Source of the DNA: Mucilaginibacter frigoritolerans
GTDB taxonomy: Bacteria > Bacteroidota > Bacteroidia > Sphingobacteriales > Sphingobacteriaceae
DNA length: 64,000 bases
Direction of reading: 5' to 3'
Assembly (NCBI RefSeq): GCF_007830615.1
Contig: NZ_VLLI01000005.1
Span: forward strand, 1 to 64,000
Part shown: in pieces, positions 1-64,000 of the stretch
Numbering within the stretch: position 1 is the first letter of the stretch
Layout: every line of letters starts with the position of its first letter
The notes under the pieces: model-generated
Database searches by the model: none
Seen by the model: only the letters and a program-made list of their open reading frames with translations
Told to the model about the DNA's origin: nothing
Made by a program: the position numbers and the translations under genes

Positions 1-16
1 CGTGAATGGAAATGGT

Positions 17-45
17 GAGTAGCAGGTAGCAATACCTTGCTACTC
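17..45. other. Hairpin in the rRNA operon spacer ahead of 5S
   Basis: The arms GAGTAGCA and TGCTACTC enclose an inner GGTA/TACC pair, giving a long imperfect stem just upstream of the 5S gene. Its place between the presumed 23S gene (off the window to the left) and 5S suggests an rRNA-processing stem. No 23S sequence can be claimed with confidence in the first 200 bases. Confidence 0.35.
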
Positions 46-200
46 GCAAACACCAAACAAACAGATAATCAAAATGATACTGTTGTCTTTTCAATTACTT
101 ACTTCTTTCAATCATTGTCTTAGATAGGAGATAATAGATGTGAGACATGAGATAAAATCTCAATACTCAGATCTTGATACTCAAATCTAATTAAAATATT

Positions 201-308
<108 letters not shown>

Positions 309-344
309 AATTTTAAATCCCGATTTAAAATCGGGACTTAAAGT

Positions 345-380
345 AACCCTTCATCTAATTGATGAGGGGTTTTCTTGTTT
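345..380 (+). terminator. Intrinsic terminator of the rRNA operon
   Basis: The stem AACCCTTCATC pairs with GATGAGGGGTT (one G-U pair) around the loop TAATT, followed by TTCTTGTTTT. It lies 37 bases after 5S. A second, shorter hairpin (TCCCGATTT/AAATCGGGA, 318-336) sits between 5S and this one. From 381 to 613 I see no gene, only AT-rich sequence with an 11-base match to 5S (GTGTCCACCTC) that is probably chance. Confidence 0.85.
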
Positions 381-613
381 TATATAGCCATCTTGTCTCT
401 AGCGCAACTCACTAGGCCGTGTCCACCTCGTATAAAAGCAATTAATAAACAATAAATTTTAACGACATGCAAGTCTAGAATAAGGGTAGTTAATGGCCGG
501 TGTATGGTTATTTGATGGCTCAACTCTTTCAGCTATATGCAATAAACTTTCAAAAGCAATTTTGAAAGTTTATTGATAAACCTCATATTTATGAAACCAA
601 ATATGTTGTAAGC

Positions 614-1162
614 TTGAAAAAGACTATTGCTGTAGCGTTGATCACGATTTACCTGTGTAATATAGGTGGTCAATTGGTGTTGCATCAATATCTTTCCTAT
701 TTATCAGAAAAGTTTTTTAAGGAACAAACCAATAAAGGGCTTTATGATAAAAATGACCTAACCGAGGTTAAAATACCTGTAAATATGCCCAATATTACTG
801 ACTGGACAGGTTATGCATGCGTAAGCGGACAAATTCAATTTGAAGACGTTAGTTATAATTACGTCAAAATGAAAGTGACCCGTACCGCCATCTACCTGAA
901 ATGTGTACCCAACTATAATACTACACATTTATTCAGTCAGAACGTAATTGTAGCTAAAAATATAAAAGGGCCGCCGGTGCTGCCGAAGAATCATGTTCCC
1001 TATAGCAAAAATGCATTACTGAGTCAGCTAACTGTAGCTAGTACCTCTTATGAATTTACCACGCCTGTAAAATATACAAGGCTTATGCTGATACGGCTTT
1101 TTCAACCTTTGCTTTATCGTCGCCAGGCCATACCCGATCAGCCTCCGCGTTCTATTTGCTGA
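614..1162 (+). CDS. Hypothetical exported protein
   Basis: This is a 182-residue protein that I do not recognise as a named family. Residues 1-25 form a Lys-Lys start followed by a hydrophobic stretch, i.e. a signal peptide or single membrane anchor, so it probably acts in the periplasm or is anchored there. The rest is polar, with two cysteines near residues 69 and 97 that could form a disulfide. The start is a TTG at 614 and no in-frame ATG fits better before the hydrophobic segment. The C-terminus is basic (RLMLIRLF, RRQ). It stands alone between the rRNA operon and the MetE-like gene, with AT-rich spacers on both sides. Confidence 0.6.
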   Translation: MKKTIAVALITIYLCNIGGQLVLHQYLSYLSEKFFKEQTNKGLYDKNDLTEVKIPVNMPNITDWTGYACVSGQIQFEDVSYNYVKMKVTRTAIYLKCVPNYNTTHLFSQNVIVAKNIKGPPVLPKNHVPYSKNALLSQLTVASTSYEFTTPVKYTRLMLIRLFQPLLYRRQAIPDQPPRSIC

Positions 1163-1487
1163 CTTTCCTCTCTTTTTATTAGTTATCTGTAACACCTGCT
1201 AGTCTGATTTAACAATTCATTTATTAAGTTTCTTTAATTGTGCCACTGATAAGGGCGCCTTATGTGCCTTGAAAATATAGCCGGTTTTATTGCACGTTTT
1301 TGCATTTAAAGCTACCTGATTTACTCAATAGTGCCTTTTGAAATGATTTGTCAGGTTATTAAAAAGGCGATTAATCTTGATTAGTATTGCTTAATTGTTA
1401 AAGGCTAATAAAAGGAATTTGAGACTAAGAATTATATTTTAACACCAACGAATATTATTATTTATCACCAAGCAAATTGTAAACATT
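1163..1487. other. Intergenic region without recognised gene
   Basis: These 325 bases of AT-rich sequence lie between the hypothetical protein and the MetE-like gene. I looked for a SAM or cobalamin riboswitch, which would make sense ahead of a methionine-related gene, and saw no conserved core. It probably holds the promoter of the gene at 1488. Confidence 0.4.
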
Positions 1488-2540
1488 ATGAAAATACCTA
1501 CAGAACCTATTGGAAGCATTCCCCGCACTCCCGCGTTAATCGCGGCCATTACCGGTCAGTCAACCGGTGCCAATTTAGATAATATTTATGAAAGCGCTAT
1601 TGACGATACCCTTAGCGAATTTGAAAAAACAGGGTCGCCTGTAATCACCGATGGAGAACAAACCAAGTCAAGTTTTGCCACTTACCCTCTTGAGGGCTTG
1701 TCTAATTTAACGGCAGACGGAATGATCATTAATTTTGAGGACGGTCATTCACGGCAATTGCCATTATTAGCAAGCGGACCTTTCAGGTATGGCAATTATG
1801 CTGTAAAATATTTGAAAGCGGCTCAAAAAAAAACGAATACGCCCGTTAAACAGGCGGTAATTTCGGCCTCGGCACTGAGTTTAATCTACCCGCAAAGCGG
1901 CATACCGGGTTATACACAAGCTGAATTTATGGCAGACCTGCTCAATGAGTGCGAAAAAGACATCCGTCAATGCCTGGAACAGGGCGCATTCAAGGTGCAG
2001 ATGGACTTTACTGAAGGCAGGCTATCGCTTAAGCTTGATCCCTCTGGCGGTGTTTTGAAACATTTTATCGATGTAAATAACCAGGTATTCGACCGTTTCA
2101 GCAAAGAAGAACAGCAAAAGCTGGGGGTTCACGTATGCCCGGGTGGCGACCATGATTCAACGCATAGTGCGGATATTGATTATGCGGATTTTTTACCGCA
2201 GCTTTTTAATTTGAATGTCGGTAACTTTTATCTGCAGCTGGCCAGTGAAGCAGACAGGATAAAAGTATTGAAAACGATAAAGCAATACCTGAAATCTAAT
2301 CAAACGGCATTTATTGGTGTAATAGATGTGCTCAATCCTGAAATTGAAACAAAAGAAGAAGTAAGAGACAGGATATTGGAGGCCGCTAAATACATTCCGA
2401 TAAACCAATTGGGTACTACGGATGATTGCGGGTTTTCTCCGTTTTGTGACGATGTATCCACTACGCGTGAAACCGCTTTTGCTAAAATAAAAGCACGTAT
2501 TGAGGGTACAAAACTGGCGGAAGAGCAATTATCGGCTTAA
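1488..2540 (+). CDS. MetE C-terminal-like cobalamin-independent methyltransferase
   Basis: This 350-residue protein belongs to the family of single-barrel MetE-C homologues (YxjG/YxjH type). Members transfer a methyl group to a thiol such as homocysteine, using zinc. The N-terminus has the family pattern IGSIPRTPAL with a following TDGEQ segment near residue 55. The zinc ligands can be placed as His215 and Cys217 (VHVCPGGD), a Glu near 254 and Cys314 (TDDCGF). The protein is about half of full MetE because it lacks the N-terminal barrel, which is normal for this subfamily. The cytosolic methyl donor cannot be told from sequence. It is followed after 18 bases by a broken peroxidase-like gene, with which it may have formed an operon. 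Confidence 0.85.
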   Translation: MKIPTEPIGSIPRTPALIAAITGQSTGANLDNIYESAIDDTLSEFEKTGSPVITDGEQTKSSFATYPLEGLSNLTADGMIINFEDGHSRQLPLLASGPFRYGNYAVKYLKAAQKKTNTPVKQAVISASALSLIYPQSGIPGYTQAEFMADLLNECEKDIRQCLEQGAFKVQMDFTEGRLSLKLDPSGGVLKHFIDVNNQVFDRFSKEEQQKLGVHVCPGGDHDSTHSADIDYADFLPQLFNLNVGNFYLQLASEADRIKVLKTIKQYLKSNQTAFIGVIDVLNPEIETKEEVRDRILEAAKYIPINQLGTTDDCGFSPFCDDVSTTRETAFAKIKARIEGTKLAEEQLSA

Positions 2541-2558
2541 ACATAAAAATTTAATAAT

Positions 2559-2828
2559 ATGCCACATATAGAACTTGAATCTCATTTACCTGGTATAACC
2601 GGCTTGCTTGAATACCGCCGGGACACGGGTGAACCCATCCGCGTTCTTACCCAAGTCTTGTTGCAGGAAGTATCTACTCTTACAGGGGCCGAACGAGAGC
2701 TGATTGCCAACGTGATATCACACGACAGTCAATGTCGCACAGCTGCCTATATTGCCGCAGATTTAGAATTGATAGTAAATGCCCCAGACAATCTGGGGCT
2801 TTACTTTACCAAAAACTTCCGGCCCTAA
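2559..2828 (+). pseudogene. Truncated carboxymuconolactone decarboxylase / AhpD-like gene
   Basis: The first 60 residues match the N-terminal part of peroxidase-related AhpD-fold proteins: HLPGITGLLEYRRDT, then an STLTGAERELIA helix and a SHDSQC segment. In intact relatives that segment leads to a Cys-X-X-Cys...His catalytic motif with an Ala-rich helix. Here the second Cys and the His are missing (SQCRTAAYIAAD). After about 80 residues the frame runs straight through a strong hairpin at 2781-2799 and stops. An 89-residue product is about half the usual length and lacks the redox centre, so the gene is very probably a remnant. Family assignment is from memory of the conserved N-terminus. Confidence 0.65.
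2781..2805. terminator. Intrinsic terminator lying inside the remnant gene
   Basis: A perfect 8-bp stem GCCCCAGA/TCTGGGGC has the loop CAA and is followed by TTTACTTT. It falls inside the last 16 codons of the truncated AhpD-like frame, consistent with a deletion having joined the 5' part of the gene to a terminator. Confidence 0.8.
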
Positions 2829-2903
2829 CCAAAGATATGCTGCGAAAATAATGGTGACCCGCACCTTTGGTAATCCCTATTTTGCAAAACCCATTCAAAT
2901 TGC

Positions 2904-4253
2904 TTAGTGAGAGTCTCTTATAGCAGGACTTTCAAAATCGAGTTTTTTAAGACCATGCTGAACTTCGGGACAGCTCATAAACAGGTTCCACAACAAGCCG
3001 CTGCGGTAATTTTCTATCATTACAACAATTGGCCCCTGGTCAATAGCTAGATATGATTTTGCATACCAGTTGTGCGACTCGCTGAATGCATCTGTAAAGC
3101 CGTAATCTCCCCATATTTTATCACCCAGATCATAGTAAAAATGACGTAGTGCTTTCATTGAATACTCAGGAGTATAAGGGAATGCTGAAAGTGCAGCTGT
3201 AGGGGAAATTACTCCTAAATCATTTGTTGGTGAATGGGCATTATAGCCTTCAAAATTATCACTTGCAGTAAGTCCCCAGCAGTTTTCGCCGTAACCTTTA
3301 AATTTCTTAGGATTATCAACACAGTAATCGTGATTAATGAGGGTATGATTGGTGTTTTGTACCCAATAATCTGCATAATTGTCCTTTAGTCCTTTAGGGT
3401 TTAGGCCCAGAAATGAATATTGTGAAAAGAAAAGCGGTCCACCATAATCAAATCCCAATGGCAGTTGATGACCATAAAAAGATTTTCCATTTTTAAAGAA
3501 ATCACTTTGTGCCCAGCCACGATGATAAATTTCGGCAGTTACCGGATATCTTTCACCTGATTCGGCCAATACATAAACAATCAAACATTCATTGAAACCA
3601 CGAATAGGAAAGTTCATGGCCCAGCCATTGTTAGGCGACCAGTGCCAGTAAAGGTTATCCCGGCCTTCGTGAGTATACCAGCTCCATTCAATATCGTTCC
3701 ACATCCAGTTTATTACATCTCTTATATGGAGTTCTTTATTGTCATCGGCATTAAAATATTGTCGTGCACATAGCAATCCCTGGAAAAGGTAAGCCGTTTC
3801 TACCAGGTCGCCGCCATCATCTTTACGTCCGAAGCGAATGGTTTTGCCGGTTTCTCCGTTCATCCAGTGCGGAAACACGCCATGATAGGCATCGGCTTTA
3901 TATAAAAAATTAACAATTTTAAGCATCCTGTCAACTGCCTGTTCGTGACTGATCCATTTGCGATGATCGGCAACAATTATGCTCATAATGCCGAAGCCAG
4001 AGCCGCCAATAGTTACGGTTTCATTACCATAGTCATAGGCAGCATTACTGCGCTCACGGGCCAAACCACTTACCGGATGTCCAAAATCCCAAAAATAACG
4101 GAACGTTTGACGTTGTACCACATCAAGCAGGGCACTGTCAGTTAAGTTTTTAATAATGCCAACAGGTTTAATTCCTTCTTCTGTTTTTGCCGGTTTTTGA
4201 GCCAGGCAATGGATAGATGTGAATACTATTAGGGTGAGTATTATTTTTTTCAT
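2904..4253 (-). CDS. Glucoamylase-fold glycoside hydrolase (GH144-like), exported
   Basis: This is a 449-residue secreted hydrolase. A Sec signal peptide (residues 1-18, ending LAQ) precedes an all-helical Glycoamylase (PF10091-type) domain from about residue 45 to 440. Recognisable segments are TFRYFWDFGHPVSGLARE, the glycine-rich GGSGFGIM, HWMNGETG, a WHWSPNNGWAMNF block and the C-terminal NYRSGLLWNLFMSCPE. Characterised GH144 members are endo- or exo-acting beta-1,2-glucanases, so hydrolysis of beta-1,2-glucan or oligosaccharides is the best guess. With a type I signal it is probably periplasmic and acts on imported oligosaccharides. It is the last gene of the SusCD operon, 34 bases after its paralogue. 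Activity is inferred from family and context only. Confidence 0.85.
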   Translation of the reverse strand: MKKIILTLIVFTSIHCLAQKPAKTEEGIKPVGIIKNLTDSALLDVVQRQTFRYFWDFGHPVSGLARERSNAAYDYGNETVTIGGSGFGIMSIIVADHRKWISHEQAVDRMLKIVNFLYKADAYHGVFPHWMNGETGKTIRFGRKDDGGDLVETAYLFQGLLCARQYFNADDNKELHIRDVINWMWNDIEWSWYTHEGRDNLYWHWSPNNGWAMNFPIRGFNECLIVYVLAESGERYPVTAEIYHRGWAQSDFFKNGKSFYGHQLPLGFDYGGPLFFSQYSFLGLNPKGLKDNYADYWVQNTNHTLINHDYCVDNPKKFKGYGENCWGLTASDNFEGYNAHSPTNDLGVISPTAALSAFPYTPEYSMKALRHFYYDLGDKIWGDYGFTDAFSESHNWYAKSYLAIDQGPIVVMIENYRSGLLWNLFMSCPEVQHGLKKLDFESPAIRDSH

Positions 4254-4286
4254 TTTTATTCTATTCTAAATATCAGATTGTTTTAT

Positions 4287-5969
4287 TTACAGGTTAGGTC
4301 CCTGGAACCCCAAACTTTTCATGCCTGTTTTTATCTCGGGACAGCTCATAAACAAGTTCCATAATAAGCCGCTCCTGTAATTTTCTATCATATCAATTAT
4401 TGGCCCTTCATCAATTGCCACATCTGATGTGGCAAACCAGGTATCATCCAGGCTAAAGGCATCATAAAACCCGTATGGCCCCCACATTTTATCGCCAAGC
4501 TTATAGTAAAAAAATCGCAGGGCCTGCATGGATTGAGTAGGGGTATACGGTAGCGATGCTATAGCTGCAGTTGGTGCAATAACGCTAACATCATTGGTGG
4601 GTGAGCTTGCGGTGTATCCGCCATTTTCAATATCGCTTGCGGTTAATCCCCAGCAATTGCTGCCGTAACCATAATAATTATTCGGATTAGCTATACAATA
4701 ATTATAGTTGATGATAGCATGCGCTTTGTTCTGGACATCGTAACTGGCATAAGCATCAGATAGCCCATTTGGGTTTATCCCCAAAAAAGAATAATGGGCA
4801 AAAAATAAAGGGCCGCCATCCGCAGGGCCTAATGGTAAAACGGTTCCGTAATAAGTATTTCCATTTCTGATACTTCCATTACCAGCCCATCCATTATCAT
4901 AAACTATTTTAGGGATGGGGTGAGTAGTTGATGATGCTGCCAAAACGTAGGTGATCAACGCTTCATCCCAACCGTTTACCTGCATATTGGTTGACCACCC
5001 GTAGTCGGGGCTCCAATGCCAGTACAAAGTATTTTGTGCGTTTTGCCTGAACCAGTCCCATTCTACATTATTATACAAGGTATTAATATCGGCCCTTAAA
5101 TTGGTTTCATCAGTACTGGCAGCATTAAAATATTGCCGTGCTGTAAGTAATCCTTCCATTAAAAATGAAGTTTCTACCAGGTCGGCGCCATCATCCTGTG
5201 TGCTGAAAGGAACAACCGCACCGGTAGATCCGTTTAACCAATGCGGAAAAGCACCATGAAATGTTTGTGCTGTATTTTTCAGGAAGGCAACGATCAACTG
5301 CATACGGGCCAATCCCTGTGCGCGGGTAATGTATTGCCTGCTCACTCCGGTTACAAGGGCCATAATGCCAAAGCCTGAGCCTCCGGTAGTTACCACATCG
5401 CCTGATGTATTTCGCTCGCGTGCCAGGCCGCTTACCGGGTGACCGAAGTCATAAAAATATTTAAAGGTTTGTTTTTGTATGATGTCCAGCAATTGGTCAT
5501 CACTTACTACCGGAAATTTATTGGTTGTATCAATAGCCGTTGTAAGATTTACTGTTATTACTGATTGTAAGTTTCCGCCTGAAGAAGATTTGAGATCAGT
5601 GGAGACATTAAGGGTATATTTGGTTATTGGTTGTAAAGCAGCAGGAGTAATCACTATGGTACTATCATTATTTTGGTAAGCAGCGGTGTAACTTATTGCC
5701 GTTCCTGCTGTATTTTTAAAAGAGATGCTATTAGCAACGGAAGCAGTGTTTACGGCTGCAGAGAAAGATACCCTGATTACCGGAACAGTGTTTACACCTT
5801 TATAGGTAAATCCATTAAAAACGCCGTTCACCTTTAAGGTATTGAAACTAAATGAAGATGGGTTTGGAGGAGTTACAGGTGTTGGCTGTTTGCTTTTTGA
5901 ACATGCGCATAGGATGCAAAACACCGCCAAAATTAAATAAATCCTAATATTGCTTAATCCTGATACCAT
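4287..5969 (-). CDS. Lipoprotein glucoamylase-fold hydrolase (GH144-like) with N-terminal Ig-like domain
   Basis: This is a 560-residue paralogue of the neighbouring hydrolase. I start it at the ATG at 5969, because it directly precedes a lipoprotein signal (LAVFCILCAC, then SKSKQPTP); a longer reading to 6044 adds 25 residues before that signal. After a Pro-rich linker comes a Big_5/Ig-like domain of about 110 residues (FSFNTLKVNG to VITVNLTT), then the hydrolase domain with TFKYFYDFGHPVSGLARE, GGSGFGIM, WHWSPDYGWSTN and NYRSGLLWNLFMSCPE. The lipid anchor and Ig-like spacer suggest the outer face of the outer membrane, where it would make the first cuts (endo-acting) before SusC import. The substrate, probably beta-1,2-glucan, is inferred from family. 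Confidence 0.85.
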   Translation of the reverse strand: MVSGLSNIRIYLILAVFCILCACSKSKQPTPVTPPNPSSFSFNTLKVNGVFNGFTYKGVNTVPVIRVSFSAAVNTASVANSISFKNTAGTAISYTAAYQNNDSTIVITPAALQPITKYTLNVSTDLKSSSGGNLQSVITVNLTTAIDTTNKFPVVSDDQLLDIIQKQTFKYFYDFGHPVSGLARERNTSGDVVTTGGSGFGIMALVTGVSRQYITRAQGLARMQLIVAFLKNTAQTFHGAFPHWLNGSTGAVVPFSTQDDGADLVETSFLMEGLLTARQYFNAASTDETNLRADINTLYNNVEWDWFRQNAQNTLYWHWSPDYGWSTNMQVNGWDEALITYVLAASSTTHPIPKIVYDNGWAGNGSIRNGNTYYGTVLPLGPADGGPLFFAHYSFLGINPNGLSDAYASYDVQNKAHAIINYNYCIANPNNYYGYGSNCWGLTASDIENGGYTASSPTNDVSVIAPTAAIASLPYTPTQSMQALRFFYYKLGDKMWGPYGFYDAFSLDDTWFATSDVAIDEGPIIDMIENYRSGLLWNLFMSCPEIKTGMKSLGFQGPNL

Positions 5970-6065
5970 GTTGAAAAAATCTAAAAAATTACAAAAAGAG
6001 GCTGCCTGATCTGCCCTGCGGCAGACAGACAACCTCATAACCAAATCAAATTACCAATAATCAAA

Positions 6066-6926
6066 CTATTTTCCTCTGCGTTGTAGTGCAACAAGTGAAC
6101 CAACCTCAACGCTGGTTAAGGCTTTGTTGTATATTCTTACTTCATCGGTTTCGCCGGTATTATAACTTGCCCAGCTTTGTGCGCCGGTATTGGCAGTTAA
6201 TGATGGTGTAGTTTGGAACTGTAATGTTCCAAACACCATTTGTTGTGCCGCCGTCCAGTTAAGAGGTGCAAAACCAGCCACTTTAGCTGTACCAACAGAC
6301 GACCCGTTATAATAAACTACAAAGCTTGAAGCGGTATCATCATACGTAACAGCTACATTTATCCAGGTATTCCATGGGTTATTAACCGTATAGCCTCCCA
6401 GCCATCCGTCAACGCCATTGGGGCTGCCAGCTATGCTGAACGCATGCACTTTAAGCACGCCAGTTGTTGCGGTGGCGCCATTGTCAAAAAAGATAGCCAT
6501 GCTACCCCAAAAACCAGCGCCTCCGCTTTGGTTATTGGCCATATCCATTAAGCCTACTGCGCCATCGGTATTTTCAGGCATTTTTACCCATATACTAACG
6601 GTAAAGCTATGCAGATTTTGTATTGCTGTTGGGGTATTGCTAAGAACATAAGCGTTGTTTGCACCTTGCAGGGCGGCTCCCTCCAGGCCGGATGCAAAGC
6701 TGGTGCCTGTTGCCACCCCAACAGTTCCTGAAAGCGAATCGGCAAGCGTATTGTTAAACGACCAGTGTGCTACTAAGTTGGTTGTAGCAATTTGGTTTGC
6801 GCTGGTGTATCCGTTAATGTTTAAAGGCGGCGCATAACTTTTAGGATCAAATTTCTTTACGCAGGATAATAACCCTACGCCTGCCATTATAATAGCTATG
6901 GTATATTTATTGATGATTTTTTTCAT
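6066..6926 (-). CDS. LamG-like jelly-roll lipoprotein, likely surface glycan-binding protein
   Basis: This 286-residue protein has an SPII signal (GVGLLSC then VKKFD) and a concanavalin A/LamG_3-like domain from about residue 50. Hallmarks are LVAHWSFNNTLADSLSG, the central SFTVSIWVKM strand and the terminal DEVRIYNKALTSVEV motif. It lies between SusD and the hydrolases, the place usually taken by SusE/F-type surface glycan-binding proteins. The simplest role is to hold glucan chains at the cell surface for the lipoprotein hydrolase and SusD. No catalytic residues are visible. It is cotranscribed with susD (12-base gap) and the hydrolases. Confidence 0.8.
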   Translation of the reverse strand: MKKIINKYTIAIIMAGVGLLSCVKKFDPKSYAPPLNINGYTSANQIATTNLVAHWSFNNTLADSLSGTVGVATGTSFASGLEGAALQGANNAYVLSNTPTAIQNLHSFTVSIWVKMPENTDGAVGLMDMANNQSGGAGFWGSMAIFFDNGATATTGVLKVHAFSIAGSPNGVDGWLGGYTVNNPWNTWINVAVTYDDTASSFVVYYNGSSVGTAKVAGFAPLNWTAAQQMVFGTLQFQTTPSLTANTGAQSWASYNTGETDEVRIYNKALTSVEVGSLVALQRRGK

Positions 6927-6937
6927 GATGATATTTT

Positions 6938-8431
6938 TTAATAACCAGGATTTTGTTTTAACACGCCACCACTTAAAGTGATCTCTGATACCGGAATAGG
7001 TTGTACTTCATTTTTCCCGGCTTTGAAACCACGGTTTCCAAACAGTGCAGCTCCACGTCCCTGTCTGATCACGTCAAAGAAGCGATCACTTTCCATGGCC
7101 AGCTCTACCTGGCGCTCATGCCAAATAGCTAGTTGCAATTGATTCTGATCTGTTGTGGTCACTTTTGGCAGTATGCTGGTATTACTCCCTCTGGCGCGTG
7201 CCCTTACCATTTCGAGTGTAGTTAATGCCTGTGTGGTATTGCCAAGGTTATTAGATGCTTCAGCATTCATCAATAAAACATCGGAATAGCGGATAACGCG
7301 AACGTCCTGACCAGCACCCGGATTACCATTTAATATCGGATCACTGTAAGGAACATATGATTTATAATTATACATGGTATCTACATGTCCGTTTCCTAAA
7401 GCTGGTATAGCATCACCTTCTGCTGATGTACCGCCTGCAAACAGGATAGTACCATTTAGCCTTGGATCACCCGTCTCAAATGCAGCTACCAATACAGACG
7501 TTGGTACATTAAAACCCCATCCGTAAGTAGGAGCAATTCCCTGCACCTGTGAGTACTGACTGGTTGACGCCAATGAATTACTGGCAGTATTAGCATTCTG
7601 AATCTCAAAAATTTCCTCCGGGTTATTCTCATTGGTTTCGCGGAATGACTTTTCAAAATCAGGGAATAAAGAATAAACACCCGAGGTTATTACCGCATTG
7701 GTATAAGTAAGCACATCGCTCCATTTACCTTCGTACATGGAAACCTTTGCATGCAATGCAAGCGCGGCTCCTTTGGTAGCACGACCAATATCAAGGCCAC
7801 TGTAGGTTTGTGGTAAAATTGATGCTGCGTCTGTAAGATCTTGCTCAATTTGCGCATAAACCTGTGCTTTTGGTGTGCGTGGTAAGTTAAAATCAGCTGC
7901 TGATTTTGGATAGTGCAACCTTAACGGTACATCACCATAAGCTCTTACAAGCCTGAAATAGTTGTAAGCCCTTACAAATTTAGCTTCGGCAACATAGCGT
8001 GTTTTTAATGAAGCATCCATGTTTATTTGCGGGATGCTATCAATGGCCTGGTTACATAAGCTGATGGATACATACTGGCCGCCCCAAAAACTGTCATCAA
8101 AGCCGGATTCAGCACCGGTTTGGGTAAAGTTGTGATAAACGCCCATATTTGGTGAGTCTCCAGGAGTACTTCCTTTTTGTACCTCATCGCCACCCATGCT
8201 TTCAATTGCAAGAGCAGGGAAAGCTGTTTGTGCATATGTTCCCAAATTAGCGTATATGCCGTTGATGCCTTGTGCAGCACCCGTAGCGTTGGTATATAAT
8301 TGTGCAGATGGTAATGACCCCTGCACAGGTGGATTTAAAAAACTCTTTTTACATCCGCCCGCCAAAATAATAGTTACAGCCATAAATGCTATACCTGATA
8401 CCTTGATAAAGTAATTGTTCTTACTTAACAT
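6938..8431 (-). CDS. SusD/RagB family outer-membrane nutrient-binding lipoprotein
   Basis: This 497-residue protein has a lipoprotein signal (TIILAGGC then KKSFLNPP), TPR-like helical repeats and the C-terminal SusD segment typified by RYSDVLLMNAEASNNLG, the WHERQVELAMESDRFFDVIR helix and QNPGY at the end. SusD proteins form the lid on SusC and bind the incoming oligosaccharide at the cell surface. It lies 17 bases downstream of susC in the same operon. The sugar specificity cannot be read from the sequence; the hydrolases in the operon point to a glucan. Confidence 0.95.
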   Translation of the reverse strand: MLSKNNYFIKVSGIAFMAVTIILAGGCKKSFLNPPVQGSLPSAQLYTNATGAAQGINGIYANLGTYAQTAFPALAIESMGGDEVQKGSTPGDSPNMGVYHNFTQTGAESGFDDSFWGGQYVSISLCNQAIDSIPQINMDASLKTRYVAEAKFVRAYNYFRLVRAYGDVPLRLHYPKSAADFNLPRTPKAQVYAQIEQDLTDAASILPQTYSGLDIGRATKGAALALHAKVSMYEGKWSDVLTYTNAVITSGVYSLFPDFEKSFRETNENNPEEIFEIQNANTASNSLASTSQYSQVQGIAPTYGWGFNVPTSVLVAAFETGDPRLNGTILFAGGTSAEGDAIPALGNGHVDTMYNYKSYVPYSDPILNGNPGAGQDVRVIRYSDVLLMNAEASNNLGNTTQALTTLEMVRARARGSNTSILPKVTTTDQNQLQLAIWHERQVELAMESDRFFDVIRQGRGAALFGNRGFKAGKNEVQPIPVSEITLSGGVLKQNPGY

Positions 8432-8448
8432 AACTTAATATTTTATAG

Positions 8449-11421
8449 TTAAAATGTAACGTTTACACCTAAATTAAATATGGCATAGATAGGAACCAAA
8501 CCTGTGTCAATACCCTGGTTAATGCCGTTAGTTCCGGTAGATAGTACTTCCGGATTAAAGCCTTTATATTTGGTAAATGTTGCCAGGTTTTGGCCCGAAA
8601 TATAAACACGCAGATTGCTGATCTTCAATTTTTGTAGCGCTGACGGAGGCAGGTTATAACCAATTTGCAGGTTACGAATTCTTATATAGCTGCCGTCCTG
8701 TACATAGAAAGAGTTAGGCTGACCATTTACTGCATCGCTCAAAAAGGCCGAAGGAGTGGTATTGGATGTACCTGCACCGTGCCAGCGATTATTATAAAAA
8801 TCCCGGGTCCAGTTTTCATCGCCGTATCTGATGGCTTCATTGGCGTTATACAGACTTACTTTGCCAACACCGGAAATATCTGCTTCTAAATCAAAAGATT
8901 TGTATTTAAAATAGGTGTTTAAACCATAAAGGTATTTAGGATTTGGATTCCCCAGGTTGGTTTTTTGACCGTTGTTGCCATATATTACGTCACCAGGCTG
9001 AGCATTTGGCTGGATGGTTTGTGCTGCCACCTGTGCAGGCGTTTGGAAAATGCCAACCACCTGGTAGCCATAAAACTCGCCAATAGGTTGTCCAACAATG
9101 GTTCGCGTTGTAAAGCTACCACCCGATGCACCGTTACCACCACCATAAAGTGGAATAGCACCTGATAATACACTAAGAACTGTATTGTTATTGATACTGA
9201 AATTTCCGTTTAGGGAATAGCTAAAATCATGACCGATATGGTCTTTCCAGCCGGCGGTAAACTCCCACCCTTTGTTTTCAAATGTAGCCTGGTTAGCCGT
9301 AAGCGTGCCGCTGCTTGCGCCTAATGAACCTAAAATAGGTACGGGGAATACTGCGTTTTCTGTCTTTTTAATATAATAATCAGCTTCAAAAGTTAGCCGG
9401 TTATTCAAGAAACCTGTTTCCAGGCCAATATCAGTACCTACACTTTTTTCCCAATAAATAACCGGTGGTGCTAAAGACGTTAAACCCGAGCCGATTTGTA
9501 AATTACTGCCCCCGCCAAGGTTTGATATATATTGCTGGTTTTGTAAGGTTGCCAGGTTAGGCGTAATACTTCCGTTACCGGCTTCGCCCCAGCTGCCTCT
9601 TAATTTCAGGTTATCAAAAATGTGCTGGTTCTTCATAAAATCCTCATTGGATATTACCCAGCCTGCACCAACCGAAGGGAATGTACCCCATTTGTATTGA
9701 TCGCTATAAACAGAAGAAGCATCGCGCCTTACGGTTGCATTTAATAAGTATTTATCCTTAAATGCGTAGTTTACACGTCCAAAATAAGATTCGCGGGTTT
9801 CCAGACTTCCTGCATCCGTAAGCGTAGGGTTATTTCCCAACTTAAAGTACAGATCGCCACTGGTATAGTCAGGAACGTTTTGTGCGGTTGCATCTTCACT
9901 GTATTCCTTGTAACGCTGTGATGATTGTCCAACTAATACAGTTAAATGATGGTCTTTAGCAAATGTTCTGTCAAAAGTTAAGGTGTTTTCCCAAATCCAG
10001 TCACGATCATCAACGGTATTCCGGCTTAGTTCGCTAATGGTATTAAACTGACCCTGTGTTGCCTGGTAAACAGGGGTATAAGCCTGTACCTCCTGGTGAG
10101 CAAAGGTGCCACCAAAACTGGTGCGGAATGAAAGATAATCTGTGAACTTTAATTCGGCAAATGCATTACCATTGAACCTGTAGTTTTGAGTAGTTTGGTT
10201 AAAATAATCCAATGTTACCTGCGGATTGCTTACCTGATTACCAACCGGAAAATCGCCGGGATCGCCATAAGTTCCGTCAGCATAACGTACAGGTACAACA
10301 GGTGCGGCGGTATAAGCCTTGTACATAATCCCACCCGGTAAATCCTTTGAATGATCACCTTCTAAAATGGCTGTATAACCGATTTTTAGAAATTTAGATA
10401 ATTTTACGTCCTGATATAAGTGAGTAGTGATCCTGTCGTAGGTATTGTAAGAAACGTTACCATCCTGCTGGAAATAACCTGCTGAAAAATTGTAAGAAGT
10501 TTTGTCTGTACTGCCTGCAATACCAATATTATGATTTTGTGTAAAAGCATTGTGCAATATCAGATGGATCCAATCGGTACCAGTACCAAAGGCTGATGGA
10601 TTGGGGAAAGTTGGTGCCCCGTTAACTTCATTAACCATAGTGGCATATTGAGTAGCATTTGCCATTACCGGTACATTGGTAGGGGTTGAAAAACCAACAT
10701 AAGCGTCATATCTTACCTTCGGAGCCCCATTGCCTTTTTTAGTAGTAATGATAATTACACCGTTGGCTGCTTCCAAACCATAAATGGCTTCACTGCTGGC
10801 GTCCTTTAATACACTCATAGTTTCAATATCATTTGAGTTGAGGAAACTGATATCGTGATACCAAACCCCATCAACCACAAATAATGGCGTAGTGCTGCCA
10901 AAAATAGTACCTACACCCCTTAAAGTGATTTGCGGAGATGAGCCGGGCGTACCTGAATTAACAATTTGGATACCTGCTACCTTTCCTTGCAATGCACTTA
11001 TTGGGTTAGGATCTGGTTGGCTGGCAAGGTCGCTCCCTTTTACCGTTGAAACGGAACCTGTTACGTCAACCTTCTTTTGCGTACCATAACCAATAACAAC
11101 TACCTGCTGCAGTTCATTGTTTTGTGATTGAAGCTTTATATTAATAGTACTCTGCCCGTTTATGGCAGTTTCCTGTGTGGCATATCCTATATAAGAAAAT
11201 GCGAGGGTTGCATTAGATGGCGCATTAATTGAAAATGCTCCATTTACATCGGTTTGTGTACCTGTTGATGTTCCTTTTACTGAAACGCTGACGCCTACAA
11301 GGGTCTCGCCTGTGATGGCATCAGTAACTTTACCTTTAACGGTAAGGCTCTGTGCCCAGGTAGCATTGGTAAAAAATAAACACAATAGTACTAACCCTGA
11401 GATTGTAAAAATTCTCTTCAT
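8449..11421 (-). CDS. SusC/RagA family TonB-dependent outer-membrane transporter
   Basis: The 990-residue protein has a signal peptide (ending WAQ), a CarboxypepD_reg-like domain (residues 25-110, KGKVTDAITGETLVGVSV), a TonB-box-like stretch, a plug domain beginning VVVIGYGTQKKVDVTGSVS, the family motif SVLKDASSEAIYGLEAANGVIIITTKKG, and a C-terminal barrel ending in aromatic Phe (LGVNVTF). It imports oligosaccharides across the outer membrane with energy from TonB-ExbBD. It is the first structural gene of the locus and is preceded by a 265-base regulatory interval behind the sensor-regulator gene. There is no N-terminal STN domain, so an anti-sigma/ECF circuit is unlikely. Confidence 0.95.
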   Translation of the reverse strand: MKRIFTISGLVLLCLFFTNATWAQSLTVKGKVTDAITGETLVGVSVSVKGTSTGTQTDVNGAFSINAPSNATLAFSYIGYATQETAINGQSTINIKLQSQNNELQQVVVIGYGTQKKVDVTGSVSTVKGSDLASQPDPNPISALQGKVAGIQIVNSGTPGSSPQITLRGVGTIFGSTTPLFVVDGVWYHDISFLNSNDIETMSVLKDASSEAIYGLEAANGVIIITTKKGNGAPKVRYDAYVGFSTPTNVPVMANATQYATMVNEVNGAPTFPNPSAFGTGTDWIHLILHNAFTQNHNIGIAGSTDKTSYNFSAGYFQQDGNVSYNTYDRITTHLYQDVKLSKFLKIGYTAILEGDHSKDLPGGIMYKAYTAAPVVPVRYADGTYGDPGDFPVGNQVSNPQVTLDYFNQTTQNYRFNGNAFAELKFTDYLSFRTSFGGTFAHQEVQAYTPVYQATQGQFNTISELSRNTVDDRDWIWENTLTFDRTFAKDHHLTVLVGQSSQRYKEYSEDATAQNVPDYTSGDLYFKLGNNPTLTDAGSLETRESYFGRVNYAFKDKYLLNATVRRDASSVYSDQYKWGTFPSVGAGWVISNEDFMKNQHIFDNLKLRGSWGEAGNGSITPNLATLQNQQYISNLGGGSNLQIGSGLTSLAPPVIYWEKSVGTDIGLETGFLNNRLTFEADYYIKKTENAVFPVPILGSLGASSGTLTANQATFENKGWEFTAGWKDHIGHDFSYSLNGNFSINNNTVLSVLSGAIPLYGGGNGASGGSFTTRTIVGQPIGEFYGYQVVGIFQTPAQVAAQTIQPNAQPGDVIYGNNGQKTNLGNPNPKYLYGLNTYFKYKSFDLEADISGVGKVSLYNANEAIRYGDENWTRDFYNNRWHGAGTSNTTPSAFLSDAVNGQPNSFYVQDGSYIRIRNLQIGYNLPPSALQKLKISNLRVYISGQNLATFTKYKGFNPEVLSTGTNGINQGIDTGLVPIYAIFNLGVNVTF

Positions 11422-11686
11422 AGTGGTTAATTGAAATTTTAAAGAAGTCGGTTAAAAAAATTGGTTTTTTGTAATTCGAAGTTGAGGAGATAATAGATTT
11501 TTAACAAATATTATTACTCTACATTATTACATCATCAAACAAACACTTTCTCATGTTGTTTTTATTTATTTTGTAATTATTTAATAATGAATTATTTATA
11601 AATAGATAGTGTACAATATACATACTACAAACTTGTTACAGGCACTACATCATGTAATAATGGCTATGAGAGGTAATGATGTAGTA
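11422..11686. promoter_or_regulatory. susC upstream region with repeated TACATCAT elements
   Basis: This AT-rich interval lies between the regulator stop codon and susC. The octamer TACATCAT occurs at 11528-11535 and 11646-11653, and in inverse orientation at 11676-11683. The longer arms ACTACATCAT (11644-11653) and ATGATGTAGT (11676-11685) form a perfect 10-bp inverted repeat with a 22-base spacer. CATTATTACAT at 11522-11532 is also inverted at 11652-11662. These could be binding sites for the Y_Y_Y regulator, or the 10-bp repeat could be the 3' hairpin of the regulator transcript, which ends exactly here. The susC promoter must lie in this region. Confidence 0.5.
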
Positions 11687-14572
11687 TTAAAGCTCGATGA
11701 GAAACTCAACCAGATTCTTATCATGTTCCAGATTTAGCTTTTTGCGTAGTCTGTAACGTCTTATTTCAACTCCGCGCAATGAAATATTTAAAAGTGATGC
11801 CATTTCTTTACTGCTCATATTCATGCGGAGATAGGCGCAAAGTTTAAGGTCATTAGGAACCAGGTCGGGGTGATTGGACTTTAATTTTTTGAAGAAGTTT
11901 TCGTGCGCCTCATTAAAACTACTTTCAAATATGTTCCAATCGCGTTCGTCGTTCATACCCTCATCTATTACCTTCTGAATTCTGCGTAGCTGCTCTTCTG
12001 ATAGGTTTTTTCCCGAGCTATCTTTTAAATGTGTAATTTCTTCACTTATTTTCAGCAGTAATTCATTTTTGTAAACCAAGTTCATTGCCGAGTTGGCTAA
12101 TTCCCTGCTTTTACTAGCCAGGTCGGCCTGTAATTGCTCATTTTTAATCTTTACTATCTGTTGCTCATTGGCAATACTTTCCTGTTTTAGGAATTCTTCT
12201 TTTTCGCGATCAAGTTTATCATGAATAAATTGCTGATGCCTTTTTAATTTTAGGCGATAATAATATCTGAAAATATAGAAAGCCAATACAATGAGCAGTA
12301 AATAAAAAATAATGGCAAAACCAGATAAATACCATGGAGGTAAAATGGTGAAGGTGTAAATAGTTATATGTGATATGGTTTCATCATTAATTTTGGCCCT
12401 TACGCTGAATTTGTAAGTGCCCTGATTTAGGTTGGTAAATTCCTTTTGGCTTTGTGATGTCCAATCGCTCCACTGTCTTGAATATCCATCCAAATAATAT
12501 TGGTATTTAATTTTAGCTTGACGGTAATAGGGCAGGGAGTAAGCAATGCGGATATTATTCTGTGAATAAGAAATTTCTATCTTTTGAAGGTTATTGCTGG
12601 TTTCGCTGATTGGTATTACTTTGTCGGTAATATTTTCCACTTTTCTGATCAATACTTCCGGCAATTCAATTTTATTGGATAAAAGCGCGTCATCATCATT
12701 TAATATCACAAAGCCATCATCAATACTTATCAAATAAATGGAGTTATTAATAAGATTAATATTTTCATAATGCTGAACCATCTGTCCGTTAAGTGAGGCA
12801 AAACGATTGGAGTCAATAGTTAATTTCCCCGGAACGGAAAGATCGGCAATAGCAACACGCCCATGATTAATAAACCAATATTTTTTACCGATAGCTGCAA
12901 TTATTTTGTTTGATGATGCAAATGTGCCCAGCATTTTGTTAAGCTGTTCATATTTATAAAACCGGTCGCTGATATCGTCATAAACACAAAAGCCAGAGTC
13001 GGATGAAAAAACAATCTGGTTATCCAGGGTAAAAACATTTACATTATAGCTGTCAGGTAACCCCGATTTTTTATCATAATATTTTTTGGATACAACTTTT
13101 TGAAGATCATTGCTTAAAACAATTTTGTAAATACCCTTATAAGCATGGCTTACCCAAATCTGTCCTTTGCTATCCTGCTCCACATAGCGGGATGGTTCAC
13201 CAAAGCCAGCTATTTTATGGTCAAATATCCAATTGCCACTTCCGTCTTTTTTGTAGATCACCAGGCCGGTATATGTTCCTTGTATCAATAGGTCGTCCCG
13301 CAGTTTCCTTATAGTCCACCCGCCATTTATATTGGATATCTTATTAATGGTATTGCCGTTTATTTGAAATGTTCCATCGTTATGCCCGCAAAGCAGGTGA
13401 TTATCCAGCAAGGAGAGGTCCCATACCTGACCCTGGGTTCCCGGAATGAGTTTAAAATCAAATGTTTGCAGGAGCTGACTATTTCCGCCGGGGAGCCAAT
13501 TGCTATAAAAAAGTCCCTGGTTGGTACCCAGGTATATTTTTTTATTAAAGATAATGCTGGAATAGACGGTGCCAAATCTACCCGTTTTATCAAAATAAAA
13601 GTAAAGGGGCGAATTAACCTCTATTCGGTCGATACCGTTATCAAGGCCGGCCCAGAGATTTTGCTCAGGATCGGTAAACAAACTCAGGACAGTATTATTT
13701 TGCAGCCCGCTCGATTTGTTAATGTGCTGTACAACATTTCCAAGGGTATCAATAATTACAATGCCGTTTAAAATAGTGCCGTACGCGACATATTTGCCGG
13801 AGATAGGTACACCATTATTTAACTGGTAAGTTTTTAAAAAATCATTGGCCTGATTATTCCAGGGCTTAATTTGAATGCCATCATAAATAAACAGGCCATT
13901 TTTTGCAGTACCAATAAGGTATTTATGTTGCTGAAATGGTAATACTGATAATACACCGCTATTTCCCAGTAATTTACTTCCGAGTAGCAATTCCAGATGA
14001 TTGTTTTTAAGCTCAAAAAGACCTGCATTTACCTGTTCAATAAAGTAGCGGCTGCCGGTTTTAAATAAGAAAAGAAATGGATTAGAAGCCCTGATAACCT
14101 CTATTTTACCATTTGAGTAGATAAATATGGCTCCAAATGACTGAAATAAAACACGGTCTTTGTCTACATATATTTTCCAGATTTCTTCATTGGGTAAATA
14201 AGATTTTGCCAGCTTGGTTAAAGAGTTGTACTTTAAAAAGCCCTGTTTGTTATTTTCCCAGTATCCAAATTCGCCAAAGCCGCCAACATATATTTTCCCT
14301 TTTCCATCAGCAGCCACGGAACGTACAATGAGGCCATTGGGCATGCGGTATAGCTGCCAGTATTTTCCATCAAATGATAATAAACCTTCTGCATTGCCGA
14401 AATACATTACCCCATGTTCATCTCTGGTGACTGACCAATTTTGGTTGCCGGATTGATACAGGGTCTTACTGTAAGTTTGAACATAGGGAACACCAATACT
14501 TTTTATATTAGCAGCATGTGCATGCCATAGCCCAACAATAATAAAAATGATAATCAGGACTTTCTTGTACAT
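11687..14572 (-). CDS. Membrane-tethered Y_Y_Y sensor with LuxR-type DNA-binding domain
   Basis: This 961-residue regulator has a signal peptide (residues 1-20) and a long periplasmic beta-propeller of Reg_prop type (for example FGNAEGLLSFDG, NLWAGLDNGIDRIE, IWVSHAYKGIYKI). A Y_Y_Y domain near residues 690-760 (YQYYLDGYSRQWSDWT) is followed by one membrane helix (IIFYLLLIVLAFYIF), a coiled coil, and a C-terminal helix-turn-helix with the pattern SSKEMASLLNISLRGVEIRRYRLRKKLNL. There is no HisKA or HATPase domain, unlike hybrid two-component PUL regulators, so the signal would pass directly from periplasmic glycan sensing to DNA binding from the membrane. It lies immediately upstream of susC on the same strand and probably activates that operon. 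Confidence 0.88.
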   Translation of the reverse strand: MYKKVLIIIFIIVGLWHAHAANIKSIGVPYVQTYSKTLYQSGNQNWSVTRDEHGVMYFGNAEGLLSFDGKYWQLYRMPNGLIVRSVAADGKGKIYVGGFGEFGYWENNKQGFLKYNSLTKLAKSYLPNEEIWKIYVDKDRVLFQSFGAIFIYSNGKIEVIRASNPFLFLFKTGSRYFIEQVNAGLFELKNNHLELLLGSKLLGNSGVLSVLPFQQHKYLIGTAKNGLFIYDGIQIKPWNNQANDFLKTYQLNNGVPISGKYVAYGTILNGIVIIDTLGNVVQHINKSSGLQNNTVLSLFTDPEQNLWAGLDNGIDRIEVNSPLYFYFDKTGRFGTVYSSIIFNKKIYLGTNQGLFYSNWLPGGNSQLLQTFDFKLIPGTQGQVWDLSLLDNHLLCGHNDGTFQINGNTINKISNINGGWTIRKLRDDLLIQGTYTGLVIYKKDGSGNWIFDHKIAGFGEPSRYVEQDSKGQIWVSHAYKGIYKIVLSNDLQKVVSKKYYDKKSGLPDSYNVNVFTLDNQIVFSSDSGFCVYDDISDRFYKYEQLNKMLGTFASSNKIIAAIGKKYWFINHGRVAIADLSVPGKLTIDSNRFASLNGQMVQHYENINLINNSIYLISIDDGFVILNDDDALLSNKIELPEVLIRKVENITDKVIPISETSNNLQKIEISYSQNNIRIAYSLPYYRQAKIKYQYYLDGYSRQWSDWTSQSQKEFTNLNQGTYKFSVRAKINDETISHITIYTFTILPPWYLSGFAIIFYLLLIVLAFYIFRYYYRLKLKRHQQFIHDKLDREKEEFLKQESIANEQQIVKIKNEQLQADLASKSRELANSAMNLVYKNELLLKISEEITHLKDSSGKNLSEEQLRRIQKVIDEGMNDERDWNIFESSFNEAHENFFKKLKSNHPDLVPNDLKLCAYLRMNMSSKEMASLLNISLRGVEIRRYRLRKKLNLEHDKNLVEFLIEL

Positions 14573-14711
14573 AACAGGGCATTGAAAAACAGACGAGAAA
14601 GATAAGGAAATGTTTATTGAACTAAATCCCCAATTTAAATAAGTATAATGCCAATGAAATGTTTGGATTTTATTGAAAGCGTCTTATCCCTACCAAGGTT
14701 TTGCTGTTTTT

Positions 14712-15017
14712 TTAATAAAGCAAAAATGTGAAAGCGAGTGTCCGGGGCAAATGCTGGTAGGCTTCTAGCCCTATGTTCATATCAAGGGTGCTGGATACTG
14801 TTATGCTGATCCTGTAGAACTCTGATTTCAAAGGCCCCATTGAGGTTATTAATCCGTCACTCGAATAGAGTTCAAAGCCTTCTATGATCTTCTTTGATGT
14901 TTGTATTTGATTAGACCCAAATTTTGAGGGATTATTGTCCTGACGGTGTACGGGTTTGAATTTTTGTAGACTATATTGTGGTATATCTGATTTCTTGCTT
15001 TTTAATGTCTTTGGCAT
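14712..15017 (-). pseudogene. 5' fragment of an AraC-family regulator
   Basis: The 101 residues (LKSKKSDIPQYSLQKFK, FELYSSDGLITSMGP, FYRISITVSSTLDMNIGLE, YQHLPRTLAFTF) look like the first third of an AraC-type regulator with an N-terminal sensory domain, as is common in Sphingobacteriaceae. In intact homologues the text continues after LAFTF into the rest of the sensor domain and two helix-turn-helix motifs. Here it ends LLY-stop, with no downstream remnant in any frame that I can see. No DNA-binding domain remains, so the fragment is presumably non-functional. The breakpoint lies near 14725. Confidence 0.6.
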
Positions 15018-15060
15018 AAGCTAATCAACGTTGTTTCACATAGGTAAACAACTTGGTTTA

Positions 15061-15110
15061 TCATGACGATTAGCAATGGTTGATATATGGGGCATTGCTA
15101 ATCGTCATGA
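15061..15110. repeat. Perfect 18-bp inverted repeat
   Basis: Arms at 15061-15078 and 15093-15110 (TCATGACGATTAGCAATG and its exact reverse complement) are separated by 14 bases. There is no U-tract on either side, so it is not a canonical terminator. It lies 44 bases upstream of the truncated AraC gene. It could be an operator, an attenuator-like leader hairpin, or an end structure of a small non-autonomous element. The rest of 14573-15282 contains only the AraC fragment and the short 3' flank of the receptor gene. Confidence 0.8.
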
Positions 15111-15282
15111 ATAGTTTCGCTTCAGGTAATTCAACGATATATCCATTCTTTGCTAATTGTAATCTGACGTCAATTTAATCATTGCTATCATGAGTTGGGC
15201 AAGATCTATAGGATGGCATTAAAGGACAATATTCATTTTTAGGTGCTTGATCAAAAATGATAGGTTCAATTACCCTCAATCA

Positions 15283-17724
15283 TCAATTCTTGACACGATT
15301 TTCCTCGCTTTGAGCGCCATTGGCCTCATGCTGACGCTGATTTTTGATGGTTTTACCAAACCTGTATGATAGTGATAATTGCACATAGCGGCTATCGCTC
15401 ACATTGCGGTAATTGGCTAGTTTGGTACCAGCCAGGTAGTTGATCATACCACTGTTTACAGAACTATGGAATATATCATTTGCGGATAATTTTAACGTAG
15501 TGCTTTTTGAAAGCTTTTTAGAGACCGCACTGTTGAATTGTTCCCGTTTGCCGATCAGGAATTGCGTGGAAGTGAATTTCGATTGATAGAGGCCATCGGT
15601 TTGTATCGTCCAGTCTTTTCCTGGTTTAAAAGTGAGCACCGGATGTGCGAAGTATCTTACGCCATGTGTATCCAAGGGCCCGGTATAGAAATTACTGATG
15701 TAGTGCGTGAAATTAATACTGGTAAATAGTTGAACGTTCAGCCATTTTGCTGCGTCGAACCCGCCGTCGATATCGAGTTCCTTAGTATAAGTTTCGCCGA
15801 TATTACCTGGCCGGCTGTAATAGATACCATTCTCAATTTCGATTGTTTCGTCGACATCATCTTTGGTATGAGAATAGTCGAGCGTAAAAGTCACCCATTT
15901 TAGCGTGTACGATAATTCGTAATTGTCTGAATAAGTAGGCAACAGGTACGGATTGCCTGTATAATAAGTAAACTTATCTATCGGCGATAAAAATGGGTTC
16001 AGATCTGCGTAATAGGGCCTGTCAATGCGCCTGCCATAATTGAATCCCAATTGTTGGTTTCCCACCGAATCGAGTTTATATTGCATGTAAAAGGTAGGAA
16101 AAAGGCTGTTGTAATTCCGCTTGAAAGAAGAATCGCGTACCTGTACATTGCCCAATTGATGCCCTTCTGATACCGTGTTTTCAAATCGTAACCCAAACTG
16201 TATAGACAAACGCCCTAAGTCCTTCGAAGCATTGACATAAGCCGCATTGATGTTTTCCTTATAAATAAAATGGTTTGTTTTACTATAATCGGGTGTGGTT
16301 ACGTCATTTACAGTATTAAAATAATCAGCAATGTTATTGGTTTGCGTGAAGCTTGTTTTTAAACCGGCATCCAGTTTAAACCCATTGATCAAAGGGTGCG
16401 TAAAATCTGTTTTGATTGAATAAATATTGATATCAGAAGGCAGGTTACCTATTAGCAGATCGTTGTAGTAAAGCGTGCCATCGGGATAATAGCTATTGTT
16501 GTCATAAGACTGATTCTGCTGAGTATTGTAATTAATATAATCCGCATCAAAGGTTAGTTCTGTACCTTTTTTATCAAATTGATGACGGTAATTCAGGTTT
16601 ATGCCCCCATTTTTAAATTGTCTGTTCTGGTAATCATTGGCAATGATGGTAGAGTCGAGCTGATTTTGCGTACTAAGCAGTTTGCTTGTGCTCAGTGTTT
16701 TGGTTATGAGTGGATTAATCAATCCGCTCAGGCCAATTCCAAAAGTTGTTTTATCGGAAGCATAATAGTCCACGTTAATTCTTCCACTGTAGCCCCGCGC
16801 GGTACGGCGTCTGATCGACTCCTGTAGAAAAATGGGGCTAACACCTGTAACAGACTGATCGAAATAACGGTTGATGTCGAGATCGTTATAAAAATTATTA
16901 TTGAAATAATTAAAGCCCGCGGATATGTTGAGCTTACTGTACCGGTAATTAAGGTTAAGGCTATTGTTACTGCGCGTTTCCCTACCCTGGTTAATGGAAA
17001 GGTTGAGGTTGCCGTTAAAACCAACCTCTTTTATATGATTAGTGCGTATGTTGATCACACCACCGTTACCTGCAGCATCGTATTTTGCCGGAGGGTTAGG
17101 CATCAATTCGATCCGGTCGATATTCGCAGAGGGCATGGCACGCAGGTAATTGGCAAGGTCGTCGCCCGAAAGGTAGGTGGGTTTGTCATCAATATACACC
17201 ATCACGCCGCTTTTCCCCTTCAAGCTGATGGTGCCATTTTCATCAACCATTACCCCAGGCGATTTCTCCAGTACTTCCAGCGCAGAAGTACCCGAGTTAC
17301 TGATCAGTGCACCGGGATTAACTACTGTTCGGTCTATCAAATGCTCAATTAAGGGTTTGGTTGTAGTTACAGCCACCTCTTTCAATACCGTGCCTTTTTG
17401 CTTTAAAATAATTGCAGGCAAGGTCAGGTCTTTATCCAGGTTTATAACAGCGCTTTTGTAAGTTTCAAAACCAACCATGCTGACGGTTACCTTATAGGCG
17501 CCTTGCGGGATGCGGTCGAAAGCGTACATACCATTTACTTCGGTAATTGCCGTTTTAACCAGCGTTGAATCTACCGCTCGTACCAGATACAATGTAGCGC
17601 CATCCAAGGGCTTATCATCCGTTCCGGTGACTTTGCCTGTAAATTTAAACCCTTTTTGTGCATAGGCAAAAGTTGAGGCAATAGTAAGCCAGGCGGCTAA
17701 AAAAGCCGTTATTTTTATTTTCAT
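15283..17724 (-). CDS. TonB-dependent outer-membrane receptor, beta-barrel family
   Basis: The 813-residue protein has a signal peptide (ending AYAQ), a CarboxypepD_reg-like domain (residues 25-110, FTGKVTGTDDKPLDGATLY), a plug domain (LEKSPGVMVDENGTISLKGKSG, NPPAKYDAAGNGGVINIRT) and a barrel of the OMP_b-brl_3 type ending in LSYRFGK. Unlike SusC it has no SusD partner. The ligand is unknown. It follows the BlaR1-like gene by 144 bases on the same strand, an association often seen in Bacteroidota. It may be controlled by that proteolytic switch, as a repair or uptake function responding to envelope stress. A basic, polar tail (KNQRQHEANGAQSEENR) follows the last strand. Confidence 0.88.
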   Translation of the reverse strand: MKIKITAFLAAWLTIASTFAYAQKGFKFTGKVTGTDDKPLDGATLYLVRAVDSTLVKTAITEVNGMYAFDRIPQGAYKVTVSMVGFETYKSAVINLDKDLTLPAIILKQKGTVLKEVAVTTTKPLIEHLIDRTVVNPGALISNSGTSALEVLEKSPGVMVDENGTISLKGKSGVMVYIDDKPTYLSGDDLANYLRAMPSANIDRIELMPNPPAKYDAAGNGGVINIRTNHIKEVGFNGNLNLSINQGRETRSNNSLNLNYRYSKLNISAGFNYFNNNFYNDLDINRYFDQSVTGVSPIFLQESIRRRTARGYSGRINVDYYASDKTTFGIGLSGLINPLITKTLSTSKLLSTQNQLDSTIIANDYQNRQFKNGGINLNYRHQFDKKGTELTFDADYINYNTQQNQSYDNNSYYPDGTLYYNDLLIGNLPSDINIYSIKTDFTHPLINGFKLDAGLKTSFTQTNNIADYFNTVNDVTTPDYSKTNHFIYKENINAAYVNASKDLGRLSIQFGLRFENTVSEGHQLGNVQVRDSSFKRNYNSLFPTFYMQYKLDSVGNQQLGFNYGRRIDRPYYADLNPFLSPIDKFTYYTGNPYLLPTYSDNYELSYTLKWVTFTLDYSHTKDDVDETIEIENGIYYSRPGNIGETYTKELDIDGGFDAAKWLNVQLFTSINFTHYISNFYTGPLDTHGVRYFAHPVLTFKPGKDWTIQTDGLYQSKFTSTQFLIGKREQFNSAVSKKLSKSTTLKLSANDIFHSSVNSGMINYLAGTKLANYRNVSDSRYVQLSLSYRFGKTIKNQRQHEANGAQSEENRVKN

Positions 17725-17868
17725 ATCTTGTGGGGTTAAGTGATTTTTTTCTTTTTTATTCAGCTAGTATATTTTCCAAAAAGGACATAGCTATCCTGGC
17801 ATACTTTGGCATGTAATTTTTTTATGAAACTTTAGGGTTGCTTAAAAGGCGTCTTTAGGGTATTTTGT

Positions 17869-19779
17869 TTATTGCAGCTTTCTATTCTCGTCGAAACGAT
17901 AATACCAACCCCAATTGCCGTTTTGCTTGTCCGCGACATATTTGGCACGGTATTTTTGATAAATTTCTTCCGCTTGTTTTTTGTAGTTTACGATAAATCC
18001 ATTATTTCCGATCTTAAATGAGAGGTCCTTCGGACTGGTAATAATTCCGTCTTTCATCAGGTCGCTGATCATACTATTTGTCCGGTCAGCATCGGTTTTT
18101 GCGTCATCTTCGGTACGGGAATAATAGTCGGCTGCCCGTGCATTGTATGCATTTGCAGTTTCGCTGTATTGATTTGCAACATGCTCATATAAACGGGAAG
18201 ATTTGTTTATTGCGGCGTATTTATCCTGGTCGAACTGGTAATACCAAGTCCAATCGCCACTTTGCTGGTCTGGTACGTATTTCGTCCTGTATTTTTTGTA
18301 GATATCTTCAGGTTGTTTTTTATAGTTTACAACAAATTCATCAGTACCTATCTTGAATGATAGATTGTCCCGGCTGATAACAATACCATCGTTAATCATG
18401 TCGCTGATGATACTGTTTGTCTGGTCGGCGTCATGTTCAAACCTGTTTTTTGCTGCTTTGGGGTCATTTCCTAGAGTACTTAATTTTCCTAGGCTGGTGT
18501 TATTGTGGATAAGCTTTGTAGTATCGTGCTGAACCACATCATTATTATCAGTTTTGTTTTTTAACTGTTCAGCAGGCTCTGCAACTTCAGCAACGCTTAG
18601 CGCTTCATTTGGTGCGGGCTTTACCTGTTGCAGATTGTCTTTTCTGTAAGACGATGCCTTGCTGCTTTTGTTGTTGTTATTTGATGAGGTAAGAGTTTCA
18701 ATTGCCCTTTTCCTGGTGGAAATGACCAGTTTATTAAGCTTTTCGCCATTTGTGAAGGCTGTAGCAAATATACCTGTTGCAATTAGGCAAGCCGCCAGTA
18801 AAGACTTTTCCCTGCTATTCAACGACAAGTTTTTGTTGGAAATGATGCGGTTAACACGGTTTTTCAGACTGCCATGATTACCTCTTAAAGCCATAGCGTA
18901 AGCCAGAAATGGCTGATTATATTCCTCGCATGCCACCAGTGCCTTGATATAATTGACTTTACTGCTCCGTAGCAATGCCATATCGTCGCAGCAGTTTTCG
19001 CGCTCAGCTTTTATCAGTGCCGATAGCCAAAGCACAGCTGGGTTAAAAAAGAACACAATCTCCATTAAGCTTTGCAATAGGTTGATCAGGTAGTCGGTGC
19101 GCCGGATATGTGCGAGTTCATGAAGCAGAATAGCTTCTGCTTCTTCTACCGATAATGAAGTAAACATGCCGACGGGGATTAATACCAGGGGCTTAAAGTG
19201 GCCGATCACCACAGGGGTTTTTATCCTAGCCGATTGGGCTATGCCAACCAATCGTTTAATGCCCAATTGCACACAAAGCTGATGTGCCCGTTCTTCCCAA
19301 TAACTACCGATGGCGGATATATTTTTGTGGCGCAGGTTATATACACCACGAAGGCCGACAGTTAGCTGTACGCAGCGCACGCACATGATCAAAAGCCATA
19401 TCCATACTATACTTGCTGCATATCTGTTAAGATACGAACTGATGGTTTCAATAATGGAAACTGGAGATGCCGCCGAATGCACTGTTACTCCGGTCTGGAT
19501 AGGCCCGGGATTAATTGCAGGATGTTCTGCGGATAACAAGATAGGGGATCCCGTATTGTTAAATTCAATGATAAATGTGCCTGCCACAGCAACAGCAAAT
19601 AGTGTCATTGCTCCAACCAACAGGTTGTAACGTTTGGCAGACGATGCCTTAGGTGTACAGGTCATCACTAGCCCTATTACAGCAGAAAGCACCGCACCCT
19701 GCCATAAAGAGTGAATAAGCGTACTGCTAATTGCAGTCATCAAATGGTCCGAAAATAGGTTGTCAATGATGTGTTTCAT
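17869..19779 (-). CDS. BlaR1-like M56 family membrane metallopeptidase
   Basis: The 636-residue protein has N-terminal membrane helices (residues 23-42, 52-72, 120-140), then the M56 peptidase domain with the zinc motif HELAH (His220, Glu221, His224) and a downstream acidic AERENCCDD segment carrying the third ligand. A further membrane helix lies near residue 330. In BlaR1/MecR1 systems this enzyme cleaves or triggers loss of the BlaI repressor on sensing a signal outside. Instead of a penicillin-binding domain, the region after residue 345 is a polar linker followed by two tandem copies of an approximately 80-residue module (DQTNSIISDMINDGIV and DRTNSMISDLMKDGII, each ending WYY-F-D). It therefore probably senses something other than beta-lactams. 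It lies 10 bases after the blaI-like gene. Confidence 0.88.
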   Translation of the reverse strand: MKHIIDNLFSDHLMTAISSTLIHSLWQGAVLSAVIGLVMTCTPKASSAKRYNLLVGAMTLFAVAVAGTFIIEFNNTGSPILLSAEHPAINPGPIQTGVTVHSAASPVSIIETISSYLNRYAASIVWIWLLIMCVRCVQLTVGLRGVYNLRHKNISAIGSYWEERAHQLCVQLGIKRLVGIAQSARIKTPVVIGHFKPLVLIPVGMFTSLSVEEAEAILLHELAHIRRTDYLINLLQSLMEIVFFFNPAVLWLSALIKAERENCCDDMALLRSSKVNYIKALVACEEYNQPFLAYAMALRGNHGSLKNRVNRIISNKNLSLNSREKSLLAACLIATGIFATAFTNGEKLNKLVISTRKRAIETLTSSNNNNKSSKASSYRKDNLQQVKPAPNEALSVAEVAEPAEQLKNKTDNNDVVQHDTTKLIHNNTSLGKLSTLGNDPKAAKNRFEHDADQTNSIISDMINDGIVISRDNLSFKIGTDEFVVNYKKQPEDIYKKYRTKYVPDQQSGDWTWYYQFDQDKYAAINKSSRLYEHVANQYSETANAYNARAADYYSRTEDDAKTDADRTNSMISDLMKDGIITSPKDLSFKIGNNGFIVNYKKQAEEIYQKYRAKYVADKQNGNWGWYYRFDENRKLQ

Positions 19780-19789
19780 GGCTTTATTT

Positions 19790-20182
19790 TTATTCTTCTT
19801 CCAATTTTTTGATCAGTTCTTTTATGTCCTGCAGGTCCTGCCTGGATGTGTTTTTATTGCCGAGTATTTGCAACACAAGCTTACTGGCTGAACCTTTATA
19901 CATTGAGTCTACAAACTTATCCAATAGGTACGCCTTGGTTTTTTGCTCTTCCTCGGCTACGCTGTAAATATGTTTCATTTGGCTTTCATCGCGGCTAAGG
20001 ATACCTTTATCCGCCATGATCTGCATCAACTTGAGGGTAGTGGTGTAGTTCACCTCTTTTTGTTTAAGCAATTCGTTGTTAACTTCACGGACAGTTGAAG
20101 GCCCCTTATCCCACAGTACCTGTAGTATTTCAAGCTCAGATTTGGTAGGATCTACCTGTTTATTTTGATCTTTCAAATTCAT
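19790..20182 (-). CDS. BlaI/MecI/CopY-family transcriptional repressor
   Basis: With the ATG at 20182 the product is 130 residues, normal for BlaI. The open frame extends upstream to 20413, but that part runs through the operator-like repeats and has no family similarity. Residues 10-75 form the winged helix (PTKSELEILQVLWDKGPSTVREV, NYTTTLKLMQIMADKGILSR) and the rest is the dimerisation helix region. It represses its own operon until the BlaR1-like protease acts. The operator candidates lie directly upstream at 20193-20244. Confidence 0.92.
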   Translation of the reverse strand: MNLKDQNKQVDPTKSELEILQVLWDKGPSTVREVNNELLKQKEVNYTTTLKLMQIMADKGILSRDESQMKHIYSVAEEEQKTKAYLLDKFVDSMYKGSASKLVLQILGNKNTSRQDLQDIKELIKKLEEE

Positions 20183-20192
20183 CTTGATACAA

Positions 20193-20244
20193 ACATAGGA
20201 AAAATTTCGTACGAAACAAATTTTACATAGGAATTTTTTCGTAC
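20193..20244 (-). promoter_or_regulatory. Tandem operator candidate of the BlaI-like repressor
   Basis: Two copies of an approximately 20-base element (ACATAGGA followed by a five-to-six base AT stretch and TTTCGTAC) start 32 bases apart. The copy nearer the gene contains the perfect 12-bp palindrome TTTCGTACGAAA at 20205-20216; the other has only the left half plus TTTCGTACC. The palindrome lies 23 bases from the start codon, where a BlaI dimer would block transcription. Binding is inference. Confidence 0.65.
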
Positions 20245-20454
20245 CTTTTATAATCATGCTCATCAATATGCTCTTAATCAAATGAGTATGCAGAAGATAG
20301 CCATAAAAATCCTTGTTCCAGACTATCAGTACTGAATAAGAAATAAGAACAGAGAAACTATTAAGAAATAGCAAATTTGAATATTGTCCTAATGGGCAGG
20401 AGGCTATTCCCATTCCCTTAATTGAGCAAGTTAGTAGATGGGGAAAAGTTCAAA

Positions 20455-20486
20455 TAACAGGTAAAATAGTAATATTTTACCTGTTA
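20455..20486. terminator. 14-bp perfect hairpin, probable terminator of the oxidoreductase gene
   Basis: The arms TAACAGGTAAAATA and its exact complement enclose the loop GTAA. The hairpin lies 81 bases downstream of the stop codon at 20567 on the minus strand and is followed on that strand by TTTGAACTTTT. It insulates the oxidoreductase gene from the BlaI-like promoter. Confidence 0.6.
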
Positions 20487-20566
20487 GCTACTAAGTAGTA
20501 TTCAGATAATCTAAAGATTATTGTTGTTGCTTTAACTAAGCTGTTTTGTATTTTTTTGCCTTTCTG

Positions 20567-21535
20567 TTAAAACACGATTACTGGCCGACCACGTAATCCC
20601 CCGGCTGCAAGCGCTAGTTGTGCGTCGGCAACCTGTTCAGGCGCATACACTCCGGCAACCTTAAGCTCAATTTCACCGCTTTCAACCATTTCCCGCAGCA
20701 AGTCGAGCCCCTTCGTATTTTCCAATACATCTGGTACCCACACCATCTTAATTTGGATGTCTCGCTCTTTTGAAATGTCACTTAGGCGGCGTACGGCAAT
20801 GTATATGCCCCCATTACGAATTGCAGGGAAACTCTTTGTGACCAACACTGCTGTATCAATAAGCGCATCAACGCCTCCTGGAAATTGCCGACGAATCGCA
20901 TCGGTGAAGCCATCTCCGCGTTCTACAACGAAGTTAGCGCCATAGCTGCGTACCAGGTCGCTTTCCTCCGGTTTTGCATCAGCGATAACTGTCAGCCCCA
21001 GTTTTTTAGCAGCAGCAATAGTGTAGTGCGCCAGAACACCTGCGCCACCGGTAATAGCTAGAACCTGTCCCGCTTTCAGTTCCGTCAATTCAATAGCACG
21101 GAGAGCGGTTAATCCGTTCATGGGCAGGCCAGCTGCTTGCTCGAAGGTTGTTCCTTTGGGCATAGAAACAACTGACGATGCCGGTACAACAATGTATGTT
21201 GCCTGGGCGCCGCCATCCGGCCGGTACGCCGTTAGAGCCGCCATTACCTCATCGCCGACCTGAAACCGTGATACGCCAGGCCCGACCGACTCAATCAAAC
21301 CTGCCGCATCTGCGCCGGGAACTACAGGGAATCTTACTGTGCTATTTTCAATTTCACGCAACAGTTCATCAGTTGGGTTAACCCCAGCAGCTTTTACACG
21401 GATGCGAACTTCTCCTGCTTCAGGTGGCCGCACGGTTCGCTCAACAATTTTAATTATTTCCGGGCCGCCCAGGCCTTCGTAGGTAATAGCTTTGCCAGAC
21501 AATGTGCCTGGAGTTGATTCAATTATCTCTGTCAT
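20567..21535 (-). CDS. NADPH:quinone oxidoreductase-like MDR family protein
   Basis: The 322-residue product starts at the ATG at 21535; a further 15 codons upstream are open but unlikely. It has a GroES-like N-terminal domain (GEVRIRVKAAGVNPTDELLRE, VVPGADAAGLIESVGPGV) and a Rossmann fold with AITGGAGVLAHYTIAAAKKLG near residue 150. It lacks the zinc-ligand cysteine cluster, so it belongs to the quinone oxidoreductase branch of medium-chain reductases. It would reduce quinones or enones with NADPH in the cytosol. An SDR gene and a Crp/Fnr regulator follow upstream on the same strand, which suggests a small stress- or detoxification-related group. Confidence 0.88.
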   Translation of the reverse strand: MTEIIESTPGTLSGKAITYEGLGGPEIIKIVERTVRPPEAGEVRIRVKAAGVNPTDELLREIENSTVRFPVVPGADAAGLIESVGPGVSRFQVGDEVMAALTAYRPDGGAQATYIVVPASSVVSMPKGTTFEQAAGLPMNGLTALRAIELTELKAGQVLAITGGAGVLAHYTIAAAKKLGLTVIADAKPEESDLVRSYGANFVVERGDGFTDAIRRQFPGGVDALIDTAVLVTKSFPAIRNGGIYIAVRRLSDISKERDIQIKMVWVPDVLENTKGLDLLREMVESGEIELKVAGVYAPEQVADAQLALAAGGLRGRPVIVF

Positions 21536-21672
21536 ATGTTTTATTTTAGATGTCTTTACCTTTAGGGGGCGACTGCTCAATTATCTGTTTTGAAATTTTA
21601 ACGGGAACGGATTGTCAGCGCTCACTTTTGATTACTCTTTATTGAAATTTTAAATATGTGTGTTCCCCAGTA

Positions 21673-22425
21673 TTACCATGGGTTGTTAACTACGTGCTCC
21701 TCTACATGGGTAAAAAAGCATCCGGTAGGGCCATCATCATCAAGGCAAGCTAACCATACAGCCGGCCGGGCGCCTTGTTCAACGGTATAAGGTGCATTCG
21801 GTCCACCGGCGTCCGTTTGGGTAAGACCGGGATCGGCGCTGTTAACTTTTATTCCGTCCTGTCTCAGCTCTTTAGCCAATATTACAGTGAACATGTTTAA
21901 TGCTGCTTTTGAAGCAGCATATGGAATGCGTGGCGGCTTAGGCCCATTTTGATGCAAGTGTTCGCTGGAGATAGTTACCGACCCAATTGAAGAAGACATA
22001 TTGACGATACGACCAGCTGTACTTTGCTTAATCAATGGTAGAAAAGATTGGGTTACGTTTACTTGTGCCAGAAAGTTAGTTTCCAGAAACTCAAGTAATA
22101 GTTCCTGACTTACCTGACTTGGTAAGCCGCTATCAGTTGCTTTAGGTAAGCGAGCGGCATTATTGACTAAAATGTCCAAATAGCCGAACTTTTCAGTAAC
22201 AATCCGGACGGCTTTGTCAATACTGTTGGTTTCGGTTATATCAAGTAGAATAAATAATGCATCAATACCTTCGGCTATCAAACCATTAACGGCTGCCTGG
22301 CCAGCGGCGGCATTTCTGGCACCTATCAAAACTTTGATTTGCCTTTTACCTAACTGACGCGCAATTTCGAAGCCTAACCCCCTGTTGGCCCCGGTAATTA
22401 GAGCTATTTTTGATCGTATTTCCAT
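21673..22425 (-). CDS. Short-chain dehydrogenase/reductase (SDR) family oxidoreductase
   Basis: This is a 250-residue classical SDR. The cofactor motif is TGANRGLG at residues 14-21, the NNAARLP segment is the NNAG equivalent, the catalytic Ser lies in IVNMSSSIGS, and the YAASK motif (Tyr-X-X-X-Lys) sits near residue 173. It is a soluble NAD(P)-dependent enzyme of unknown substrate; close relatives resemble carbonyl reductases. It sits 137 bases upstream of the quinone-oxidoreductase-like gene and 62 bases after the Crp/Fnr gene, all on the minus strand. Confidence 0.9.
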   Translation of the reverse strand: MEIRSKIALITGANRGLGFEIARQLGKRQIKVLIGARNAAAGQAAVNGLIAEGIDALFILLDITETNSIDKAVRIVTEKFGYLDILVNNAARLPKATDSGLPSQVSQELLLEFLETNFLAQVNVTQSFLPLIKQSTAGRIVNMSSSIGSVTISSEHLHQNGPKPPRIPYAASKAALNMFTVILAKELRQDGIKVNSADPGLTQTDAGGPNAPYTVEQGARPAVWLACLDDDGPTGCFFTHVEEHVVNNPW

Positions 22426-22487
22426 CTTGTGTTTTTTTGCAAGATAGTACGACCCGAAGTTGTTTACGCTTGCCTAAAGACAAGAAA

Positions 22488-23087
22488 TCAGCCAACCAAT
22501 TGTCGCATGTTCCGGCGAATGCGGCTCAAGCTTGTATCGGTTACACTTAGATAAGAGGCAATATACTTTAATGGGACCCTTTTGATGAGTTCCGGCTCAT
22601 TTTTAATGAAATGAAGATAACGTTCACGCGCATTAAGCCTTACCCTGAAAAGGTTACGCTGTTTGTAACTGACAAGAACCTTTTCATATAACAGCCTGCC
22701 AAACCTTTCAAAATTGGGATAATCTCTGAACAGGGAATCTAAGGTGGCCCTGTTTACACAAAGGATGACGGAATCTTCCAACGCTACCACGTTGGTCTGG
22801 CTGACTGCAGCACCGGAGAAACTTACTAATTCACAAGTAAACGAGCCTTCCCTGAAAAAGCCATTCGTGTATTCGGTGTCTTCGGTATCATACGAATAAG
22901 ACCGGAACAACCCCTGATAGACGAACCCCCACCAATCACCATATTGGCCTTCCTTAAGCAGGAATTCGCCTTTGTATACTTTCCGGCAATTGAACGAAGC
23001 GGCAATGTTAACGGCGGCCTCATCCGTCACGGGGATGTAATGGCGAATTTGTTTTGTAAGCCAGCTAGAGATTCCTTTTTCAGACAT
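22488..23087 (-). CDS. Crp/Fnr-family transcriptional regulator
   Basis: The 199-residue protein has a cyclic-nucleotide-binding-like beta-roll (residues 20-120, CRKVYKGEFLLKEGQYGDWWGFVYQG) and a short C-terminal helix-turn-helix (KYIASYLSVTDTSLSRIRRNM). The beta-roll lacks the full phosphate-binding cassette of true CRP, and there is no Fnr cysteine cluster, so the effector is unknown. This short form is very common in Bacteroidota. It is first in a row with the SDR and MDR genes and probably controls them. Confidence 0.88.
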   Translation of the reverse strand: MSEKGISSWLTKQIRHYIPVTDEAAVNIAASFNCRKVYKGEFLLKEGQYGDWWGFVYQGLFRSYSYDTEDTEYTNGFFREGSFTCELVSFSGAAVSQTNVVALEDSVILCVNRATLDSLFRDYPNFERFGRLLYEKVLVSYKQRNLFRVRLNARERYLHFIKNEPELIKRVPLKYIASYLSVTDTSLSRIRRNMRQLVG

Positions 23088-23328
23088 AGTTATGTAAAGT
23101 TAAGCAAAAGTAAATCGATGACAATTTTATGCTTTTTATTATCACCAGACCCCCATACTGGGCAGAATTCGAACCACTTATTAAAACAACTAAAACTCTT
23201 GAACGATCTAAAGTCTGTTTAATCAGATCTAATACTTTCCGGGCTATGGGGCCGATAAGTACATTTGGATTCTTTAAATTAGCGGGTCACACTTGTATAT
23301 ACTACTTCGTTAAAAATAAGTAAGCCGC

Positions 23329-24044
23329 ATGAATAATAACGATACCAGGAGAATTTCAAGACTTACAGCAATCTTAACGCAATTGCAATCTAAAAGGATT
23401 TTAACTTCCACTACACTTGCTAAAAAATTTGATGTAAGTGTCAGGACAATTTATAGAGATATTAAAGTTTTGGAACATGCGGGTGTTCCTATATACACGG
23501 AAGATGGAAAGGGATATTCATTAATGGATGGGTATAGAATTCCACCTGTTATGTTTACAGAAGATGAGGCAAATGCTTTGATAACGATTGAACAGTGGTT
23601 ATGAAAAATAGTGACAGCTCTTTAATTACCGCATATTCAGGAGCAATCAATAAGATAAGAGCAGTACTATCATATACAACTAAAGACAAAGTAGAATTAT
23701 TAGAGAACAGAATTGCTGTAAGCCCCGCTATACCCAATTCTATAACGAGCAACTCTTTAACTGTAATTCAAAATGCATTAACATCCTTCAAGGTATTAAA
23801 TATCACTTACAGGTCGGCATCTAAAAATGAAATTACAAAAAGAAGCATCGAGCCATTTGCCTTGTATTATACGCTGCAAGAAAACTGGTCGCTCATAGCT
23901 TATTGCAGATTAAGACAAGATTACCGGATGTTTAATCTAGATAAAATAATAAACGTCACCCAGATTGATACAAGTTTCAAACCCCATGAATTAACACTTG
24001 CCTCATATTTAAAGGATAAAGAAAAAAACTTCCGGCACCCCTGA
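23329..24044 (+). pseudogene. Frameshifted HTH-WYL (YafY-type) regulator
   Basis: Frame 1 (23329-23604) encodes the DeoR-like helix-turn-helix (LAKKFDVSVRTIYRDIKVLEHAG) and the linker up to ALITIEQ. The next frame (from 23595) continues MKNSDSSLITAYSGAINKIRAVL and the WYL domain (ITYRSASKNEITKRSIEPFALYY, WSLIAYCRLRQDYRMFNLDKI). The reading CAG-TGG-TTA-TGA becomes the expected Gln-Leu-Val-Met if one T is restored at 23596. A single-base deletion therefore splits an otherwise intact regulator of about 238 residues. It may be a true pseudogene or a sequencing error. It probably regulated the VOC gene that follows. Confidence 0.85.
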
Positions 24045-24106
24045 CATACTGTTGTCATAGCGCCATATTACTTTTGTAAAAACATTAAGTAATAAATGGC
24101 AATATC

Positions 24107-24502
24107 ATGAAATTAACATCCTTAAGAATTATAACTGCTAACATCAAAACTTTAGTTCAATTTTTTGAACAGGTAACCGGGTCATCCGCTCAATGGTACA
24201 CTGATGACTTCGCAGAATTAGTTACCGGAACGGCTACCCTGGCTATAGGAAGTACAAGAACAATGAGCTTATTTGGTGAAGGTTTAGTAACCCCGGCCAG
24301 TAATAACAGCGTAATCATTGAGTTTCGAGTTGCGAATGTGGATGAGGAATTTGAGAGGATCAAGTATCTTATTGATAACATTGTTCAAGAACCAACCACA
24401 ATGCCATGGGGTAATCGTTCGTTATTATTTCGGGATCCGGATGGCAATTTAATTAACTTTTTCACACCGGTTACGGCCGATGCTATAAAAAAATTTAGTT
24501 AA
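24107..24502 (+). CDS. VOC family protein (glyoxalase/bleomycin-resistance fold)
   Basis: The 131-residue protein has the two-module beta-alpha-beta-beta-beta fold: LTSLRIITANIKTLVQFFEQVTG at the start and MPWGNRSLLFRDPDGNLINFF at the end, with a likely metal-ligand Glu in SVIIEFRVANVD. VOC proteins act as dimers, as metal-dependent isomerases or dioxygenases or as drug-binding proteins; the substrate is unknown. It lies 62 bases after the broken WYL regulator, a frequent pairing, and ends with its own terminator. Confidence 0.85.
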   Translation: MKLTSLRIITANIKTLVQFFEQVTGSSAQWYTDDFAELVTGTATLAIGSTRTMSLFGEGLVTPASNNSVIIEFRVANVDEEFERIKYLIDNIVQEPTTMPWGNRSLLFRDPDGNLINFFTPVTADAIKKFS

Positions 24503-24506
24503 CTGG

Positions 24507-24536
24507 CAGAAGCGCGCAATTTGCGCGCTTCTGTAT
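24507..24536 (+). terminator. Intrinsic terminator after the VOC gene
   Basis: A perfect 13-bp stem CAGAAGCGCGCAA/TTGCGCGCTTCTG with a one-base loop (effectively a four- to five-base loop) lies a few bases after the stop codon. The T-tract is weak (TATAG), but the stem is strongly GC-rich for this genome. Confidence 0.75.
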
Positions 24537-24825
24537 AGATTAAATTTTTGTCCCCAGAGTGGGCTCGAATCGTTACATAAAAAGTGACTCACTTGATTTA
24601 AATTTAAGAGACATTAAATAACTAGCCTTTTATTACAGATTAATATGAACAAGGAACTTTTTGAAGCTGTAGTACACGATGGCATAGCCATAGCTGTTGT
24701 AAAATGAATTTTTGCTGTACGGCTTTAATTAAAGCTTATGGTAAATAAAATTTCGATAATCAGTTTATACCAGCTCCAAATCTTTAATAAACCTATGGGG
24801 GTTTTGATTTATCCGTAGATGGACC
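24537..24825. other. Intergenic region with a degenerate tRNA-3'-end-like stretch
   Basis: There is no gene here. At 24550-24576 the minus strand reads like a decayed T-arm and acceptor end of a tRNA (GATTCGAGCCC followed by CTGGGGACAAAA), but most T-stem pairs are broken. A 20-codon frame at 24645-24707 is too short to assign. This is the left boundary of the exopolysaccharide locus. Confidence 0.3.
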
Positions 24826-27429
24826 TTAAAATTCATTAATAGAGCGCTGCAAAACTGAGGCAAAATCTTCAACATTTGGATGCAAAAGCATTGAGAGATG
24901 GTCGCCCGGGACTTCATTGATTTCAACTCCTTTTTTAGCATATTTTTTCCACCCCAGAAACTCGGTATCATCTATATAATGCGTACATATCTTTGCCTTA
25001 AACAGGTATACATTGTCGTTAAATGGTTCAATTGAATAATTGGCCAGGGCGATTCTTAACTTGTTTCTTACTTTTTTTATCTGCCTGTAAAACTCCTTCG
25101 ATTCCTCGTTTTGCTTCGGTTTGACGCGCAGTCTTTCTAACACATTCCGAAATGCACTGCTGGGGTGGGACAATGAATACTTTACCGATGCAATAACAGT
25201 GGGCAAATGCCTTTTTATTTTTCGGGGAAGAAGGTACGACCAGCTTTTGTATTTTGACTTTTCGGCATCAGTATCAAAAATTATTACCCTAACGTTTTTT
25301 CCTCTTTCAACCAGTTGTCTTCGCATCTCCACTGCAACATATCCGCCGAAAGAGTAACCAGCCAGCAAGTATGGACCGGTTGGGTTTTGATCCAAAATTT
25401 CTTTTACATAGCTGGCGGCGATTTCTTCCATAACCTCCAATGGCGCGTCTCCTTCAAGTCCCCTTGCCTGTAATCCATAAACGGGCTGTTCTTTATCCAG
25501 GTTAATGGCGAGGGAACTAAAATACAGCACATTTAAACCTTCACCATGTATAATATAAAGAGGCGGTTTGGAGCCATTTGGTTTTATTGCTACAAGGGCC
25601 TGCCAGTTTGAGGCTGTGTCATTAAGGTGTATAGACAATTCGCCAATCGTAGGATATTTTAATAAAGCAGCAATAGGCAAACGTTTGCCGGTAACCTTTT
25701 TAATACGGGCCATTATCTGCACAGCAACAAGCGAATGGCCGCCTAGTTCGAAAAAGTTGTCGTAGATGCCTATCTGTTCAATCCCCATTAAATCTCTCCA
25801 TGCAGATGCAAGTTGTTTTTCCAATTCAGTTACTGGTGCTATGTACGGAGTATTGTTGTGTTCTCCAGTGATGTTTGGTTTTGGCAATGCATTTCGGTCA
25901 ATTTTTCCATTGGGTGTTAATGGTACAAATGGTATGAAAACAAAATGATCGGGAACCATATAAGCGGGAAGGTTTTTTAACAACATTTTTTTTAGTTCGG
26001 CCTTTCTTAACTCTGTACCAGTATTCTTGGCATCAGCATTTAAAACCATATAAGCTGCCAGACTAGCACCGCCTGGACTATCTTTTCTTACGGTTGCTAT
26101 AGCATCTTTTATGTCTTTTTCCTTCATTAAGGCATGTTCGATCTCTTCAAGCTCTATCCGGTAACCACGCACTTTTACCTGGTTATCCATTCTCCCAAGG
26201 CATTGTATCTCACCATTTTTGGTGAATCGTCCTAAATCACCCGTACGGTACATTTTTGCAAGTGGTTTTTCTGAAAAAGGATCGTTGATGAATCTTTCAG
26301 CCGTCATATAGGGCTTATTGATGTACCCTTTTGTTACACCGTCGCCTCCGATAAATATTTCTCCCGTCTCGCCATGAGAGAGGTTGTTCTGCAATTCATC
26401 CAGGACATAAATGGTTGTATTGTTTATTGGTTTACCGATTGTAATATCATCAGCACTTTTAATCAGCTTTTGTGTTGAATAAACAGTGGTTTCTGTTGGC
26501 CCATATTGGTTCCAAAGTTCATTACAGCGCGATAAAAGTAATTCGGCAAGGTGCCTTGTCAGTGGTTCGCCCCCGCAAATGATTTTTAAAGGCAGAAAGT
26601 AGTCCCAACCTGCCGCAATTATCATTTGCCATGCATAAGGGGTGGCCTGCATAATGGTAATCTTTTCCTTTTTTATAACATCAAGCAACAACCATCCGTC
26701 CTGTGCGGTTTCGGTACTTACCAATACGATTTGTGCTCCGCTGATGAGGGGCAGGTATAACTCAAGACCAGCAATGTCAAAGGAAATGGTAGATATTGCC
26801 AATAGTTTATCTTCTGCATTAATGCCGGGTGTTTTTTGCATGCTGAACAGAAAATTGAGCAGGTTTTGATGAGTGACCATAACTCCTTTTGGGGTTCCTG
26901 ATGAACCTGAGGTATAGAGGATATATGCGAGGCAATTTAGATTAACAGATATTCCAGGCTCTCCGGGATCGTAGGTTTCCAACTTTTCCCAGGCATCTTC
27001 GATTAAAAGTTCGGTGGCATTGCTGAGGAAATATTTTTGGTATTTTTTTGATGTCAAAAGCATCGTTGCACATGAATCCAATAACATGAACTCAACCCGA
27101 TCCTTTGGATATAAAGGATCGAGCGGAAGATAGGCTGCTCCTGTTTTAAGGATAGCTAATAACGAGACAATCATTTCAGGGGAACGATCAACCGCCACGC
27201 CGACGATGTCGCCTTTTTGGATGCCATTATCTATTAATAATTTAGCCAGCTTATTTGAATGTTCGCATAAGGTTTGATACGACCAAATACTGTCATTAAA
27301 TTTTATTGCAGTACGATGGGGGTATTTTTTTACGCACTCATCAATATAATGATGGAGTGCTTTGAATGGAAGATGATCCTTAGCCAAATCAGGAGGATTC
27401 CCATTGTATGTAGATATATTGCGATTCAT
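24826..27429 (-). CDS. Stand-alone NRPS module A-PCP-TE (first paralogue)
   Basis: The 867-residue enzyme starts at the ATG at 27429; a TTG at 27450 would add seven residues. Numbering here includes those seven. The adenylation domain spans residues 30-520, with A3 YTSGSSGTPKG (179-189), A4 SFDIAG (Asp225, alpha-amine binding), A5 QYGPTE (315-320), A7 YRTGDLGR and A10 NGKIDR (Lys516). The carrier domain has FFELGGHSL with Ser573 for phosphopantetheine. The thioesterase has GYSFGG (Ser700), FDTD (Asp726) and GDHLSML (His), a full triad. There is no condensation domain, so by itself it can load, tether and release or transfer one amino acid. It ends the exopolysaccharide operon. Confidence 0.9.
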   Translation of the reverse strand: MNRNISTYNGNPPDLAKDHLPFKALHHYIDECVKKYPHRTAIKFNDSIWSYQTLCEHSNKLAKLLIDNGIQKGDIVGVAVDRSPEMIVSLLAILKTGAAYLPLDPLYPKDRVEFMLLDSCATMLLTSKKYQKYFLSNATELLIEDAWEKLETYDPGEPGISVNLNCLAYILYTSGSSGTPKGVMVTHQNLLNFLFSMQKTPGINAEDKLLAISTISFDIAGLELYLPLISGAQIVLVSTETAQDGWLLLDVIKKEKITIMQATPYAWQMIIAAGWDYFLPLKIICGGEPLTRHLAELLLSRCNELWNQYGPTETTVYSTQKLIKSADDITIGKPINNTTIYVLDELQNNLSHGETGEIFIGGDGVTKGYINKPYMTAERFINDPFSEKPLAKMYRTGDLGRFTKNGEIQCLGRMDNQVKVRGYRIELEEIEHALMKEKDIKDAIATVRKDSPGGASLAAYMVLNADAKNTGTELRKAELKKMLLKNLPAYMVPDHFVFIPFVPLTPNGKIDRNALPKPNITGEHNNTPYIAPVTELEKQLASAWRDLMGIEQIGIYDNFFELGGHSLVAVQIMARIKKVTGKRLPIAALLKYPTIGELSIHLNDTASNWQALVAIKPNGSKPPLYIIHGEGLNVLYFSSLAINLDKEQPVYGLQARGLEGDAPLEVMEEIAASYVKEILDQNPTGPYLLAGYSFGGYVAVEMRRQLVERGKNVRVIIFDTDAEKSKYKSWSYLLPRKIKRHLPTVIASVKYSLSHPSSAFRNVLERLRVKPKQNEESKEFYRQIKKVRNKLRIALANYSIEPFNDNVYLFKAKICTHYIDDTEFLGWKKYAKKGVEINEVPGDHLSMLLHPNVEDFASVLQRSINEF

Positions 27430-27614
27430 GTAATTTGTATTTTTTATCAACCATTAATCAAACAAACTTCAAAACGTAAAAAAAGGTTAATTAATGGATC
27501 CATTATATTTTTCAAAAAAAACCTGCTAGGAATGATACGTTTATAATTTTCTTACCCCAAAATCGGCTACAATTGTGCGAATAAAACAATAATCAGCATT
27601 TCAGGTTATTGGCT

Positions 27615-28826
27615 CTAATTCGGTAATGCTGCTACTTTAACAGTATTCCATTCAATGGTATTATATCGCCCGTACCAGAAGTTAGTGATCATGCGGGGAA
27701 TAATCCAACTCCTTTTACATGGCTCGGTTTCCAGGAAAATCAGCGTAGCCAGCAATTCATCTCCCATAATTTTAAAACTCATGGTGTCAATAATCTCTAG
27801 CGACCTGGTAGACATCATTGTTTTTGCAGCGTCAGATAATTGTATGAAGTCCAGAATTTTATCCTGTAATTCTAGTTGATTGCTTGGGTCAAACACATAG
27901 CCATTTTCACCATCCTTTAAAAGCGTTAATCCCGAATTTATCTTGTCACTAAGTAGTACCGGCAAACCTGCAGCCATGGCTTCATTGACCACTAATCCCC
28001 AACTTTCATAAAAACTTGGCGAGATAAAAGCGTCGGCCGAATATAAATACGCCGGGATTTTGTCGTTATCAATAGCCCCTAAAAAAATTACTTTAGTGAG
28101 GTTCATTGATAGGGCAGAGCTTTTTAGTTCAGGAAATAAAGGCCCATCACCAATTATTATCAGGGTATAGGTGTCATCGTGGCTTTCAATAAATTTCCAC
28201 GCTTCCAGCAAGCCCAGAACGTTTTTCTTCTGAACCATTCTTGAAACGCAAATAATCTTTTTGTTGGTTATCTCCTTATTGTGTGCAAATTTAAAAAGTT
28301 CGTTATCTATACAATCAAAGCCATACAGATACCGCATATTTTCTTTACTGTACACTGGGACATATTCAGAATCGTATTCCATTGAAGGCAGCCAAAGTGC
28401 ATCAACCTGATTTGTAATCAAGTTTTTGATTCCCTGTATTATTAAATTTCTTTTTATCCATGATGGCTTACCGTCGTCAAACATAATGAGCTTCTTTTTG
28501 TTCTTTTTCGCCCATCGAAGGCCCAACGCCCCGGAATAAAAAACAATTGACCCGGCAATAATCACATCGGGATCCAGCTCATCTAGTTTCGAAAATACTT
28601 TATCTCTTATCTGATATTTGGTAAGCTCACCGCAACTGTCTTCCGGGAATAAGCAATCCCACCAAGTCTCGGTTTTATTAAAAGTTTCGAAATCATAAGG
28701 GGATCCTTTACCAAACAGCTCAATTGCATAAAAATCAATCCCCTGTGACTTTAAAAACTTATGCAGAAACATTAGCCTTCCCTTCCAATAAACACGGAGG
28801 TCCGTGTGTATTATTACTACTTTCAT
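27615..28826 (-). CDS. Glycosyltransferase family 4-like protein
   Basis: The 403-residue GT-B enzyme has a C-terminal nucleotide-sugar-binding half: VSRMVQKKNVLGLLEAWK, IIGDGPLFPELK and the SFYESWGLVVNEAMAAGLPV motif (Glu-X7-Glu of GT4). The N-terminal acceptor domain begins MKVVIIHTDLRVYWKGRL. It adds a sugar to the lipid-linked repeat unit on the cytosolic side of the membrane. The donor sugar cannot be told. It sits between the GT2 gene and the A-PCP-TE gene (186 bases before the latter's start) on the same strand. Confidence 0.88.
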   Translation of the reverse strand: MKVVIIHTDLRVYWKGRLMFLHKFLKSQGIDFYAIELFGKGSPYDFETFNKTETWWDCLFPEDSCGELTKYQIRDKVFSKLDELDPDVIIAGSIVFYSGALGLRWAKKNKKKLIMFDDGKPSWIKRNLIIQGIKNLITNQVDALWLPSMEYDSEYVPVYSKENMRYLYGFDCIDNELFKFAHNKEITNKKIICVSRMVQKKNVLGLLEAWKFIESHDDTYTLIIIGDGPLFPELKSSALSMNLTKVIFLGAIDNDKIPAYLYSADAFISPSFYESWGLVVNEAMAAGLPVLLSDKINSGLTLLKDGENGYVFDPSNQLELQDKILDFIQLSDAAKTMMSTRSLEIIDTMSFKIMGDELLATLIFLETEPCKRSWIIPRMITNFWYGRYNTIEWNTVKVAALPN

Positions 28827-28919
28827 ATTGTAATTTGCCTTACTTGTTTTGTTTATATTGTATTACCGGGTATGGAAACCTGAAGCCTTTATTTTAAGGC
28901 AGGTGATTTGTTGAATAAT

Positions 28920-29822
28920 TCAATTTTTCACCTTCTCTTCCTTTTTAAACACGTCGTACACGATTGGAAATAATGTTTTGACCCAAAACTTAATGTGAGT
29001 GGTTGGCACCGACAAAGGAAAATGCTTCTTTACATATAACATATGTTGTTTATAGGCCAAGCCTTTGGGGCTATACAAAAATTCGATCCGCTTTTTTAAT
29101 GGGGTACTTTGGGAGAGCCAGGTTACGCCATGGTCGTCGTCACAATGGCCGTAATAACCAGGCGCTATCCAAACATTTACTCCGTTTTTTATAGCGGTCA
29201 AGGTATAGTCATAGTCGGCAATGCCATGTGTGTAAGAGCCTGATAATATTCCTATCTTATCTACAGTTGATTTATCCACCAACATGATATTAGCATTGCC
29301 AATTTCACAGGCAGTAAGCAGGAATGGATCGGGTGTTACTGTAATTGTATCGCCACTGAATTTATTAATGATTTTTTGGCCACCATAGGTTATGGCGCTT
29401 CCATTGCTATCCTGTAAGGTTCCTAATATGATGTTTCCAGGATCGGGCAGCGAATTACAGGCCGAAAGCAAGCGCCCCAGGGCACCTTCAAATAACACAA
29501 CATCATCGTTAAACAAAAGATAGAAATCATAGTCTTCTTTTTTAACTACATGCTCCCAAAGTGTTCGCATGCCGCCCGCCCAAAACAACGATCCAGAGCC
29601 GTTTAAAACATTTACAGTAGGAAAATGAGATTCAACATAAGAGGCTGTACCATCGGATGAATTATCATCCAATAAATAAGCATCAATTTTGTAATTATCA
29701 GAAACTTTTTGATTTACCAGACTTGTTAAAAAAGCTGTCGTTTTTTTTAAGCGGTTATATGAGCAGCTTAAAGCTGCAATCTTTATTTCCTTCTTTGGTC
29801 CACCAGTCATTTTATCCGTCAT
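28920..29822 (-). CDS. Glycosyltransferase family 2 protein
   Basis: The 300-residue protein is of GT-A fold. It has the N-terminal CSYNRLKKTTAFLTSLVNQ, LLDDNSSDGTASYVESH and the donor/metal site FNDDV near residue 113. The SGSLFWAGGMRTLWEH segment is typical of the rhamnosyltransferase-like GT2 branch. There is one hydrophobic patch near the C-terminus but no clear membrane helix. It probably extends the repeat unit. It begins a minus-strand group with the GT4 and the first NRPS gene, divergent from the acyltransferase gene at 30081. Confidence 0.88.
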   Translation of the reverse strand: MTDKMTGGPKKEIKIAALSCSYNRLKKTTAFLTSLVNQKVSDNYKIDAYLLDDNSSDGTASYVESHFPTVNVLNGSGSLFWAGGMRTLWEHVVKKEDYDFYLLFNDDVVLFEGALGRLLSACNSLPDPGNIILGTLQDSNGSAITYGGQKIINKFSGDTITVTPDPFLLTACEIGNANIMLVDKSTVDKIGILSGSYTHGIADYDYTLTAIKNGVNVWIAPGYYGHCDDDHGVTWLSQSTPLKKRIEFLYSPKGLAYKQHMLYVKKHFPLSVPTTHIKFWVKTLFPIVYDVFKKEEKVKN

Positions 29823-30080
29823 CTCATTTACACAACCATTTGAAGCACAACTTGTTTTAAAAAGAGTGCTAATTATTGCTTTTGTAAACGATGGTGCTAT
29901 TTAACCGTTATTAAGGGATCTGATTGCTTATGTCAATAAAAGATTTACTTGTTTTATCGCTAAAAAATTAAGTTGATAAAATGAACTATTTGATGTTTTC
30001 TTTGTTGTTTAACATACTTCGGTGCCTTATTATGTTAATAAAAGCTTGGAGTGTACAAACAATCAAAAAACACTTATCCC
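29823..30080. promoter_or_regulatory. Divergent intergenic region inside the polysaccharide locus
   Basis: This AT-rich stretch must hold the promoter of the plus-strand acyltransferase and probably a promoter for the leftward GT2-GT4-NRPS group. I cannot define boxes with confidence; no strong inverted repeat is visible. Confidence 0.4.
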
Positions 30081-30737
30081 ATGCTTTCATTTTTCATAAG
30101 ATTAATAAAAAAAAGAACATTTAATTCGCACCTAAGGGAGATTGCAGATTATGTTGATGTTGGTAAATCTCATTTATTGATGGGTTTTAAGCTCAATTTG
30201 AATCGGCCAATAGATAAAAAAAAATATGTGAAGATTGGAGACGATACTATTTTGGAATGTACAATTACTTTCGAATCTCCCAATGGAGAAGTAATTATAG
30301 GGAATAACACATTTATAGGTACAAGTACCATTATTTCCCGTTCGCAAGTAGTAATTGAAGATAATGTTTTTATAGCCTGGGGCTGCTATTTGTATGATCA
30401 TGATTCTCATTCAATTGACTATAAAGAACGAGAGAACGACATTTTGCAACAATTATCAGATTTGCGTGCCGGCAGAAATTTTATTAAAAATAAAAACTGG
30501 GATGTAGTGAATTCCCGCCCAATCAAAATCTGTTCAAACGCATGGATAGGAATGCATTGTATTATATTAAAAGGCGTTACAATAGGTGAGGGGGCAATTG
30601 TGGGGGCAGGCAGTGTTGTAACAAAAAACGTTCCTGCGTGGACAATAGTTGGCGGTAATCCTGCCAGAGTGTTGAAAGAAATACCCGAGCATTTGCGAAA
30701 AAAATCAGATCATGATAAATTACTATATACCTTATAA
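30081..30737 (+). CDS. Left-handed beta-helix (hexapeptide) acyltransferase
   Basis: The 218-residue product starts at the ATG at 30081; a GTG at 30051 would add ten residues. Hexapeptide turns run from about residue 65 (IGDDTILECTITF, EVIIGNNTFIGTSTII, VVIEDNVFIAWGCYLYDHD) and again at 165-205 (WIGMHCIILKGVTIGEGAIVGAGSVVTKNVPAWTIVGGNPARV). The His in DHDSHS is the likely catalytic base. Such enzymes transfer acetyl or other acyl groups to a sugar hydroxyl or amine, here probably decorating the polysaccharide. It is the only plus-strand gene in the locus, and its end overlaps the end of the facing GT4 gene by 28 bases. Confidence 0.88.
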   Translation: MLSFFIRLIKKRTFNSHLREIADYVDVGKSHLLMGFKLNLNRPIDKKKYVKIGDDTILECTITFESPNGEVIIGNNTFIGTSTIISRSQVVIEDNVFIAWGCYLYDHDSHSIDYKERENDILQQLSDLRAGRNFIKNKNWDVVNSRPIKICSNAWIGMHCIILKGVTIGEGAIVGAGSVVTKNVPAWTIVGGNPARVLKEIPEHLRKKSDHDKLLYTL

Positions 30738-31846
30738 GTTTGTTCGGCTGTTATTTTCCAGCTAAATCTCTCCAAAACCTTAGGCTGGTGTTTCAATAAT
30801 TCTTTTTTTAATTCACCATTTGACAAGATCATCTTTAATTGATGGGTGAAGTTGTTAAAACTAGCTGGGTCAAAATATAATGCGCCGTTCCCGCCAACTT
30901 CAGGCAAGCTTGATGAACTACTGGCTAAAATAGGGCAACCGGCTTTCATTGCCTCGAGTAGGGGGAATCCGAACCCTTCGTAAACTGATGGCAGTATAAG
31001 GCAGGCGGCATTTTGATAAATAGAAAATAGTTCCTGATCAAGTGCCTGTACAGATTTAACAGCATTACGCAAACCAAATTTATTAAGCCCATCCTGTTCC
31101 AACTGCGTAAACGGAGATCCAACACACAAGAGTTTTAATTCATCATTGCCATCTAATATAGGAACTAAATTCTCAATCATTTTCCAGAAATTCTTATACG
31201 GTGTTTTCCTGTCCCCAATGTATAAAAGATATCGTTGTGGTTGCTCCGTTTTGCTATTTAAAAGGTTGAATTTCTCGCCTTCAACCATATAGTCGGGTGG
31301 GCCGTGGTAAACCATTGAAATTTTGTCTTCGCTAATTCCATAGATATCTTTCAGGTCTCGTTTTGTTGATTCGGAAATACAGATCAGATGATCGGCTCTT
31401 TTAAAGGTGTTTTTACGTTGCTTAAGCCAGTTTTTTATGTCGGGAAAATCTGATGGATATAATTCAGCGATCAGGTCGTGTACTGTAGCGACTATTGGTT
31501 TTTTTAAATTCGCCCCTTTTAAATATTCAGAATCATCAGCAGTAACGTGTATCAAATCTCGGTCACTGTTTCTAAGCCGATGAAATGCGATCAGCTCATT
31601 AATTTTCCCCATATATCTAAGAGCTGTTGAGGAGCCTGCAAGTTTATCAATTTTTTTAAGACCCAGCGGCCTCAAAAAAATGGCGCCATTCCCTTTGCCC
31701 AAATAATAGTTCCGGTAAATAAAAGCCCAGTTGTCAACTTTGCATAGTTTGTTTTCAATTAACGCTTTTTTTAAATTATAAAAATACCGCGACACGCCGC
31801 CTACCCTTTGTATTAAAAAAATCTGATTGTCAAAGTATACTTTCAT
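30710..31846 (-). CDS. Glycosyltransferase family 4 protein (mannosyltransferase-like)
   Basis: The 378-residue GT-B protein has the N-terminal FLIQRVGGVSRYFYNL, a middle HVTADDSEYLKG and VATVHDLIAEL, and the C-terminal LLYIGDRKTPYKNF, ILPSVYEGFGFPLLEAMKAGCP and SSLPEVGGNGALYFDP. The pattern is that of GT4 enzymes of the WbaZ/mannosyltransferase type, fitting a GDP-mannose-derived donor given gmd nearby. It lies 30 bases after the polymerase gene in the leftward operon. Its last nine codons overlap the convergent acyltransferase gene. Confidence 0.88.
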   Translation of the reverse strand: MKVYFDNQIFLIQRVGGVSRYFYNLKKALIENKLCKVDNWAFIYRNYYLGKGNGAIFLRPLGLKKIDKLAGSSTALRYMGKINELIAFHRLRNSDRDLIHVTADDSEYLKGANLKKPIVATVHDLIAELYPSDFPDIKNWLKQRKNTFKRADHLICISESTKRDLKDIYGISEDKISMVYHGPPDYMVEGEKFNLLNSKTEQPQRYLLYIGDRKTPYKNFWKMIENLVPILDGNDELKLLCVGSPFTQLEQDGLNKFGLRNAVKSVQALDQELFSIYQNAACLILPSVYEGFGFPLLEAMKAGCPILASSSSSLPEVGGNGALYFDPASFNNFTHQLKMILSNGELKKELLKHQPKVLERFSWKITAEQTYKVYSNLS

Positions 31847-31876
31847 GGCCGGTTGTTAATTTTTAATAAAGTTGTT

Positions 31877-33154
31877 TTATATTATTTGCGAATTGATTAT
31901 TAAGGATTTGGTGATTTGTTTTTGCTTGGCCAAATTATCCTCATCTACAGGCAATTGTTCGATAAAAGACGCCGGCAAAGAATAATGATATAAAAACAAA
32001 AAGCACAGCATTATAGAAGTTATAAAAATGCATTCGCCAAAGCCAAGAATGAGAATTATCAAAATGGCGTAAATACTAACTTCGATATTTCCGTTTAATT
32101 TTTGGAATAAAGAATAACTTTTAAACAGCAGAAAACCGAGCCCTATCATCCCAAATTGTCCGAAAAAACTAAATATTCCATTTGAAAGTCCTATGTTTTT
32201 TAATAATGGTATGGATTGCTCGTAAATATTGGAAACCCCCCAAATAAGGTTAAACCTAAGAGCATTTATAAGGAATAACATGCTTCCAAAACGGTTTAGC
32301 GGCATAATCTGCCCCATATGGATGTACGTTTGATTTAGAGTTTGTATATTTTTAAGATCTTGCATATCCCTGTTATACGTAACACCAATCTTATCGAATA
32401 AGAATGGAAGCGATGTAGCAAAAGCTATAACCACAGGTACAATTAAAAAGAGCAATTTTGTAAATTTCACCCCTCTTGCGCGAAAAAATAATAGAAGAAC
32501 TAACACGAATGCGATATAGGCAGTTGTGGATAAAGTGGTAATTAATGCTATAGACATCCATATGGCTTTTTTATCGAACGTGAAATTGTTAGTGAAGAAA
32601 TTTAACAGCAGGCCGATAACTAAGAAGAAACCGAAAGCACCAGGTTCCCATGCAAAGCCGGAATTTCTGATAGTATGAACTTTTACATAAGTAAAGAATA
32701 TCATGTTTACGTACCCGTTAAAATGAGCATACGGGAGATTGAGCATTTTGCCAAATGTGTACACTGTATCGCCCGAAATTAGTTGTAAGCAATAAAGCGG
32801 TAAGGAGAGAATTGCCAGGTGGCAGATCACTGTTGCAAGATATTTGATAGATTTCTCTCTTAGAATAACACAAAAAAGAAAACTTGGCAGCACATATTTA
32901 AATAGAAAAATGACATCACTAACCCAGTACTGCAATGGCAATTGGATAAGAAAAAGTGCGCGCAGTGTACAAAAGGTTAGGTAGATTAAAGCAAATTTTA
33001 AAAACAATTGGATGTCACTTTTTAAAAGACGTCCTTTTTCAAGAGCTATCCACAAAAAGAGGCCGTCAATCAGAAACCAGCATATATTCATACCATCGAT
33101 GAAAGTTGCCTTACTGGAAAGAAGTATGAAAATCAAAGTGACAAAATAATACAT
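31877..33154 (-). CDS. wzy: O-antigen/exopolysaccharide polymerase (Wzy-like)
   Basis: The 425-residue protein is almost wholly membrane-embedded, with about ten to twelve hydrophobic helices and a larger periplasmic loop (residues about 255-300, RDMQDLKNIQTLNQTYIHMGQ). The GFAWEPGAFGFFLVIGL segment is characteristic of Wzy/Wzy-ligase-type polymerases. It would join lipid-linked repeat units in the periplasm. The stop lies next to the flippase stop/start boundary (two bases between its start and the wzx stop), indicating tight cotranscription. The assignment rests on topology and context because Wzy sequences are poorly conserved. Confidence 0.8.
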   Translation of the reverse strand: MYYFVTLIFILLSSKATFIDGMNICWFLIDGLFLWIALEKGRLLKSDIQLFLKFALIYLTFCTLRALFLIQLPLQYWVSDVIFLFKYVLPSFLFCVILREKSIKYLATVICHLAILSLPLYCLQLISGDTVYTFGKMLNLPYAHFNGYVNMIFFTYVKVHTIRNSGFAWEPGAFGFFLVIGLLLNFFTNNFTFDKKAIWMSIALITTLSTTAYIAFVLVLLLFFRARGVKFTKLLFLIVPVVIAFATSLPFLFDKIGVTYNRDMQDLKNIQTLNQTYIHMGQIMPLNRFGSMLFLINALRFNLIWGVSNIYEQSIPLLKNIGLSNGIFSFFGQFGMIGLGFLLFKSYSLFQKLNGNIEVSIYAILIILILGFGECIFITSIMLCFLFLYHYSLPASFIEQLPVDEDNLAKQKQITKSLIINSQII

Positions 33155-33156
33155 AG

Positions 33157-34557
33157 CTAATATTTACTGTCTTCAACCAAACTCGGTTCAGATAATATAA
33201 TTTCCTGTGCTTTTTTAGGGTTTTTTAAAACTGCTTTTATTTCCCTTCGCCATACTATCAACTGGATTGTAACCCACAAAGTGGTTGCGTAGGTTAACGA
33301 ATTTAATCCCCAATGAAAATACTTTATAAAAAACAATACCACAGGTACATGTAGAACACCCGTGATAATTGAAACGATAGCCTGCAGTTTTATTCTGCCT
33401 GTTCCATTTAAAACCATAGAATACATCGCAGTAAATAATACCACACTGAAATATATAGCCATATTGAGGCTTAAAATAAAAGGTACGTGGATTTTTGGGC
33501 CAACCCAGATCTTAAATACTGGAACAACTAATAACAATTGTGCTAATATCCCTGCGAACAAAAACCAGGATGTTCTCACCAATTTCCGGATACTATTTCT
33601 GATCCAATCAAAATCATTTAATGCGAAGGCATTGGTGAAAGCGCCCCAGTAAGTAGCCAGTATGATATTGAGTACTAAAGTGGTGGTTGAAAAATACTTA
33701 TATAATAAATTATAAAGCGTGACGTCAGCACCACCGAATTCGCGGGTTATAATTATCTCTGAAGTTGAAAAAAGAAATACACCTGCTATCTGTACTATAA
33801 AAAAAGCCAGGCTCAATCCAAATAGAGACTTACTTTTTGCTAAATTAATATGTTTAAAAGAAGGCCTTATTATTTTATATTGGGTTTTAAATAATATAAG
33901 CGTATATAATAGAAGGACAAAAACCGGCAAAATAGTTTGTGCAAATGCCAGGCTCACCATTGATCCTTTTAAAAATTTGCTGAACAAAACAATAGGGACA
34001 AGCGGAATAAAATTGCATATCAATTGAATAAGATTGGCCTTATATATTTTCTGATCGCCCTGGAGAATGGAAGAGATTGGTTTTAGAAAAAATTGCAGCA
34101 GAAGACCCACAAAAACTGTTGCAACAGTATACAGCAATTCCTTTTCAACCAGCCGGGTATTAAAAATCGAATTCCAGTTAGCAAACTGGAGGAAGATAAC
34201 AAATAGCAGCAAAATGGGGACAACGATCATCAGTAGTATGGCATAAGTGGATGATACGGCAATTTTTGCATCTTCATATTTCCCAACAGCAAAGTACTCG
34301 GCTACCTTGTTCCGGAGTCCGTTTGCCAAACCTATGTCCAGTATGCTTATCCAACTTACGGTTGAAGAAATGGCCAACCAGATGCCGTATTTGTTGGTAT
34401 CGAGCAGCTTAAGGGAGAAAGAGATAGTGAGAAAAGAAACTATAATGCTAACTGCCCTTAATAGAAAAGAGACAACAATATTGAAATTAACCTTGGCCGT
34501 TCGGCCACTGCTTTGATCAAATAACGATGTTATATTATTTTTTAGAAGTTTTATCAC
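33157..34557 (-). CDS. wzx: Polysaccharide repeat-unit flippase (Wzx-like)
   Basis: The 466-residue MOP-superfamily protein has about 12 to 14 hydrophobic helices, beginning FNIVVSFLLRAVSIIVSFLTISFSL with a cytosolic KLLDTNKYGIWLA loop and WISILDIGLANGLRNKVAE. These are typical of Wzx/RfbX flippases, which move undecaprenyl-linked repeat units across the inner membrane. It sits between the Wzc-like kinase (85 bases) and the polymerase. Confidence 0.88.
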   Translation of the reverse strand: MIKLLKNNITSLFDQSSGRTAKVNFNIVVSFLLRAVSIIVSFLTISFSLKLLDTNKYGIWLAISSTVSWISILDIGLANGLRNKVAEYFAVGKYEDAKIAVSSTYAILLMIVVPILLLFVIFLQFANWNSIFNTRLVEKELLYTVATVFVGLLLQFFLKPISSILQGDQKIYKANLIQLICNFIPLVPIVLFSKFLKGSMVSLAFAQTILPVFVLLLYTLILFKTQYKIIRPSFKHINLAKSKSLFGLSLAFFIVQIAGVFLFSTSEIIITREFGGADVTLYNLLYKYFSTTTLVLNIILATYWGAFTNAFALNDFDWIRNSIRKLVRTSWFLFAGILAQLLLVVPVFKIWVGPKIHVPFILSLNMAIYFSVVLFTAMYSMVLNGTGRIKLQAIVSIITGVLHVPVVLFFIKYFHWGLNSLTYATTLWVTIQLIVWRREIKAVLKNPKKAQEIILSEPSLVEDSKY

Positions 34558-34642
34558 GCGTTCAGTATTTATGTTTTTCTCTTACTTTTTTAGCTGTTAT
34601 AAAATCGCGATGTTTTAATTTATTTAACGTTGGAAGCTCCAA

Positions 34643-36985
34643 TTACCTGGTCGCCTCCCGGGAGTAATGTTCATACTTATATCCCTCGCTGTCGCGACCA
34701 TTTTTTAAGCCATTATATATGATGTTCATTTTTTGAAAGCATTCATTAGAATTAAGCTTTCTGATAAAAGGCAACAGCGATTTTGAGGTATAGTTATGTC
34801 GGACTACATAAAGTGTCACGTCACAAAATTTTGCAAGGATATGAGCGTCATTGATAGCATGAACAGGGGGACTATCAAACAAAATGTAGTCATATTGTAC
34901 ACGCCATGCACTGATCAGCCGCAGGAATGATTCTTGTTCCAGCAGTTCAGAAAAATTGTCTACAAATGGGCCGGAACCAATAATGCTCAAATTTGGATAT
35001 GAAGGAACCTCTTGCACAATATCCTGTTGAAACGCCTGGTTTGTTAGATAACTGGTTAGGCCAGTTAAAGGTGCGAGTCCGAATGTTTTCGAAATAGTAG
35101 GTTTATAAATATCCGTTTCTATAAGCAGCGTTTTCTTTCCGATACTTGCCAGTGAAACAGCCAGGTTGCTGCTTACCATACTTTTACCCTCATTTGCCAC
35201 ACTTGAGGTTACCAGAACAAAGTATCCTCCGACGATAGATTCGTTTAGCAGATTAAGCTGTGTGCGTAAATGCCTGAATTGCTCTATAAGCGCGAAGCTC
35301 TCCTGGTTAGCGCGGTTTTCAAATACAATTGCAGATGGTAGTTTTATGTAGCTGAATTCAGCAATTACCGGTATGCCAGTTGCTTGCTCAATTTCTTTGC
35401 GACTACCTACCCTGTATTTCACTATATCGCGGCTGTAGATAAACCCTGCCGGAAAAATTAAACCGATTAGGAAGGCAATACCAAAAGGCATTATTTTTTT
35501 TGCGGCTTTTAGTGGCAATGTATGGGCAGCATCCACCAAACGGACCTCGGATGCTGACGATGCATAGGTTAGCGCAATAGTTTCGCGCTGCTGTAGCAAA
35601 TAATTATACAAAGATGATTTAGTGGATTGCTGGCGACCCATCCCTGAGAGTTGCTGCTCCTGGACAGGAACATTTTTGATAGACGACTGAATATTTGATT
35701 TAAATGATGCCAAAGACCCCTGCATCGTTGTTAAAGAAGACTTCATGCTCTTAATATCCTCTTTGATTTCTTGTTTCAGGGAAGCGATCTGACTGTTTAT
35801 GGGGTCAAAAGCGGGATTTTTTTCGGGCAGTGTAGCCAGCATTTTGTCTCTTTCCAGTTCAAGGTCCGATAATTTTTGGATTAGTGCTGATAGATGCTGG
35901 TCAGAGATGCCGATGGCAGAAGGAATACTTGAATCATTGTTTCCCGGCTTATCCAAGTAGGCTTCCAGGTTTTCAATCACGTGTAATTGAACGTTGATTT
36001 CATTTAGTTTTTCATTATTGGACTGGATGCCCTGCAGATACATTTGTGATTGAGCGTTAACATCCGTCAAGCCATTATGACTGCGATAGCCTTCGATGCT
36101 GTTTTCTGTATAATTTAGCTGACCCGAAATAGAATCAAGTCGCTTATCAATAAAATCTAAGGTGCTTTTAGTTATTTTACTTTTTTCAGTAATGTCAGAT
36201 CGCTTGTAGAAATAAATGAGATAATTTATAAAATCTTCCCCTTTCCTTACATTGGGGTCGCTTAAAGAGATATTAATAACTGTGGCCGGCTTTTCCTGGG
36301 CTTCTACAGTAAGCGCATTCTGGTAAGCTAAAGTGGTAGTTTCCGGATCGGTTATGCCGATTTCAATTTCGTCACCAATATAGTGTACAATGCTGGCATT
36401 TTTACTTATTGTCCAAGAACCGAGAGCGTTTTTTATAGTGTCATTGAAGCGATGTTTGGCTGAATTGCCTTTTTTGTCTAAAAGTAAGTAGGAGCTGGTA
36501 TCCAGTATAAGTAAATCAATTTTTGGAGACGGTGTTAGCATGCCCGCATCAAGTAAATTAATCTTAACCGGACTTATGCCATAAAGGTCGCGATTCTTAA
36601 TAATGCCGCCTTTTAACTCATAATCAGCCCAAAGCTGAAAATAATTCACTACGTTTCTTATCAATTGGTTGGATTTTAGTACTTCTATTTCATTTTCAAC
36701 AACCTTGGGCGCATTAACCTGCTCAAGTGACTGAAATTCAACTAATGAGGATTTTTGTTCAGGCGGTTGACTATTATCACTCTGTATCATCATGGTTGCC
36801 ATTATTTCATAAGCCGGTGTTTCACGTATGGTGTAAATAAAGGCTATAGATAAAGCAATGAGGATAGATACAACAAATAAAGGCCACCACAAGCGATATT
36901 TAATTAAAAACGCTCTTATATTAATAGCCTCGTCATTGGTGTTATTTTGACGGGTATTAATGTTCCCGGGTTGTTTATTATTCAT
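34643..36985 (-). CDS. wzc: Wzc-like chain-length regulator and BY-type tyrosine kinase
   Basis: The 780-residue product starts at the ATG at 36985; TTG 37003 is possible. There is a Wzz domain with a membrane helix near residue 40 and a long periplasmic coiled-coil segment (residues 290-470). A second helix (IMPFGIAFLIGLIFPAGFIYS) leads into a C-terminal ATPase/kinase domain with Walker A TSSVANEGKS, Walker A' LLIETDIYKPT and Walker B ILFDSPPV. The tail carries three tyrosines (EGYKYEHYSREATR) for autophosphorylation. It controls polymer length and export together with the Wza-like protein just upstream (28 bases). Confidence 0.92.
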   Translation of the reverse strand: MNNKQPGNINTRQNNTNDEAINIRAFLIKYRLWWPLFVVSILIALSIAFIYTIRETPAYEIMATMMIQSDNSQPPEQKSSLVEFQSLEQVNAPKVVENEIEVLKSNQLIRNVVNYFQLWADYELKGGIIKNRDLYGISPVKINLLDAGMLTPSPKIDLLILDTSSYLLLDKKGNSAKHRFNDTIKNALGSWTISKNASIVHYIGDEIEIGITDPETTTLAYQNALTVEAQEKPATVINISLSDPNVRKGEDFINYLIYFYKRSDITEKSKITKSTLDFIDKRLDSISGQLNYTENSIEGYRSHNGLTDVNAQSQMYLQGIQSNNEKLNEINVQLHVIENLEAYLDKPGNNDSSIPSAIGISDQHLSALIQKLSDLELERDKMLATLPEKNPAFDPINSQIASLKQEIKEDIKSMKSSLTTMQGSLASFKSNIQSSIKNVPVQEQQLSGMGRQQSTKSSLYNYLLQQRETIALTYASSASEVRLVDAAHTLPLKAAKKIMPFGIAFLIGLIFPAGFIYSRDIVKYRVGSRKEIEQATGIPVIAEFSYIKLPSAIVFENRANQESFALIEQFRHLRTQLNLLNESIVGGYFVLVTSSVANEGKSMVSSNLAVSLASIGKKTLLIETDIYKPTISKTFGLAPLTGLTSYLTNQAFQQDIVQEVPSYPNLSIIGSGPFVDNFSELLEQESFLRLISAWRVQYDYILFDSPPVHAINDAHILAKFCDVTLYVVRHNYTSKSLLPFIRKLNSNECFQKMNIIYNGLKNGRDSEGYKYEHYSREATR

Positions 36986-37013
36986 AATAGGAGGGATAAA
37001 CAAGGATAATAAA

Positions 37014-37820
37014 CTAGTGATGGTAAACTAAAAATGCAGAAACTAATATGGCAACTACCGAAATTCCGGAAATGACTAATGTGTTGGTCTTGTAACTACG
37101 CGCAACGTTATCATATTTTGTCTTATCAGCATCTACATAGATAACATCATTGTTGTGTAGATAATAATAGGGCGAATCAAAGACATACTTTTTAGTTAAA
37201 TCAAGCGTGATGAATTGCCGTTTCCCGTTCTCCTCACGGATCAGTAAAACATTTGTCCTTTTTGCAGTGATACTCAGGTCGCCTGCCAAGCTTAATGCTT
37301 CATTAATATTTATGTGTTCGTTTTGAATGGTATAAATGTCCGGCTTCATAACATCGCCTAAAACTGATATTTTGAAATTGAGAATACGAACGTTTACAAT
37401 AGGCCCTTTTAGATATTCCTGAAGATTTGCAGTTAGCTGTTTTGCAACCTCGTCTGTTGTTAGTCCATATACTTTCATAGTTCCAACCAAGGGTAGTTGC
37501 ATCTGTCCGTTAGCGTCTACTTTAAAGCCATAGATTGGATTTGTTGTACTATTATCAAGATTGTTTCCGCTTACGCGAGCAATGCTGGTGTTAAATACAG
37601 AGGCTGCTTCAGGGTTTAAACTGTTAACATTGATTCCCAGGATGTCTCCCGGCTGAATTTTAAAGGGCTCATAGTTTTTAATTTCTTCTTGAATATCGCC
37701 TGAACGATTAGCGTCTTGGTAATAAGAAACTTGTTGGTAACCTTTGTCTTTATAAAGGCCACAAGCAGACAATAAAAGCGCAAAAATTGCGACTAAAGGG
37801 AGCGGAAAAAAATTTTTCAT
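37014..37820 (-). CDS. wza: Polysaccharide export outer-membrane lipoprotein (Wza-like)
   Basis: The 268-residue protein has a lipoprotein signal (ALLLSAC then GLYKDKGY), a Poly_export domain (YEPFKIQPGDILGINVNSLNPEA), an SLBB domain (ISVLGDVMKPDIYTIQNEHININEALSLAGDL) and a C-terminal hydrophobic helix (LVISGISVVAILVSAFLVY), as seen in Bacteroidota Wza homologues. It forms the export channel with Wzc. It opens the Wza-Wzc-Wzx-Wzy-GT4 run, and its upstream 287 bases contain the promoter. Confidence 0.92.
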   Translation of the reverse strand: MKNFFPLPLVAIFALLLSACGLYKDKGYQQVSYYQDANRSGDIQEEIKNYEPFKIQPGDILGINVNSLNPEAASVFNTSIARVSGNNLDNSTTNPIYGFKVDANGQMQLPLVGTMKVYGLTTDEVAKQLTANLQEYLKGPIVNVRILNFKISVLGDVMKPDIYTIQNEHININEALSLAGDLSITAKRTNVLLIREENGKRQFITLDLTKKYVFDSPYYYLHNNDVIYVDADKTKYDNVARSYKTNTLVISGISVVAILVSAFLVYHH

Positions 37821-38107
37821 GGGGTCTCAAAATATTCGATCTTAATCTTAATTTGTGACCCCAGTTTAGCAAGCGCTTACTGAAACATAAATTTTTAATC
37901 AGAACGTAAAAGTTCGTAAGTAAACAGATGTTGTACAATGGCATACAAAGTATATACCACCACAAGCATAACTATGTTAATAAGCAATTAGTTATATAAT
38001 TGTTTTAAATTTTTTATGCGTTTGGAACGAAAAAAAAATCTAAAATGCAACGCGATACTTTAACCGCCTTTTATCATCAATTCTATATAACTTTCATCGG
38101 TTGAATT
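37821..38107 (-). promoter_or_regulatory. Upstream region of the wza-wzc operon
   Basis: These 287 AT-rich bases have no gene. On the minus strand TTG at 37964-37966 is followed by TATACTTTG (37946-37954), a loose match to the Bacteroidota sigma-A pattern (TTG, about 19 bases, TAnnTTTG). A CAATTA-GTTATA-TAATTG inverted repeat sits at 37985-38002. Both are weak calls. Confidence 0.35.
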
Positions 38108-38551
38108 TCAACTGCGGGGGATTTGTTTAAACATAAAAACGTACTGCTCCGTGCTGATATAACCCTCTTTATTATAAAATTTATAGGAGGGCATGTATTT
38201 GTTCGTCATCAGTACAATCGAATCAATTTGATATTTCGCTGCATAAAGATCACAGTAATCCAACATTTTTTTACCATAACCCATCCTTTGCTTTTCTTGC
38301 GAAACAAAAAATTCATCAATCATCAGTTGTTGGTTAGTCCACCACGTTTTTACGTGCGCAAACACTGCTCCTGTTAGTTTATCATCATCATATAATGCAA
38401 ATCCAATAAATTGCTGACAACCCAAATATTCCACCAGATATGCCTGTGCTTTGCTATAAGTCCAGGCATAGTTCCATGGCGGACAGTTATAAGCCTTTAT
38501 ATATGCGGGGACACATTCGTCCACATTTTCGAGTGTTATCGGAACAATCAT
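38108..38551 (-). CDS. GNAT-family N-acetyltransferase
   Basis: The 147-residue protein has the GNAT acetyl-CoA site, FFVSQEKQRMGYGKKMLDY (Gln/Arg-X-X-Gly-X-Gly/Ala) near residues 87-105, and the C-terminal YKFYNKEGYI motif. The N-terminal CPPWNYAWTYSKAQAYLVEYL fits small GNATs acting on free amines. The acceptor is unknown. It lies 71 bases after the second A-PCP-TE gene and 287 bases ahead of wza. It could acetylate an amino sugar or the amino-acid product of the NRPS module, or be unrelated. Confidence 0.85.
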   Translation of the reverse strand: MIVPITLENVDECVPAYIKAYNCPPWNYAWTYSKAQAYLVEYLGCQQFIGFALYDDDKLTGAVFAHVKTWWTNQQLMIDEFFVSQEKQRMGYGKKMLDYCDLYAAKYQIDSIVLMTNKYMPSYKFYNKEGYISTEQYVFMFKQIPRS

Positions 38552-38622
38552 CGTAAATTGATTAGTAAATTTAGTTTAATAAGCAGGTGCCGCTTGGTTA
38601 ATTTTATATCTTCCGGCTGCGC

Positions 38623-41334
38623 TTAAAAGCTAGCCCCCAGAGTTTTGTTCGTTTTTATTTTATGTTGATCATGAGTCTCAGCATTGTCCAATACTGCCTC
38701 CAATATTGATGCAAATTGTTCAACGTTAGGTGGCAATAACATGGATAAATGGTCTCCCGGGACTTCATATAGTTGGACTCCGTCTTTTGCATATCTTTTC
38801 CATCCCAAAAATTCAAGGTCATCCACATAATGCACACATATTTTCGCTTTGAATAAATAAACCCTATTATTAAAGGGTTCCATCGAATAATTTCTGAAAG
38901 CGCTCAAATGTTTTCCCTTAATTCTTTTAATTAATTGATAGAATCCTTTAGACTCTTTTTTTGATAAATAATTAGATAAAAAATTAGGTGGGTGATTTAT
39001 AAATTGTTTTTTAAAGGTCGCTAATGGTCGCTGAAATGATGATTTTAGAAATGACATGAAGATAGGAATGTTTCTTTTTACCTTTCTGGGTAACAAGTAA
39101 TACCAGTCTTTATATTCGGTCTTTTCAGCATCCGTATCAAACATAATTAACATTTGTACCTCTTTACCCATAGCTACTATTTGCTTTTCTATTTCCACTG
39201 CCACATAACCACCAAAAGAATAGCCTGCTATCAAATACGGGCCGCCTGGATTATGCTGAACTATTTCGCTCAGATAGGCCGCGGCAATTTGTGTTATAGT
39301 TCCTAATGGTTCATCAGTTCCGTTAAGTCCACTGGCCTGTAAACCAAAGATGGGCCTTTCTTCGTCTATATAGTCCGCAAGGCTGCTGAAGTTAAGCACA
39401 TGCAACCCTTCTCCGTGGATAATGTATAGCGGAGTTTTGCTGCCCGATGGTTTAACGGCCACCAATGATCTGTAAACGATCTCTTTTTTTTCGCTTTCAA
39501 TAAAAGCTGCAAATGACCTTATAACCGGATATTTAAAGAGAACGGATAATGGTAGCTTTTTCCCAATTTTCCTTTCAAGTTTCGATAGAATCTGCACCGC
39601 CATTAACGAATGACCGCCAAGTGCAAAAAAGTTGTCATCAATGCCAACTTCTTTGATTCCTATACATTCCTGCCAGATAGCAGTAAGCATTTTTTCTGTT
39701 TCTGTCTCAGGCGCCGAGCGGGTTTCTGTAGGCAGGGCAACTTCTTGTGGGGTAGGGAGTGCGTTTCTATCGATTTTTCCGTTAGATGTGAGCGGTAGTT
39801 TGTGCAGGTCTATCCACGTGGAGGGCATCATATATTCAGGGAGTTTTGTTTTTAAAAAAGCCACCATATCTTCTTTCTTAAATTCCCCATTTGGAACGAT
39901 ATAACCAATGAGCCGTTTGGTACCGCTTGCAGTATCCTTTGCAAGCACTACAGCATTGCAAACGGCAGAACTACTGTTTAATACGCTTTCAATTTCTCCT
40001 AACTCAACGCGAAATCCATTGATCTTTACCTGGTTATCCTGCCTGCCCAAAAACTCCATATTGTAATCATTCATCATTCGCCCCAGGTCACCGGTACGAT
40101 ACATCATTCCTCCCGCTGTTTGATTAAAAGGATCCGGAATGAAAGAAGCCTGCGTTTTCTCCTCGTCATCTGCGTAGCCGCGGGCAACGCCAACGCCGCC
40201 TATGTAAAGATCGCCGATTTCGCCCATCGAAACGGGGTTTAACAACTTGTTTAATATATAAAAGAAATTATTTTGGATGGGTTTGCCGTAAGGAATACTC
40301 TTCCATGTTTTTTCGGTTTGATCAATGATATAATAATTTGACCACACTGTAGCTTCTGTAGCACCGCCTAAACTTACCACCTGTGCTTTTGGAAAGAATT
40401 TTTGCAGGCGCGAAGGCAGCTTGACAGGGATCCAGTCGCCACTCATAAAAATTGTTTTTAATCCTGTATAACGGTATCCTTTGCGTGCCTGTTCCAGATC
40501 TTTTACCAGATAGTCGAGTGTTGTGGGCACGGAGTCCCAAAAGGTAATCTCGTATTTGATTAACATGTCCTGTAGTGCTTGCACATCCTGAATTTCCTTA
40601 TTTTCAGCAATGACAAGCGAACCGCCGGCAGCTAATATTCCGAAAATATCGTACACCGACAAATCGAAACACATAGAAGTGATAAAAAGCAGGCGATCAT
40701 CTGATCCAATATTGAAGCGTTTATTAACCCATGAGATTAAGTTGATGGCCGAATGGTGTTCGATCATTACGCCTTTTGGCTGGCCCGTTGAGCCCGATGT
40801 ATAAATGGTATAAGCCAGCTGCGAACTGCTAATGGCCAAGCCTGGATTGGCATCGTTAAGTTCCGAAATATTACTAATGTCTACGTTAAGAAAATTTTCC
40901 GCCCCAATCGTATTTTTCAAAGGATAAGCATTCGTTGAGACTACCATTTTTAAGGCAGACTTATAGAATATATGTTCCTGTCTGAGTACAGGATATTCCG
41001 GATCGATGGGTACATATGCCCCTCCGGCTTTTAATATGCCAAGCATGCCAATAATCATATCAAAATCACGCTGAACTAACAAGCCGATATTATCCCCGGG
41101 AACAACGCCCTTTTTAATAAGGAAATGAGCTAAACGATTTGACGCTCTATTTAGCTCATCATAAGTCATTGTGCATTCACCTTTTCGTAGGGCAATTGAA
41201 CCAGGTGATCGGAGTGCCTGTTCTTCAAAAGGGGCAAACAGCGTTTTCTCTCTGGCGTATGGAACGGTTGTATTATTGAACTCGTCCATCAGTTGGTCGT
41301 CAGCAGCATCGGTATGGATAATAGTGGGATACAT
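38623..41334 (-). CDS. Stand-alone NRPS module A-PCP-TE (second paralogue)
   Basis: The start is uncertain: the ATG at 41334 gives 903 residues; a TTG at 41391 gives 922 and keeps SLLNAEVIRVKKQ. Numbering here uses 922. The adenylation domain has A3 TIYTSGSTGQPKG, A4 MCFDLSVYD (Asp243), a variant A5 LGGATEA in place of YGPTE, A7 YRTGDLGR and A10 NGKIDR (Lys539). The carrier is NFFALGGHSL (Ser595). The thioesterase has GYSFGG (Ser725), FDTD and GDHLSML. The hand-aligned specificity residues D-L-Y-D-F-S-L-V-W resemble cysteine-type codes. There is no condensation domain. The carrier and thioesterase regions are closely similar to the paralogue at 24826. It is encoded between gmd and the GNAT gene. 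Confidence 0.9.
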   Translation of the reverse strand: MYPTIIHTDAADDQLMDEFNNTTVPYAREKTLFAPFEEQALRSPGSIALRKGECTMTYDELNRASNRLAHFLIKKGVVPGDNIGLLVQRDFDMIIGMLGILKAGGAYVPIDPEYPVLRQEHIFYKSALKMVVSTNAYPLKNTIGAENFLNVDISNISELNDANPGLAISSSQLAYTIYTSGSTGQPKGVMIEHHSAINLISWVNKRFNIGSDDRLLFITSMCFDLSVYDIFGILAAGGSLVIAENKEIQDVQALQDMLIKYEITFWDSVPTTLDYLVKDLEQARKGYRYTGLKTIFMSGDWIPVKLPSRLQKFFPKAQVVSLGGATEATVWSNYYIIDQTEKTWKSIPYGKPIQNNFFYILNKLLNPVSMGEIGDLYIGGVGVARGYADDEEKTQASFIPDPFNQTAGGMMYRTGDLGRMMNDYNMEFLGRQDNQVKINGFRVELGEIESVLNSSSAVCNAVVLAKDTASGTKRLIGYIVPNGEFKKEDMVAFLKTKLPEYMMPSTWIDLHKLPLTSNGKIDRNALPTPQEVALPTETRSAPETETEKMLTAIWQECIGIKEVGIDDNFFALGGHSLMAVQILSKLERKIGKKLPLSVLFKYPVIRSFAAFIESEKKEIVYRSLVAVKPSGSKTPLYIIHGEGLHVLNFSSLADYIDEERPIFGLQASGLNGTDEPLGTITQIAAAYLSEIVQHNPGGPYLIAGYSFGGYVAVEIEKQIVAMGKEVQMLIMFDTDAEKTEYKDWYYLLPRKVKRNIPIFMSFLKSSFQRPLATFKKQFINHPPNFLSNYLSKKESKGFYQLIKRIKGKHLSAFRNYSMEPFNNRVYLFKAKICVHYVDDLEFLGWKRYAKDGVQLYEVPGDHLSMLLPPNVEQFASILEAVLDNAETHDQHKIKTNKTLGASF

Positions 41335-41425
41335 TGGACTTGATAATGATTGTTTTTTCACACGGATTACTTCAGCGTTTAATAAACTCAAAAATTCACC
41401 GTTAGCATAGTTTTATGATTTGCTT

Positions 41426-42541
41426 TTATTCGTATTGATTTTTAACTAAATAGCCTGACTCTTTTAGTAACCTTTCCCTGTTAAATAATTCAACATCAGC
41501 GCTTACCATCTCATCTACCAAAGCTTTCAAGTCATATTTGGGTTTCCATCCCAATTTTTGCTGGCATTTTGTGGGATCACCTATTAGAAGGTCAACTTCT
41601 GTTGGCCGGAAATATTTAGCATCAACACAAACTATTTCTTTCTCAGTCTCTAATAAGTAATCGGGATTGCTACAGGAGGTTACATATCCTTTTTCATTAA
41701 TGCCCTCTCCTTTAAAATCAATGGTTATCCCCAATACGGCAAAAGCTAATTTTACAAAGTCTCTAACCATGGTGGTAATACCGGTAGCAATAACAAAATC
41801 TTCCGGCTTTTCTTGTTGCAACATTAAATGCATCGCTTCTACATAGTCTTTTGCGTGGCCCCAGTCACGTCTTGCATCCAGATTCCCAAGGTAGAGTTTA
41901 TCCTGCAGGCCCATGGCAATTTTAGCTACGCCCCTGGTGATTTTTCGGGTTACAAAGGTTTCGCCGCGTAAAGGACTTTCATGATTAAATAATATTCCAT
42001 TGCATGCAAATAAACCATATGCCTCTCTGTAGTTTACGGTTATCCAATAACCATAAAGTTTAGCAACTGCGTAGGGTGAGCGGGGGTAAAAAGGAGTGGT
42101 TTCGGATTGAGGTACCTGCTGCACCAGGCCGTATAATTCAGACGTAGAAGCCTGGTATATTTTGGTCTTTTTCACCAGGTTGAGTATCCGAACAGCCTCA
42201 AGTATCCGTAAGGTGCCGATGCCATCAACATTTGCAGTATATTCAGGTGTGTCAAAGCTTACTTTCACGTGCGACATGGCTCCTAAATTATAAATCTCAT
42301 CAGGTTGAGTTTGCTGTACTATCCTGATCAGATTGGTAGAGTCAGACAGGTCGCCGTAATGCAAAACAAAGTTGCGGTTCGATTCATGTGGGTCCTGGTA
42401 CAAATGGTCAATCCTGTCGGTATTAAACAAAGAACTTCTTCTTTTTATACCGTGTACCGTGTAGCCCTTTTTGAGCAAATATTCTGCTAAATAAGAACCG
42501 TCCTGGCCGGTAATGCCCGTAATAAGTGCTACTTTGTTCAT
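41426..42541 (-). CDS. gmd: GDP-mannose 4,6-dehydratase
   Basis: The 371-residue SDR-fold enzyme has cofactor motif [17 protein letters not shown] (residues 7-23), the family segment [18 protein letters not shown], catalytic Ser/Thr in [24 protein letters not shown] (Tyr-X-X-X-Lys) and the substrate-binding [23 protein letters not shown]. It converts GDP-mannose to GDP-4-keto-6-deoxymannose, the precursor of GDP-fucose, GDP-rhamnose or GDP-perosamine. No fcl, rmd or per gene lies in this window, so the final sugar is undetermined. It sits between the initiating sugar transferase and the second NRPS gene. Confidence 0.96.
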
Positions 42542-42595
42542 TTTTATTTATTTATTAAGTCAAAAAAACAGTCCAATATTTCAATAATTGTATCA

Positions 42596-43891
42596 TTAAA
42601 AAGCATTTTCATCGCCAAATAAAGTTTTAATCACCGTGAGATAAACGATCTTAAAATCGAGTGCAATGTTCCAGTTTTCCATATACCAAATGTCGTGTTC
42701 AATACGTTTCTGCAACTGTTGTGGTTCTTTTATTTCGCCCCTGTAACCGTTTACCTGCGCCCATCCGGTTATCCCGGGTTTAGTGGAATGACGAAGCATA
42801 TAATTATTGTGAAGCAGGGCATATTCTTCGGTATGTTTTAGCATGTGGGGCCTTGAGCCTATGATTGACATGTTACCGGCTAAAACGTTGAAGAATTGTG
42901 GTAACTCATCTAGATTTGTTTTCCGTAGGAAACGCCCTAGTTGAGTAATCCTTCCATCTCCGCGGGTTACCTGACGACTGTCTGCATCAATATTTCTTCT
43001 AAGTGACCGGAGTTTAATTATTCGAAAGGGGATATTATTTTTACCAGACCTGAGTTGGGTAAAGAAAACCGGCCCCCTGGAATCGAGTTTTATGAGCACG
43101 GCCAGGATAGGAATTAGCCATGACAGTAGAAATAATAATATAAAGCTTGCAATAATTACATCAAAAACTCTTTTCTGCATCAGTGCTGAAATATCTGAAA
43201 GCGGATCATTGCGGAGAGATATTGCCGTTGTGTTTTTTATAAAACCTGTTTGATATTTGTTTTCTAAGAAACGATTCGACTTCAGTTCGAACTTACATCC
43301 TGCAAATGATTGACTGTTTGGTTCGGCCAGCTTGTATAGTGCCGGTTGTGACTTTGCCTGTTTGGTAGCGTAACTCTCTGCAAATGGGTTTTCCTCATCA
43401 TAATTAACGCTACCATTTATCCCGTTTGCTGATGATAAACTTGAGTTAAGGTCATTACGATCTATAACCCCATTTTTCTTTGAATGCCCATCTGTTTTAT
43501 AAGTATAGCTGCTTAAAATAATGTAAGATGAACGGGTAAATGATAAAAATAAAGCGAAGTAACATATATCGTAAAAAATGTAAGAATTGTTTCCGGAACG
43601 TAGTAACGATAATGCAAATAGGTAAGAAAAACAGTTGTAGCAAATAAAAGCGATGCAGGTTCTGCTAAATATCCGTTGACTGTTTAGCCAACCACTATTC
43701 AGATACATCGCTGATGTAAATGAGCAGATTGTCCAGCATATATTGGAAAAAATGCAGAATACTATGTAAAGAAATAAATTGACTGAGTATCTATCTATGT
43801 AAGAAAGTGTTGCAAGGTTGATGATATTAAGAGCGAAGAGATCGGAAAACGCAAAATATACCTTATTGAAATTTTTGTGCTTGGTATTCAT
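42596..43891 (-). CDS. Undecaprenyl-phosphate sugar phosphotransferase (initiating enzyme)
   Basis: The 431-residue protein has about four to five N-terminal hydrophobic helices, a polar cytosolic stretch (residues 145-240), one more helix (VFDVIIASFILLFLLSWLIPIL) and a C-terminal bacterial sugar transferase domain: FFTQLRSGKNNIPFRIIKLRS, NLDELPQFFNVLAGNMSIIGSRPHM and KPGITGWAQVNGYRG. This is the WcaJ/WbaP class that starts polymer synthesis by placing a sugar-1-phosphate on undecaprenyl phosphate. The usual KTMR-like segment is here KLRSL. The N-terminal part lacks a clear NAD-binding CoA-like core, so it is shorter than WcaJ. Confidence 0.92.
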   Translation of the reverse strand: MNTKHKNFNKVYFAFSDLFALNIINLATLSYIDRYSVNLFLYIVFCIFSNICWTICSFTSAMYLNSGWLNSQRIFSRTCIAFICYNCFSYLFALSLLRSGNNSYIFYDICYFALFLSFTRSSYIILSSYTYKTDGHSKKNGVIDRNDLNSSLSSANGINGSVNYDEENPFAESYATKQAKSQPALYKLAEPNSQSFAGCKFELKSNRFLENKYQTGFIKNTTAISLRNDPLSDISALMQKRVFDVIIASFILLFLLSWLIPILAVLIKLDSRGPVFFTQLRSGKNNIPFRIIKLRSLRRNIDADSRQVTRGDGRITQLGRFLRKTNLDELPQFFNVLAGNMSIIGSRPHMLKHTEEYALLHNNYMLRHSTKPGITGWAQVNGYRGEIKEPQQLQKRIEHDIWYMENWNIALDFKIVYLTVIKTLFGDENAF

Positions 43892-43966
43892 GACTTTAGC
43901 CTGTGGTAAATGTTGTGTTTTAAAAGTAGATCTATCAGTAAATTACGCGTGTTCTTCGTTATCACG

Positions 43967-44719
43967 TTATTTGGCTGTTGGAAGCGAGTGCGGGTGATTC
44001 CTTAACTTTTCTTTTAACAATGCCCAGGCAAAGACAGGGCCGTAGTAGAAATACCTTTTCCACATTCTTTTTGGCTCCTTACACAAACGTATGAACCACT
44101 CAAGCCCCAGATCGATCCAAAATTTGGAGGGCCTTTTAACTGTGCCCGCATAAAAGTCAAACACAGCTCCTATTGAGCAAATAAATTGAGCGTTGATTTT
44201 ACCCTTGTGCTGGTGTACCCATTTTTCCTGTTTTGGCGCCGTCATTCCAACGAATAAAACATCAGGTTGAAACAGGTTGATGGCATTAATCATTTCGGCA
44301 TTTTCCTCATCACCGAAATGCGCTTTGTAGGTGGGAGAGTAGGTTTCACAGGTTATAGCCGGATATTCAAGGTTCAAGCGGTCGGTGATTTTTTGCAGCG
44401 TATTTTTATTTGAGCCGAGGTAAAAGCATCGCCCATTGTTACTATTCAATCTTTCTAAAAGGTTTTCATGTAAATCTGTTCCTGATATTTTCTTTAAGCC
44501 ATGACCTGTAACACTTTTTACTGCTAACACTATTCCGATACCATCGGGTAGAAGAACATCAGAGTCCATTAATGCTTCTTTAAAGTCATTATCTCTTTCA
44601 GCTACACAGAACGAATATTGATTGATTGTATTGATTACAGTTTTTGATGAATCGGAGAGGTTGTTTAAATTACCGTTAAACAATTGATAGCTCATAAATG
44701 AGTTGGGCGGATGGTTCAT
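43967..44719 (-). CDS. WecG/TagA/CpsF family glycosyltransferase (GT26)
   Basis: The 250-residue protein starts at the ATG at 44719; a TTG at 44740 is possible. Family markers are DSDVLLPDGIGIVLA (catalytic Asp region), GTDLHENLLERL, CFYLGSNKNTLQKI, DVLFVGMTAPKQEKWVHQH and SIGAVFDFYAGTVKRPSKFW. These enzymes transfer ManNAc, ManNAcA or another sugar to a lipid-linked acceptor, usually as the second step. It is the most upstream gene of the leftward exopolysaccharide locus. Confidence 0.92.
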   Translation of the reverse strand: MNHPPNSFMSYQLFNGNLNNLSDSSKTVINTINQYSFCVAERDNDFKEALMDSDVLLPDGIGIVLAVKSVTGHGLKKISGTDLHENLLERLNSNNGRCFYLGSNKNTLQKITDRLNLEYPAITCETYSPTYKAHFGDEENAEMINAINLFQPDVLFVGMTAPKQEKWVHQHKGKINAQFICSIGAVFDFYAGTVKRPSKFWIDLGLEWFIRLCKEPKRMWKRYFYYGPVFAWALLKEKLRNHPHSLPTAK

Positions 44720-45165
44720 TTTAGAATAATAAAATATCAATGGAACTTCTTGAACTCATTAATTTCCCTGTTAATCGAAATTGGCCGAAGGCTTTGTCCT
44801 ATTTCAAATTATTAAAAGTGCTTTAATGCAGGGAAACCTTATTACAATAATTTATCTTGATTCATGGTTTACAATAAGTATTCCATAAAATTCTAGAAGG
44901 TTTGGCAAGAGTTTGTTTGAGAAGGCTTTATGAGGCCGAATGCCGTATGTTAGAGAAAAATGGCACTTATGCTGCTTATGGTAATGATGTTATAACTTAC
45001 TTATGAGTTACAATTGTTCAGTTTATTTGTAATAACAGGCTGTATACTATTAAAGCCATTGAATCGTTAAAAGCGGAATAATTTTGATTTGATTTTAAAA
45101 ATAAGCTTAATCAAATAGTGCAACAGGGTAGTTGAAAAATGCTCTTACGGAGGATTTTGCATCAA
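44720..45165. other. Intergenic region upstream of the polysaccharide locus
   Basis: There is no gene or clear remnant in any frame. The sequence is AT-rich and should contain the promoter of the WecG-like gene. I see no strong repeat here apart from the hairpin that follows at 45166. Confidence 0.4.
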
Positions 45166-45212
45166 TAAAAGATGCAGTAATAACATGTTTTAAATTATTA
45201 CTGCATCTTTTA
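45166..45212. terminator. 18-bp perfect hairpin, probable bidirectional terminator
   Basis: Arms 45166-45183 (TAAAAGATGCAGTAATAA) and 45195-45212 are exact complements around an 11-base loop. The stem carries A- and T-rich flanks, so it can act on either strand. It lies 76 bases after the stop of the leftward beta-helix gene and shields the exopolysaccharide promoter region from read-through. Confidence 0.75.
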
Positions 45213-45287
45213 GCTTGGTTGGATCAGTTAGCTAATTATATTGTCCAAATGGATATCAAATTGTTCATTTCGAACAGACTGCCTGGT

Positions 45288-47192
45288 CTAAAATGAGACG
45301 ATGCTGGCTGGTAAAACAGATTCATTAATGTTAGCTCCCCAGGTATTTGAACTCCAACCGGTTGGGGTTGCTTCCCCGGCAGCGAGCCAGTTGTCGTTCT
45401 CCACATTGCTACTGTTGCTAAAGTTAACCTGGTTGCCACTAACAACACTATTTGTCACTGCTATACCACTTTGTCCCCAAACATAAATTCCCACATTGGT
45501 GAATGACTGAGTTTTAGCGTAAACTGTATTGCCGGTAAATGAAATGTTGCTGCCACCTGTTATGGCCAGACCAAATTGACCAGGGTCAACAAGGATGTTA
45601 CTGGATGCCACCTGGAACGATCCTCCGTTGTGACCCAGAACAATTCCGCCACCTGAATTGTTGGGGCCGCCGCCCTTTACCCAATTAGCGGCAAGAGTGA
45701 TAGGGCTTCCTGAAGTACCGTTGCTATTGACAATGTCAATAGCATTCACCGGGTTGCTTTGTCCAAGAATGTTTTGGAGCTTATTGTAACTGATATTGTT
45801 GTTACTGCCATTTACGTTTGCAAATTGAACGAATGCACCGCTATGTGCAGGGCCCTGCATGTTTTGCATTTGGTTGGTGAAAATATTAATCCCACCATTA
45901 GGACAATTATTAGCAATTATACCCGCTGCAACATTGAAAATATTATTTTTCTCAATGGTAACATTTGAACAATTATCCAGCTCAATACCTACGTCGGTCG
46001 AGTTTTCGAGGTTACAGGCTGTTATGTAGACGTTAGTACAATTGGTTAGTTTGATGCAGGGAACGCTGCCGCCAATGATAGTCATATTACTTATGGTGAC
46101 ATTACTTTGTCCGCTCATAACAATAGGCGCGGATTGAGGACTTGGAGCAGCAGTTACCGCTACGCTTGGTATTGGGATAGGAGTTCTTGATGCAGAAGCT
46201 GATATTATTACCGCAGGGAGCACTGATGCATTAATACTTGCACCCAATATATTTGAACTCCAACCAGCAGGAGTGGAGGTTCCTGGGCCTATCCATTGGT
46301 CGTTTTCGACATTAGCGGAGTTTGTGAAATTGACCTGATTACCACTAACAGTGGCATTAGTTACTGCGTAACCCGCCTGACCCCACACTACTATACCAAC
46401 ATTGGTGAATGATTGAGCTGCTGAGAAAATCGTGTTATTTGTAAAAGAAATGTGATCGCCACCGGAAACAGACAAACCCATTTGACCGGGATTGACCAGG
46501 ATATTACCTGACGCTGATTCGTAGGAGCCACCGGTATCGCCCAGTTGTATGCCTCCGCTTGCATTTCCCGGGCCGCCACCACGTATCCAGTTGCCTATAA
46601 CTTCGATAGGGCTAGATGCAGTGCCATTGCTCATGTAGAGGTTGACGCCTTCCTGTGTAGAACTTTGACCTGAAATATTTTCGCATTTATTATATTCAAT
46701 CTGGTTGCCCGTTCCGATTACTGTATTAAACTGTACAAACTGTCCGCGGGGAGCAGGCCCTTGCATATTTAACATCTGGTTATTATTAACCACTGTGCCG
46801 CCAGCTGTTGGATGATCCACATAAACACCGGTTGATACATTAGCTATGTAGTTATAGTCGATAGTGATATTATAGCAATGGTATAAATAAATACCTACAT
46901 CAGTTGAGTTTGTAAGTGCGTTTTGAGTAATATGTACATTATAACAATTACTTAAACTAATGGCCGGAACGGTGCCGCCTGTAATTGCTTCGCCACTTAT
47001 CGTGATGTCGTGTGCGCCGTTTAAATTTATTGAAGGTGATGTTGTATAAGAAGTTAAATTAAGCGATGTAGTTTTAAAATGTATTGAAGGTGCATTTACG
47101 GACTTGTCTGTTGGCTGGTTGGTTGCTGACTTTGTACAAGAGTATCCTGTTAACACAGTGATTGTTAAGAATAGTAGGTGAATTCTTTTCAT
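45288..47192 (-). CDS. Right-handed parallel beta-helix lipoprotein with duplicated domain
   Basis: The 634-residue product starts at the ATG at 47192, which directly precedes a lipoprotein signal (TVLTGYSC then TKSATNQ); TTG 47237 would add 15 residues. Two homologous halves of about 270 residues each contain PbH1-type repeats (NCYNVHITQNALTNSTDVGIYLY, NCSNVTIEKNNIFNV), an NMQGPAP/HS-GQFVQF strip, IRGGGP/VKGGGP with SGGGI-LG, and a SQSFTNVGI-VWGQ end. Such folds occur in polysaccharide lyases, epimerases and hydrolases. No catalytic set is evident to me. It faces two related genes on the plus strand and lies beside the exopolysaccharide locus, so polymer binding or modification at the cell surface is plausible. 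Confidence 0.8.
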   Translation of the reverse strand: MKRIHLLFLTITVLTGYSCTKSATNQPTDKSVNAPSIHFKTTSLNLTSYTTSPSINLNGAHDITISGEAITGGTVPAISLSNCYNVHITQNALTNSTDVGIYLYHCYNITIDYNYIANVSTGVYVDHPTAGGTVVNNNQMLNMQGPAPRGQFVQFNTVIGTGNQIEYNKCENISGQSSTQEGVNLYMSNGTASSPIEVIGNWIRGGGPGNASGGIQLGDTGGSYESASGNILVNPGQMGLSVSGGDHISFTNNTIFSAAQSFTNVGIVVWGQAGYAVTNATVSGNQVNFTNSANVENDQWIGPGTSTPAGWSSNILGASINASVLPAVIISASASRTPIPIPSVAVTAAPSPQSAPIVMSGQSNVTISNMTIIGGSVPCIKLTNCTNVYITACNLENSTDVGIELDNCSNVTIEKNNIFNVAAGIIANNCPNGGINIFTNQMQNMQGPAHSGAFVQFANVNGSNNNISYNKLQNILGQSNPVNAIDIVNSNGTSGSPITLAANWVKGGGPNNSGGGIVLGHNGGSFQVASSNILVDPGQFGLAITGGSNISFTGNTVYAKTQSFTNVGIYVWGQSGIAVTNSVVSGNQVNFSNSSNVENDNWLAAGEATPTGWSSNTWGANINESVLPASIVSF

Positions 47193-47767
47193 AGATTGAT
47201 TTTTTAAATGATAGGTGAGTTTACTAAGCAAATACACTGTAAAGACTTTTAATCTTTTCAGTTTTTATTTGCATCATTAAAAGAAATGGTGAAGGTGTTA
47301 TTTAGATATTAATCAAATTCTTTGAAAGTTGGAACTTTCAACTCGAACCAAACAATTTGAAAACGGAGATTTTTCAAGCGTTCTATGCAATAAGGCAGAT
47401 TAGGCAGATGAATTCAATATTTTAGTCGCTTCCTGGCCACAAAACGCGCAATGCACAATAAAATTGCATTAAAAGCAATTATATATTAAATTACTAAACC
47501 GCATATATGTTAGACGCATAATAACAACCATAATTATCGTAATTATTTGATAATATCGTTGTTCAACACCAATTAAGACTAAAATAAGTGTAAAAAGTCC
47601 TTATAAGGGCCTTAAGCTTAAGTTAATAAATAATATGCTTTCAGTTCTAAATGATTGAGGTTTAAAACTATATTAGAAATAGTATTCTTTGGTGCTAAAT
47701 TAAAGGGTTGGTAAAGTAACAAAACAGTGTTTGCATTGTAGAATAGGTTAGTTTAATTAGTTAGCAT
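47193..47767. promoter_or_regulatory. Divergent intergenic region between beta-helix genes, with a 9-bp inverted repeat
   Basis: TTGAAAGTT-GG-AACTTTCAA at 47322-47341 is a perfect inverted repeat 130 bases upstream of the leftward beta-helix start and about 430 bases from the rightward one. It could be an operator or a start-proximal hairpin. The remaining sequence is AT-rich with no gene. Confidence 0.5.
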
Positions 47768-48799
47768 ATGCAAAGCAGCAATTTGAATACAATGTGCATC
47801 AGGATTCTGCCGTTTTTTATATCAGCAATTGTGATTTTTATACTGCTAAACGCCGTGCTTGAATCAAAACGGATTATTCCAAGAGTTTTGCAAGATGATC
47901 CAAACAATCTGCCTAAAGCAGCAACTGCAGGTGATAAGGTCGGTATAAATTCAAGCCCGGTGTACTTAAAAGATGCACATGATTTAACAATTACCGGGAA
48001 AACGATTGTTGGGGGACTTGTGGCCGATATCACTTTAATAAATTGCTATAATATACATATTACCCGAAATAAGCTTTGCCATTCTGTTGATGTGGGAATA
48101 CGTCTGTATAAATGCAAAAACATACATGTAGATAATAACTACTTTAATGATGTAAGTAGCGGTCTCTATGCTGAGAAAACAAACGAAGGTGGTATTGTAG
48201 TTGATCATAATCAGTTTTTAAATATGCAGGGGCCATTTCCCCGAGGGCAGTTTGTGCAATTTAATAATGTGAACGGGCCAGGGAATGCTATTAGTTATAA
48301 TAGGTGTGAGAACATTTTAGGGAAGAGTAACCCCGAAGATGCTATCAGCCTATATAAAAGTAATGGAACCTCCCAAAGCCCAATAATGGTGAAGGGCAAT
48401 TGGATACGCGGCGGTGGTCCAAGTAAAACAGGTGGAGGCATTATGCTTGGCGACAATGGTGGCTCATACCTTACCGCTTCTTATAATATACTGATTGATC
48501 CCGGGCAGTACGGCATTGCCATATCAGGCGGCGATCATAATTCAATAGTCAATAATTTTATTTATTGTCGTTCTCAAAGTTTTACTAATGTGGGCTTGTA
48601 TGTGGCCAGTTATAGCGGAGGGCCCATCACCAATAGTAAAGTGGCCCAGAACAAAGTTAAATGCTTCAATAATAAAAACAACGAAAATAATGTATGGCTC
48701 AGCCCCGGTACACCCATGCCTATAGGTTGGGAAACCAACTCCTGGGGAGCCAATATTGGCCCGTCTTTACTTCCCGCAATTATCATCACCCGCAACTAA
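47768..48799 (+). CDS. Right-handed parallel beta-helix protein, single domain
   Basis: This is a 343-residue paralogue of the duplicated lipoprotein. Instead of a lipobox it has an N-terminal hydrophobic segment (ILPFFISAIVIFILLNAVL, residues 13-31) that is a signal anchor or signal peptide. The domain follows: DAHDLTITGKTIVGGLV, NCYNIHITRNKLCHSVDVGIRLY, NMQGPFPRGQFVQFN, IRGGGPSKTGGGIMLGDNGGSY, IDPGQYGIAISGGDH and SQSFTNVGLYV. It is more basic than its paralogues. The function is unknown; it is probably secreted or anchored in the inner membrane facing out. Confidence 0.8.
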   Translation: MQSSNLNTMCIRILPFFISAIVIFILLNAVLESKRIIPRVLQDDPNNLPKAATAGDKVGINSSPVYLKDAHDLTITGKTIVGGLVADITLINCYNIHITRNKLCHSVDVGIRLYKCKNIHVDNNYFNDVSSGLYAEKTNEGGIVVDHNQFLNMQGPFPRGQFVQFNNVNGPGNAISYNRCENILGKSNPEDAISLYKSNGTSQSPIMVKGNWIRGGGPSKTGGGIMLGDNGGSYLTASYNILIDPGQYGIAISGGDHNSIVNNFIYCRSQSFTNVGLYVASYSGGPITNSKVAQNKVKCFNNKNNENNVWLSPGTPMPIGWETNSWGANIGPSLLPAIIITRN

Positions 48800-49070
48800 T
48801 TCCCTCCTTTTTGTTTACCGAATTTAAAGCCGTGTGAATGGTTGAAAAATACAGAGTGTCCATGTTTTAAGACTTTTTGTACCTAAAATAAGACAATGTT
48901 GTAAATTAATAATTAATTAATTTAAGTATTAATATAATATTATAATGTTGATAATCAAGTATTTGTATTAAATTTTAACTAAAAATACTCAATTTGGAAA
49001 AATAAATTAATTTTTGGCCCGTAGTATTTCTTTTTAATTAGGTATCATTGTATTCCTAATTAATTTAAAC

Positions 49071-50120
49071 ATGAGCCAAAAAAACCCATGCTGGCACTGC
49101 CATGTTCTGGCGGTAGTAGCGATTTCAGTGCTATCCTTTTTATCTTCCTGTAAAAAGGACCAAGCCGTTAATGCGGACAGTTCAACAACTGCAAATTCAA
49201 GTATTACAGGCACCAAAAAAGCTGCAGGGGCAGTTGCAACCGCAGGCACCCTAGCGCAAACCTATGTCGTCTCCGGGGTCGTAAACCTCACCGGAGCAAG
49301 TAATCTTACTATTAGCGGAAAATCAATAGCTGGCGGTACGGTGGCTGCAATTACCTTAAGTAATTGTCATGATGTGGTAATTAGTAATTGCAAGTTGTAT
49401 AACTCCACAAATGTGGGCATCTACTTGTATAACTGTTACAATATAACCATTAAGCAAAACTATTTTACCAACGTAAGCACAGGTGTGTATGTTGATCATT
49501 CTGCAAATGGTGGAATTATTGTTAATAGCAACCAATTCTTAAATATGCAAGGGCCTTTACCACGCGGGCAATTTGTGCAGTTTAATAATGTGATTGGTAT
49601 CAATAACCAGATAAATAGTAATATAGGCGAGAATATTCTTGGGCAGAGCTATCCTGAAGATGCGATTAGTTTGTATCAATGCCAGGGCACGGCAACATGC
49701 CCTATCAGTGTTAGCGGGAACGAAATACGCGGCGGCGGCCCCAGTACCAGCGGTGGTGGCATTATGCTGGGCGACAGCGGCGGTGCATATATTGTTGCTT
49801 CAGGTAATACTTTGGTCAATCCCGGTCAGTATGGAATGGCCATTTCCGGTGGTAGCAACAATTCCATTATTAACAATCTGATTTATGGCGTATCTCAATC
49901 TTTTACCAATATAGGCTTATACGTTGATCCTATTGGTGGTTATACCATAACAAATAGTACTGTTTCTGGCAATAGGATAAAATTCTACAATGCGGCCGGC
50001 GCAGTTAATGGAGCCTGGCTTGCATCTGGCGTTACTACTCCTAGTGGTTGGAGTACAAACAATTGGGATGCCAATATTGATGCTTCAATATTGCCAGCTA
50101 CCTTAATTACATATCACTGA
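49071..50120 (+). CDS. Right-handed parallel beta-helix lipoprotein, single domain
   Basis: The 349-residue third member of the local family has a lipoprotein signal (VLSFLSSC then KKDQAVNAD) and a low-complexity Ser/Thr/Ala linker, then one beta-helix domain: SNLTISGKSIAGGTV, NCHDVVISNCKLYNSTNVGIYLY, NMQGPLPRGQFVQFN, IRGGGPSTSGGGIMLGDSGGAY, VNPGQYGMAISGGSN and SQSFTNIGLYV. The end GWSTNNWDANIDASILPATLI matches the ends of both halves of the 634-residue protein. It stands 271 bases after its neighbour, too far for certain cotranscription, and is followed by a terminator. Confidence 0.82.
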   Translation: MSQKNPCWHCHVLAVVAISVLSFLSSCKKDQAVNADSSTTANSSITGTKKAAGAVATAGTLAQTYVVSGVVNLTGASNLTISGKSIAGGTVAAITLSNCHDVVISNCKLYNSTNVGIYLYNCYNITIKQNYFTNVSTGVYVDHSANGGIIVNSNQFLNMQGPLPRGQFVQFNNVIGINNQINSNIGENILGQSYPEDAISLYQCQGTATCPISVSGNEIRGGGPSTSGGGIMLGDSGGAYIVASGNTLVNPGQYGMAISGGSNNSIINNLIYGVSQSFTNIGLYVDPIGGYTITNSTVSGNRIKFYNAAGAVNGAWLASGVTTPSGWSTNNWDANIDASILPATLITYH

Positions 50121-50728
50121 TAAATTTTGATCGTAAAAATAAGAATCATACAAGAGGGGGCTAATATCCGCCTCTTTTTTTTCGTACCTATATTTTAACA
50201 ATAGGAAAGGCGCTTTTAAATAGGGGAGGATATCAAGCTTTAGTTTACAAATTGATAATTTCTTTCAAAACATATATTTAAAAGTTATTACAAACAAATA
50301 AGCAATTAAAGAGTTATTTCAACATAAGCTTTATATATCTTATAAATGCTGCCCTTTTTTGTTTTTGTCCGCAGTATATTAACGGTTAATCAACAGCGCA
50401 AATTATATTTTATTGCGCCTCAATAATCAGGCAGGTCCTAAGCAATTCGGAATAAAACTAACCGGTTGCTCATCAACAACATCCGTGCACCCTCCTTAAA
50501 AAAGGTATCATGCCTGTTATTTTATTTACGTTAACCTTGTTTTTATGATCATCCAAATACTACGCATTTAAACTTTCTGTTGCTGGACGAACTGTTTCAG
50601 AATAATCAACATAGGTATCCTAATTGTGTCAAATTCCAAAAAAGCGACCCGGATCGCCCCGTTATTCTGCTATTAAGTTAATGCCCTAATCTTAAACATA
50701 TATGCCCAATCTTGAAATTTATTAGCAG
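50121..50728 (+). terminator. Terminator (50152-50182) and otherwise empty spacer
   Basis: AAGAGG...CCTCTT with an internal GG/CC pair, followed by eight T, forms an intrinsic terminator at 50152-50182 after the beta-helix lipoprotein gene. The rest of the 600-base spacer is AT-rich and contains no gene that I can support; it should hold the promoter of the desaturase. Confidence 0.75.
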
Positions 50729-51787
50729 ATGCCCTTTTTAGATTATGTACTCCAAACCCCTTCTTACGGATGGAAGGATGAAAACGGAACTTTAGTAAAG
50801 CCGACCGTGAAACAAATCATATCCGAATTTTTCTCCAGGTTAAACATTTTCGAAACACGTAAAAACTGGCTGCCATTTTTTAGCTGGTTAAAGATATTGT
50901 GCCTGGCGCCGTTCTTTATCCTGTTCCTGATTTTTTTTATGCACTGGTGGACCATCCTTGCCGCTTTTGTATACAGTATGATTATTATGGGCACACATGG
51001 CACCATCTGGCACCATCGTTACTGTACACATGGCGCTTATACTTTTCGTAATAAATTTTGGCGTTTTATTACGCAGAACCTAACTATTAGTGTTATACCA
51101 GAAGAGATTTATGCCATATCGCATCACGTCCATCATTCTAAATCAGATCAGCCGGGTGATCCATATAATGCGCAGGCTGGTTTTTTATATTGCTTTTTGG
51201 CAGATGTTAATCATCAGCCTATTGCTAAAGATTTGGACAAAAATGATTACCACCGGATAACCCTGCTAATGCAGCACACCGGAATCAAGGCAAATACATA
51301 CATGCAATATCAGTATTGGGGTTCATATGCAAACCCGTGGCGCACCATCTTGTCATGGGTACTTAACTGGCTCTTTTGGTATACCGCATTTTACCTAATT
51401 GGCGGAAATACATTGGCGGTCAGTCTTTTTGGTGCGGCAGCTTTCTGGGCGGTGGGTGTCCGCACTTTTAATTATGAAGGCCACGCAAAAGGAAAGAACA
51501 AACAGCACGAAGGTGTTGACTATAACCAAAAAGATAAATCCATTAATCAGTTATGGCCCGGTTTTGTAGCCGGGGAATGGCATAACAACCATCATTTATT
51601 CCCCAAAAGTGCGCGCAGTGGCTTTAAGCCTTACCAGGTAGATTTTGCCTGGTATTACATCAGATTTATGAGTTGGTTAGGTGCTATAAGTCACTATAAG
51701 GATGCAAAAAAGCAATTTTATCTGCGATATGAGCTTCCTTATTTGCATCTTAAAAAAGAAAGAAAATTAGCTAAAAATCATTATTAA
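50729..51787 (+). CDS. Membrane fatty-acid (acyl-CoA/acyl-lipid) desaturase
   Basis: This 352-residue integral membrane di-iron desaturase has hydrophobic hairpins at residues about 52-95 and 200-245. The three histidine boxes are HHRYCTH (His-X4-His type) near residue 92, HHVHH near 131 and HNNHH near 287. It introduces a double bond (probably delta-9 or similar) into saturated acyl chains and so affects membrane fluidity. It is monocistronic, with no cytochrome b5 domain fused, so an external electron donor is needed. Confidence 0.92.
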   Translation: MPFLDYVLQTPSYGWKDENGTLVKPTVKQIISEFFSRLNIFETRKNWLPFFSWLKILCLAPFFILFLIFFMHWWTILAAFVYSMIIMGTHGTIWHHRYCTHGAYTFRNKFWRFITQNLTISVIPEEIYAISHHVHHSKSDQPGDPYNAQAGFLYCFLADVNHQPIAKDLDKNDYHRITLLMQHTGIKANTYMQYQYWGSYANPWRTILSWVLNWLFWYTAFYLIGGNTLAVSLFGAAAFWAVGVRTFNYEGHAKGKNKQHEGVDYNQKDKSINQLWPGFVAGEWHNNHHLFPKSARSGFKPYQVDFAWYYIRFMSWLGAISHYKDAKKQFYLRYELPYLHLKKERKLAKNHY

Positions 51788-51923
51788 GGTTTTTCATTTC
51801 AATGCCTTGCTCTTAATAATAAGTTTCTCATTATCAAAAAAATAATGTAAGTTTGATAGTCTTCATTTTACCTCCTACCAGAATTTGATAAAGTTCTGCA
51901 ACTTCTTTTAAATTCTACCGTAT

Positions 51924-54900
51924 ATGCTTGCAGTCCAACCTCACCATATAATTGCCATTGGCGCTTCTGCCGGCGGTATGGAAGAGATTAATTCCTTTTT
52001 TGACCATACCCCTTTAGACGGGGTATCCTATATCATTGTCCAACACTTATCGTCTGACTTCAAAAGCAGAATGGTGGAGTTACTGGCCAAGCACAGTAAA
52101 CTTGTTGTTAAACAGGCTGAAAACAAGATGAAAGTGCAATGTAACGAAGTGTATCTTATCCCGAGTGATAAGTTTATGACGATACGTAAGGGGGTCTTGT
52201 ATTTAACCAATAAAGAAAAAATTAAAGGCCCTTATCTGACGATTAATATTTTTTTCAACTCACTAGCGGCAGATTACGGTGAAAAAGCTATTGCTATTGT
52301 ATTGTCCGGACTAGGATCTGATGGAACCGAAGGTATTAGGGCAATAAAAAAGGCGGGTGGAATAGTGATGGTCCGCAATCCTGAAACTTCGGATTTTAGC
52401 AGTATGCCTTCCCACGCTATTGCTACCGGCTTAGTGGACTTTGTTTTGGAACCAGCTCAAATGCCCGGCGCTATTGAAGACTATGTAAAACACGAAGGAG
52501 AATTAGTGGCTAATCACGAAGATGATGAAAAGAATCTCGCAGCAATTATTGACCTGATCAAACAAAGATCGCCGCTTGATTTTACGGACTATAAAATGAC
52601 CACGATATTAAGAAGAACACAAAGAAGGGCATCCCATAATAACTTTACCACACTGGAAACCTACCTTAACTTTTTAAAGTCGACACCGGAAGAAGTAGAA
52701 GCCCTGGCCAAAGAATTCCTAATCAGCGTTACTTCATTTTTCAGGGACAATGAAGCATTCAATTTTATACAAAATGATATATTACCCCATATCCTTGGTA
52801 GGTTATCACCTGATGAAGAACTGAAAATGTGGATAGCTGGTTGCGCTACCGGCGAAGAGGCTTACTCTATGGCCATACTGATAGCCGAACAATTAACCGG
52901 CAGATTAGAAGATACCGTAGTAAAGATCTTCGCTACCGATATTGATAGCGCAGCTCTGTTGCATGCAGGTAAGGGTGTTTATAATAAAGGTATTGCAAAA
53001 CATATATCTCCAGAAAGGCTTAAAAAATATTTCATAAAAGAAGGGGAGGGTTACAGAGTAAGCCCTGTTATACGCAAGATGCTGATTTTTGCGCAGCATG
53101 ATTTGGTTAAGAACCCACCCTACTGCAATATGCACTTGATCAGCTGCCGCAATTTATTGATCTATATGGCTCCGGTTTTACAAAAAAAAATATTTGCCAT
53201 GTTGCTTTTCGGGCTTAAAAGGGAGGGTTATTTATTCCTGGGTTCCAGCGAAAGCCCTACGCCTATTATAAAAAATCTGGAAGTGGTTCATAAAAAATGG
53301 AAAATATATAAAAATCTGGAAACAAAACGAGGGGTAAGCTTCGATGCCTTTTCATTACCAGAATTACTGGATACCAAACAGACACCTTCCCGTTTTTCGC
53401 AGGATAATGCAGGTAAAAACACCAGTCATACAGTGAGCGATGCGATACAGCAAGGGTTAGCCAATCAATTGGATTACTTTGCTGTTTGTATAGATGAAAA
53501 CAATCATGTAGTGAAATCTTATGGTGATCCTACAAAATATTTACTTCAAAAGCATTTTATCTCAAACCTGGAAGAGTTGTTGCCTAAACCATTGGCAGTT
53601 GCATTTAATACATTGAGCAGGAAGGTTTCAGAAACAAATGAGATTGCTGAGGTTAGCGGAATAAAAATTAAATGGGACAAAGTTATTATTAGTGTAACCC
53701 TTGCGGTAAGCCCTTTGATTGTAAAAGGCGAAGGGAATTTGTTATTGGTAACATTCAATAAGGATACATCACCGGCATTGGTTCAAAACGATATTGTATT
53801 TAATGAGAAAATATATCTTGACCAATACGTTGTTAATTTGGAAGAGGAATTGAGGGAATTAAAAGGTAAATTGAATTCCTCCAATGAAAAACTTGATGCC
53901 TACAATGAAAATATGCAATCTTTTAATGAGGAGCTGATCTCCGCCAATGAAGAAATGCAAAGTACCAATGAGGAAATGCAATCTGTAAACGAAGAATTGC
54001 ATACCATTAATTCTGATTACCAGCTAAAAAACAAAGAACTGCTGGAAATTAATGATGATCTGAATAATTATTTTAGAAGTAATATTAACGGGCAATTATT
54101 TATTGATAATGATTTAAAGTTAATGAAATTTTCACCCGGCACGGTAAAACAAATTAATCTGCTCGAAACGGATATAGGCCGGCCTTTAAGTAATATTACC
54201 ACCAATATCAAATTTGAAACCATAATAGATGATATAAAAAAAGTGTTGACCGAGGGATGTGTTATTACCAAGGAAATTGAAACGAATAATGGTAAATGGT
54301 ATCAGATTATGACGATGCCTTATATTCAGCAAGCAGATCAAAAAAGGAATGGCGCTATCATTACTTTTAACGATATTACTGAATTGAAAAAAATACAGCA
54401 GGAGCTTGATATTAGTAGTAAAATGCTCGGCATAGCAATAGATTCAGCTGCAATGGGCATTTGGTCAATTGATGTTCAAACCCGTGAATTTATTCCATCT
54501 CAACGCCTTAAAGAGTTATTTGGCTTTCACGCTAACGAAAAAATGAGTTATGAATCGGCCATAGCGCAAATTGATAGTCAATACCAATCTTTGGTAACGG
54601 GTAGCGTTGAGGCTACCATTAGCCGTGGAGAAGTATGCGATATCGAATACCCTTTAAGAGGTTTTCATGATAAAAAGCTACGTTGGGTTAGGGCAAACGG
54701 CAACCTTACTCATGATCAGGAAGGTAAACCAGGATATTTTACGGGCGTAATGCATGATATTACCCTGCATAAGGAGGATGAAATTAGAAAAAATGACTTT
54801 ATCGCCATGGTAAGCCATGAACTCAGAACACCGCTTACAACCCTGCAAGCTTATGTGCAAATGTTAACTAGCAAAGCAAGGAAAGATGAAGATAGTTTTA

Positions 54901-55487
54901 GCGTTAATGCATTGAATAAAGCTAATATGCAAGTAAAAAAAATGACCGCTCTAATAAATGGCTTTTTGAATGTATCAAGCTTTGAGGCTGGGAAAATTTA
55001 CTTAAATGAGCAGACTTTTGATATGAACGCCTTGCTGAATGAAATAGTAGAAGATGTGGTATTGACCACTACAACAAACCATAATATTGTGCTGGTCCCA
55101 GGCTCGGCATTGGCGGTTAGTGCAGATCGGGATAAGATAGGGCAGGTAATTAATAACTTTCTGAGTAATGCAGTGAAGTATTCTCCAAAAGGTAAAAGCA
55201 TTGAAGTATGCTGTAAACAATTAAATAATACCTTAGTGGTAAGCGTAAAAGATGAAGGCATTGGGATAAAACTACAAGATCAGGAAAAGCTATTTGATCG
55301 TTTTTACCGGATTGAAAGTGAACAAACTCAACACATTTCCGGTTTTGGACTGGGCCTTTATTTATCTGCTGAGATTATTCGATGGCATAATGGAAAGGTA
55401 TGGGTGGAAAGTAAAACAGGTAAAGGCTCAACATTTTACTTTAGTTTACCATTATCTAAGCATTCCGAAGCAGTTGATCATCTATAA
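51924..55487 (+). CDS. CheB-CheR-PAS-histidine kinase fusion protein
   Basis: The 1187-residue signalling protein has an N-terminal CheB-type methylesterase domain (residues 5-190) with catalytic Ser in IGASAGGME, His in VQHLSSDF and Asp in SGLGSDGTEG. A CheR-type methyltransferase follows (200-475: TSFFRD, MWIAGCATGEEAYSMA, FATDIDSAALLHA, SCRNLLIYM). Then come a coiled coil rich in NEEMQS repeats (635-715), PAS-like domains (about 715-945), HisKA with SHELRTPLTT (His965) and a HATPase (GFGLGLYLSAEI). No CheB receiver or C-terminal receiver is present, so the phosphoryl acceptor must be a separate protein. No other chemotaxis genes lie nearby. Confidence 0.93.
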   Translation: MLAVQPHHIIAIGASAGGMEEINSFFDHTPLDGVSYIIVQHLSSDFKSRMVELLAKHSKLVVKQAENKMKVQCNEVYLIPSDKFMTIRKGVLYLTNKEKIKGPYLTINIFFNSLAADYGEKAIAIVLSGLGSDGTEGIRAIKKAGGIVMVRNPETSDFSSMPSHAIATGLVDFVLEPAQMPGAIEDYVKHEGELVANHEDDEKNLAAIIDLIKQRSPLDFTDYKMTTILRRTQRRASHNNFTTLETYLNFLKSTPEEVEALAKEFLISVTSFFRDNEAFNFIQNDILPHILGRLSPDEELKMWIAGCATGEEAYSMAILIAEQLTGRLEDTVVKIFATDIDSAALLHAGKGVYNKGIAKHISPERLKKYFIKEGEGYRVSPVIRKMLIFAQHDLVKNPPYCNMHLISCRNLLIYMAPVLQKKIFAMLLFGLKREGYLFLGSSESPTPIIKNLEVVHKKWKIYKNLETKRGVSFDAFSLPELLDTKQTPSRFSQDNAGKNTSHTVSDAIQQGLANQLDYFAVCIDENNHVVKSYGDPTKYLLQKHFISNLEELLPKPLAVAFNTLSRKVSETNEIAEVSGIKIKWDKVIISVTLAVSPLIVKGEGNLLLVTFNKDTSPALVQNDIVFNEKIYLDQYVVNLEEELRELKGKLNSSNEKLDAYNENMQSFNEELISANEEMQSTNEEMQSVNEELHTINSDYQLKNKELLEINDDLNNYFRSNINGQLFIDNDLKLMKFSPGTVKQINLLETDIGRPLSNITTNIKFETIIDDIKKVLTEGCVITKEIETNNGKWYQIMTMPYIQQADQKRNGAIITFNDITELKKIQQELDISSKMLGIAIDSAAMGIWSIDVQTREFIPSQRLKELFGFHANEKMSYESAIAQIDSQYQSLVTGSVEATISRGEVCDIEYPLRGFHDKKLRWVRANGNLTHDQEGKPGYFTGVMHDITLHKEDEIRKNDFIAMVSHELRTPLTTLQAYVQMLTSKARKDEDSFSVNALNKANMQVKKMTALINGFLNVSSFEAGKIYLNEQTFDMNALLNEIVEDVVLTTTTNHNIVLVPGSALAVSADRDKIGQVINNFLSNAVKYSPKGKSIEVCCKQLNNTLVVSVKDEGIGIKLQDQEKLFDRFYRIESEQTQHISGFGLGLYLSAEIIRWHNGKVWVESKTGKGSTFYFSLPLSKHSEAVDHL

Positions 55488-55643
55488 ATTTCCCCTGGCA
55501 GGCATTCTTTTACATTTTGACTTTAGTACTCTACTGATTGTAAGTTGCGTATTTCTTCAACGCCAACGTAATTAGGTGCTCTAATACGTAATATTTTTCA
55601 TCTACTTTTACTGTTTAAATAAAACAGCATAAAATTATAGACC

Positions 55644-56243
55644 TTGAACGAAGGGATTAAAAATAAAGAATTGCTTTTAGCGCATATGAGTTCGGCTTTT
55701 TCCTTAACAGATAAGGAGATAGAAGAATTGATTGCCTTGTTTACTGAACGGAAAATTAAACGCCGTGGTTTTGTGCTGCACCAGGGCGACGTTTGCCGGC
55801 ATTTTACTTTTGTTGTTTCCGGATGTTTAAAAATGTATGCCATTGATCCTGCCGGGAAAGAATACAACCTGGAATTTGCCGCCGAAAATGAATGGGTGAG
55901 CGATCTTTTCAGTTTTTACTCCGAGAAACCGACTGGTATTTACATTGAAGCGATAGAACCCTCGGTAATTCTGCAAATAACCAGGCAGAACCTTATATAC
56001 CTTTATAGTAACTACCCCAAATTTAACAGCACTTTCAGGATTATTATTGAGCGTAAATATATTGAACTGCAAAACCGGGTGCTGCAGAATATCAGCGCAA
56101 CAGCAGAAGAACGGTATGAGAATTTCTTAGATCAATTTCCGGCACTGGCTTCGCGGTTACCCAATACACAGATTGCTTCTTATCTGGGCATTACTTCAGA
56201 ATTCCTGAGTAAGATAAGGAAAGACCTGGCTCAGAGACGCTGA
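55644..56243 (+). CDS. Crp/Fnr-family transcriptional regulator
   Basis: The 199-residue protein has an N-terminal cNMP-binding-like fold (RRGFVLHQGDVCRHFTFVVSGCLKMYAIDPAGKEYNLEF) and a C-terminal helix-turn-helix (NTQIASYLGITSEFLSKIRKDLA). The start is a TTG at 55644; the first ATG (55686) would lose 14 residues. It is the short Bacteroidota type and the effector is unknown. The following MDR gene is separated by a region with two palindromes, likely its operator. Confidence 0.88.
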   Translation: MNEGIKNKELLLAHMSSAFSLTDKEIEELIALFTERKIKRRGFVLHQGDVCRHFTFVVSGCLKMYAIDPAGKEYNLEFAAENEWVSDLFSFYSEKPTGIYIEAIEPSVILQITRQNLIYLYSNYPKFNSTFRIIIERKYIELQNRVLQNISATAEERYENFLDQFPALASRLPNTQIASYLGITSEFLSKIRKDLAQRR

Positions 56244-56277
56244 ACCCTTAAGATATCTTAAGGGTATTTCTTAAGAA
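56244..56277 (+). promoter_or_regulatory. Paired CTTAAG palindromes between Crp/Fnr gene and oxidoreductase gene
   Basis: A perfect 22-bp palindrome (half-site ACCCTTAAGAT) at 56244-56265 is followed two bases later by TTCTTAAGAA at 56268-56277. The shared CTTAAG core and the position, immediately after the regulator stop and about 62 bases before the next start, suggest an operator. It could equally serve as a terminator hairpin, though no T-tract follows. Confidence 0.6.
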
Positions 56278-56338
56278 TGCTTATTGGTCACTTATTCCTG
56301 GTATCCGGACATTTATATTGTTATTAAAACAATATAAA

Positions 56339-57343
56339 ATGAATGAATTAATGAAAGCAATTGTGTTGATGGATGATGTTTTGACTGTGCAAAATGTTAA
56401 AAAACCAACAAAGGTAGAACCGGGTCATTTGATTATAAAAATGGACTCGTCTGCAATAAATTCCGGAGATAAGTTTTTTCTGAAACATCCAACGCCTCCG
56501 GGGGCGGTAAAAAGTCTGTTCGATATAAAAGGGGTATCTGGCGCGGGTGAAGTTTTGCAGGCCGGGGAAGGCGTGCCAAAGGAATATCTTGGGAAAAATG
56601 TGACCTTTTACCGTCAGCTAAGATTCAGCGAAAGTGTTGTAGGTTCGTGGAGTGAATACACTCATGTGCACTTTTTAGATTGTGCAATTTTGCCCGACGG
56701 GGCGGATCCAACTGAATATTCGGGATCAATGGTAAATATCATCACCCCACTAGCATTTTTAAAGCAGATTATTAATGAGGGGCATAAAGGCATTATCAGC
56801 ACTGCGGGTAATTCGGCTACAGGAATTGCGCTGCTGGGTTTTTGCCTCACCTATAATTTCCCTTTGATCTGCATTGTTAGAACCGAACAGGGCAAGGAAG
56901 AATTGGAGGGGTTGGGCACCAAAAACATTATTGTTCAAAGTGATCCTGATTTTAGCACACAGCTAACAGATATGGCTCAAACGCTAAATACAACTGCTAT
57001 TTTTGATGGGGTAGGTGGCGATATCCTGAATAAAATATTACCGTCAATTCTGAGAAATTCAGTGATCTATTCCTATGGCTATATTGGCGATGCGGTACCT
57101 TTTACATTTCATACCAGCGTTTTAGCTCTCAAAAATATTATCATCAGGCCGTTCTCCAATTACAACACCGAAACAGTTAAAAATCCCGAAAACTTAGAAA
57201 AAGCGGTAAAAGAAATTAGTGAACTTATTCACTTGCCGCATTTCAAAACCAAAATAGGGAAGAGATTCCGGCTGGAGGAAATTGAGGATGCGTTAGCCTA
57301 TAGCGGGGGCAACGGTAAAAAGCCTGTTTTATATCATATCTAA
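56339..57343 (+). CDS. Zinc-free MDR family oxidoreductase (quinone oxidoreductase-like)
   Basis: The 334-residue product starts at the ATG at 56339; TTG 56318 and ATG 56351 are alternatives. The GroES-like N-terminus (GHLIIKMDSSAINSGDKFFL, DIKGVSGAGEVLQAGEGVP) precedes a Rossmann fold with STAGNSATGIALLGFC. It lacks structural zinc cysteines, so it is a quinone or enoyl reductase-like protein using NAD(P)H. The Crp/Fnr gene just upstream and the palindromes between them suggest that it is the regulator's target. Confidence 0.86.
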   Translation: MNELMKAIVLMDDVLTVQNVKKPTKVEPGHLIIKMDSSAINSGDKFFLKHPTPPGAVKSLFDIKGVSGAGEVLQAGEGVPKEYLGKNVTFYRQLRFSESVVGSWSEYTHVHFLDCAILPDGADPTEYSGSMVNIITPLAFLKQIINEGHKGIISTAGNSATGIALLGFCLTYNFPLICIVRTEQGKEELEGLGTKNIIVQSDPDFSTQLTDMAQTLNTTAIFDGVGGDILNKILPSILRNSVIYSYGYIGDAVPFTFHTSVLALKNIIIRPFSNYNTETVKNPENLEKAVKEISELIHLPHFKTKIGKRFRLEEIEDALAYSGGNGKKPVLYHI

Positions 57344-57350
57344 TTTGCTA

Positions 57351-57377
57351 AAGCCCCGAATATTCGGGGCTTTTATC
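57351..57377 (+). terminator. Intrinsic terminator after the oxidoreductase gene
   Basis: AAGCCCCGAA/TTCGGGGCTT is a perfect 10-bp stem with a TA loop, followed by TTATCTTT. It closes the transcript eight bases after the stop codon. Confidence 0.88.
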
Positions 57378-57488
57378 TTTAATCATTTTGTGTTGGGTAG
57401 GGATTCCCTTTCCTAAAAACTGTCAACCAAAAAGCAGACATGACCAAGTGTCTTGTCCTGAAATAGGTTGACAAAAACAGTCAACAAA

Positions 57489-57836
57489 ATGGAACATGAA
57501 AGACTAAGGGATCAAGTAAGAAAAGATTACTTGTCGGGTTTGTGCAGTTATCGTAGTTTAGCAGAGCGATACGGCTGTTCATCGAGCACGATCCACAGAT
57601 TAGTGATGGGAAAGAGTAAAAAAGCACCAAAGCGAGGAGCCGAGCGGATAGAGGGTTGGGTTCAAAGAACTTCAGGTCTAAATCAGGAAATGCCAACAGG
57701 AGTTGACGAGCTACAAGAGGAACTCCGAATGGCAATGCTGAAGATAGAGCTGCTGGAGACGATGATAGACATAGCCGATGAAAAGTTGGGGGCGAATATC
57801 AGAAAAAAAGCCGGGGCCAGGCAATCAGGAGAATAG
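57489..57836 (+). CDS. IS3-family transposase OrfA
   Basis: The 115-residue product starts at the ATG at 57489; the in-frame TTG at 57468 lies within the terminal repeat. It has a helix-turn-helix (YRSLAERYGCSSSTIHRLVMGK) and a C-terminal leucine-zipper-like helix (LQEELRMAMLKIELLETMIDIADE) used for multimer formation. Seven A residues at 57803-57809, read A-AAA-AAA, form a -1 slippery heptamer that leads directly into the OrfB frame, allowing an OrfAB transposase to be made. Confidence 0.9.
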   Translation: MEHERLRDQVRKDYLSGLCSYRSLAERYGCSSSTIHRLVMGKSKKAPKRGAERIEGWVQRTSGLNQEMPTGVDELQEELRMAMLKIELLETMIDIADEKLGANIRKKAGARQSGE

Positions 57837-57859
57837 TACAAAGACAGGGGAAGGGCAAT

Positions 57860-58744
57860 TTGTCGCGTCTTTGTACATTGTCAGGCTATTCCCGTCAGGC
57901 ATATTATAAGGGTCAGGTTTTAAAGGAGCATCAGGCATTCGTTGGCGAGGTTATCATTGAAAAGGTAAAAGCTTACCGCAAGGTACAGCCGAGGATAGGT
58001 GCTCGAAAGCTGCTGTTCATGCTGTCGCCGTTTATGCATCGGCATCAGTTAAAGATAAGCCGGGATCGTTTTTTTACGTTATTACGTGATAACTGGCTTT
58101 TGATAGGCAGAAGACGACGTGGCAAGCCAAAAACGACGGATTCGAGTCATTGGATGCGGAAATATCCCGATTTGGCAAAAGACCTTAGCCCTGTGTGTGC
58201 AGAGGGCTTATGGGTAAGCGATATTACCTATGTAGACCTCAATGAAGGCCATTGTTATCTAAGCCTGGTGACAGATGCCTACAGTCGTAAAATAGTAGGC
58301 TACCATCTGAGTGACAATCTTTATGCCCGTGGGCCTGTAGCAGCGCTGGAAATGGCTATCAGTGGATCTCGCGATATGACTGGGTTGATCCATCATTCAG
58401 ATCGCGGCTCACAATATTGTTGTAATGATTATATAGGCATTTTGCAAAAGCATCAGATCGGCATCAGCATGACCCAAAGCGGGGACCCACGGGAGAATGC
58501 AATAGCAGAAAGAGTGAACGGCATATTAAAAACAGAAGTTTTAAAACAAGAAGTTTTTGCGGACATAGCTTCGGCCAAAGTAGCAGTTAAGGAGGCAGTT
58601 GAAACATATAATTACCTAAGACCACATAGTAGCGTCAGCATGTTAACTCCAGCATTGGCACACCGGGCACACGGCGGACTTGAGCAGAGTTGGAAAAACT
58701 ATTACAAGTATAAACCAGAAACTAGCGAAATAATGGATGGTTGA
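57860..58744 (+). CDS. IS3-family transposase OrfB (DDE integrase-like)
   Basis: The frame from the TTG at 57860 gives 294 residues. The same frame is open back to the slippery site at 57803, so it is probably made mainly as the OrfAB fusion. It has a HTH_21-like region (ARKLLFMLSPFMHRHQLKIS) and an rve core with the DDE triad: Asp in WVSDITYVDL, Asp in LIHHSDRGSQY and Glu in NAIAERVNGILKTE. It catalyses excision and integration of the element. The gene appears intact. Confidence 0.93.
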   Translation: MSRLCTLSGYSRQAYYKGQVLKEHQAFVGEVIIEKVKAYRKVQPRIGARKLLFMLSPFMHRHQLKISRDRFFTLLRDNWLLIGRRRRGKPKTTDSSHWMRKYPDLAKDLSPVCAEGLWVSDITYVDLNEGHCYLSLVTDAYSRKIVGYHLSDNLYARGPVAALEMAISGSRDMTGLIHHSDRGSQYCCNDYIGILQKHQIGISMTQSGDPRENAIAERVNGILKTEVLKQEVFADIASAKVAVKEAVETYNYLRPHSSVSMLTPALAHRAHGGLEQSWKNYYKYKPETSEIMDG

Positions 58745-58815
58745 GGAGTACGGTTTTCTCCACAAAAAGCAGGAGTTCTTTAAAAAGAAAAAGAAGCAAA
58801 AAAAGAAAAAGGGCA

Positions 58816-58854
58816 TTAGAATGTTGAAAAGGCGTTGCCTTTCCAACATTCTAA
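58816..58854. repeat. Long hairpin in the right end of the insertion sequence
   Basis: TTAGAATGTTGAAAAGGC and its near-perfect complement (one mismatch in 18) enclose the loop GTT, preceded by a purine-rich run. It may stop read-through out of the element or from outside into it. Confidence 0.65.
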
Positions 58855-59036
58855 CACCACAAATAAGTAACCAATAATTATTAATTTTGAATGTCAACTT
58901 TTCTCAGGACGAGTCATTGCCCCAGGTGTTTCTTTTTGTTTCATGTTTTTGAGGGACAACATAAAACCAGCGTTGATGCCCGGCCTCAACTGATATCAGT
59001 TTGATGAATTAATTATAGTAGAATAGTCTTAATATA

Positions 59037-59882
59037 TTATGGAAGTTTTGGGAGTATAATTACTGGTATATTAATGTGGTAAGTGGCGTACAAATTTGTA
59101 CCCCGATTAAAAAACTTAACCATCTGTTCTTTTGGCCCTTGGACTACCGCAAGCAAGTCTGTTTTTTTGTTAGCTTTTAACCAATCCCAATTTTTTTGGT
59201 GACCAGTATCCGGAATGCTACGAAAATAGACACCACCGCAATTCAGTTTTCGGTACAGGTCTTGATTAAGTTGCTTTTCCGCATCTTGGACAATGGGGTC
59301 AGAAGGGTTTTCGTTCAAATGGGCCACCATCAACTCGGCAGCGAAACTTTCCATCAGGTTGCCAAGCTCCCCAACAGAATCGATATCGTACGCGTGAAGC
59401 ATTGAGGCAAACGCTATTTTTTCAAAATTTTTAATAACTGCATATTCAGGAACGAGCATAACCGGAACGGTGGCCCAGTCAATGATACGGGTAAAAGCAT
59501 CGCTAAGAATAAAGTCTGCCATATCAACATTAACAGGAGGTGCCATTACAATCATCGAGATATTTTTGTTTCCCATTATGGTTGTCATAATATCGACTAA
59601 TTCCGTATCTGTGTTATTAAAAGATATTTCTGGCAAATAGGACCCTTGAAAAGCCCTGTTTTTCAAATCCTGTTCCATACAAGAAGCAAAATCTTCAATA
59701 GGATTACCTACAATAAAGGAGGGCTCCGTTTCGCCTGCCGGTACAAGGTTTTTGATAACAGCAACAGGACAGAGACTGAATAACAGTACTTTTGCTTTCA
59801 TTTTTTTTGCAATACGCAAGGCAAAGCGCGTTGTATGATTGGCGTTTGCTGACAAATCGGTTAACACGGCTATGGTTTTCAT
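59037..59882 (-). CDS. Universal stress protein (UspA-type tandem)
   Basis: The 281-residue protein has two Usp-like halves. The first half starts MKTIAVLTDLSANANHTTRFALRIAKKM and has a hydrophobic NISMIVMAPP strand; the second begins FEKIAFASMLHAYDIDSVGELGNL. The ATP-binding Gly-X2-Gly-X9-Gly signature is not clear in either half, so it may be a non-ATP-binding type. It is transcribed with a small coiled-coil gene (14-base gap) and a second Usp gene. Such groups in Bacteroidota are associated with oxygen limitation or general stress. Confidence 0.82.
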   Translation of the reverse strand: MKTIAVLTDLSANANHTTRFALRIAKKMKAKVLLFSLCPVAVIKNLVPAGETEPSFIVGNPIEDFASCMEQDLKNRAFQGSYLPEISFNNTDTELVDIMTTIMGNKNISMIVMAPPVNVDMADFILSDAFTRIIDWATVPVMLVPEYAVIKNFEKIAFASMLHAYDIDSVGELGNLMESFAAELMVAHLNENPSDPIVQDAEKQLNQDLYRKLNCGGVYFRSIPDTGHQKNWDWLKANKKTDLLAVVQGPKEQMVKFFNRGTNLYATYHINIPVIILPKLP

Positions 59883-59896
59883 TTCTTTACGGTTTA

Positions 59897-60313
59897 CTAT
59901 AAAATGGCGTTAGCCGGTGATAAGGTAGATTTAGTATAACGAAACAGTTCTTTTTTAGTAGACCGTACGTCTGCAAATAGCTCCTGTAGTTCGGTTTGCA
60001 GGTTGTTATATTGTTCAAGTAACCTGAAGTTCATTTCTTTTTTTAAGTCGCTGATGTAAGGTTCAATCAATGTCAGAAATTCAGATATCTTAATTTTTAA
60101 AGCCTCAAGTTGTTTTTCCTGGCCATTAATCATCAACAAGAATCGCGATTTGTCGGTTGGGGGAGTTGCTTCCGGCAAGTAACTATCTATTCCCTTCCTG
60201 AAAAAAAGAGTTTCAGATTCAAGAAAAGAAATATCCTGAAGCCAATGTGTTACTTGGATATAGAGTTCTTGTAACTCTGTCTCCAGCCCTGTATCATATA
60301 ATGTTTTCGTCAT
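59897..60313 (-). CDS. Small helical protein of unknown function
   Basis: The 138-residue protein is predicted almost wholly helical, with heptad-like spacing (LETELQELYIQVTHWLQDI, EALKIKISEFLTLIEPYISDLKKEM, LQTELQELFADVRS). There is no signal peptide or catalytic motif. The gene lies between two universal-stress genes with 14- and 24-base gaps, so it is very probably cotranscribed with them and may be a partner or scaffold. I do not recognise a named family. Confidence 0.75.
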   Translation of the reverse strand: MTKTLYDTGLETELQELYIQVTHWLQDISFLESETLFFRKGIDSYLPEATPPTDKSRFLLMINGQEKQLEALKIKISEFLTLIEPYISDLKKEMNFRLLEQYNNLQTELQELFADVRSTKKELFRYTKSTLSPANAIL

Positions 60314-60337
60314 GATGTGAAAATTTGTTGGTGAGGA

Positions 60338-61204
60338 TTATTGTTGATTTGTAACCTTGAAAATGAGCAAAGGGACAGTTGATAAATCGGCCATTTTTTT
60401 AGTATGGCTACGCTCAAAAAGCTCTGCAAAAAGGTTTCTTGATTTATGCGCCATGGCCAATATATCTACTTGACTGCGCCCACAGAGCCACTCAAGGCCA
60501 TCTTCAATATTTTTATTATCAATCAGCCTGTAGTAGATATTCGGATAATCTGCTTTGTTGGATAGCTCAATCAGGCAATCTGAAATCCTTTTTTTCAGAA
60601 TATCTGTTTGATCGCGATAATTTGTAATATGGGTTAGTAAAATTTTGGCATTTAGAGGCTTGGCAATTTCAATAAGTCTGTATATAGTGTTCAGATCATT
60701 ATCGATATTTTTAAATTCTGTAGCAAAAGCGATTTTTCTAATCTGTTTGTAAACTGTTCCGGGTTTAACCAGCAGTAAAGGTTGGTTTGAATTGTCAATG
60801 AGTGTATTGGTATGATTTTCAACTAATAGGCCAGATAGAACGCCTCCTTTATGCGTTCCTAAAACGATAAGGTCAATTGTAAGGTTTTCTGTGATCCCCT
60901 TGATCACATCACTAACTCTTCCTGCTTTGCTAATACAAATAACTTTCGGTTTATAACTTTCAGGAGGTACAGTTGATTCTAATTCCTTTTTTAATTGGTC
61001 AAGATCAGTCTTACAGTCTTCTATCAAATTATCAAATTCATCAGGGGGCCAGCATACGAATGATGACTGCGGAATTTCTGCAGGAACAATCATTGCGCTA
61101 CAAAGCAGCACATTTGCTTCTATTTGTCGGGCCATGTCATATCCATATTGTACGGCCTGTTTGGAGCTTTCTGAAAAATCAGTTGTCAGGAGTAATGTTT
61201 TCAT
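60338..61204 (-). CDS. Universal stress protein (UspA-type tandem)
   Basis: The 288-residue protein has two Usp domains. The first (MKTLLLTTDFSESSKQAVQYGYDMA) includes DLIVLGTHKGGVLSG followed by LLVENHTNTLI, which approximates the Gly-X2-Gly...Gly ATP-binding loop. The second (IRKIAFATEFKNIDNDLNTIYRLIEIAK) is more divergent and ends DILAMAHKSRNLFAELFERSHTKKM. It is the first gene of a three-gene leftward unit and is divergent from a third Usp gene across a 317-base region. Confidence 0.86.
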   Translation of the reverse strand: MKTLLLTTDFSESSKQAVQYGYDMARQIEANVLLCSAMIVPAEIPQSSFVCWPPDEFDNLIEDCKTDLDQLKKELESTVPPESYKPKVICISKAGRVSDVIKGITENLTIDLIVLGTHKGGVLSGLLVENHTNTLIDNSNQPLLLVKPGTVYKQIRKIAFATEFKNIDNDLNTIYRLIEIAKPLNAKILLTHITNYRDQTDILKKRISDCLIELSNKADYPNIYYRLIDNKNIEDGLEWLCGRSQVDILAMAHKSRNLFAELFERSHTKKMADLSTVPLLIFKVTNQQ

Positions 61205-61521
61205 GTCCTAATGAGTTAAAATTTCATTGGTAAAACTCCGTAATTTATGGCAGCAGAAAAGTGACCCCGGTCACTTGTTGAAATGATCTTTAATCAAAAA
61301 TGTGACAAATGATTATACAAAAAACCATAATTCTACCAGTTTTGACGGTGTAAAACGTTTTTAGCTAATTACGCTTAATTCTATACTAGATTAACTCCGG
61401 TAATTCAGCAACGTGCCAAGGGCAATTATGTATAATATCATTCTACAGTTTGATCAAAGTCATTTCTGTGCTTAACTTCAGTATTTAAATTTGATTCATA
61501 ATCAACATTAAATATTAGGTT
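61205..61521. promoter_or_regulatory. Divergent promoter region of the universal-stress genes with a CRP/FNR-like site
   Basis: AAGTGACC-CC-GGTCACTT at 61259-61276 is a perfect 8-bp inverted repeat containing GTGA-N6-TCAC, the core spacing of Crp/Fnr-family sites. It lies 55 bases upstream of the leftward Usp start. A weaker TGAT-N5-ATCA follows at 61284-61296. The rightward gene starts 245 bases away. Direct regulation by a Crp/Fnr protein is inference. No gene lies in this interval. Confidence 0.6.
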
Positions 61522-62406
61522 ATGAAAAATATCTTAGTCCCTACCGATTTTTCTCCAGCTGCAAACTGTGCAGCACGATATGCGTTACATCTTGCAGCCT
61601 TTTTAAAAGCAGATTTGACACTTTGTAACGCCATGTTGATACCAGTTAATGCTATAGCAGCCGCTCAGGTTGCCTGGCCTTTGGAAACCTATGATGAAAT
61701 TAAAAAAGAGGTTACTGAACAATTGCAGCAGGAAACTGAAAAGTTGAAACACTTGTTAATTGAAAGGACTGACTTTTTTCCAAATGAATTTCGTCCAGAT
61801 ATTTCTTACACCAGCGAAGTTGGTGAAGTGACCGATGTTATCCAAGACGTAATGGATAAATATTATATATCACTGCTTGTTATGGGAATGTCAGGAAAGA
61901 GTGGATTGGAACGTTTCTTTATGGGTAGCCCTAGCCATGAAGTAATTGAAAAAGGTAATTTCCCGGTTTTGCTGATTCCTCCATCATATACTTTTCAGCC
62001 AGTAAAAAAAATAGCATTTGCTACCAACTTTGATAGGGGAGATGTGAATGTGCTGCATACACTGGCTTGTTTTGCCAAGACATTAGACGCAGAAATTGAG
62101 GTATGCCACATTTCAGATAATAAGTTTGAAGAAACAGAGGGAAAATATCTGGCTGATGTTTTTGTTATGGAGATTTGTAATAAAGTAAACTATCCAAAAA
62201 TTCATTATAATCACATAAAAAGCAGGCAGGTAAATCAAGGTCTAAACTGGTTACATGAACATGCTGGGGTGGATATGCTTGTAATGGTTCACCGACCACA
62301 TAGTTTCTTAGCTAATATGTTTTTGAGTAGTCATACACAGAAATTGGCCCAACATGTAAGTTTGCCGTTGCTGGTATTCCCACCAGAATATGGTGCAGCT
62401 ATTTGA
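61522..62406 (+). CDS. Universal stress protein (UspA-type tandem)
   Basis: The 294-residue protein's first domain (MKNILVPTDFSPAANCAARYALHLA) has a good ATP-loop signature: MGMSGKSGLERFFMGSPSHEVI, matching Gly-X2-Gly-X9-Gly-Ser. The second domain (VKKIAFATNFDRGDVNVLHTLACF) ends LVMVHRPHSFLANMFLSSHTQKLA. It is the most canonical of the three local Usp proteins and is transcribed divergently from the others. It probably acts as an ATP-binding stress factor. Confidence 0.9.
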   Translation: MKNILVPTDFSPAANCAARYALHLAAFLKADLTLCNAMLIPVNAIAAAQVAWPLETYDEIKKEVTEQLQQETEKLKHLLIERTDFFPNEFRPDISYTSEVGEVTDVIQDVMDKYYISLLVMGMSGKSGLERFFMGSPSHEVIEKGNFPVLLIPPSYTFQPVKKIAFATNFDRGDVNVLHTLACFAKTLDAEIEVCHISDNKFEETEGKYLADVFVMEICNKVNYPKIHYNHIKSRQVNQGLNWLHEHAGVDMLVMVHRPHSFLANMFLSSHTQKLAQHVSLPLLVFPPEYGAAI

Positions 62407-62552
62407 GTCGCAAAATATGGTAATAGTTGTATTGGGATTAACCGGACAATTTTATTTCAAATTGGCCTGGTGATATTTTGAAGTTGCGAATTACATGAGC
62501 TAAGCAAGAACTTTATTTGATGACCAGAAGGTTACTGTGTAGTAAGTAGTAA

Positions 62553-63810
62553 TTAAAACTCAATTTTAAATACGTGAAATGATGTTTCGTGGAAATAGCT
62601 TATTGTCCAATTATTAAGGGTACATATGTTTTTTACTATGGCTAAACCCAATCCCGTACCTTCTGATTTATTGCCTTTTTTAAACCTATCAAACATATTG
62701 CTCTTGTCTAAAATCTGGGGTAATCCATCGTTTTTAAACAGAAGTTTATCAGTGTTTAAAATAATGATCAATTTTCCTTTGCTTATATTATGCCTTATAG
62801 CATTACTGAATAAATTATTGAGCAGTATATCAATCAAATACTTGCTGGCAGAAATTTCTTTAATAGCCAGATGAGTTTCTACCTTTATTTGTTTATCATT
62901 TGTTAACTCATAAAACTGTTTTATTTTTTCTTCAATTAAAATATCCAGCCTCAATAGTTCAATATCAGCTATCAGGTTGTTTTCAATTTTCACCAGCAAT
63001 AATAATGATTGGTTTAACCTTGCCAGTTTGTTTGTAGCAGCATATATATCATTTATTTGTTCATATTGATCCGTCTTTAGGGTTTCATCCTGTATTAATG
63101 TATCCAGTTTTGAAGTGATTACTGCCAATGGGGTTTGCATTTCATGAGAGGCATTTTCCGTGAACTCTTTTAAATTTTGAAAGTCGTTTTTTACATTTAA
63201 TGACATCAACTGAACGGTATCATTCAATTCATTAAACTCATCAACTTTAGTGCTTTTTAAAATGAGGCTTTTATTATCTGAAATATTGAAAGATTTTAAT
63301 TCGGCAAGTGTTTTATAAAAAGGTTTCCATAAACCGTTTAAAATATATCTGTTGGTTATAAAAAGAGTAAGTAATAATCCAATTGATAAAACTAGTGTTA
63401 TTAAACCTATTATCTGCACCAGGTACTCTGTATCTGCTCTGGATACAATGAGTGTAGTTAAATAATTGTTGCCATTTAGCGTTATAATGGATGAAACAGC
63501 TCTTCCTTCTTCCTTCTTCCTTCTTTTTCTCTTTAGGATTAATATATATAGTATCAAAAAAACGCTTGTTAATTTCTTGCTTATTGGTTTTTAAAAATAT
63601 TACGAGGTCCTCATCAAAATCAACCTGCCTGGGTAATTTATGGTTTGCCTTAATATAATCTTTAATCCCGTCAATTTCCTCTATTAAATTTAGGTCGAGC
63701 TGTTTTTTGGCGATATAATTAATTGTGAAAAAGTAAATTATAGCCCCTATAAACAATACAGAAATGGTAATAATAATACTTGCTTTATTGTAATGGACCG
63801 AAAGTTTCAT
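62553..63810 (-). pseudogene. Sensor histidine kinase, frame split by a 7-bp tandem repeat
   Basis: The N-terminal part (from ATG 63810) holds a membrane helix (ASIIITISVLFIGAIIYFF) and a periplasmic segment. The other frame holds the second helix (IIGLITLVLSIGLLLTLFI), a HAMP-like linker, the H-box ENASHEMQTPLAVI, an N-box LLNNLFSNAIRHN and the G-box GTGLGLAIVKN. The break is at three copies of TCTTCCT (63501-63521). Removing one unit joins the frames (…KKKEEGR-AVSSIITLNG…) into an intact kinase of about 416 residues. The gene may therefore be phase-variable or recently inactivated. Its start overlaps the response-regulator stop (TAATG). Only the kinase output is lost in this state. Confidence 0.85.
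63501..63525. repeat. Heptanucleotide tandem repeat (TCTTCCT, 3.6 copies) inside the kinase gene
   Basis: Three exact units occupy 63501-63507, 63508-63514 and 63515-63521, with TCTT following. Because the unit length is not a multiple of three, gain or loss of a unit changes the reading frame. Two units give the open kinase frame; the three present here give a stop. Confidence 0.95.
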
Positions 63811-64000
63811 TAAGCTTTAAATTTATAGCCAATGCCATATACCGAACCGATATAATCGTTGCATTTAGCATCCAAAAGTTTTTTTCTGAGGTTTTTAATA
63901 TGCGTATAAATAAAATCAAAGTTATTATGCATGTCCATTTCGTCGCCCCATAAATGTTCGGCAATTGCATTTTTTGATATTACCTTTCCTTTGTTTGCAA
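63810..64000 (-). CDS. OmpR-family response regulator, C-terminal part (runs off window)
   Basis: Only the last 62 residues or so are present. They encode the winged-helix trans_reg_C domain (VISKNAIAEHLWGDE, FIYTHIKNLRKKLLDA, IGSVYGIGYKFKA). The stop TAA shares a base with the kinase ATG at 63810, so the two genes are translationally coupled. The receiver domain lies beyond the right edge. This regulator should be intact and would lack its cognate kinase in the present repeat state. Confidence 0.88.
   Translation of the reverse strand, partial: ANKGKVISKNAIAEHLWGDEMDMHNNFDFIYTHIKNLRKKLLDAKCNDYIGSVYGIGYKFKA

What the first reader, a model, noticed from the sequence alone, without database searches (positions are those of the whole stretch)
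24826..41391. Two paralogous A-PCP-TE modules without condensation domains inside a Wzx/Wzy exopolysaccharide locus
Seen: both proteins have an adenylation domain, one carrier domain and one type I thioesterase with complete Ser-Asp-His triads, no C domain, and highly similar carrier-TE regions. They flank the core polymer genes (GTs, acyltransferase, Wzx, Wzy, Wzc, Wza). Known: in fungi and a few bacteria A-T-TE enzymes dimerise keto acids without C domains; amino acids occur as amide-linked substituents in some bacterial polysaccharides. Inference: the pair could load amino acids that the TE transfers to sugars of the repeat unit, or make a small product released with the capsule. The retained A4 Asp in both argues for amino-acid rather than keto-acid substrates.
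Basis: partly seen in the sequence, partly recalled or inferred. Interest (0 to 1): 0.82.

Follow-up and report, generated by a model that had tools for sequence, protein, structure and literature searches.

The report
Swappable amino-acid loaders in slime operon

Summary
Two A-PCP-TE proteins without a C domain (A1, 24826-27450; A2, 38623-41391; minus strand) bracket Wza, Wzc, Wzx, a Wzy-like protein and glycosyltransferases. New: (1) A1 is a mosaic: its A domain groups with glycine-type A domains of a second polysaccharide locus, its TE with A2's. (2) A2's closest partner is a small GNAT just downstream (38108-38551): 33 of 45 GNAT loci have an A2-type enzyme within 500 bp, whereas A1 is missing from G237's matching operon. 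(3) Many A2 relatives keep only the C-terminal half of a C domain, without the HHxxxDG motif (0 of 56). (4) 24 of 38 stand-alone A-PCP-TE genes in 31 family genomes lie within 12 kb of a Wzx-type flippase (about 1.3 expected), though many are inherited copies of one locus. Against plain polymer decoration: in Pedobacter and Chitinophaga the A2+GNAT pair stands without recognisable polysaccharide genes (11 of 11 loci). Best reading: amino-acid tailoring of the polysaccharide, A1 with glycine, A2 with an N-acetylated Cys-like or diamino acid; substrates and the TE as sugar transferase are inferred. Main rival: a small acetylated amino-acid product. New variant of a known kind.

The parts
24826..27450 (-). 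A1: A-PCP-TE protein, glycine-type A domain (code DILQIGQVYK), A2-type TE; PCP Ser573, triad S700/D726/H851
27615..28826 (-). GT4a glycosyltransferase, next to A1; a homologue is also the nearest EPS gene to A1 in M. flavidus and L3T2-6
28920..29822 (-). GT2 glycosyltransferase
30051..30737 (+). hexapeptide-repeat acyltransferase, opposite strand
30710..31846 (-). GT4b glycosyltransferase
31877..33154 (-). Wzy-like membrane protein (no family match; named by position)
33157..34557 (-). Wzx-type flippase (PF01943)
34643..37003 (-). Wzc-type chain-length determinant / tyrosine autokinase
37014..37820 (-). Wza-type export protein (PF02563)
38108..38551 (-). GNAT acetyltransferase (predicted), partner of A2
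38623..41391 (-). A2: A-PCP-TE protein, A-domain code DLYDFSLVWK; PCP Ser595, triad S725/D752/H881
41426..42541 (-). GDP-mannose 4,6-dehydratase, 34 bp upstream of A2
42596..43891 (-). initiating undecaprenyl-phosphate sugar transferase (PF02397)
43967..44740 (-). WecG/TagA-type glycosyltransferase

Best explanation
Two A-PCP-TE enzymes without condensation domains flank the polymer genes of a Wzx/Wzy-type exopolysaccharide operon, and they are predicted to load different amino acids that their related thioesterase domains would likely transfer to sugars of the growing polymer. Steps: (i) a phosphopantetheinyl transferase acting in trans (one lies in the genome's second polysaccharide locus) is expected to activate the carriers; (ii) A1 is predicted to load glycine, A2 a Cys-like or short diamino acid; (iii) the GNAT beside A2 would acetylate the amine of the loaded amino acid or of the product, a job that a condensation domain may have had in A2's ancestors; (iv) each TE would take the acyl group onto its Ser and pass it to a hydroxyl or amine of the lipid-linked repeat unit before Wzx flips it. 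Shown: domain make-up, gene order, mosaic origin of A1, GNAT coupling, half C domains in relatives, association with polysaccharide loci. Inferred: substrates, acetylation and its target, sugar as acceptor.
For: Locus: of 38 stand-alone A-PCP-TE genes in 31 genomes, 24 lie within 12 kb of PF01943 against about 1.3 expected. Same pair, same flanks in M. flavidus and L3T2-6 although Wzx and some GTs are replaced there. Mosaic: A cores A1-A2 35%, A1 to the C13-locus A-PCP-TE 63%; TEs A1-A2 60%, A1 to C13 46%; trees of 127 proteins put A1-type A domains with the C13 group (FastTree support 0.996) and A1-type TEs with A2's (0.96). So the TE follows the locus and the A domain the predicted substrate, as expected if the TE reads the acceptor. 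Substrates: A1 DILQIGQVYK; C13 enzyme DILQLGMIWK, a printed glycine code (PMC12283262, passages). GNAT: 33 of 45 loci within 500 bp of an A2-type enzyme; in 251 family genomes the 6 with the GNAT also have an A2-type gene. Half C domain: of 159 family proteins, HHxxxDG is in 3 of 3 with a full C domain, 0 of 56 with half, 0 of 100 with none; in 4 of 5 half-C proteins tested Pfam matches only the C-terminal part of Condensation, and in the fifth (L098) only a weak piece at 210-273. Precedent: the TE of Pks13 releases its product on polyols, preferably trehalose (PMC9210659, passages), and Pks13 TEs are among the structural matches of A2's TE, though that fold is shared widely.
Against: A2+GNAT has no polysaccharide gene by BLAST in the fetched flanks of all 11 Pedobacter and Chitinophaga loci, and no shared neighbour that points to sugars; L073, L077 and L080 have it with a phosphopantetheinyl transferase instead. 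14 of 38 stand-alone A-PCP-TE genes show no nearby PF01943 hit (the hit list was cut, and one of the 14, G072, has a Wzx by BLAST). At least nine neighbourhoods are one inherited locus, so the 24 are not independent. No DegT-type amino-sugar aminotransferase lies in the operon. A2's code has Asp at 278 where the printed Cys codes seen have Asn. Nothing here shows that this TE accepts a sugar. Two A2-type genomes, G014 and G219, have no such GNAT.
Confidence: 0.48

Rival explanations
1. A2 and the GNAT are a self-sufficient two-enzyme pathway to a small molecule (an N-acetylated amino acid, or a dimer or ring released by the TE), and sit in slime operons only for shared regulation or because the product is kept in the matrix.
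For: A2+GNAT is a tight two-gene unit (31 same-strand pairs, spacing -7 to 268 bp) that stands without recognisable polysaccharide genes in 11 of 11 Pedobacter and Chitinophaga loci and has a phosphopantetheinyl transferase beside it in L073, L077, L080.
Against: Does not explain A1 and the C13-type glycine enzymes in polysaccharide loci without that GNAT, the TE following the locus, or the order A2-GNAT-Wzx-Wzy-GT2-GT4a kept at 36-53% identity for the polymer genes in L097.
Confidence: 0.27
2. The TEs pass the amino acid to a general non-EPS acceptor such as a membrane lipid or LPS core sugar; the EPS operon is one of several homes for the genes.
For: Cassettes without polysaccharide genes keep the same A-domain motifs, so the acceptor may be something most of these bacteria make. 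Some other A-PCP-TE genes sit beside a single glycosyltransferase-like gene (G237 C2, G121, G183; likeness recalled).
Against: No lipid or LPS-core gene stood out as a shared neighbour in the loci read, but most neighbours there were not annotated.
Confidence: 0.15
3. They are decayed or idle modules of a former peptide assembly line, the TE acting only as a hydrolase.
For: Relatives show full, half and no C domain; the C13 locus of the same genome has a full C-A-PCP-TE and a PKS-NRPS.
Against: TE triad invariant in 28 aligned TEs; DLY-type code kept in 92 of the 111 proteins whose code could be read, and the GNAT kept beside it: not what idle genes show.
Confidence: 0.1

Closest known systems
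C-A-PCP-TE termination modules (AB3403, PDB 4zxh; EntF; SrfA-C)
   Same: A, PCP and TE and their order; 4zxh is the best Foldseek match of A2's TE and matches A1 over residues 45-866
   Different: no C domain here; AB3403 itself is called uncharacterized in PMC6668435 (passages)
DltABCD D-alanylation (recalled)
   Same: adenylation plus carrier used to decorate a cell-surface polymer; A1 and A2 match DltA models well below cut-off
   Different: separate A and carrier proteins and a membrane transferase DltB instead of a fused TE (recalled); no such transferase family among the operon's Pfam matches
Pks13 thioesterase domain
   Same: carrier-fused TE; release on polyols, preferably trehalose (PMC9210659, passages); fold match
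   Different: acts on mycolic precursors; sugar acceptance by A1/A2 TEs is untested
Bacterial A-T-TE keto-acid dimerases such as RalA (recalled)
   Same: domain order without C
   Different: Asp235 is kept here, so amino acids are expected
Alanine-bearing Acinetobacter capsules
   Same: amino acid as capsule substituent; alt gene for alanine transfer (PMC9676051, passages)
   Different: no A-PCP-TE named in the passages seen
Exosortase A-associated acyl-CoA ligase family TIGR03098
   Same: AMP-forming ligase of an EPS-linked system (link recalled); A1 and A2 match below cut-off
   Different: score far below the family cut-off (236 and 220 against 592 bits)

Membership tests
NRPS termination module (C-A-PCP-TE) | A domain with carrier and TE | tested here: met
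   Pfam, both proteins
NRPS termination module (C-A-PCP-TE) | condensation domain | tested here: not met
   no PF00668 in A1 or A2; no HHxxxDG in either class without a full C domain
keto-acid dimerising A-T-TE | loss of Asp235 in the A domain (recalled) | tested here: not met
   D at 235 in both
Wzx/Wzy-dependent polysaccharide locus | Wzx, Wza, Wzc and initiating transferase | tested here: met
Wzx/Wzy-dependent polysaccharide locus | Wzy polymerase | tested here: inconclusive
   no family match for 31877-33154
glycine-activating A domain (A1) | a printed glycine code such as DILQLGMIWK | tested here: inconclusive
   A1 DILQIGQVYK shares 6 of 10 positions (D, I, L, Q, G, K); the C13 paralogue matches in full
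cysteine-activating A domain (A2) | Asn at 278 (DLYN), as in the printed codes | tested here: not met
   DLYD in A2 and in 91 of 92 DLY-type proteins read
GNAT acetyltransferase | GNAT domain and fold | tested here: met
   Pfam; model pLDDT 93.8 matches DpA and AAC enzymes
sugar-transferring TE (Pks13-like) | acyl transfer to a sugar | not testable with these tools
   only the fold was compared
DltABCD | DltB membrane transferase | tested here: not met
   no MBOAT among the Pfam results for the 14 operon genes scanned; the rest of the genome was not searched for it

The most novel reading that the evidence does not exclude
Bacteroidota run an NRPS-based, plug-in system for amino-acid tailoring of exopolysaccharides: the TE is matched to the acceptor polymer of its locus, the A domain is exchanged to change the amino acid (glycine, Cys/diamino, Pro-like types), and a dedicated GNAT took over N-acylation from a condensation domain that was lost half by half.
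Probability: 0.3. Interest if true: 0.82.

Novelty: new variant of a known kind. Interest (0 to 1): 0.62.

Why it matters
If true, carrier-bound amino-acid chemistry from antibiotic assembly lines is used to build chemically varied slimes, with a fused transferase rather than the Dlt machinery. It would give a genomic way to predict amino-acid substituents of polysaccharides, give a role to many 'NRPS-like' genes of Sphingobacteriaceae, and offer a TE that could be used to aminoacylate sugars.

Tried and rejected
Keto-acid dimerase: rejected, Asp235 kept. Obligate A1+A2 pair: rejected on G237. Plain cysteine enzyme: doubtful, Asp for Asn at 278 in all but two A2-type sequences where the position was read (P0009; L082). 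Amino-sugar acceptor made in the operon: no DegT-type aminotransferase there; hits elsewhere in the genome. Paper searches for a precedent of such enzymes in polysaccharide loci showed none in what I saw, which was listings and abstract starts only: 20 of 22, 3 of 3, 2 of 2, 15 of 52, 15 of 198, 0 of 0 and 15 of 3,212 papers; one search's terms were too loose to be a test. This is no proof that none is in print. GNAT against the PDB by sequence: no hit. GNAT in 296 phylum genomes: own genome only (E <= 1e-15, one sequence as query).

Limits: the 38 genes were taken by hand as open frames of 860-930 aa; shorter pieces (G221, 824 aa; G101, 577 aa and fragments) and longer frames were left out. 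The PF01943 list was cut; the expectation is a simple area estimate and ignores shared descent; G186's contig was not checked. A-domain codes rest on a recalled GrsA segment, checked only for self-consistency; codes were read in 111 of 120 listed proteins. GNAT loci were found with the GNAT as bait, so 33 of 45 is conditional on the GNAT. EPS context was judged by BLAST to this genome's own genes: 19 of 45 loci had a Wza, Wzc, Wzx, Wzy, OMP or initiating-transferase match (counted), a lower bound. One search is taken to be the same 251-genome draw as (same size, same handles where listed).

Full report
WHAT IS THERE. Both are A-PCP-TE by Pfam with no Condensation match; they are 42% identical over 871 aligned columns. 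The window is the first 64 kb of contig C5 of a 5.66-Mb genome; homologues with names are mostly from Mucilaginibacter, so that genus is likely. The minus-strand run is WecG-type GT, initiating transferase, GDP-mannose dehydratase, A2, GNAT, Wza, Wzc, Wzx, Wzy-like, GT4b, GT2, GT4a, A1. Gaps are 2 to 287 bp except 887 bp between GT4b and GT2, where a hexapeptide acyltransferase lies on the other strand.

A1 IS A MOSAIC. Split into A core, carrier and TE, A1 and A2 are 35, 46 and 60% identical. A1's A core is 63% identical to that of an A-PCP-TE in a second polysaccharide locus of the same genome (C13), whose TE is only 46% like A1's. Trees of 127 proteins agree: in the A-domain tree the A1 type joins the C13 group (support 0.996); in the TE tree the A1 type, three proteins with a DVQ code and the A2 type form a group apart from C13 (0.96). 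The two TEs of the C13 locus are in turn 62% alike. TE likeness follows the locus; A-domain likeness follows the predicted substrate.

SUBSTRATES. The ten pocket residues are DILQIGQVYK (A1), DLYDFSLVWK (A2), DILQLGMIWK (C13 A-PCP-TE). DILQLGMIWK is printed as a glycine code and DLYNLSLIWK as a cysteine code in PMC12283262 (passages); that main text holds no DLYD. A code could be read in 111 of the 120 proteins listed: 91 start DLYD (74 of them DLYDFSLVWK, 16 DLYDFSLIWK), one DLYN. Asp278 may favour a short amine side chain; that is inference. Three relatives have DVQF codes that resemble, from recall, proline codes.

THE MISSED PARTNER. The GNAT at 38108-38551 has 81 homologues in the protein search and 45 loci in titled genome records. 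Of the 45, 33 have an A2-type enzyme within 500 bp, 5 have one farther off in the fetched stretch, 7 have none there; of those 7, one is cut by a contig end (L088), one (L070) has an A2-type gene farther along the same contig, about 30 kb off, and three are titled Chloroflexi or Anaerolineales. In 251 family genomes the GNAT occurs in 6, and those 6 have an A2-type gene (5 adjacent, one of them, G221, split over two frames; in G213 about 30 kb away); two further A2-type genomes, G014 and G219, lack it. The GNAT model (pLDDT 93.8) is closest in fold to the polyamine acetyltransferase DpA and to aminoglycoside acetyltransferases, so a small amine is a fair guess at its target.

HALF CONDENSATION DOMAINS. 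The 159 family proteins compared fall into three N-terminal length classes: 100 without C, 56 with about half of a C domain, 3 with a full one. HHxxxDG is found in 3 of 3, 0 of 56 and 0 of 100 of the full, half and none classes. Of five half-C proteins tested by Pfam, four match Condensation only in its C-terminal part (P0049 206-455, P0035 204-455, L083 and L097 best stretches from 365 and 387 to 455 of 456) and one (L098) only weakly at 210-273, below the Pfam cut-off; two full-length ones match over the whole domain. All 39 half-C proteins with a readable code are DLY type. Both short classes go with the GNAT: 13 of 13 without C and 11 of 16 with half C have it within 300 bp, among GNAT-baited loci where both genes were read.

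LINK TO POLYSACCHARIDE LOCI. TE matches were found in 69 of 251 family genomes. Of 38 stand-alone A-PCP-TE genes, 24 lie within 12 kb of a PF01943 hit, about 1.3 expected; without the window's two, 22 of 36. Nine of the 19 neighbourhoods read are one conserved locus with C13-like order (as far as fetched: initiating transferase, outer-membrane protein, Wzc, Wzy, acyltransferase, Wzx, GT, A-PCP-TE). The A1+A2 pair with the window's flanks is found again in M. flavidus RT5R15 and Mucilaginibacter sp. L3T2-6, even though Wzx is replaced and a UDP-galactopyranose-mutase-like gene (by eye) is added there. G237 keeps A2, GNAT and the polymer genes without A1; in two drafts (L065, L066) A1 was not found, but L066's contig ends inside GT4a. 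GDP-mannose dehydratase directly precedes A2 in the window, G237 and L064-L067. A draft Bacteroidetes genome (L097) keeps half-C-A-PCP-TE, GNAT, Wzx, Wzy, GT2, GT4a in order at 36-53% identity for the polymer genes. G219's half-C enzyme sits in a polysaccharide locus without the GNAT.

AGAINST. In all 11 Pedobacter and Chitinophaga loci (L082, L084, L092, L094-L096, L098, L100, L101, L106, L107) the A2+GNAT pair has no polysaccharide gene by BLAST to this genome's genes within the fetched flanks, and its neighbours differ. So A2+GNAT is a movable two-gene unit, and polysaccharide is a common but not its only setting: 19 of the 45 GNAT loci show such genes by that test. This is the main support for the small-molecule rival.

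HOW IT LIKELY WORKS. A1 would load glycine; A2 a Cys-like or diamino acid that the GNAT would acetylate; each TE would pass the acyl group to a sugar of the lipid-linked repeat. A TE that releases onto polyols is known from Pks13 (PMC9210659 and PMC9900942, passages), and Pks13 TEs appear among the fold matches of A2's TE (pLDDT 82; best match AB3403), but so do many other TEs. The acceptor, the bond and the order of acetylation are not shown.

VERDICT. A real, conserved arrangement of ordinary domains in an unusual setting.

Noticed in passing
G000:C13:126850-151876 (L004, L011, L012): Second polysaccharide locus of the same genome with a 2198-aa A-T-KS-AT-T-aminotransferase protein, a full C-A-PCP-TE, a phosphopantetheinyl transferase and a glycine-type A-PCP-TE around Wzc, Wzy, Wzx and GTs; much of its polymer part recurs in relatives.
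   Followed up: partly
window 45288-47237, 47768-48799, 49071-50120: Three right-handed beta-helix proteins beside the operon; several relatives also have them beside the same genes. They may act on the polymer.
   Followed up: no
L046, L051, L056: Other A-PCP-TE genes sit next to a 281-288 aa protein that looks, from recall, like a Core-2/I-branching glycosyltransferase.
   Followed up: no
P0038, P0043, P0048: A2-type TEs joined to an A domain with a different, Pro-like code: a third exchanged A domain.
   Followed up: partly
L073, L096/L135: A2-type genes split over two frames, likely broken or sequencing errors.
   Followed up: no
P0124, P0127 and others: Several GNAT homologues are named aminoglycoside 6'-N-acetyltransferase I by their source; the link to A2-type genes suggests another role.
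   Followed up: partly
window 57468-58744: Two ORFs that look by eye like an IS3-type transposase pair.
   Followed up: no
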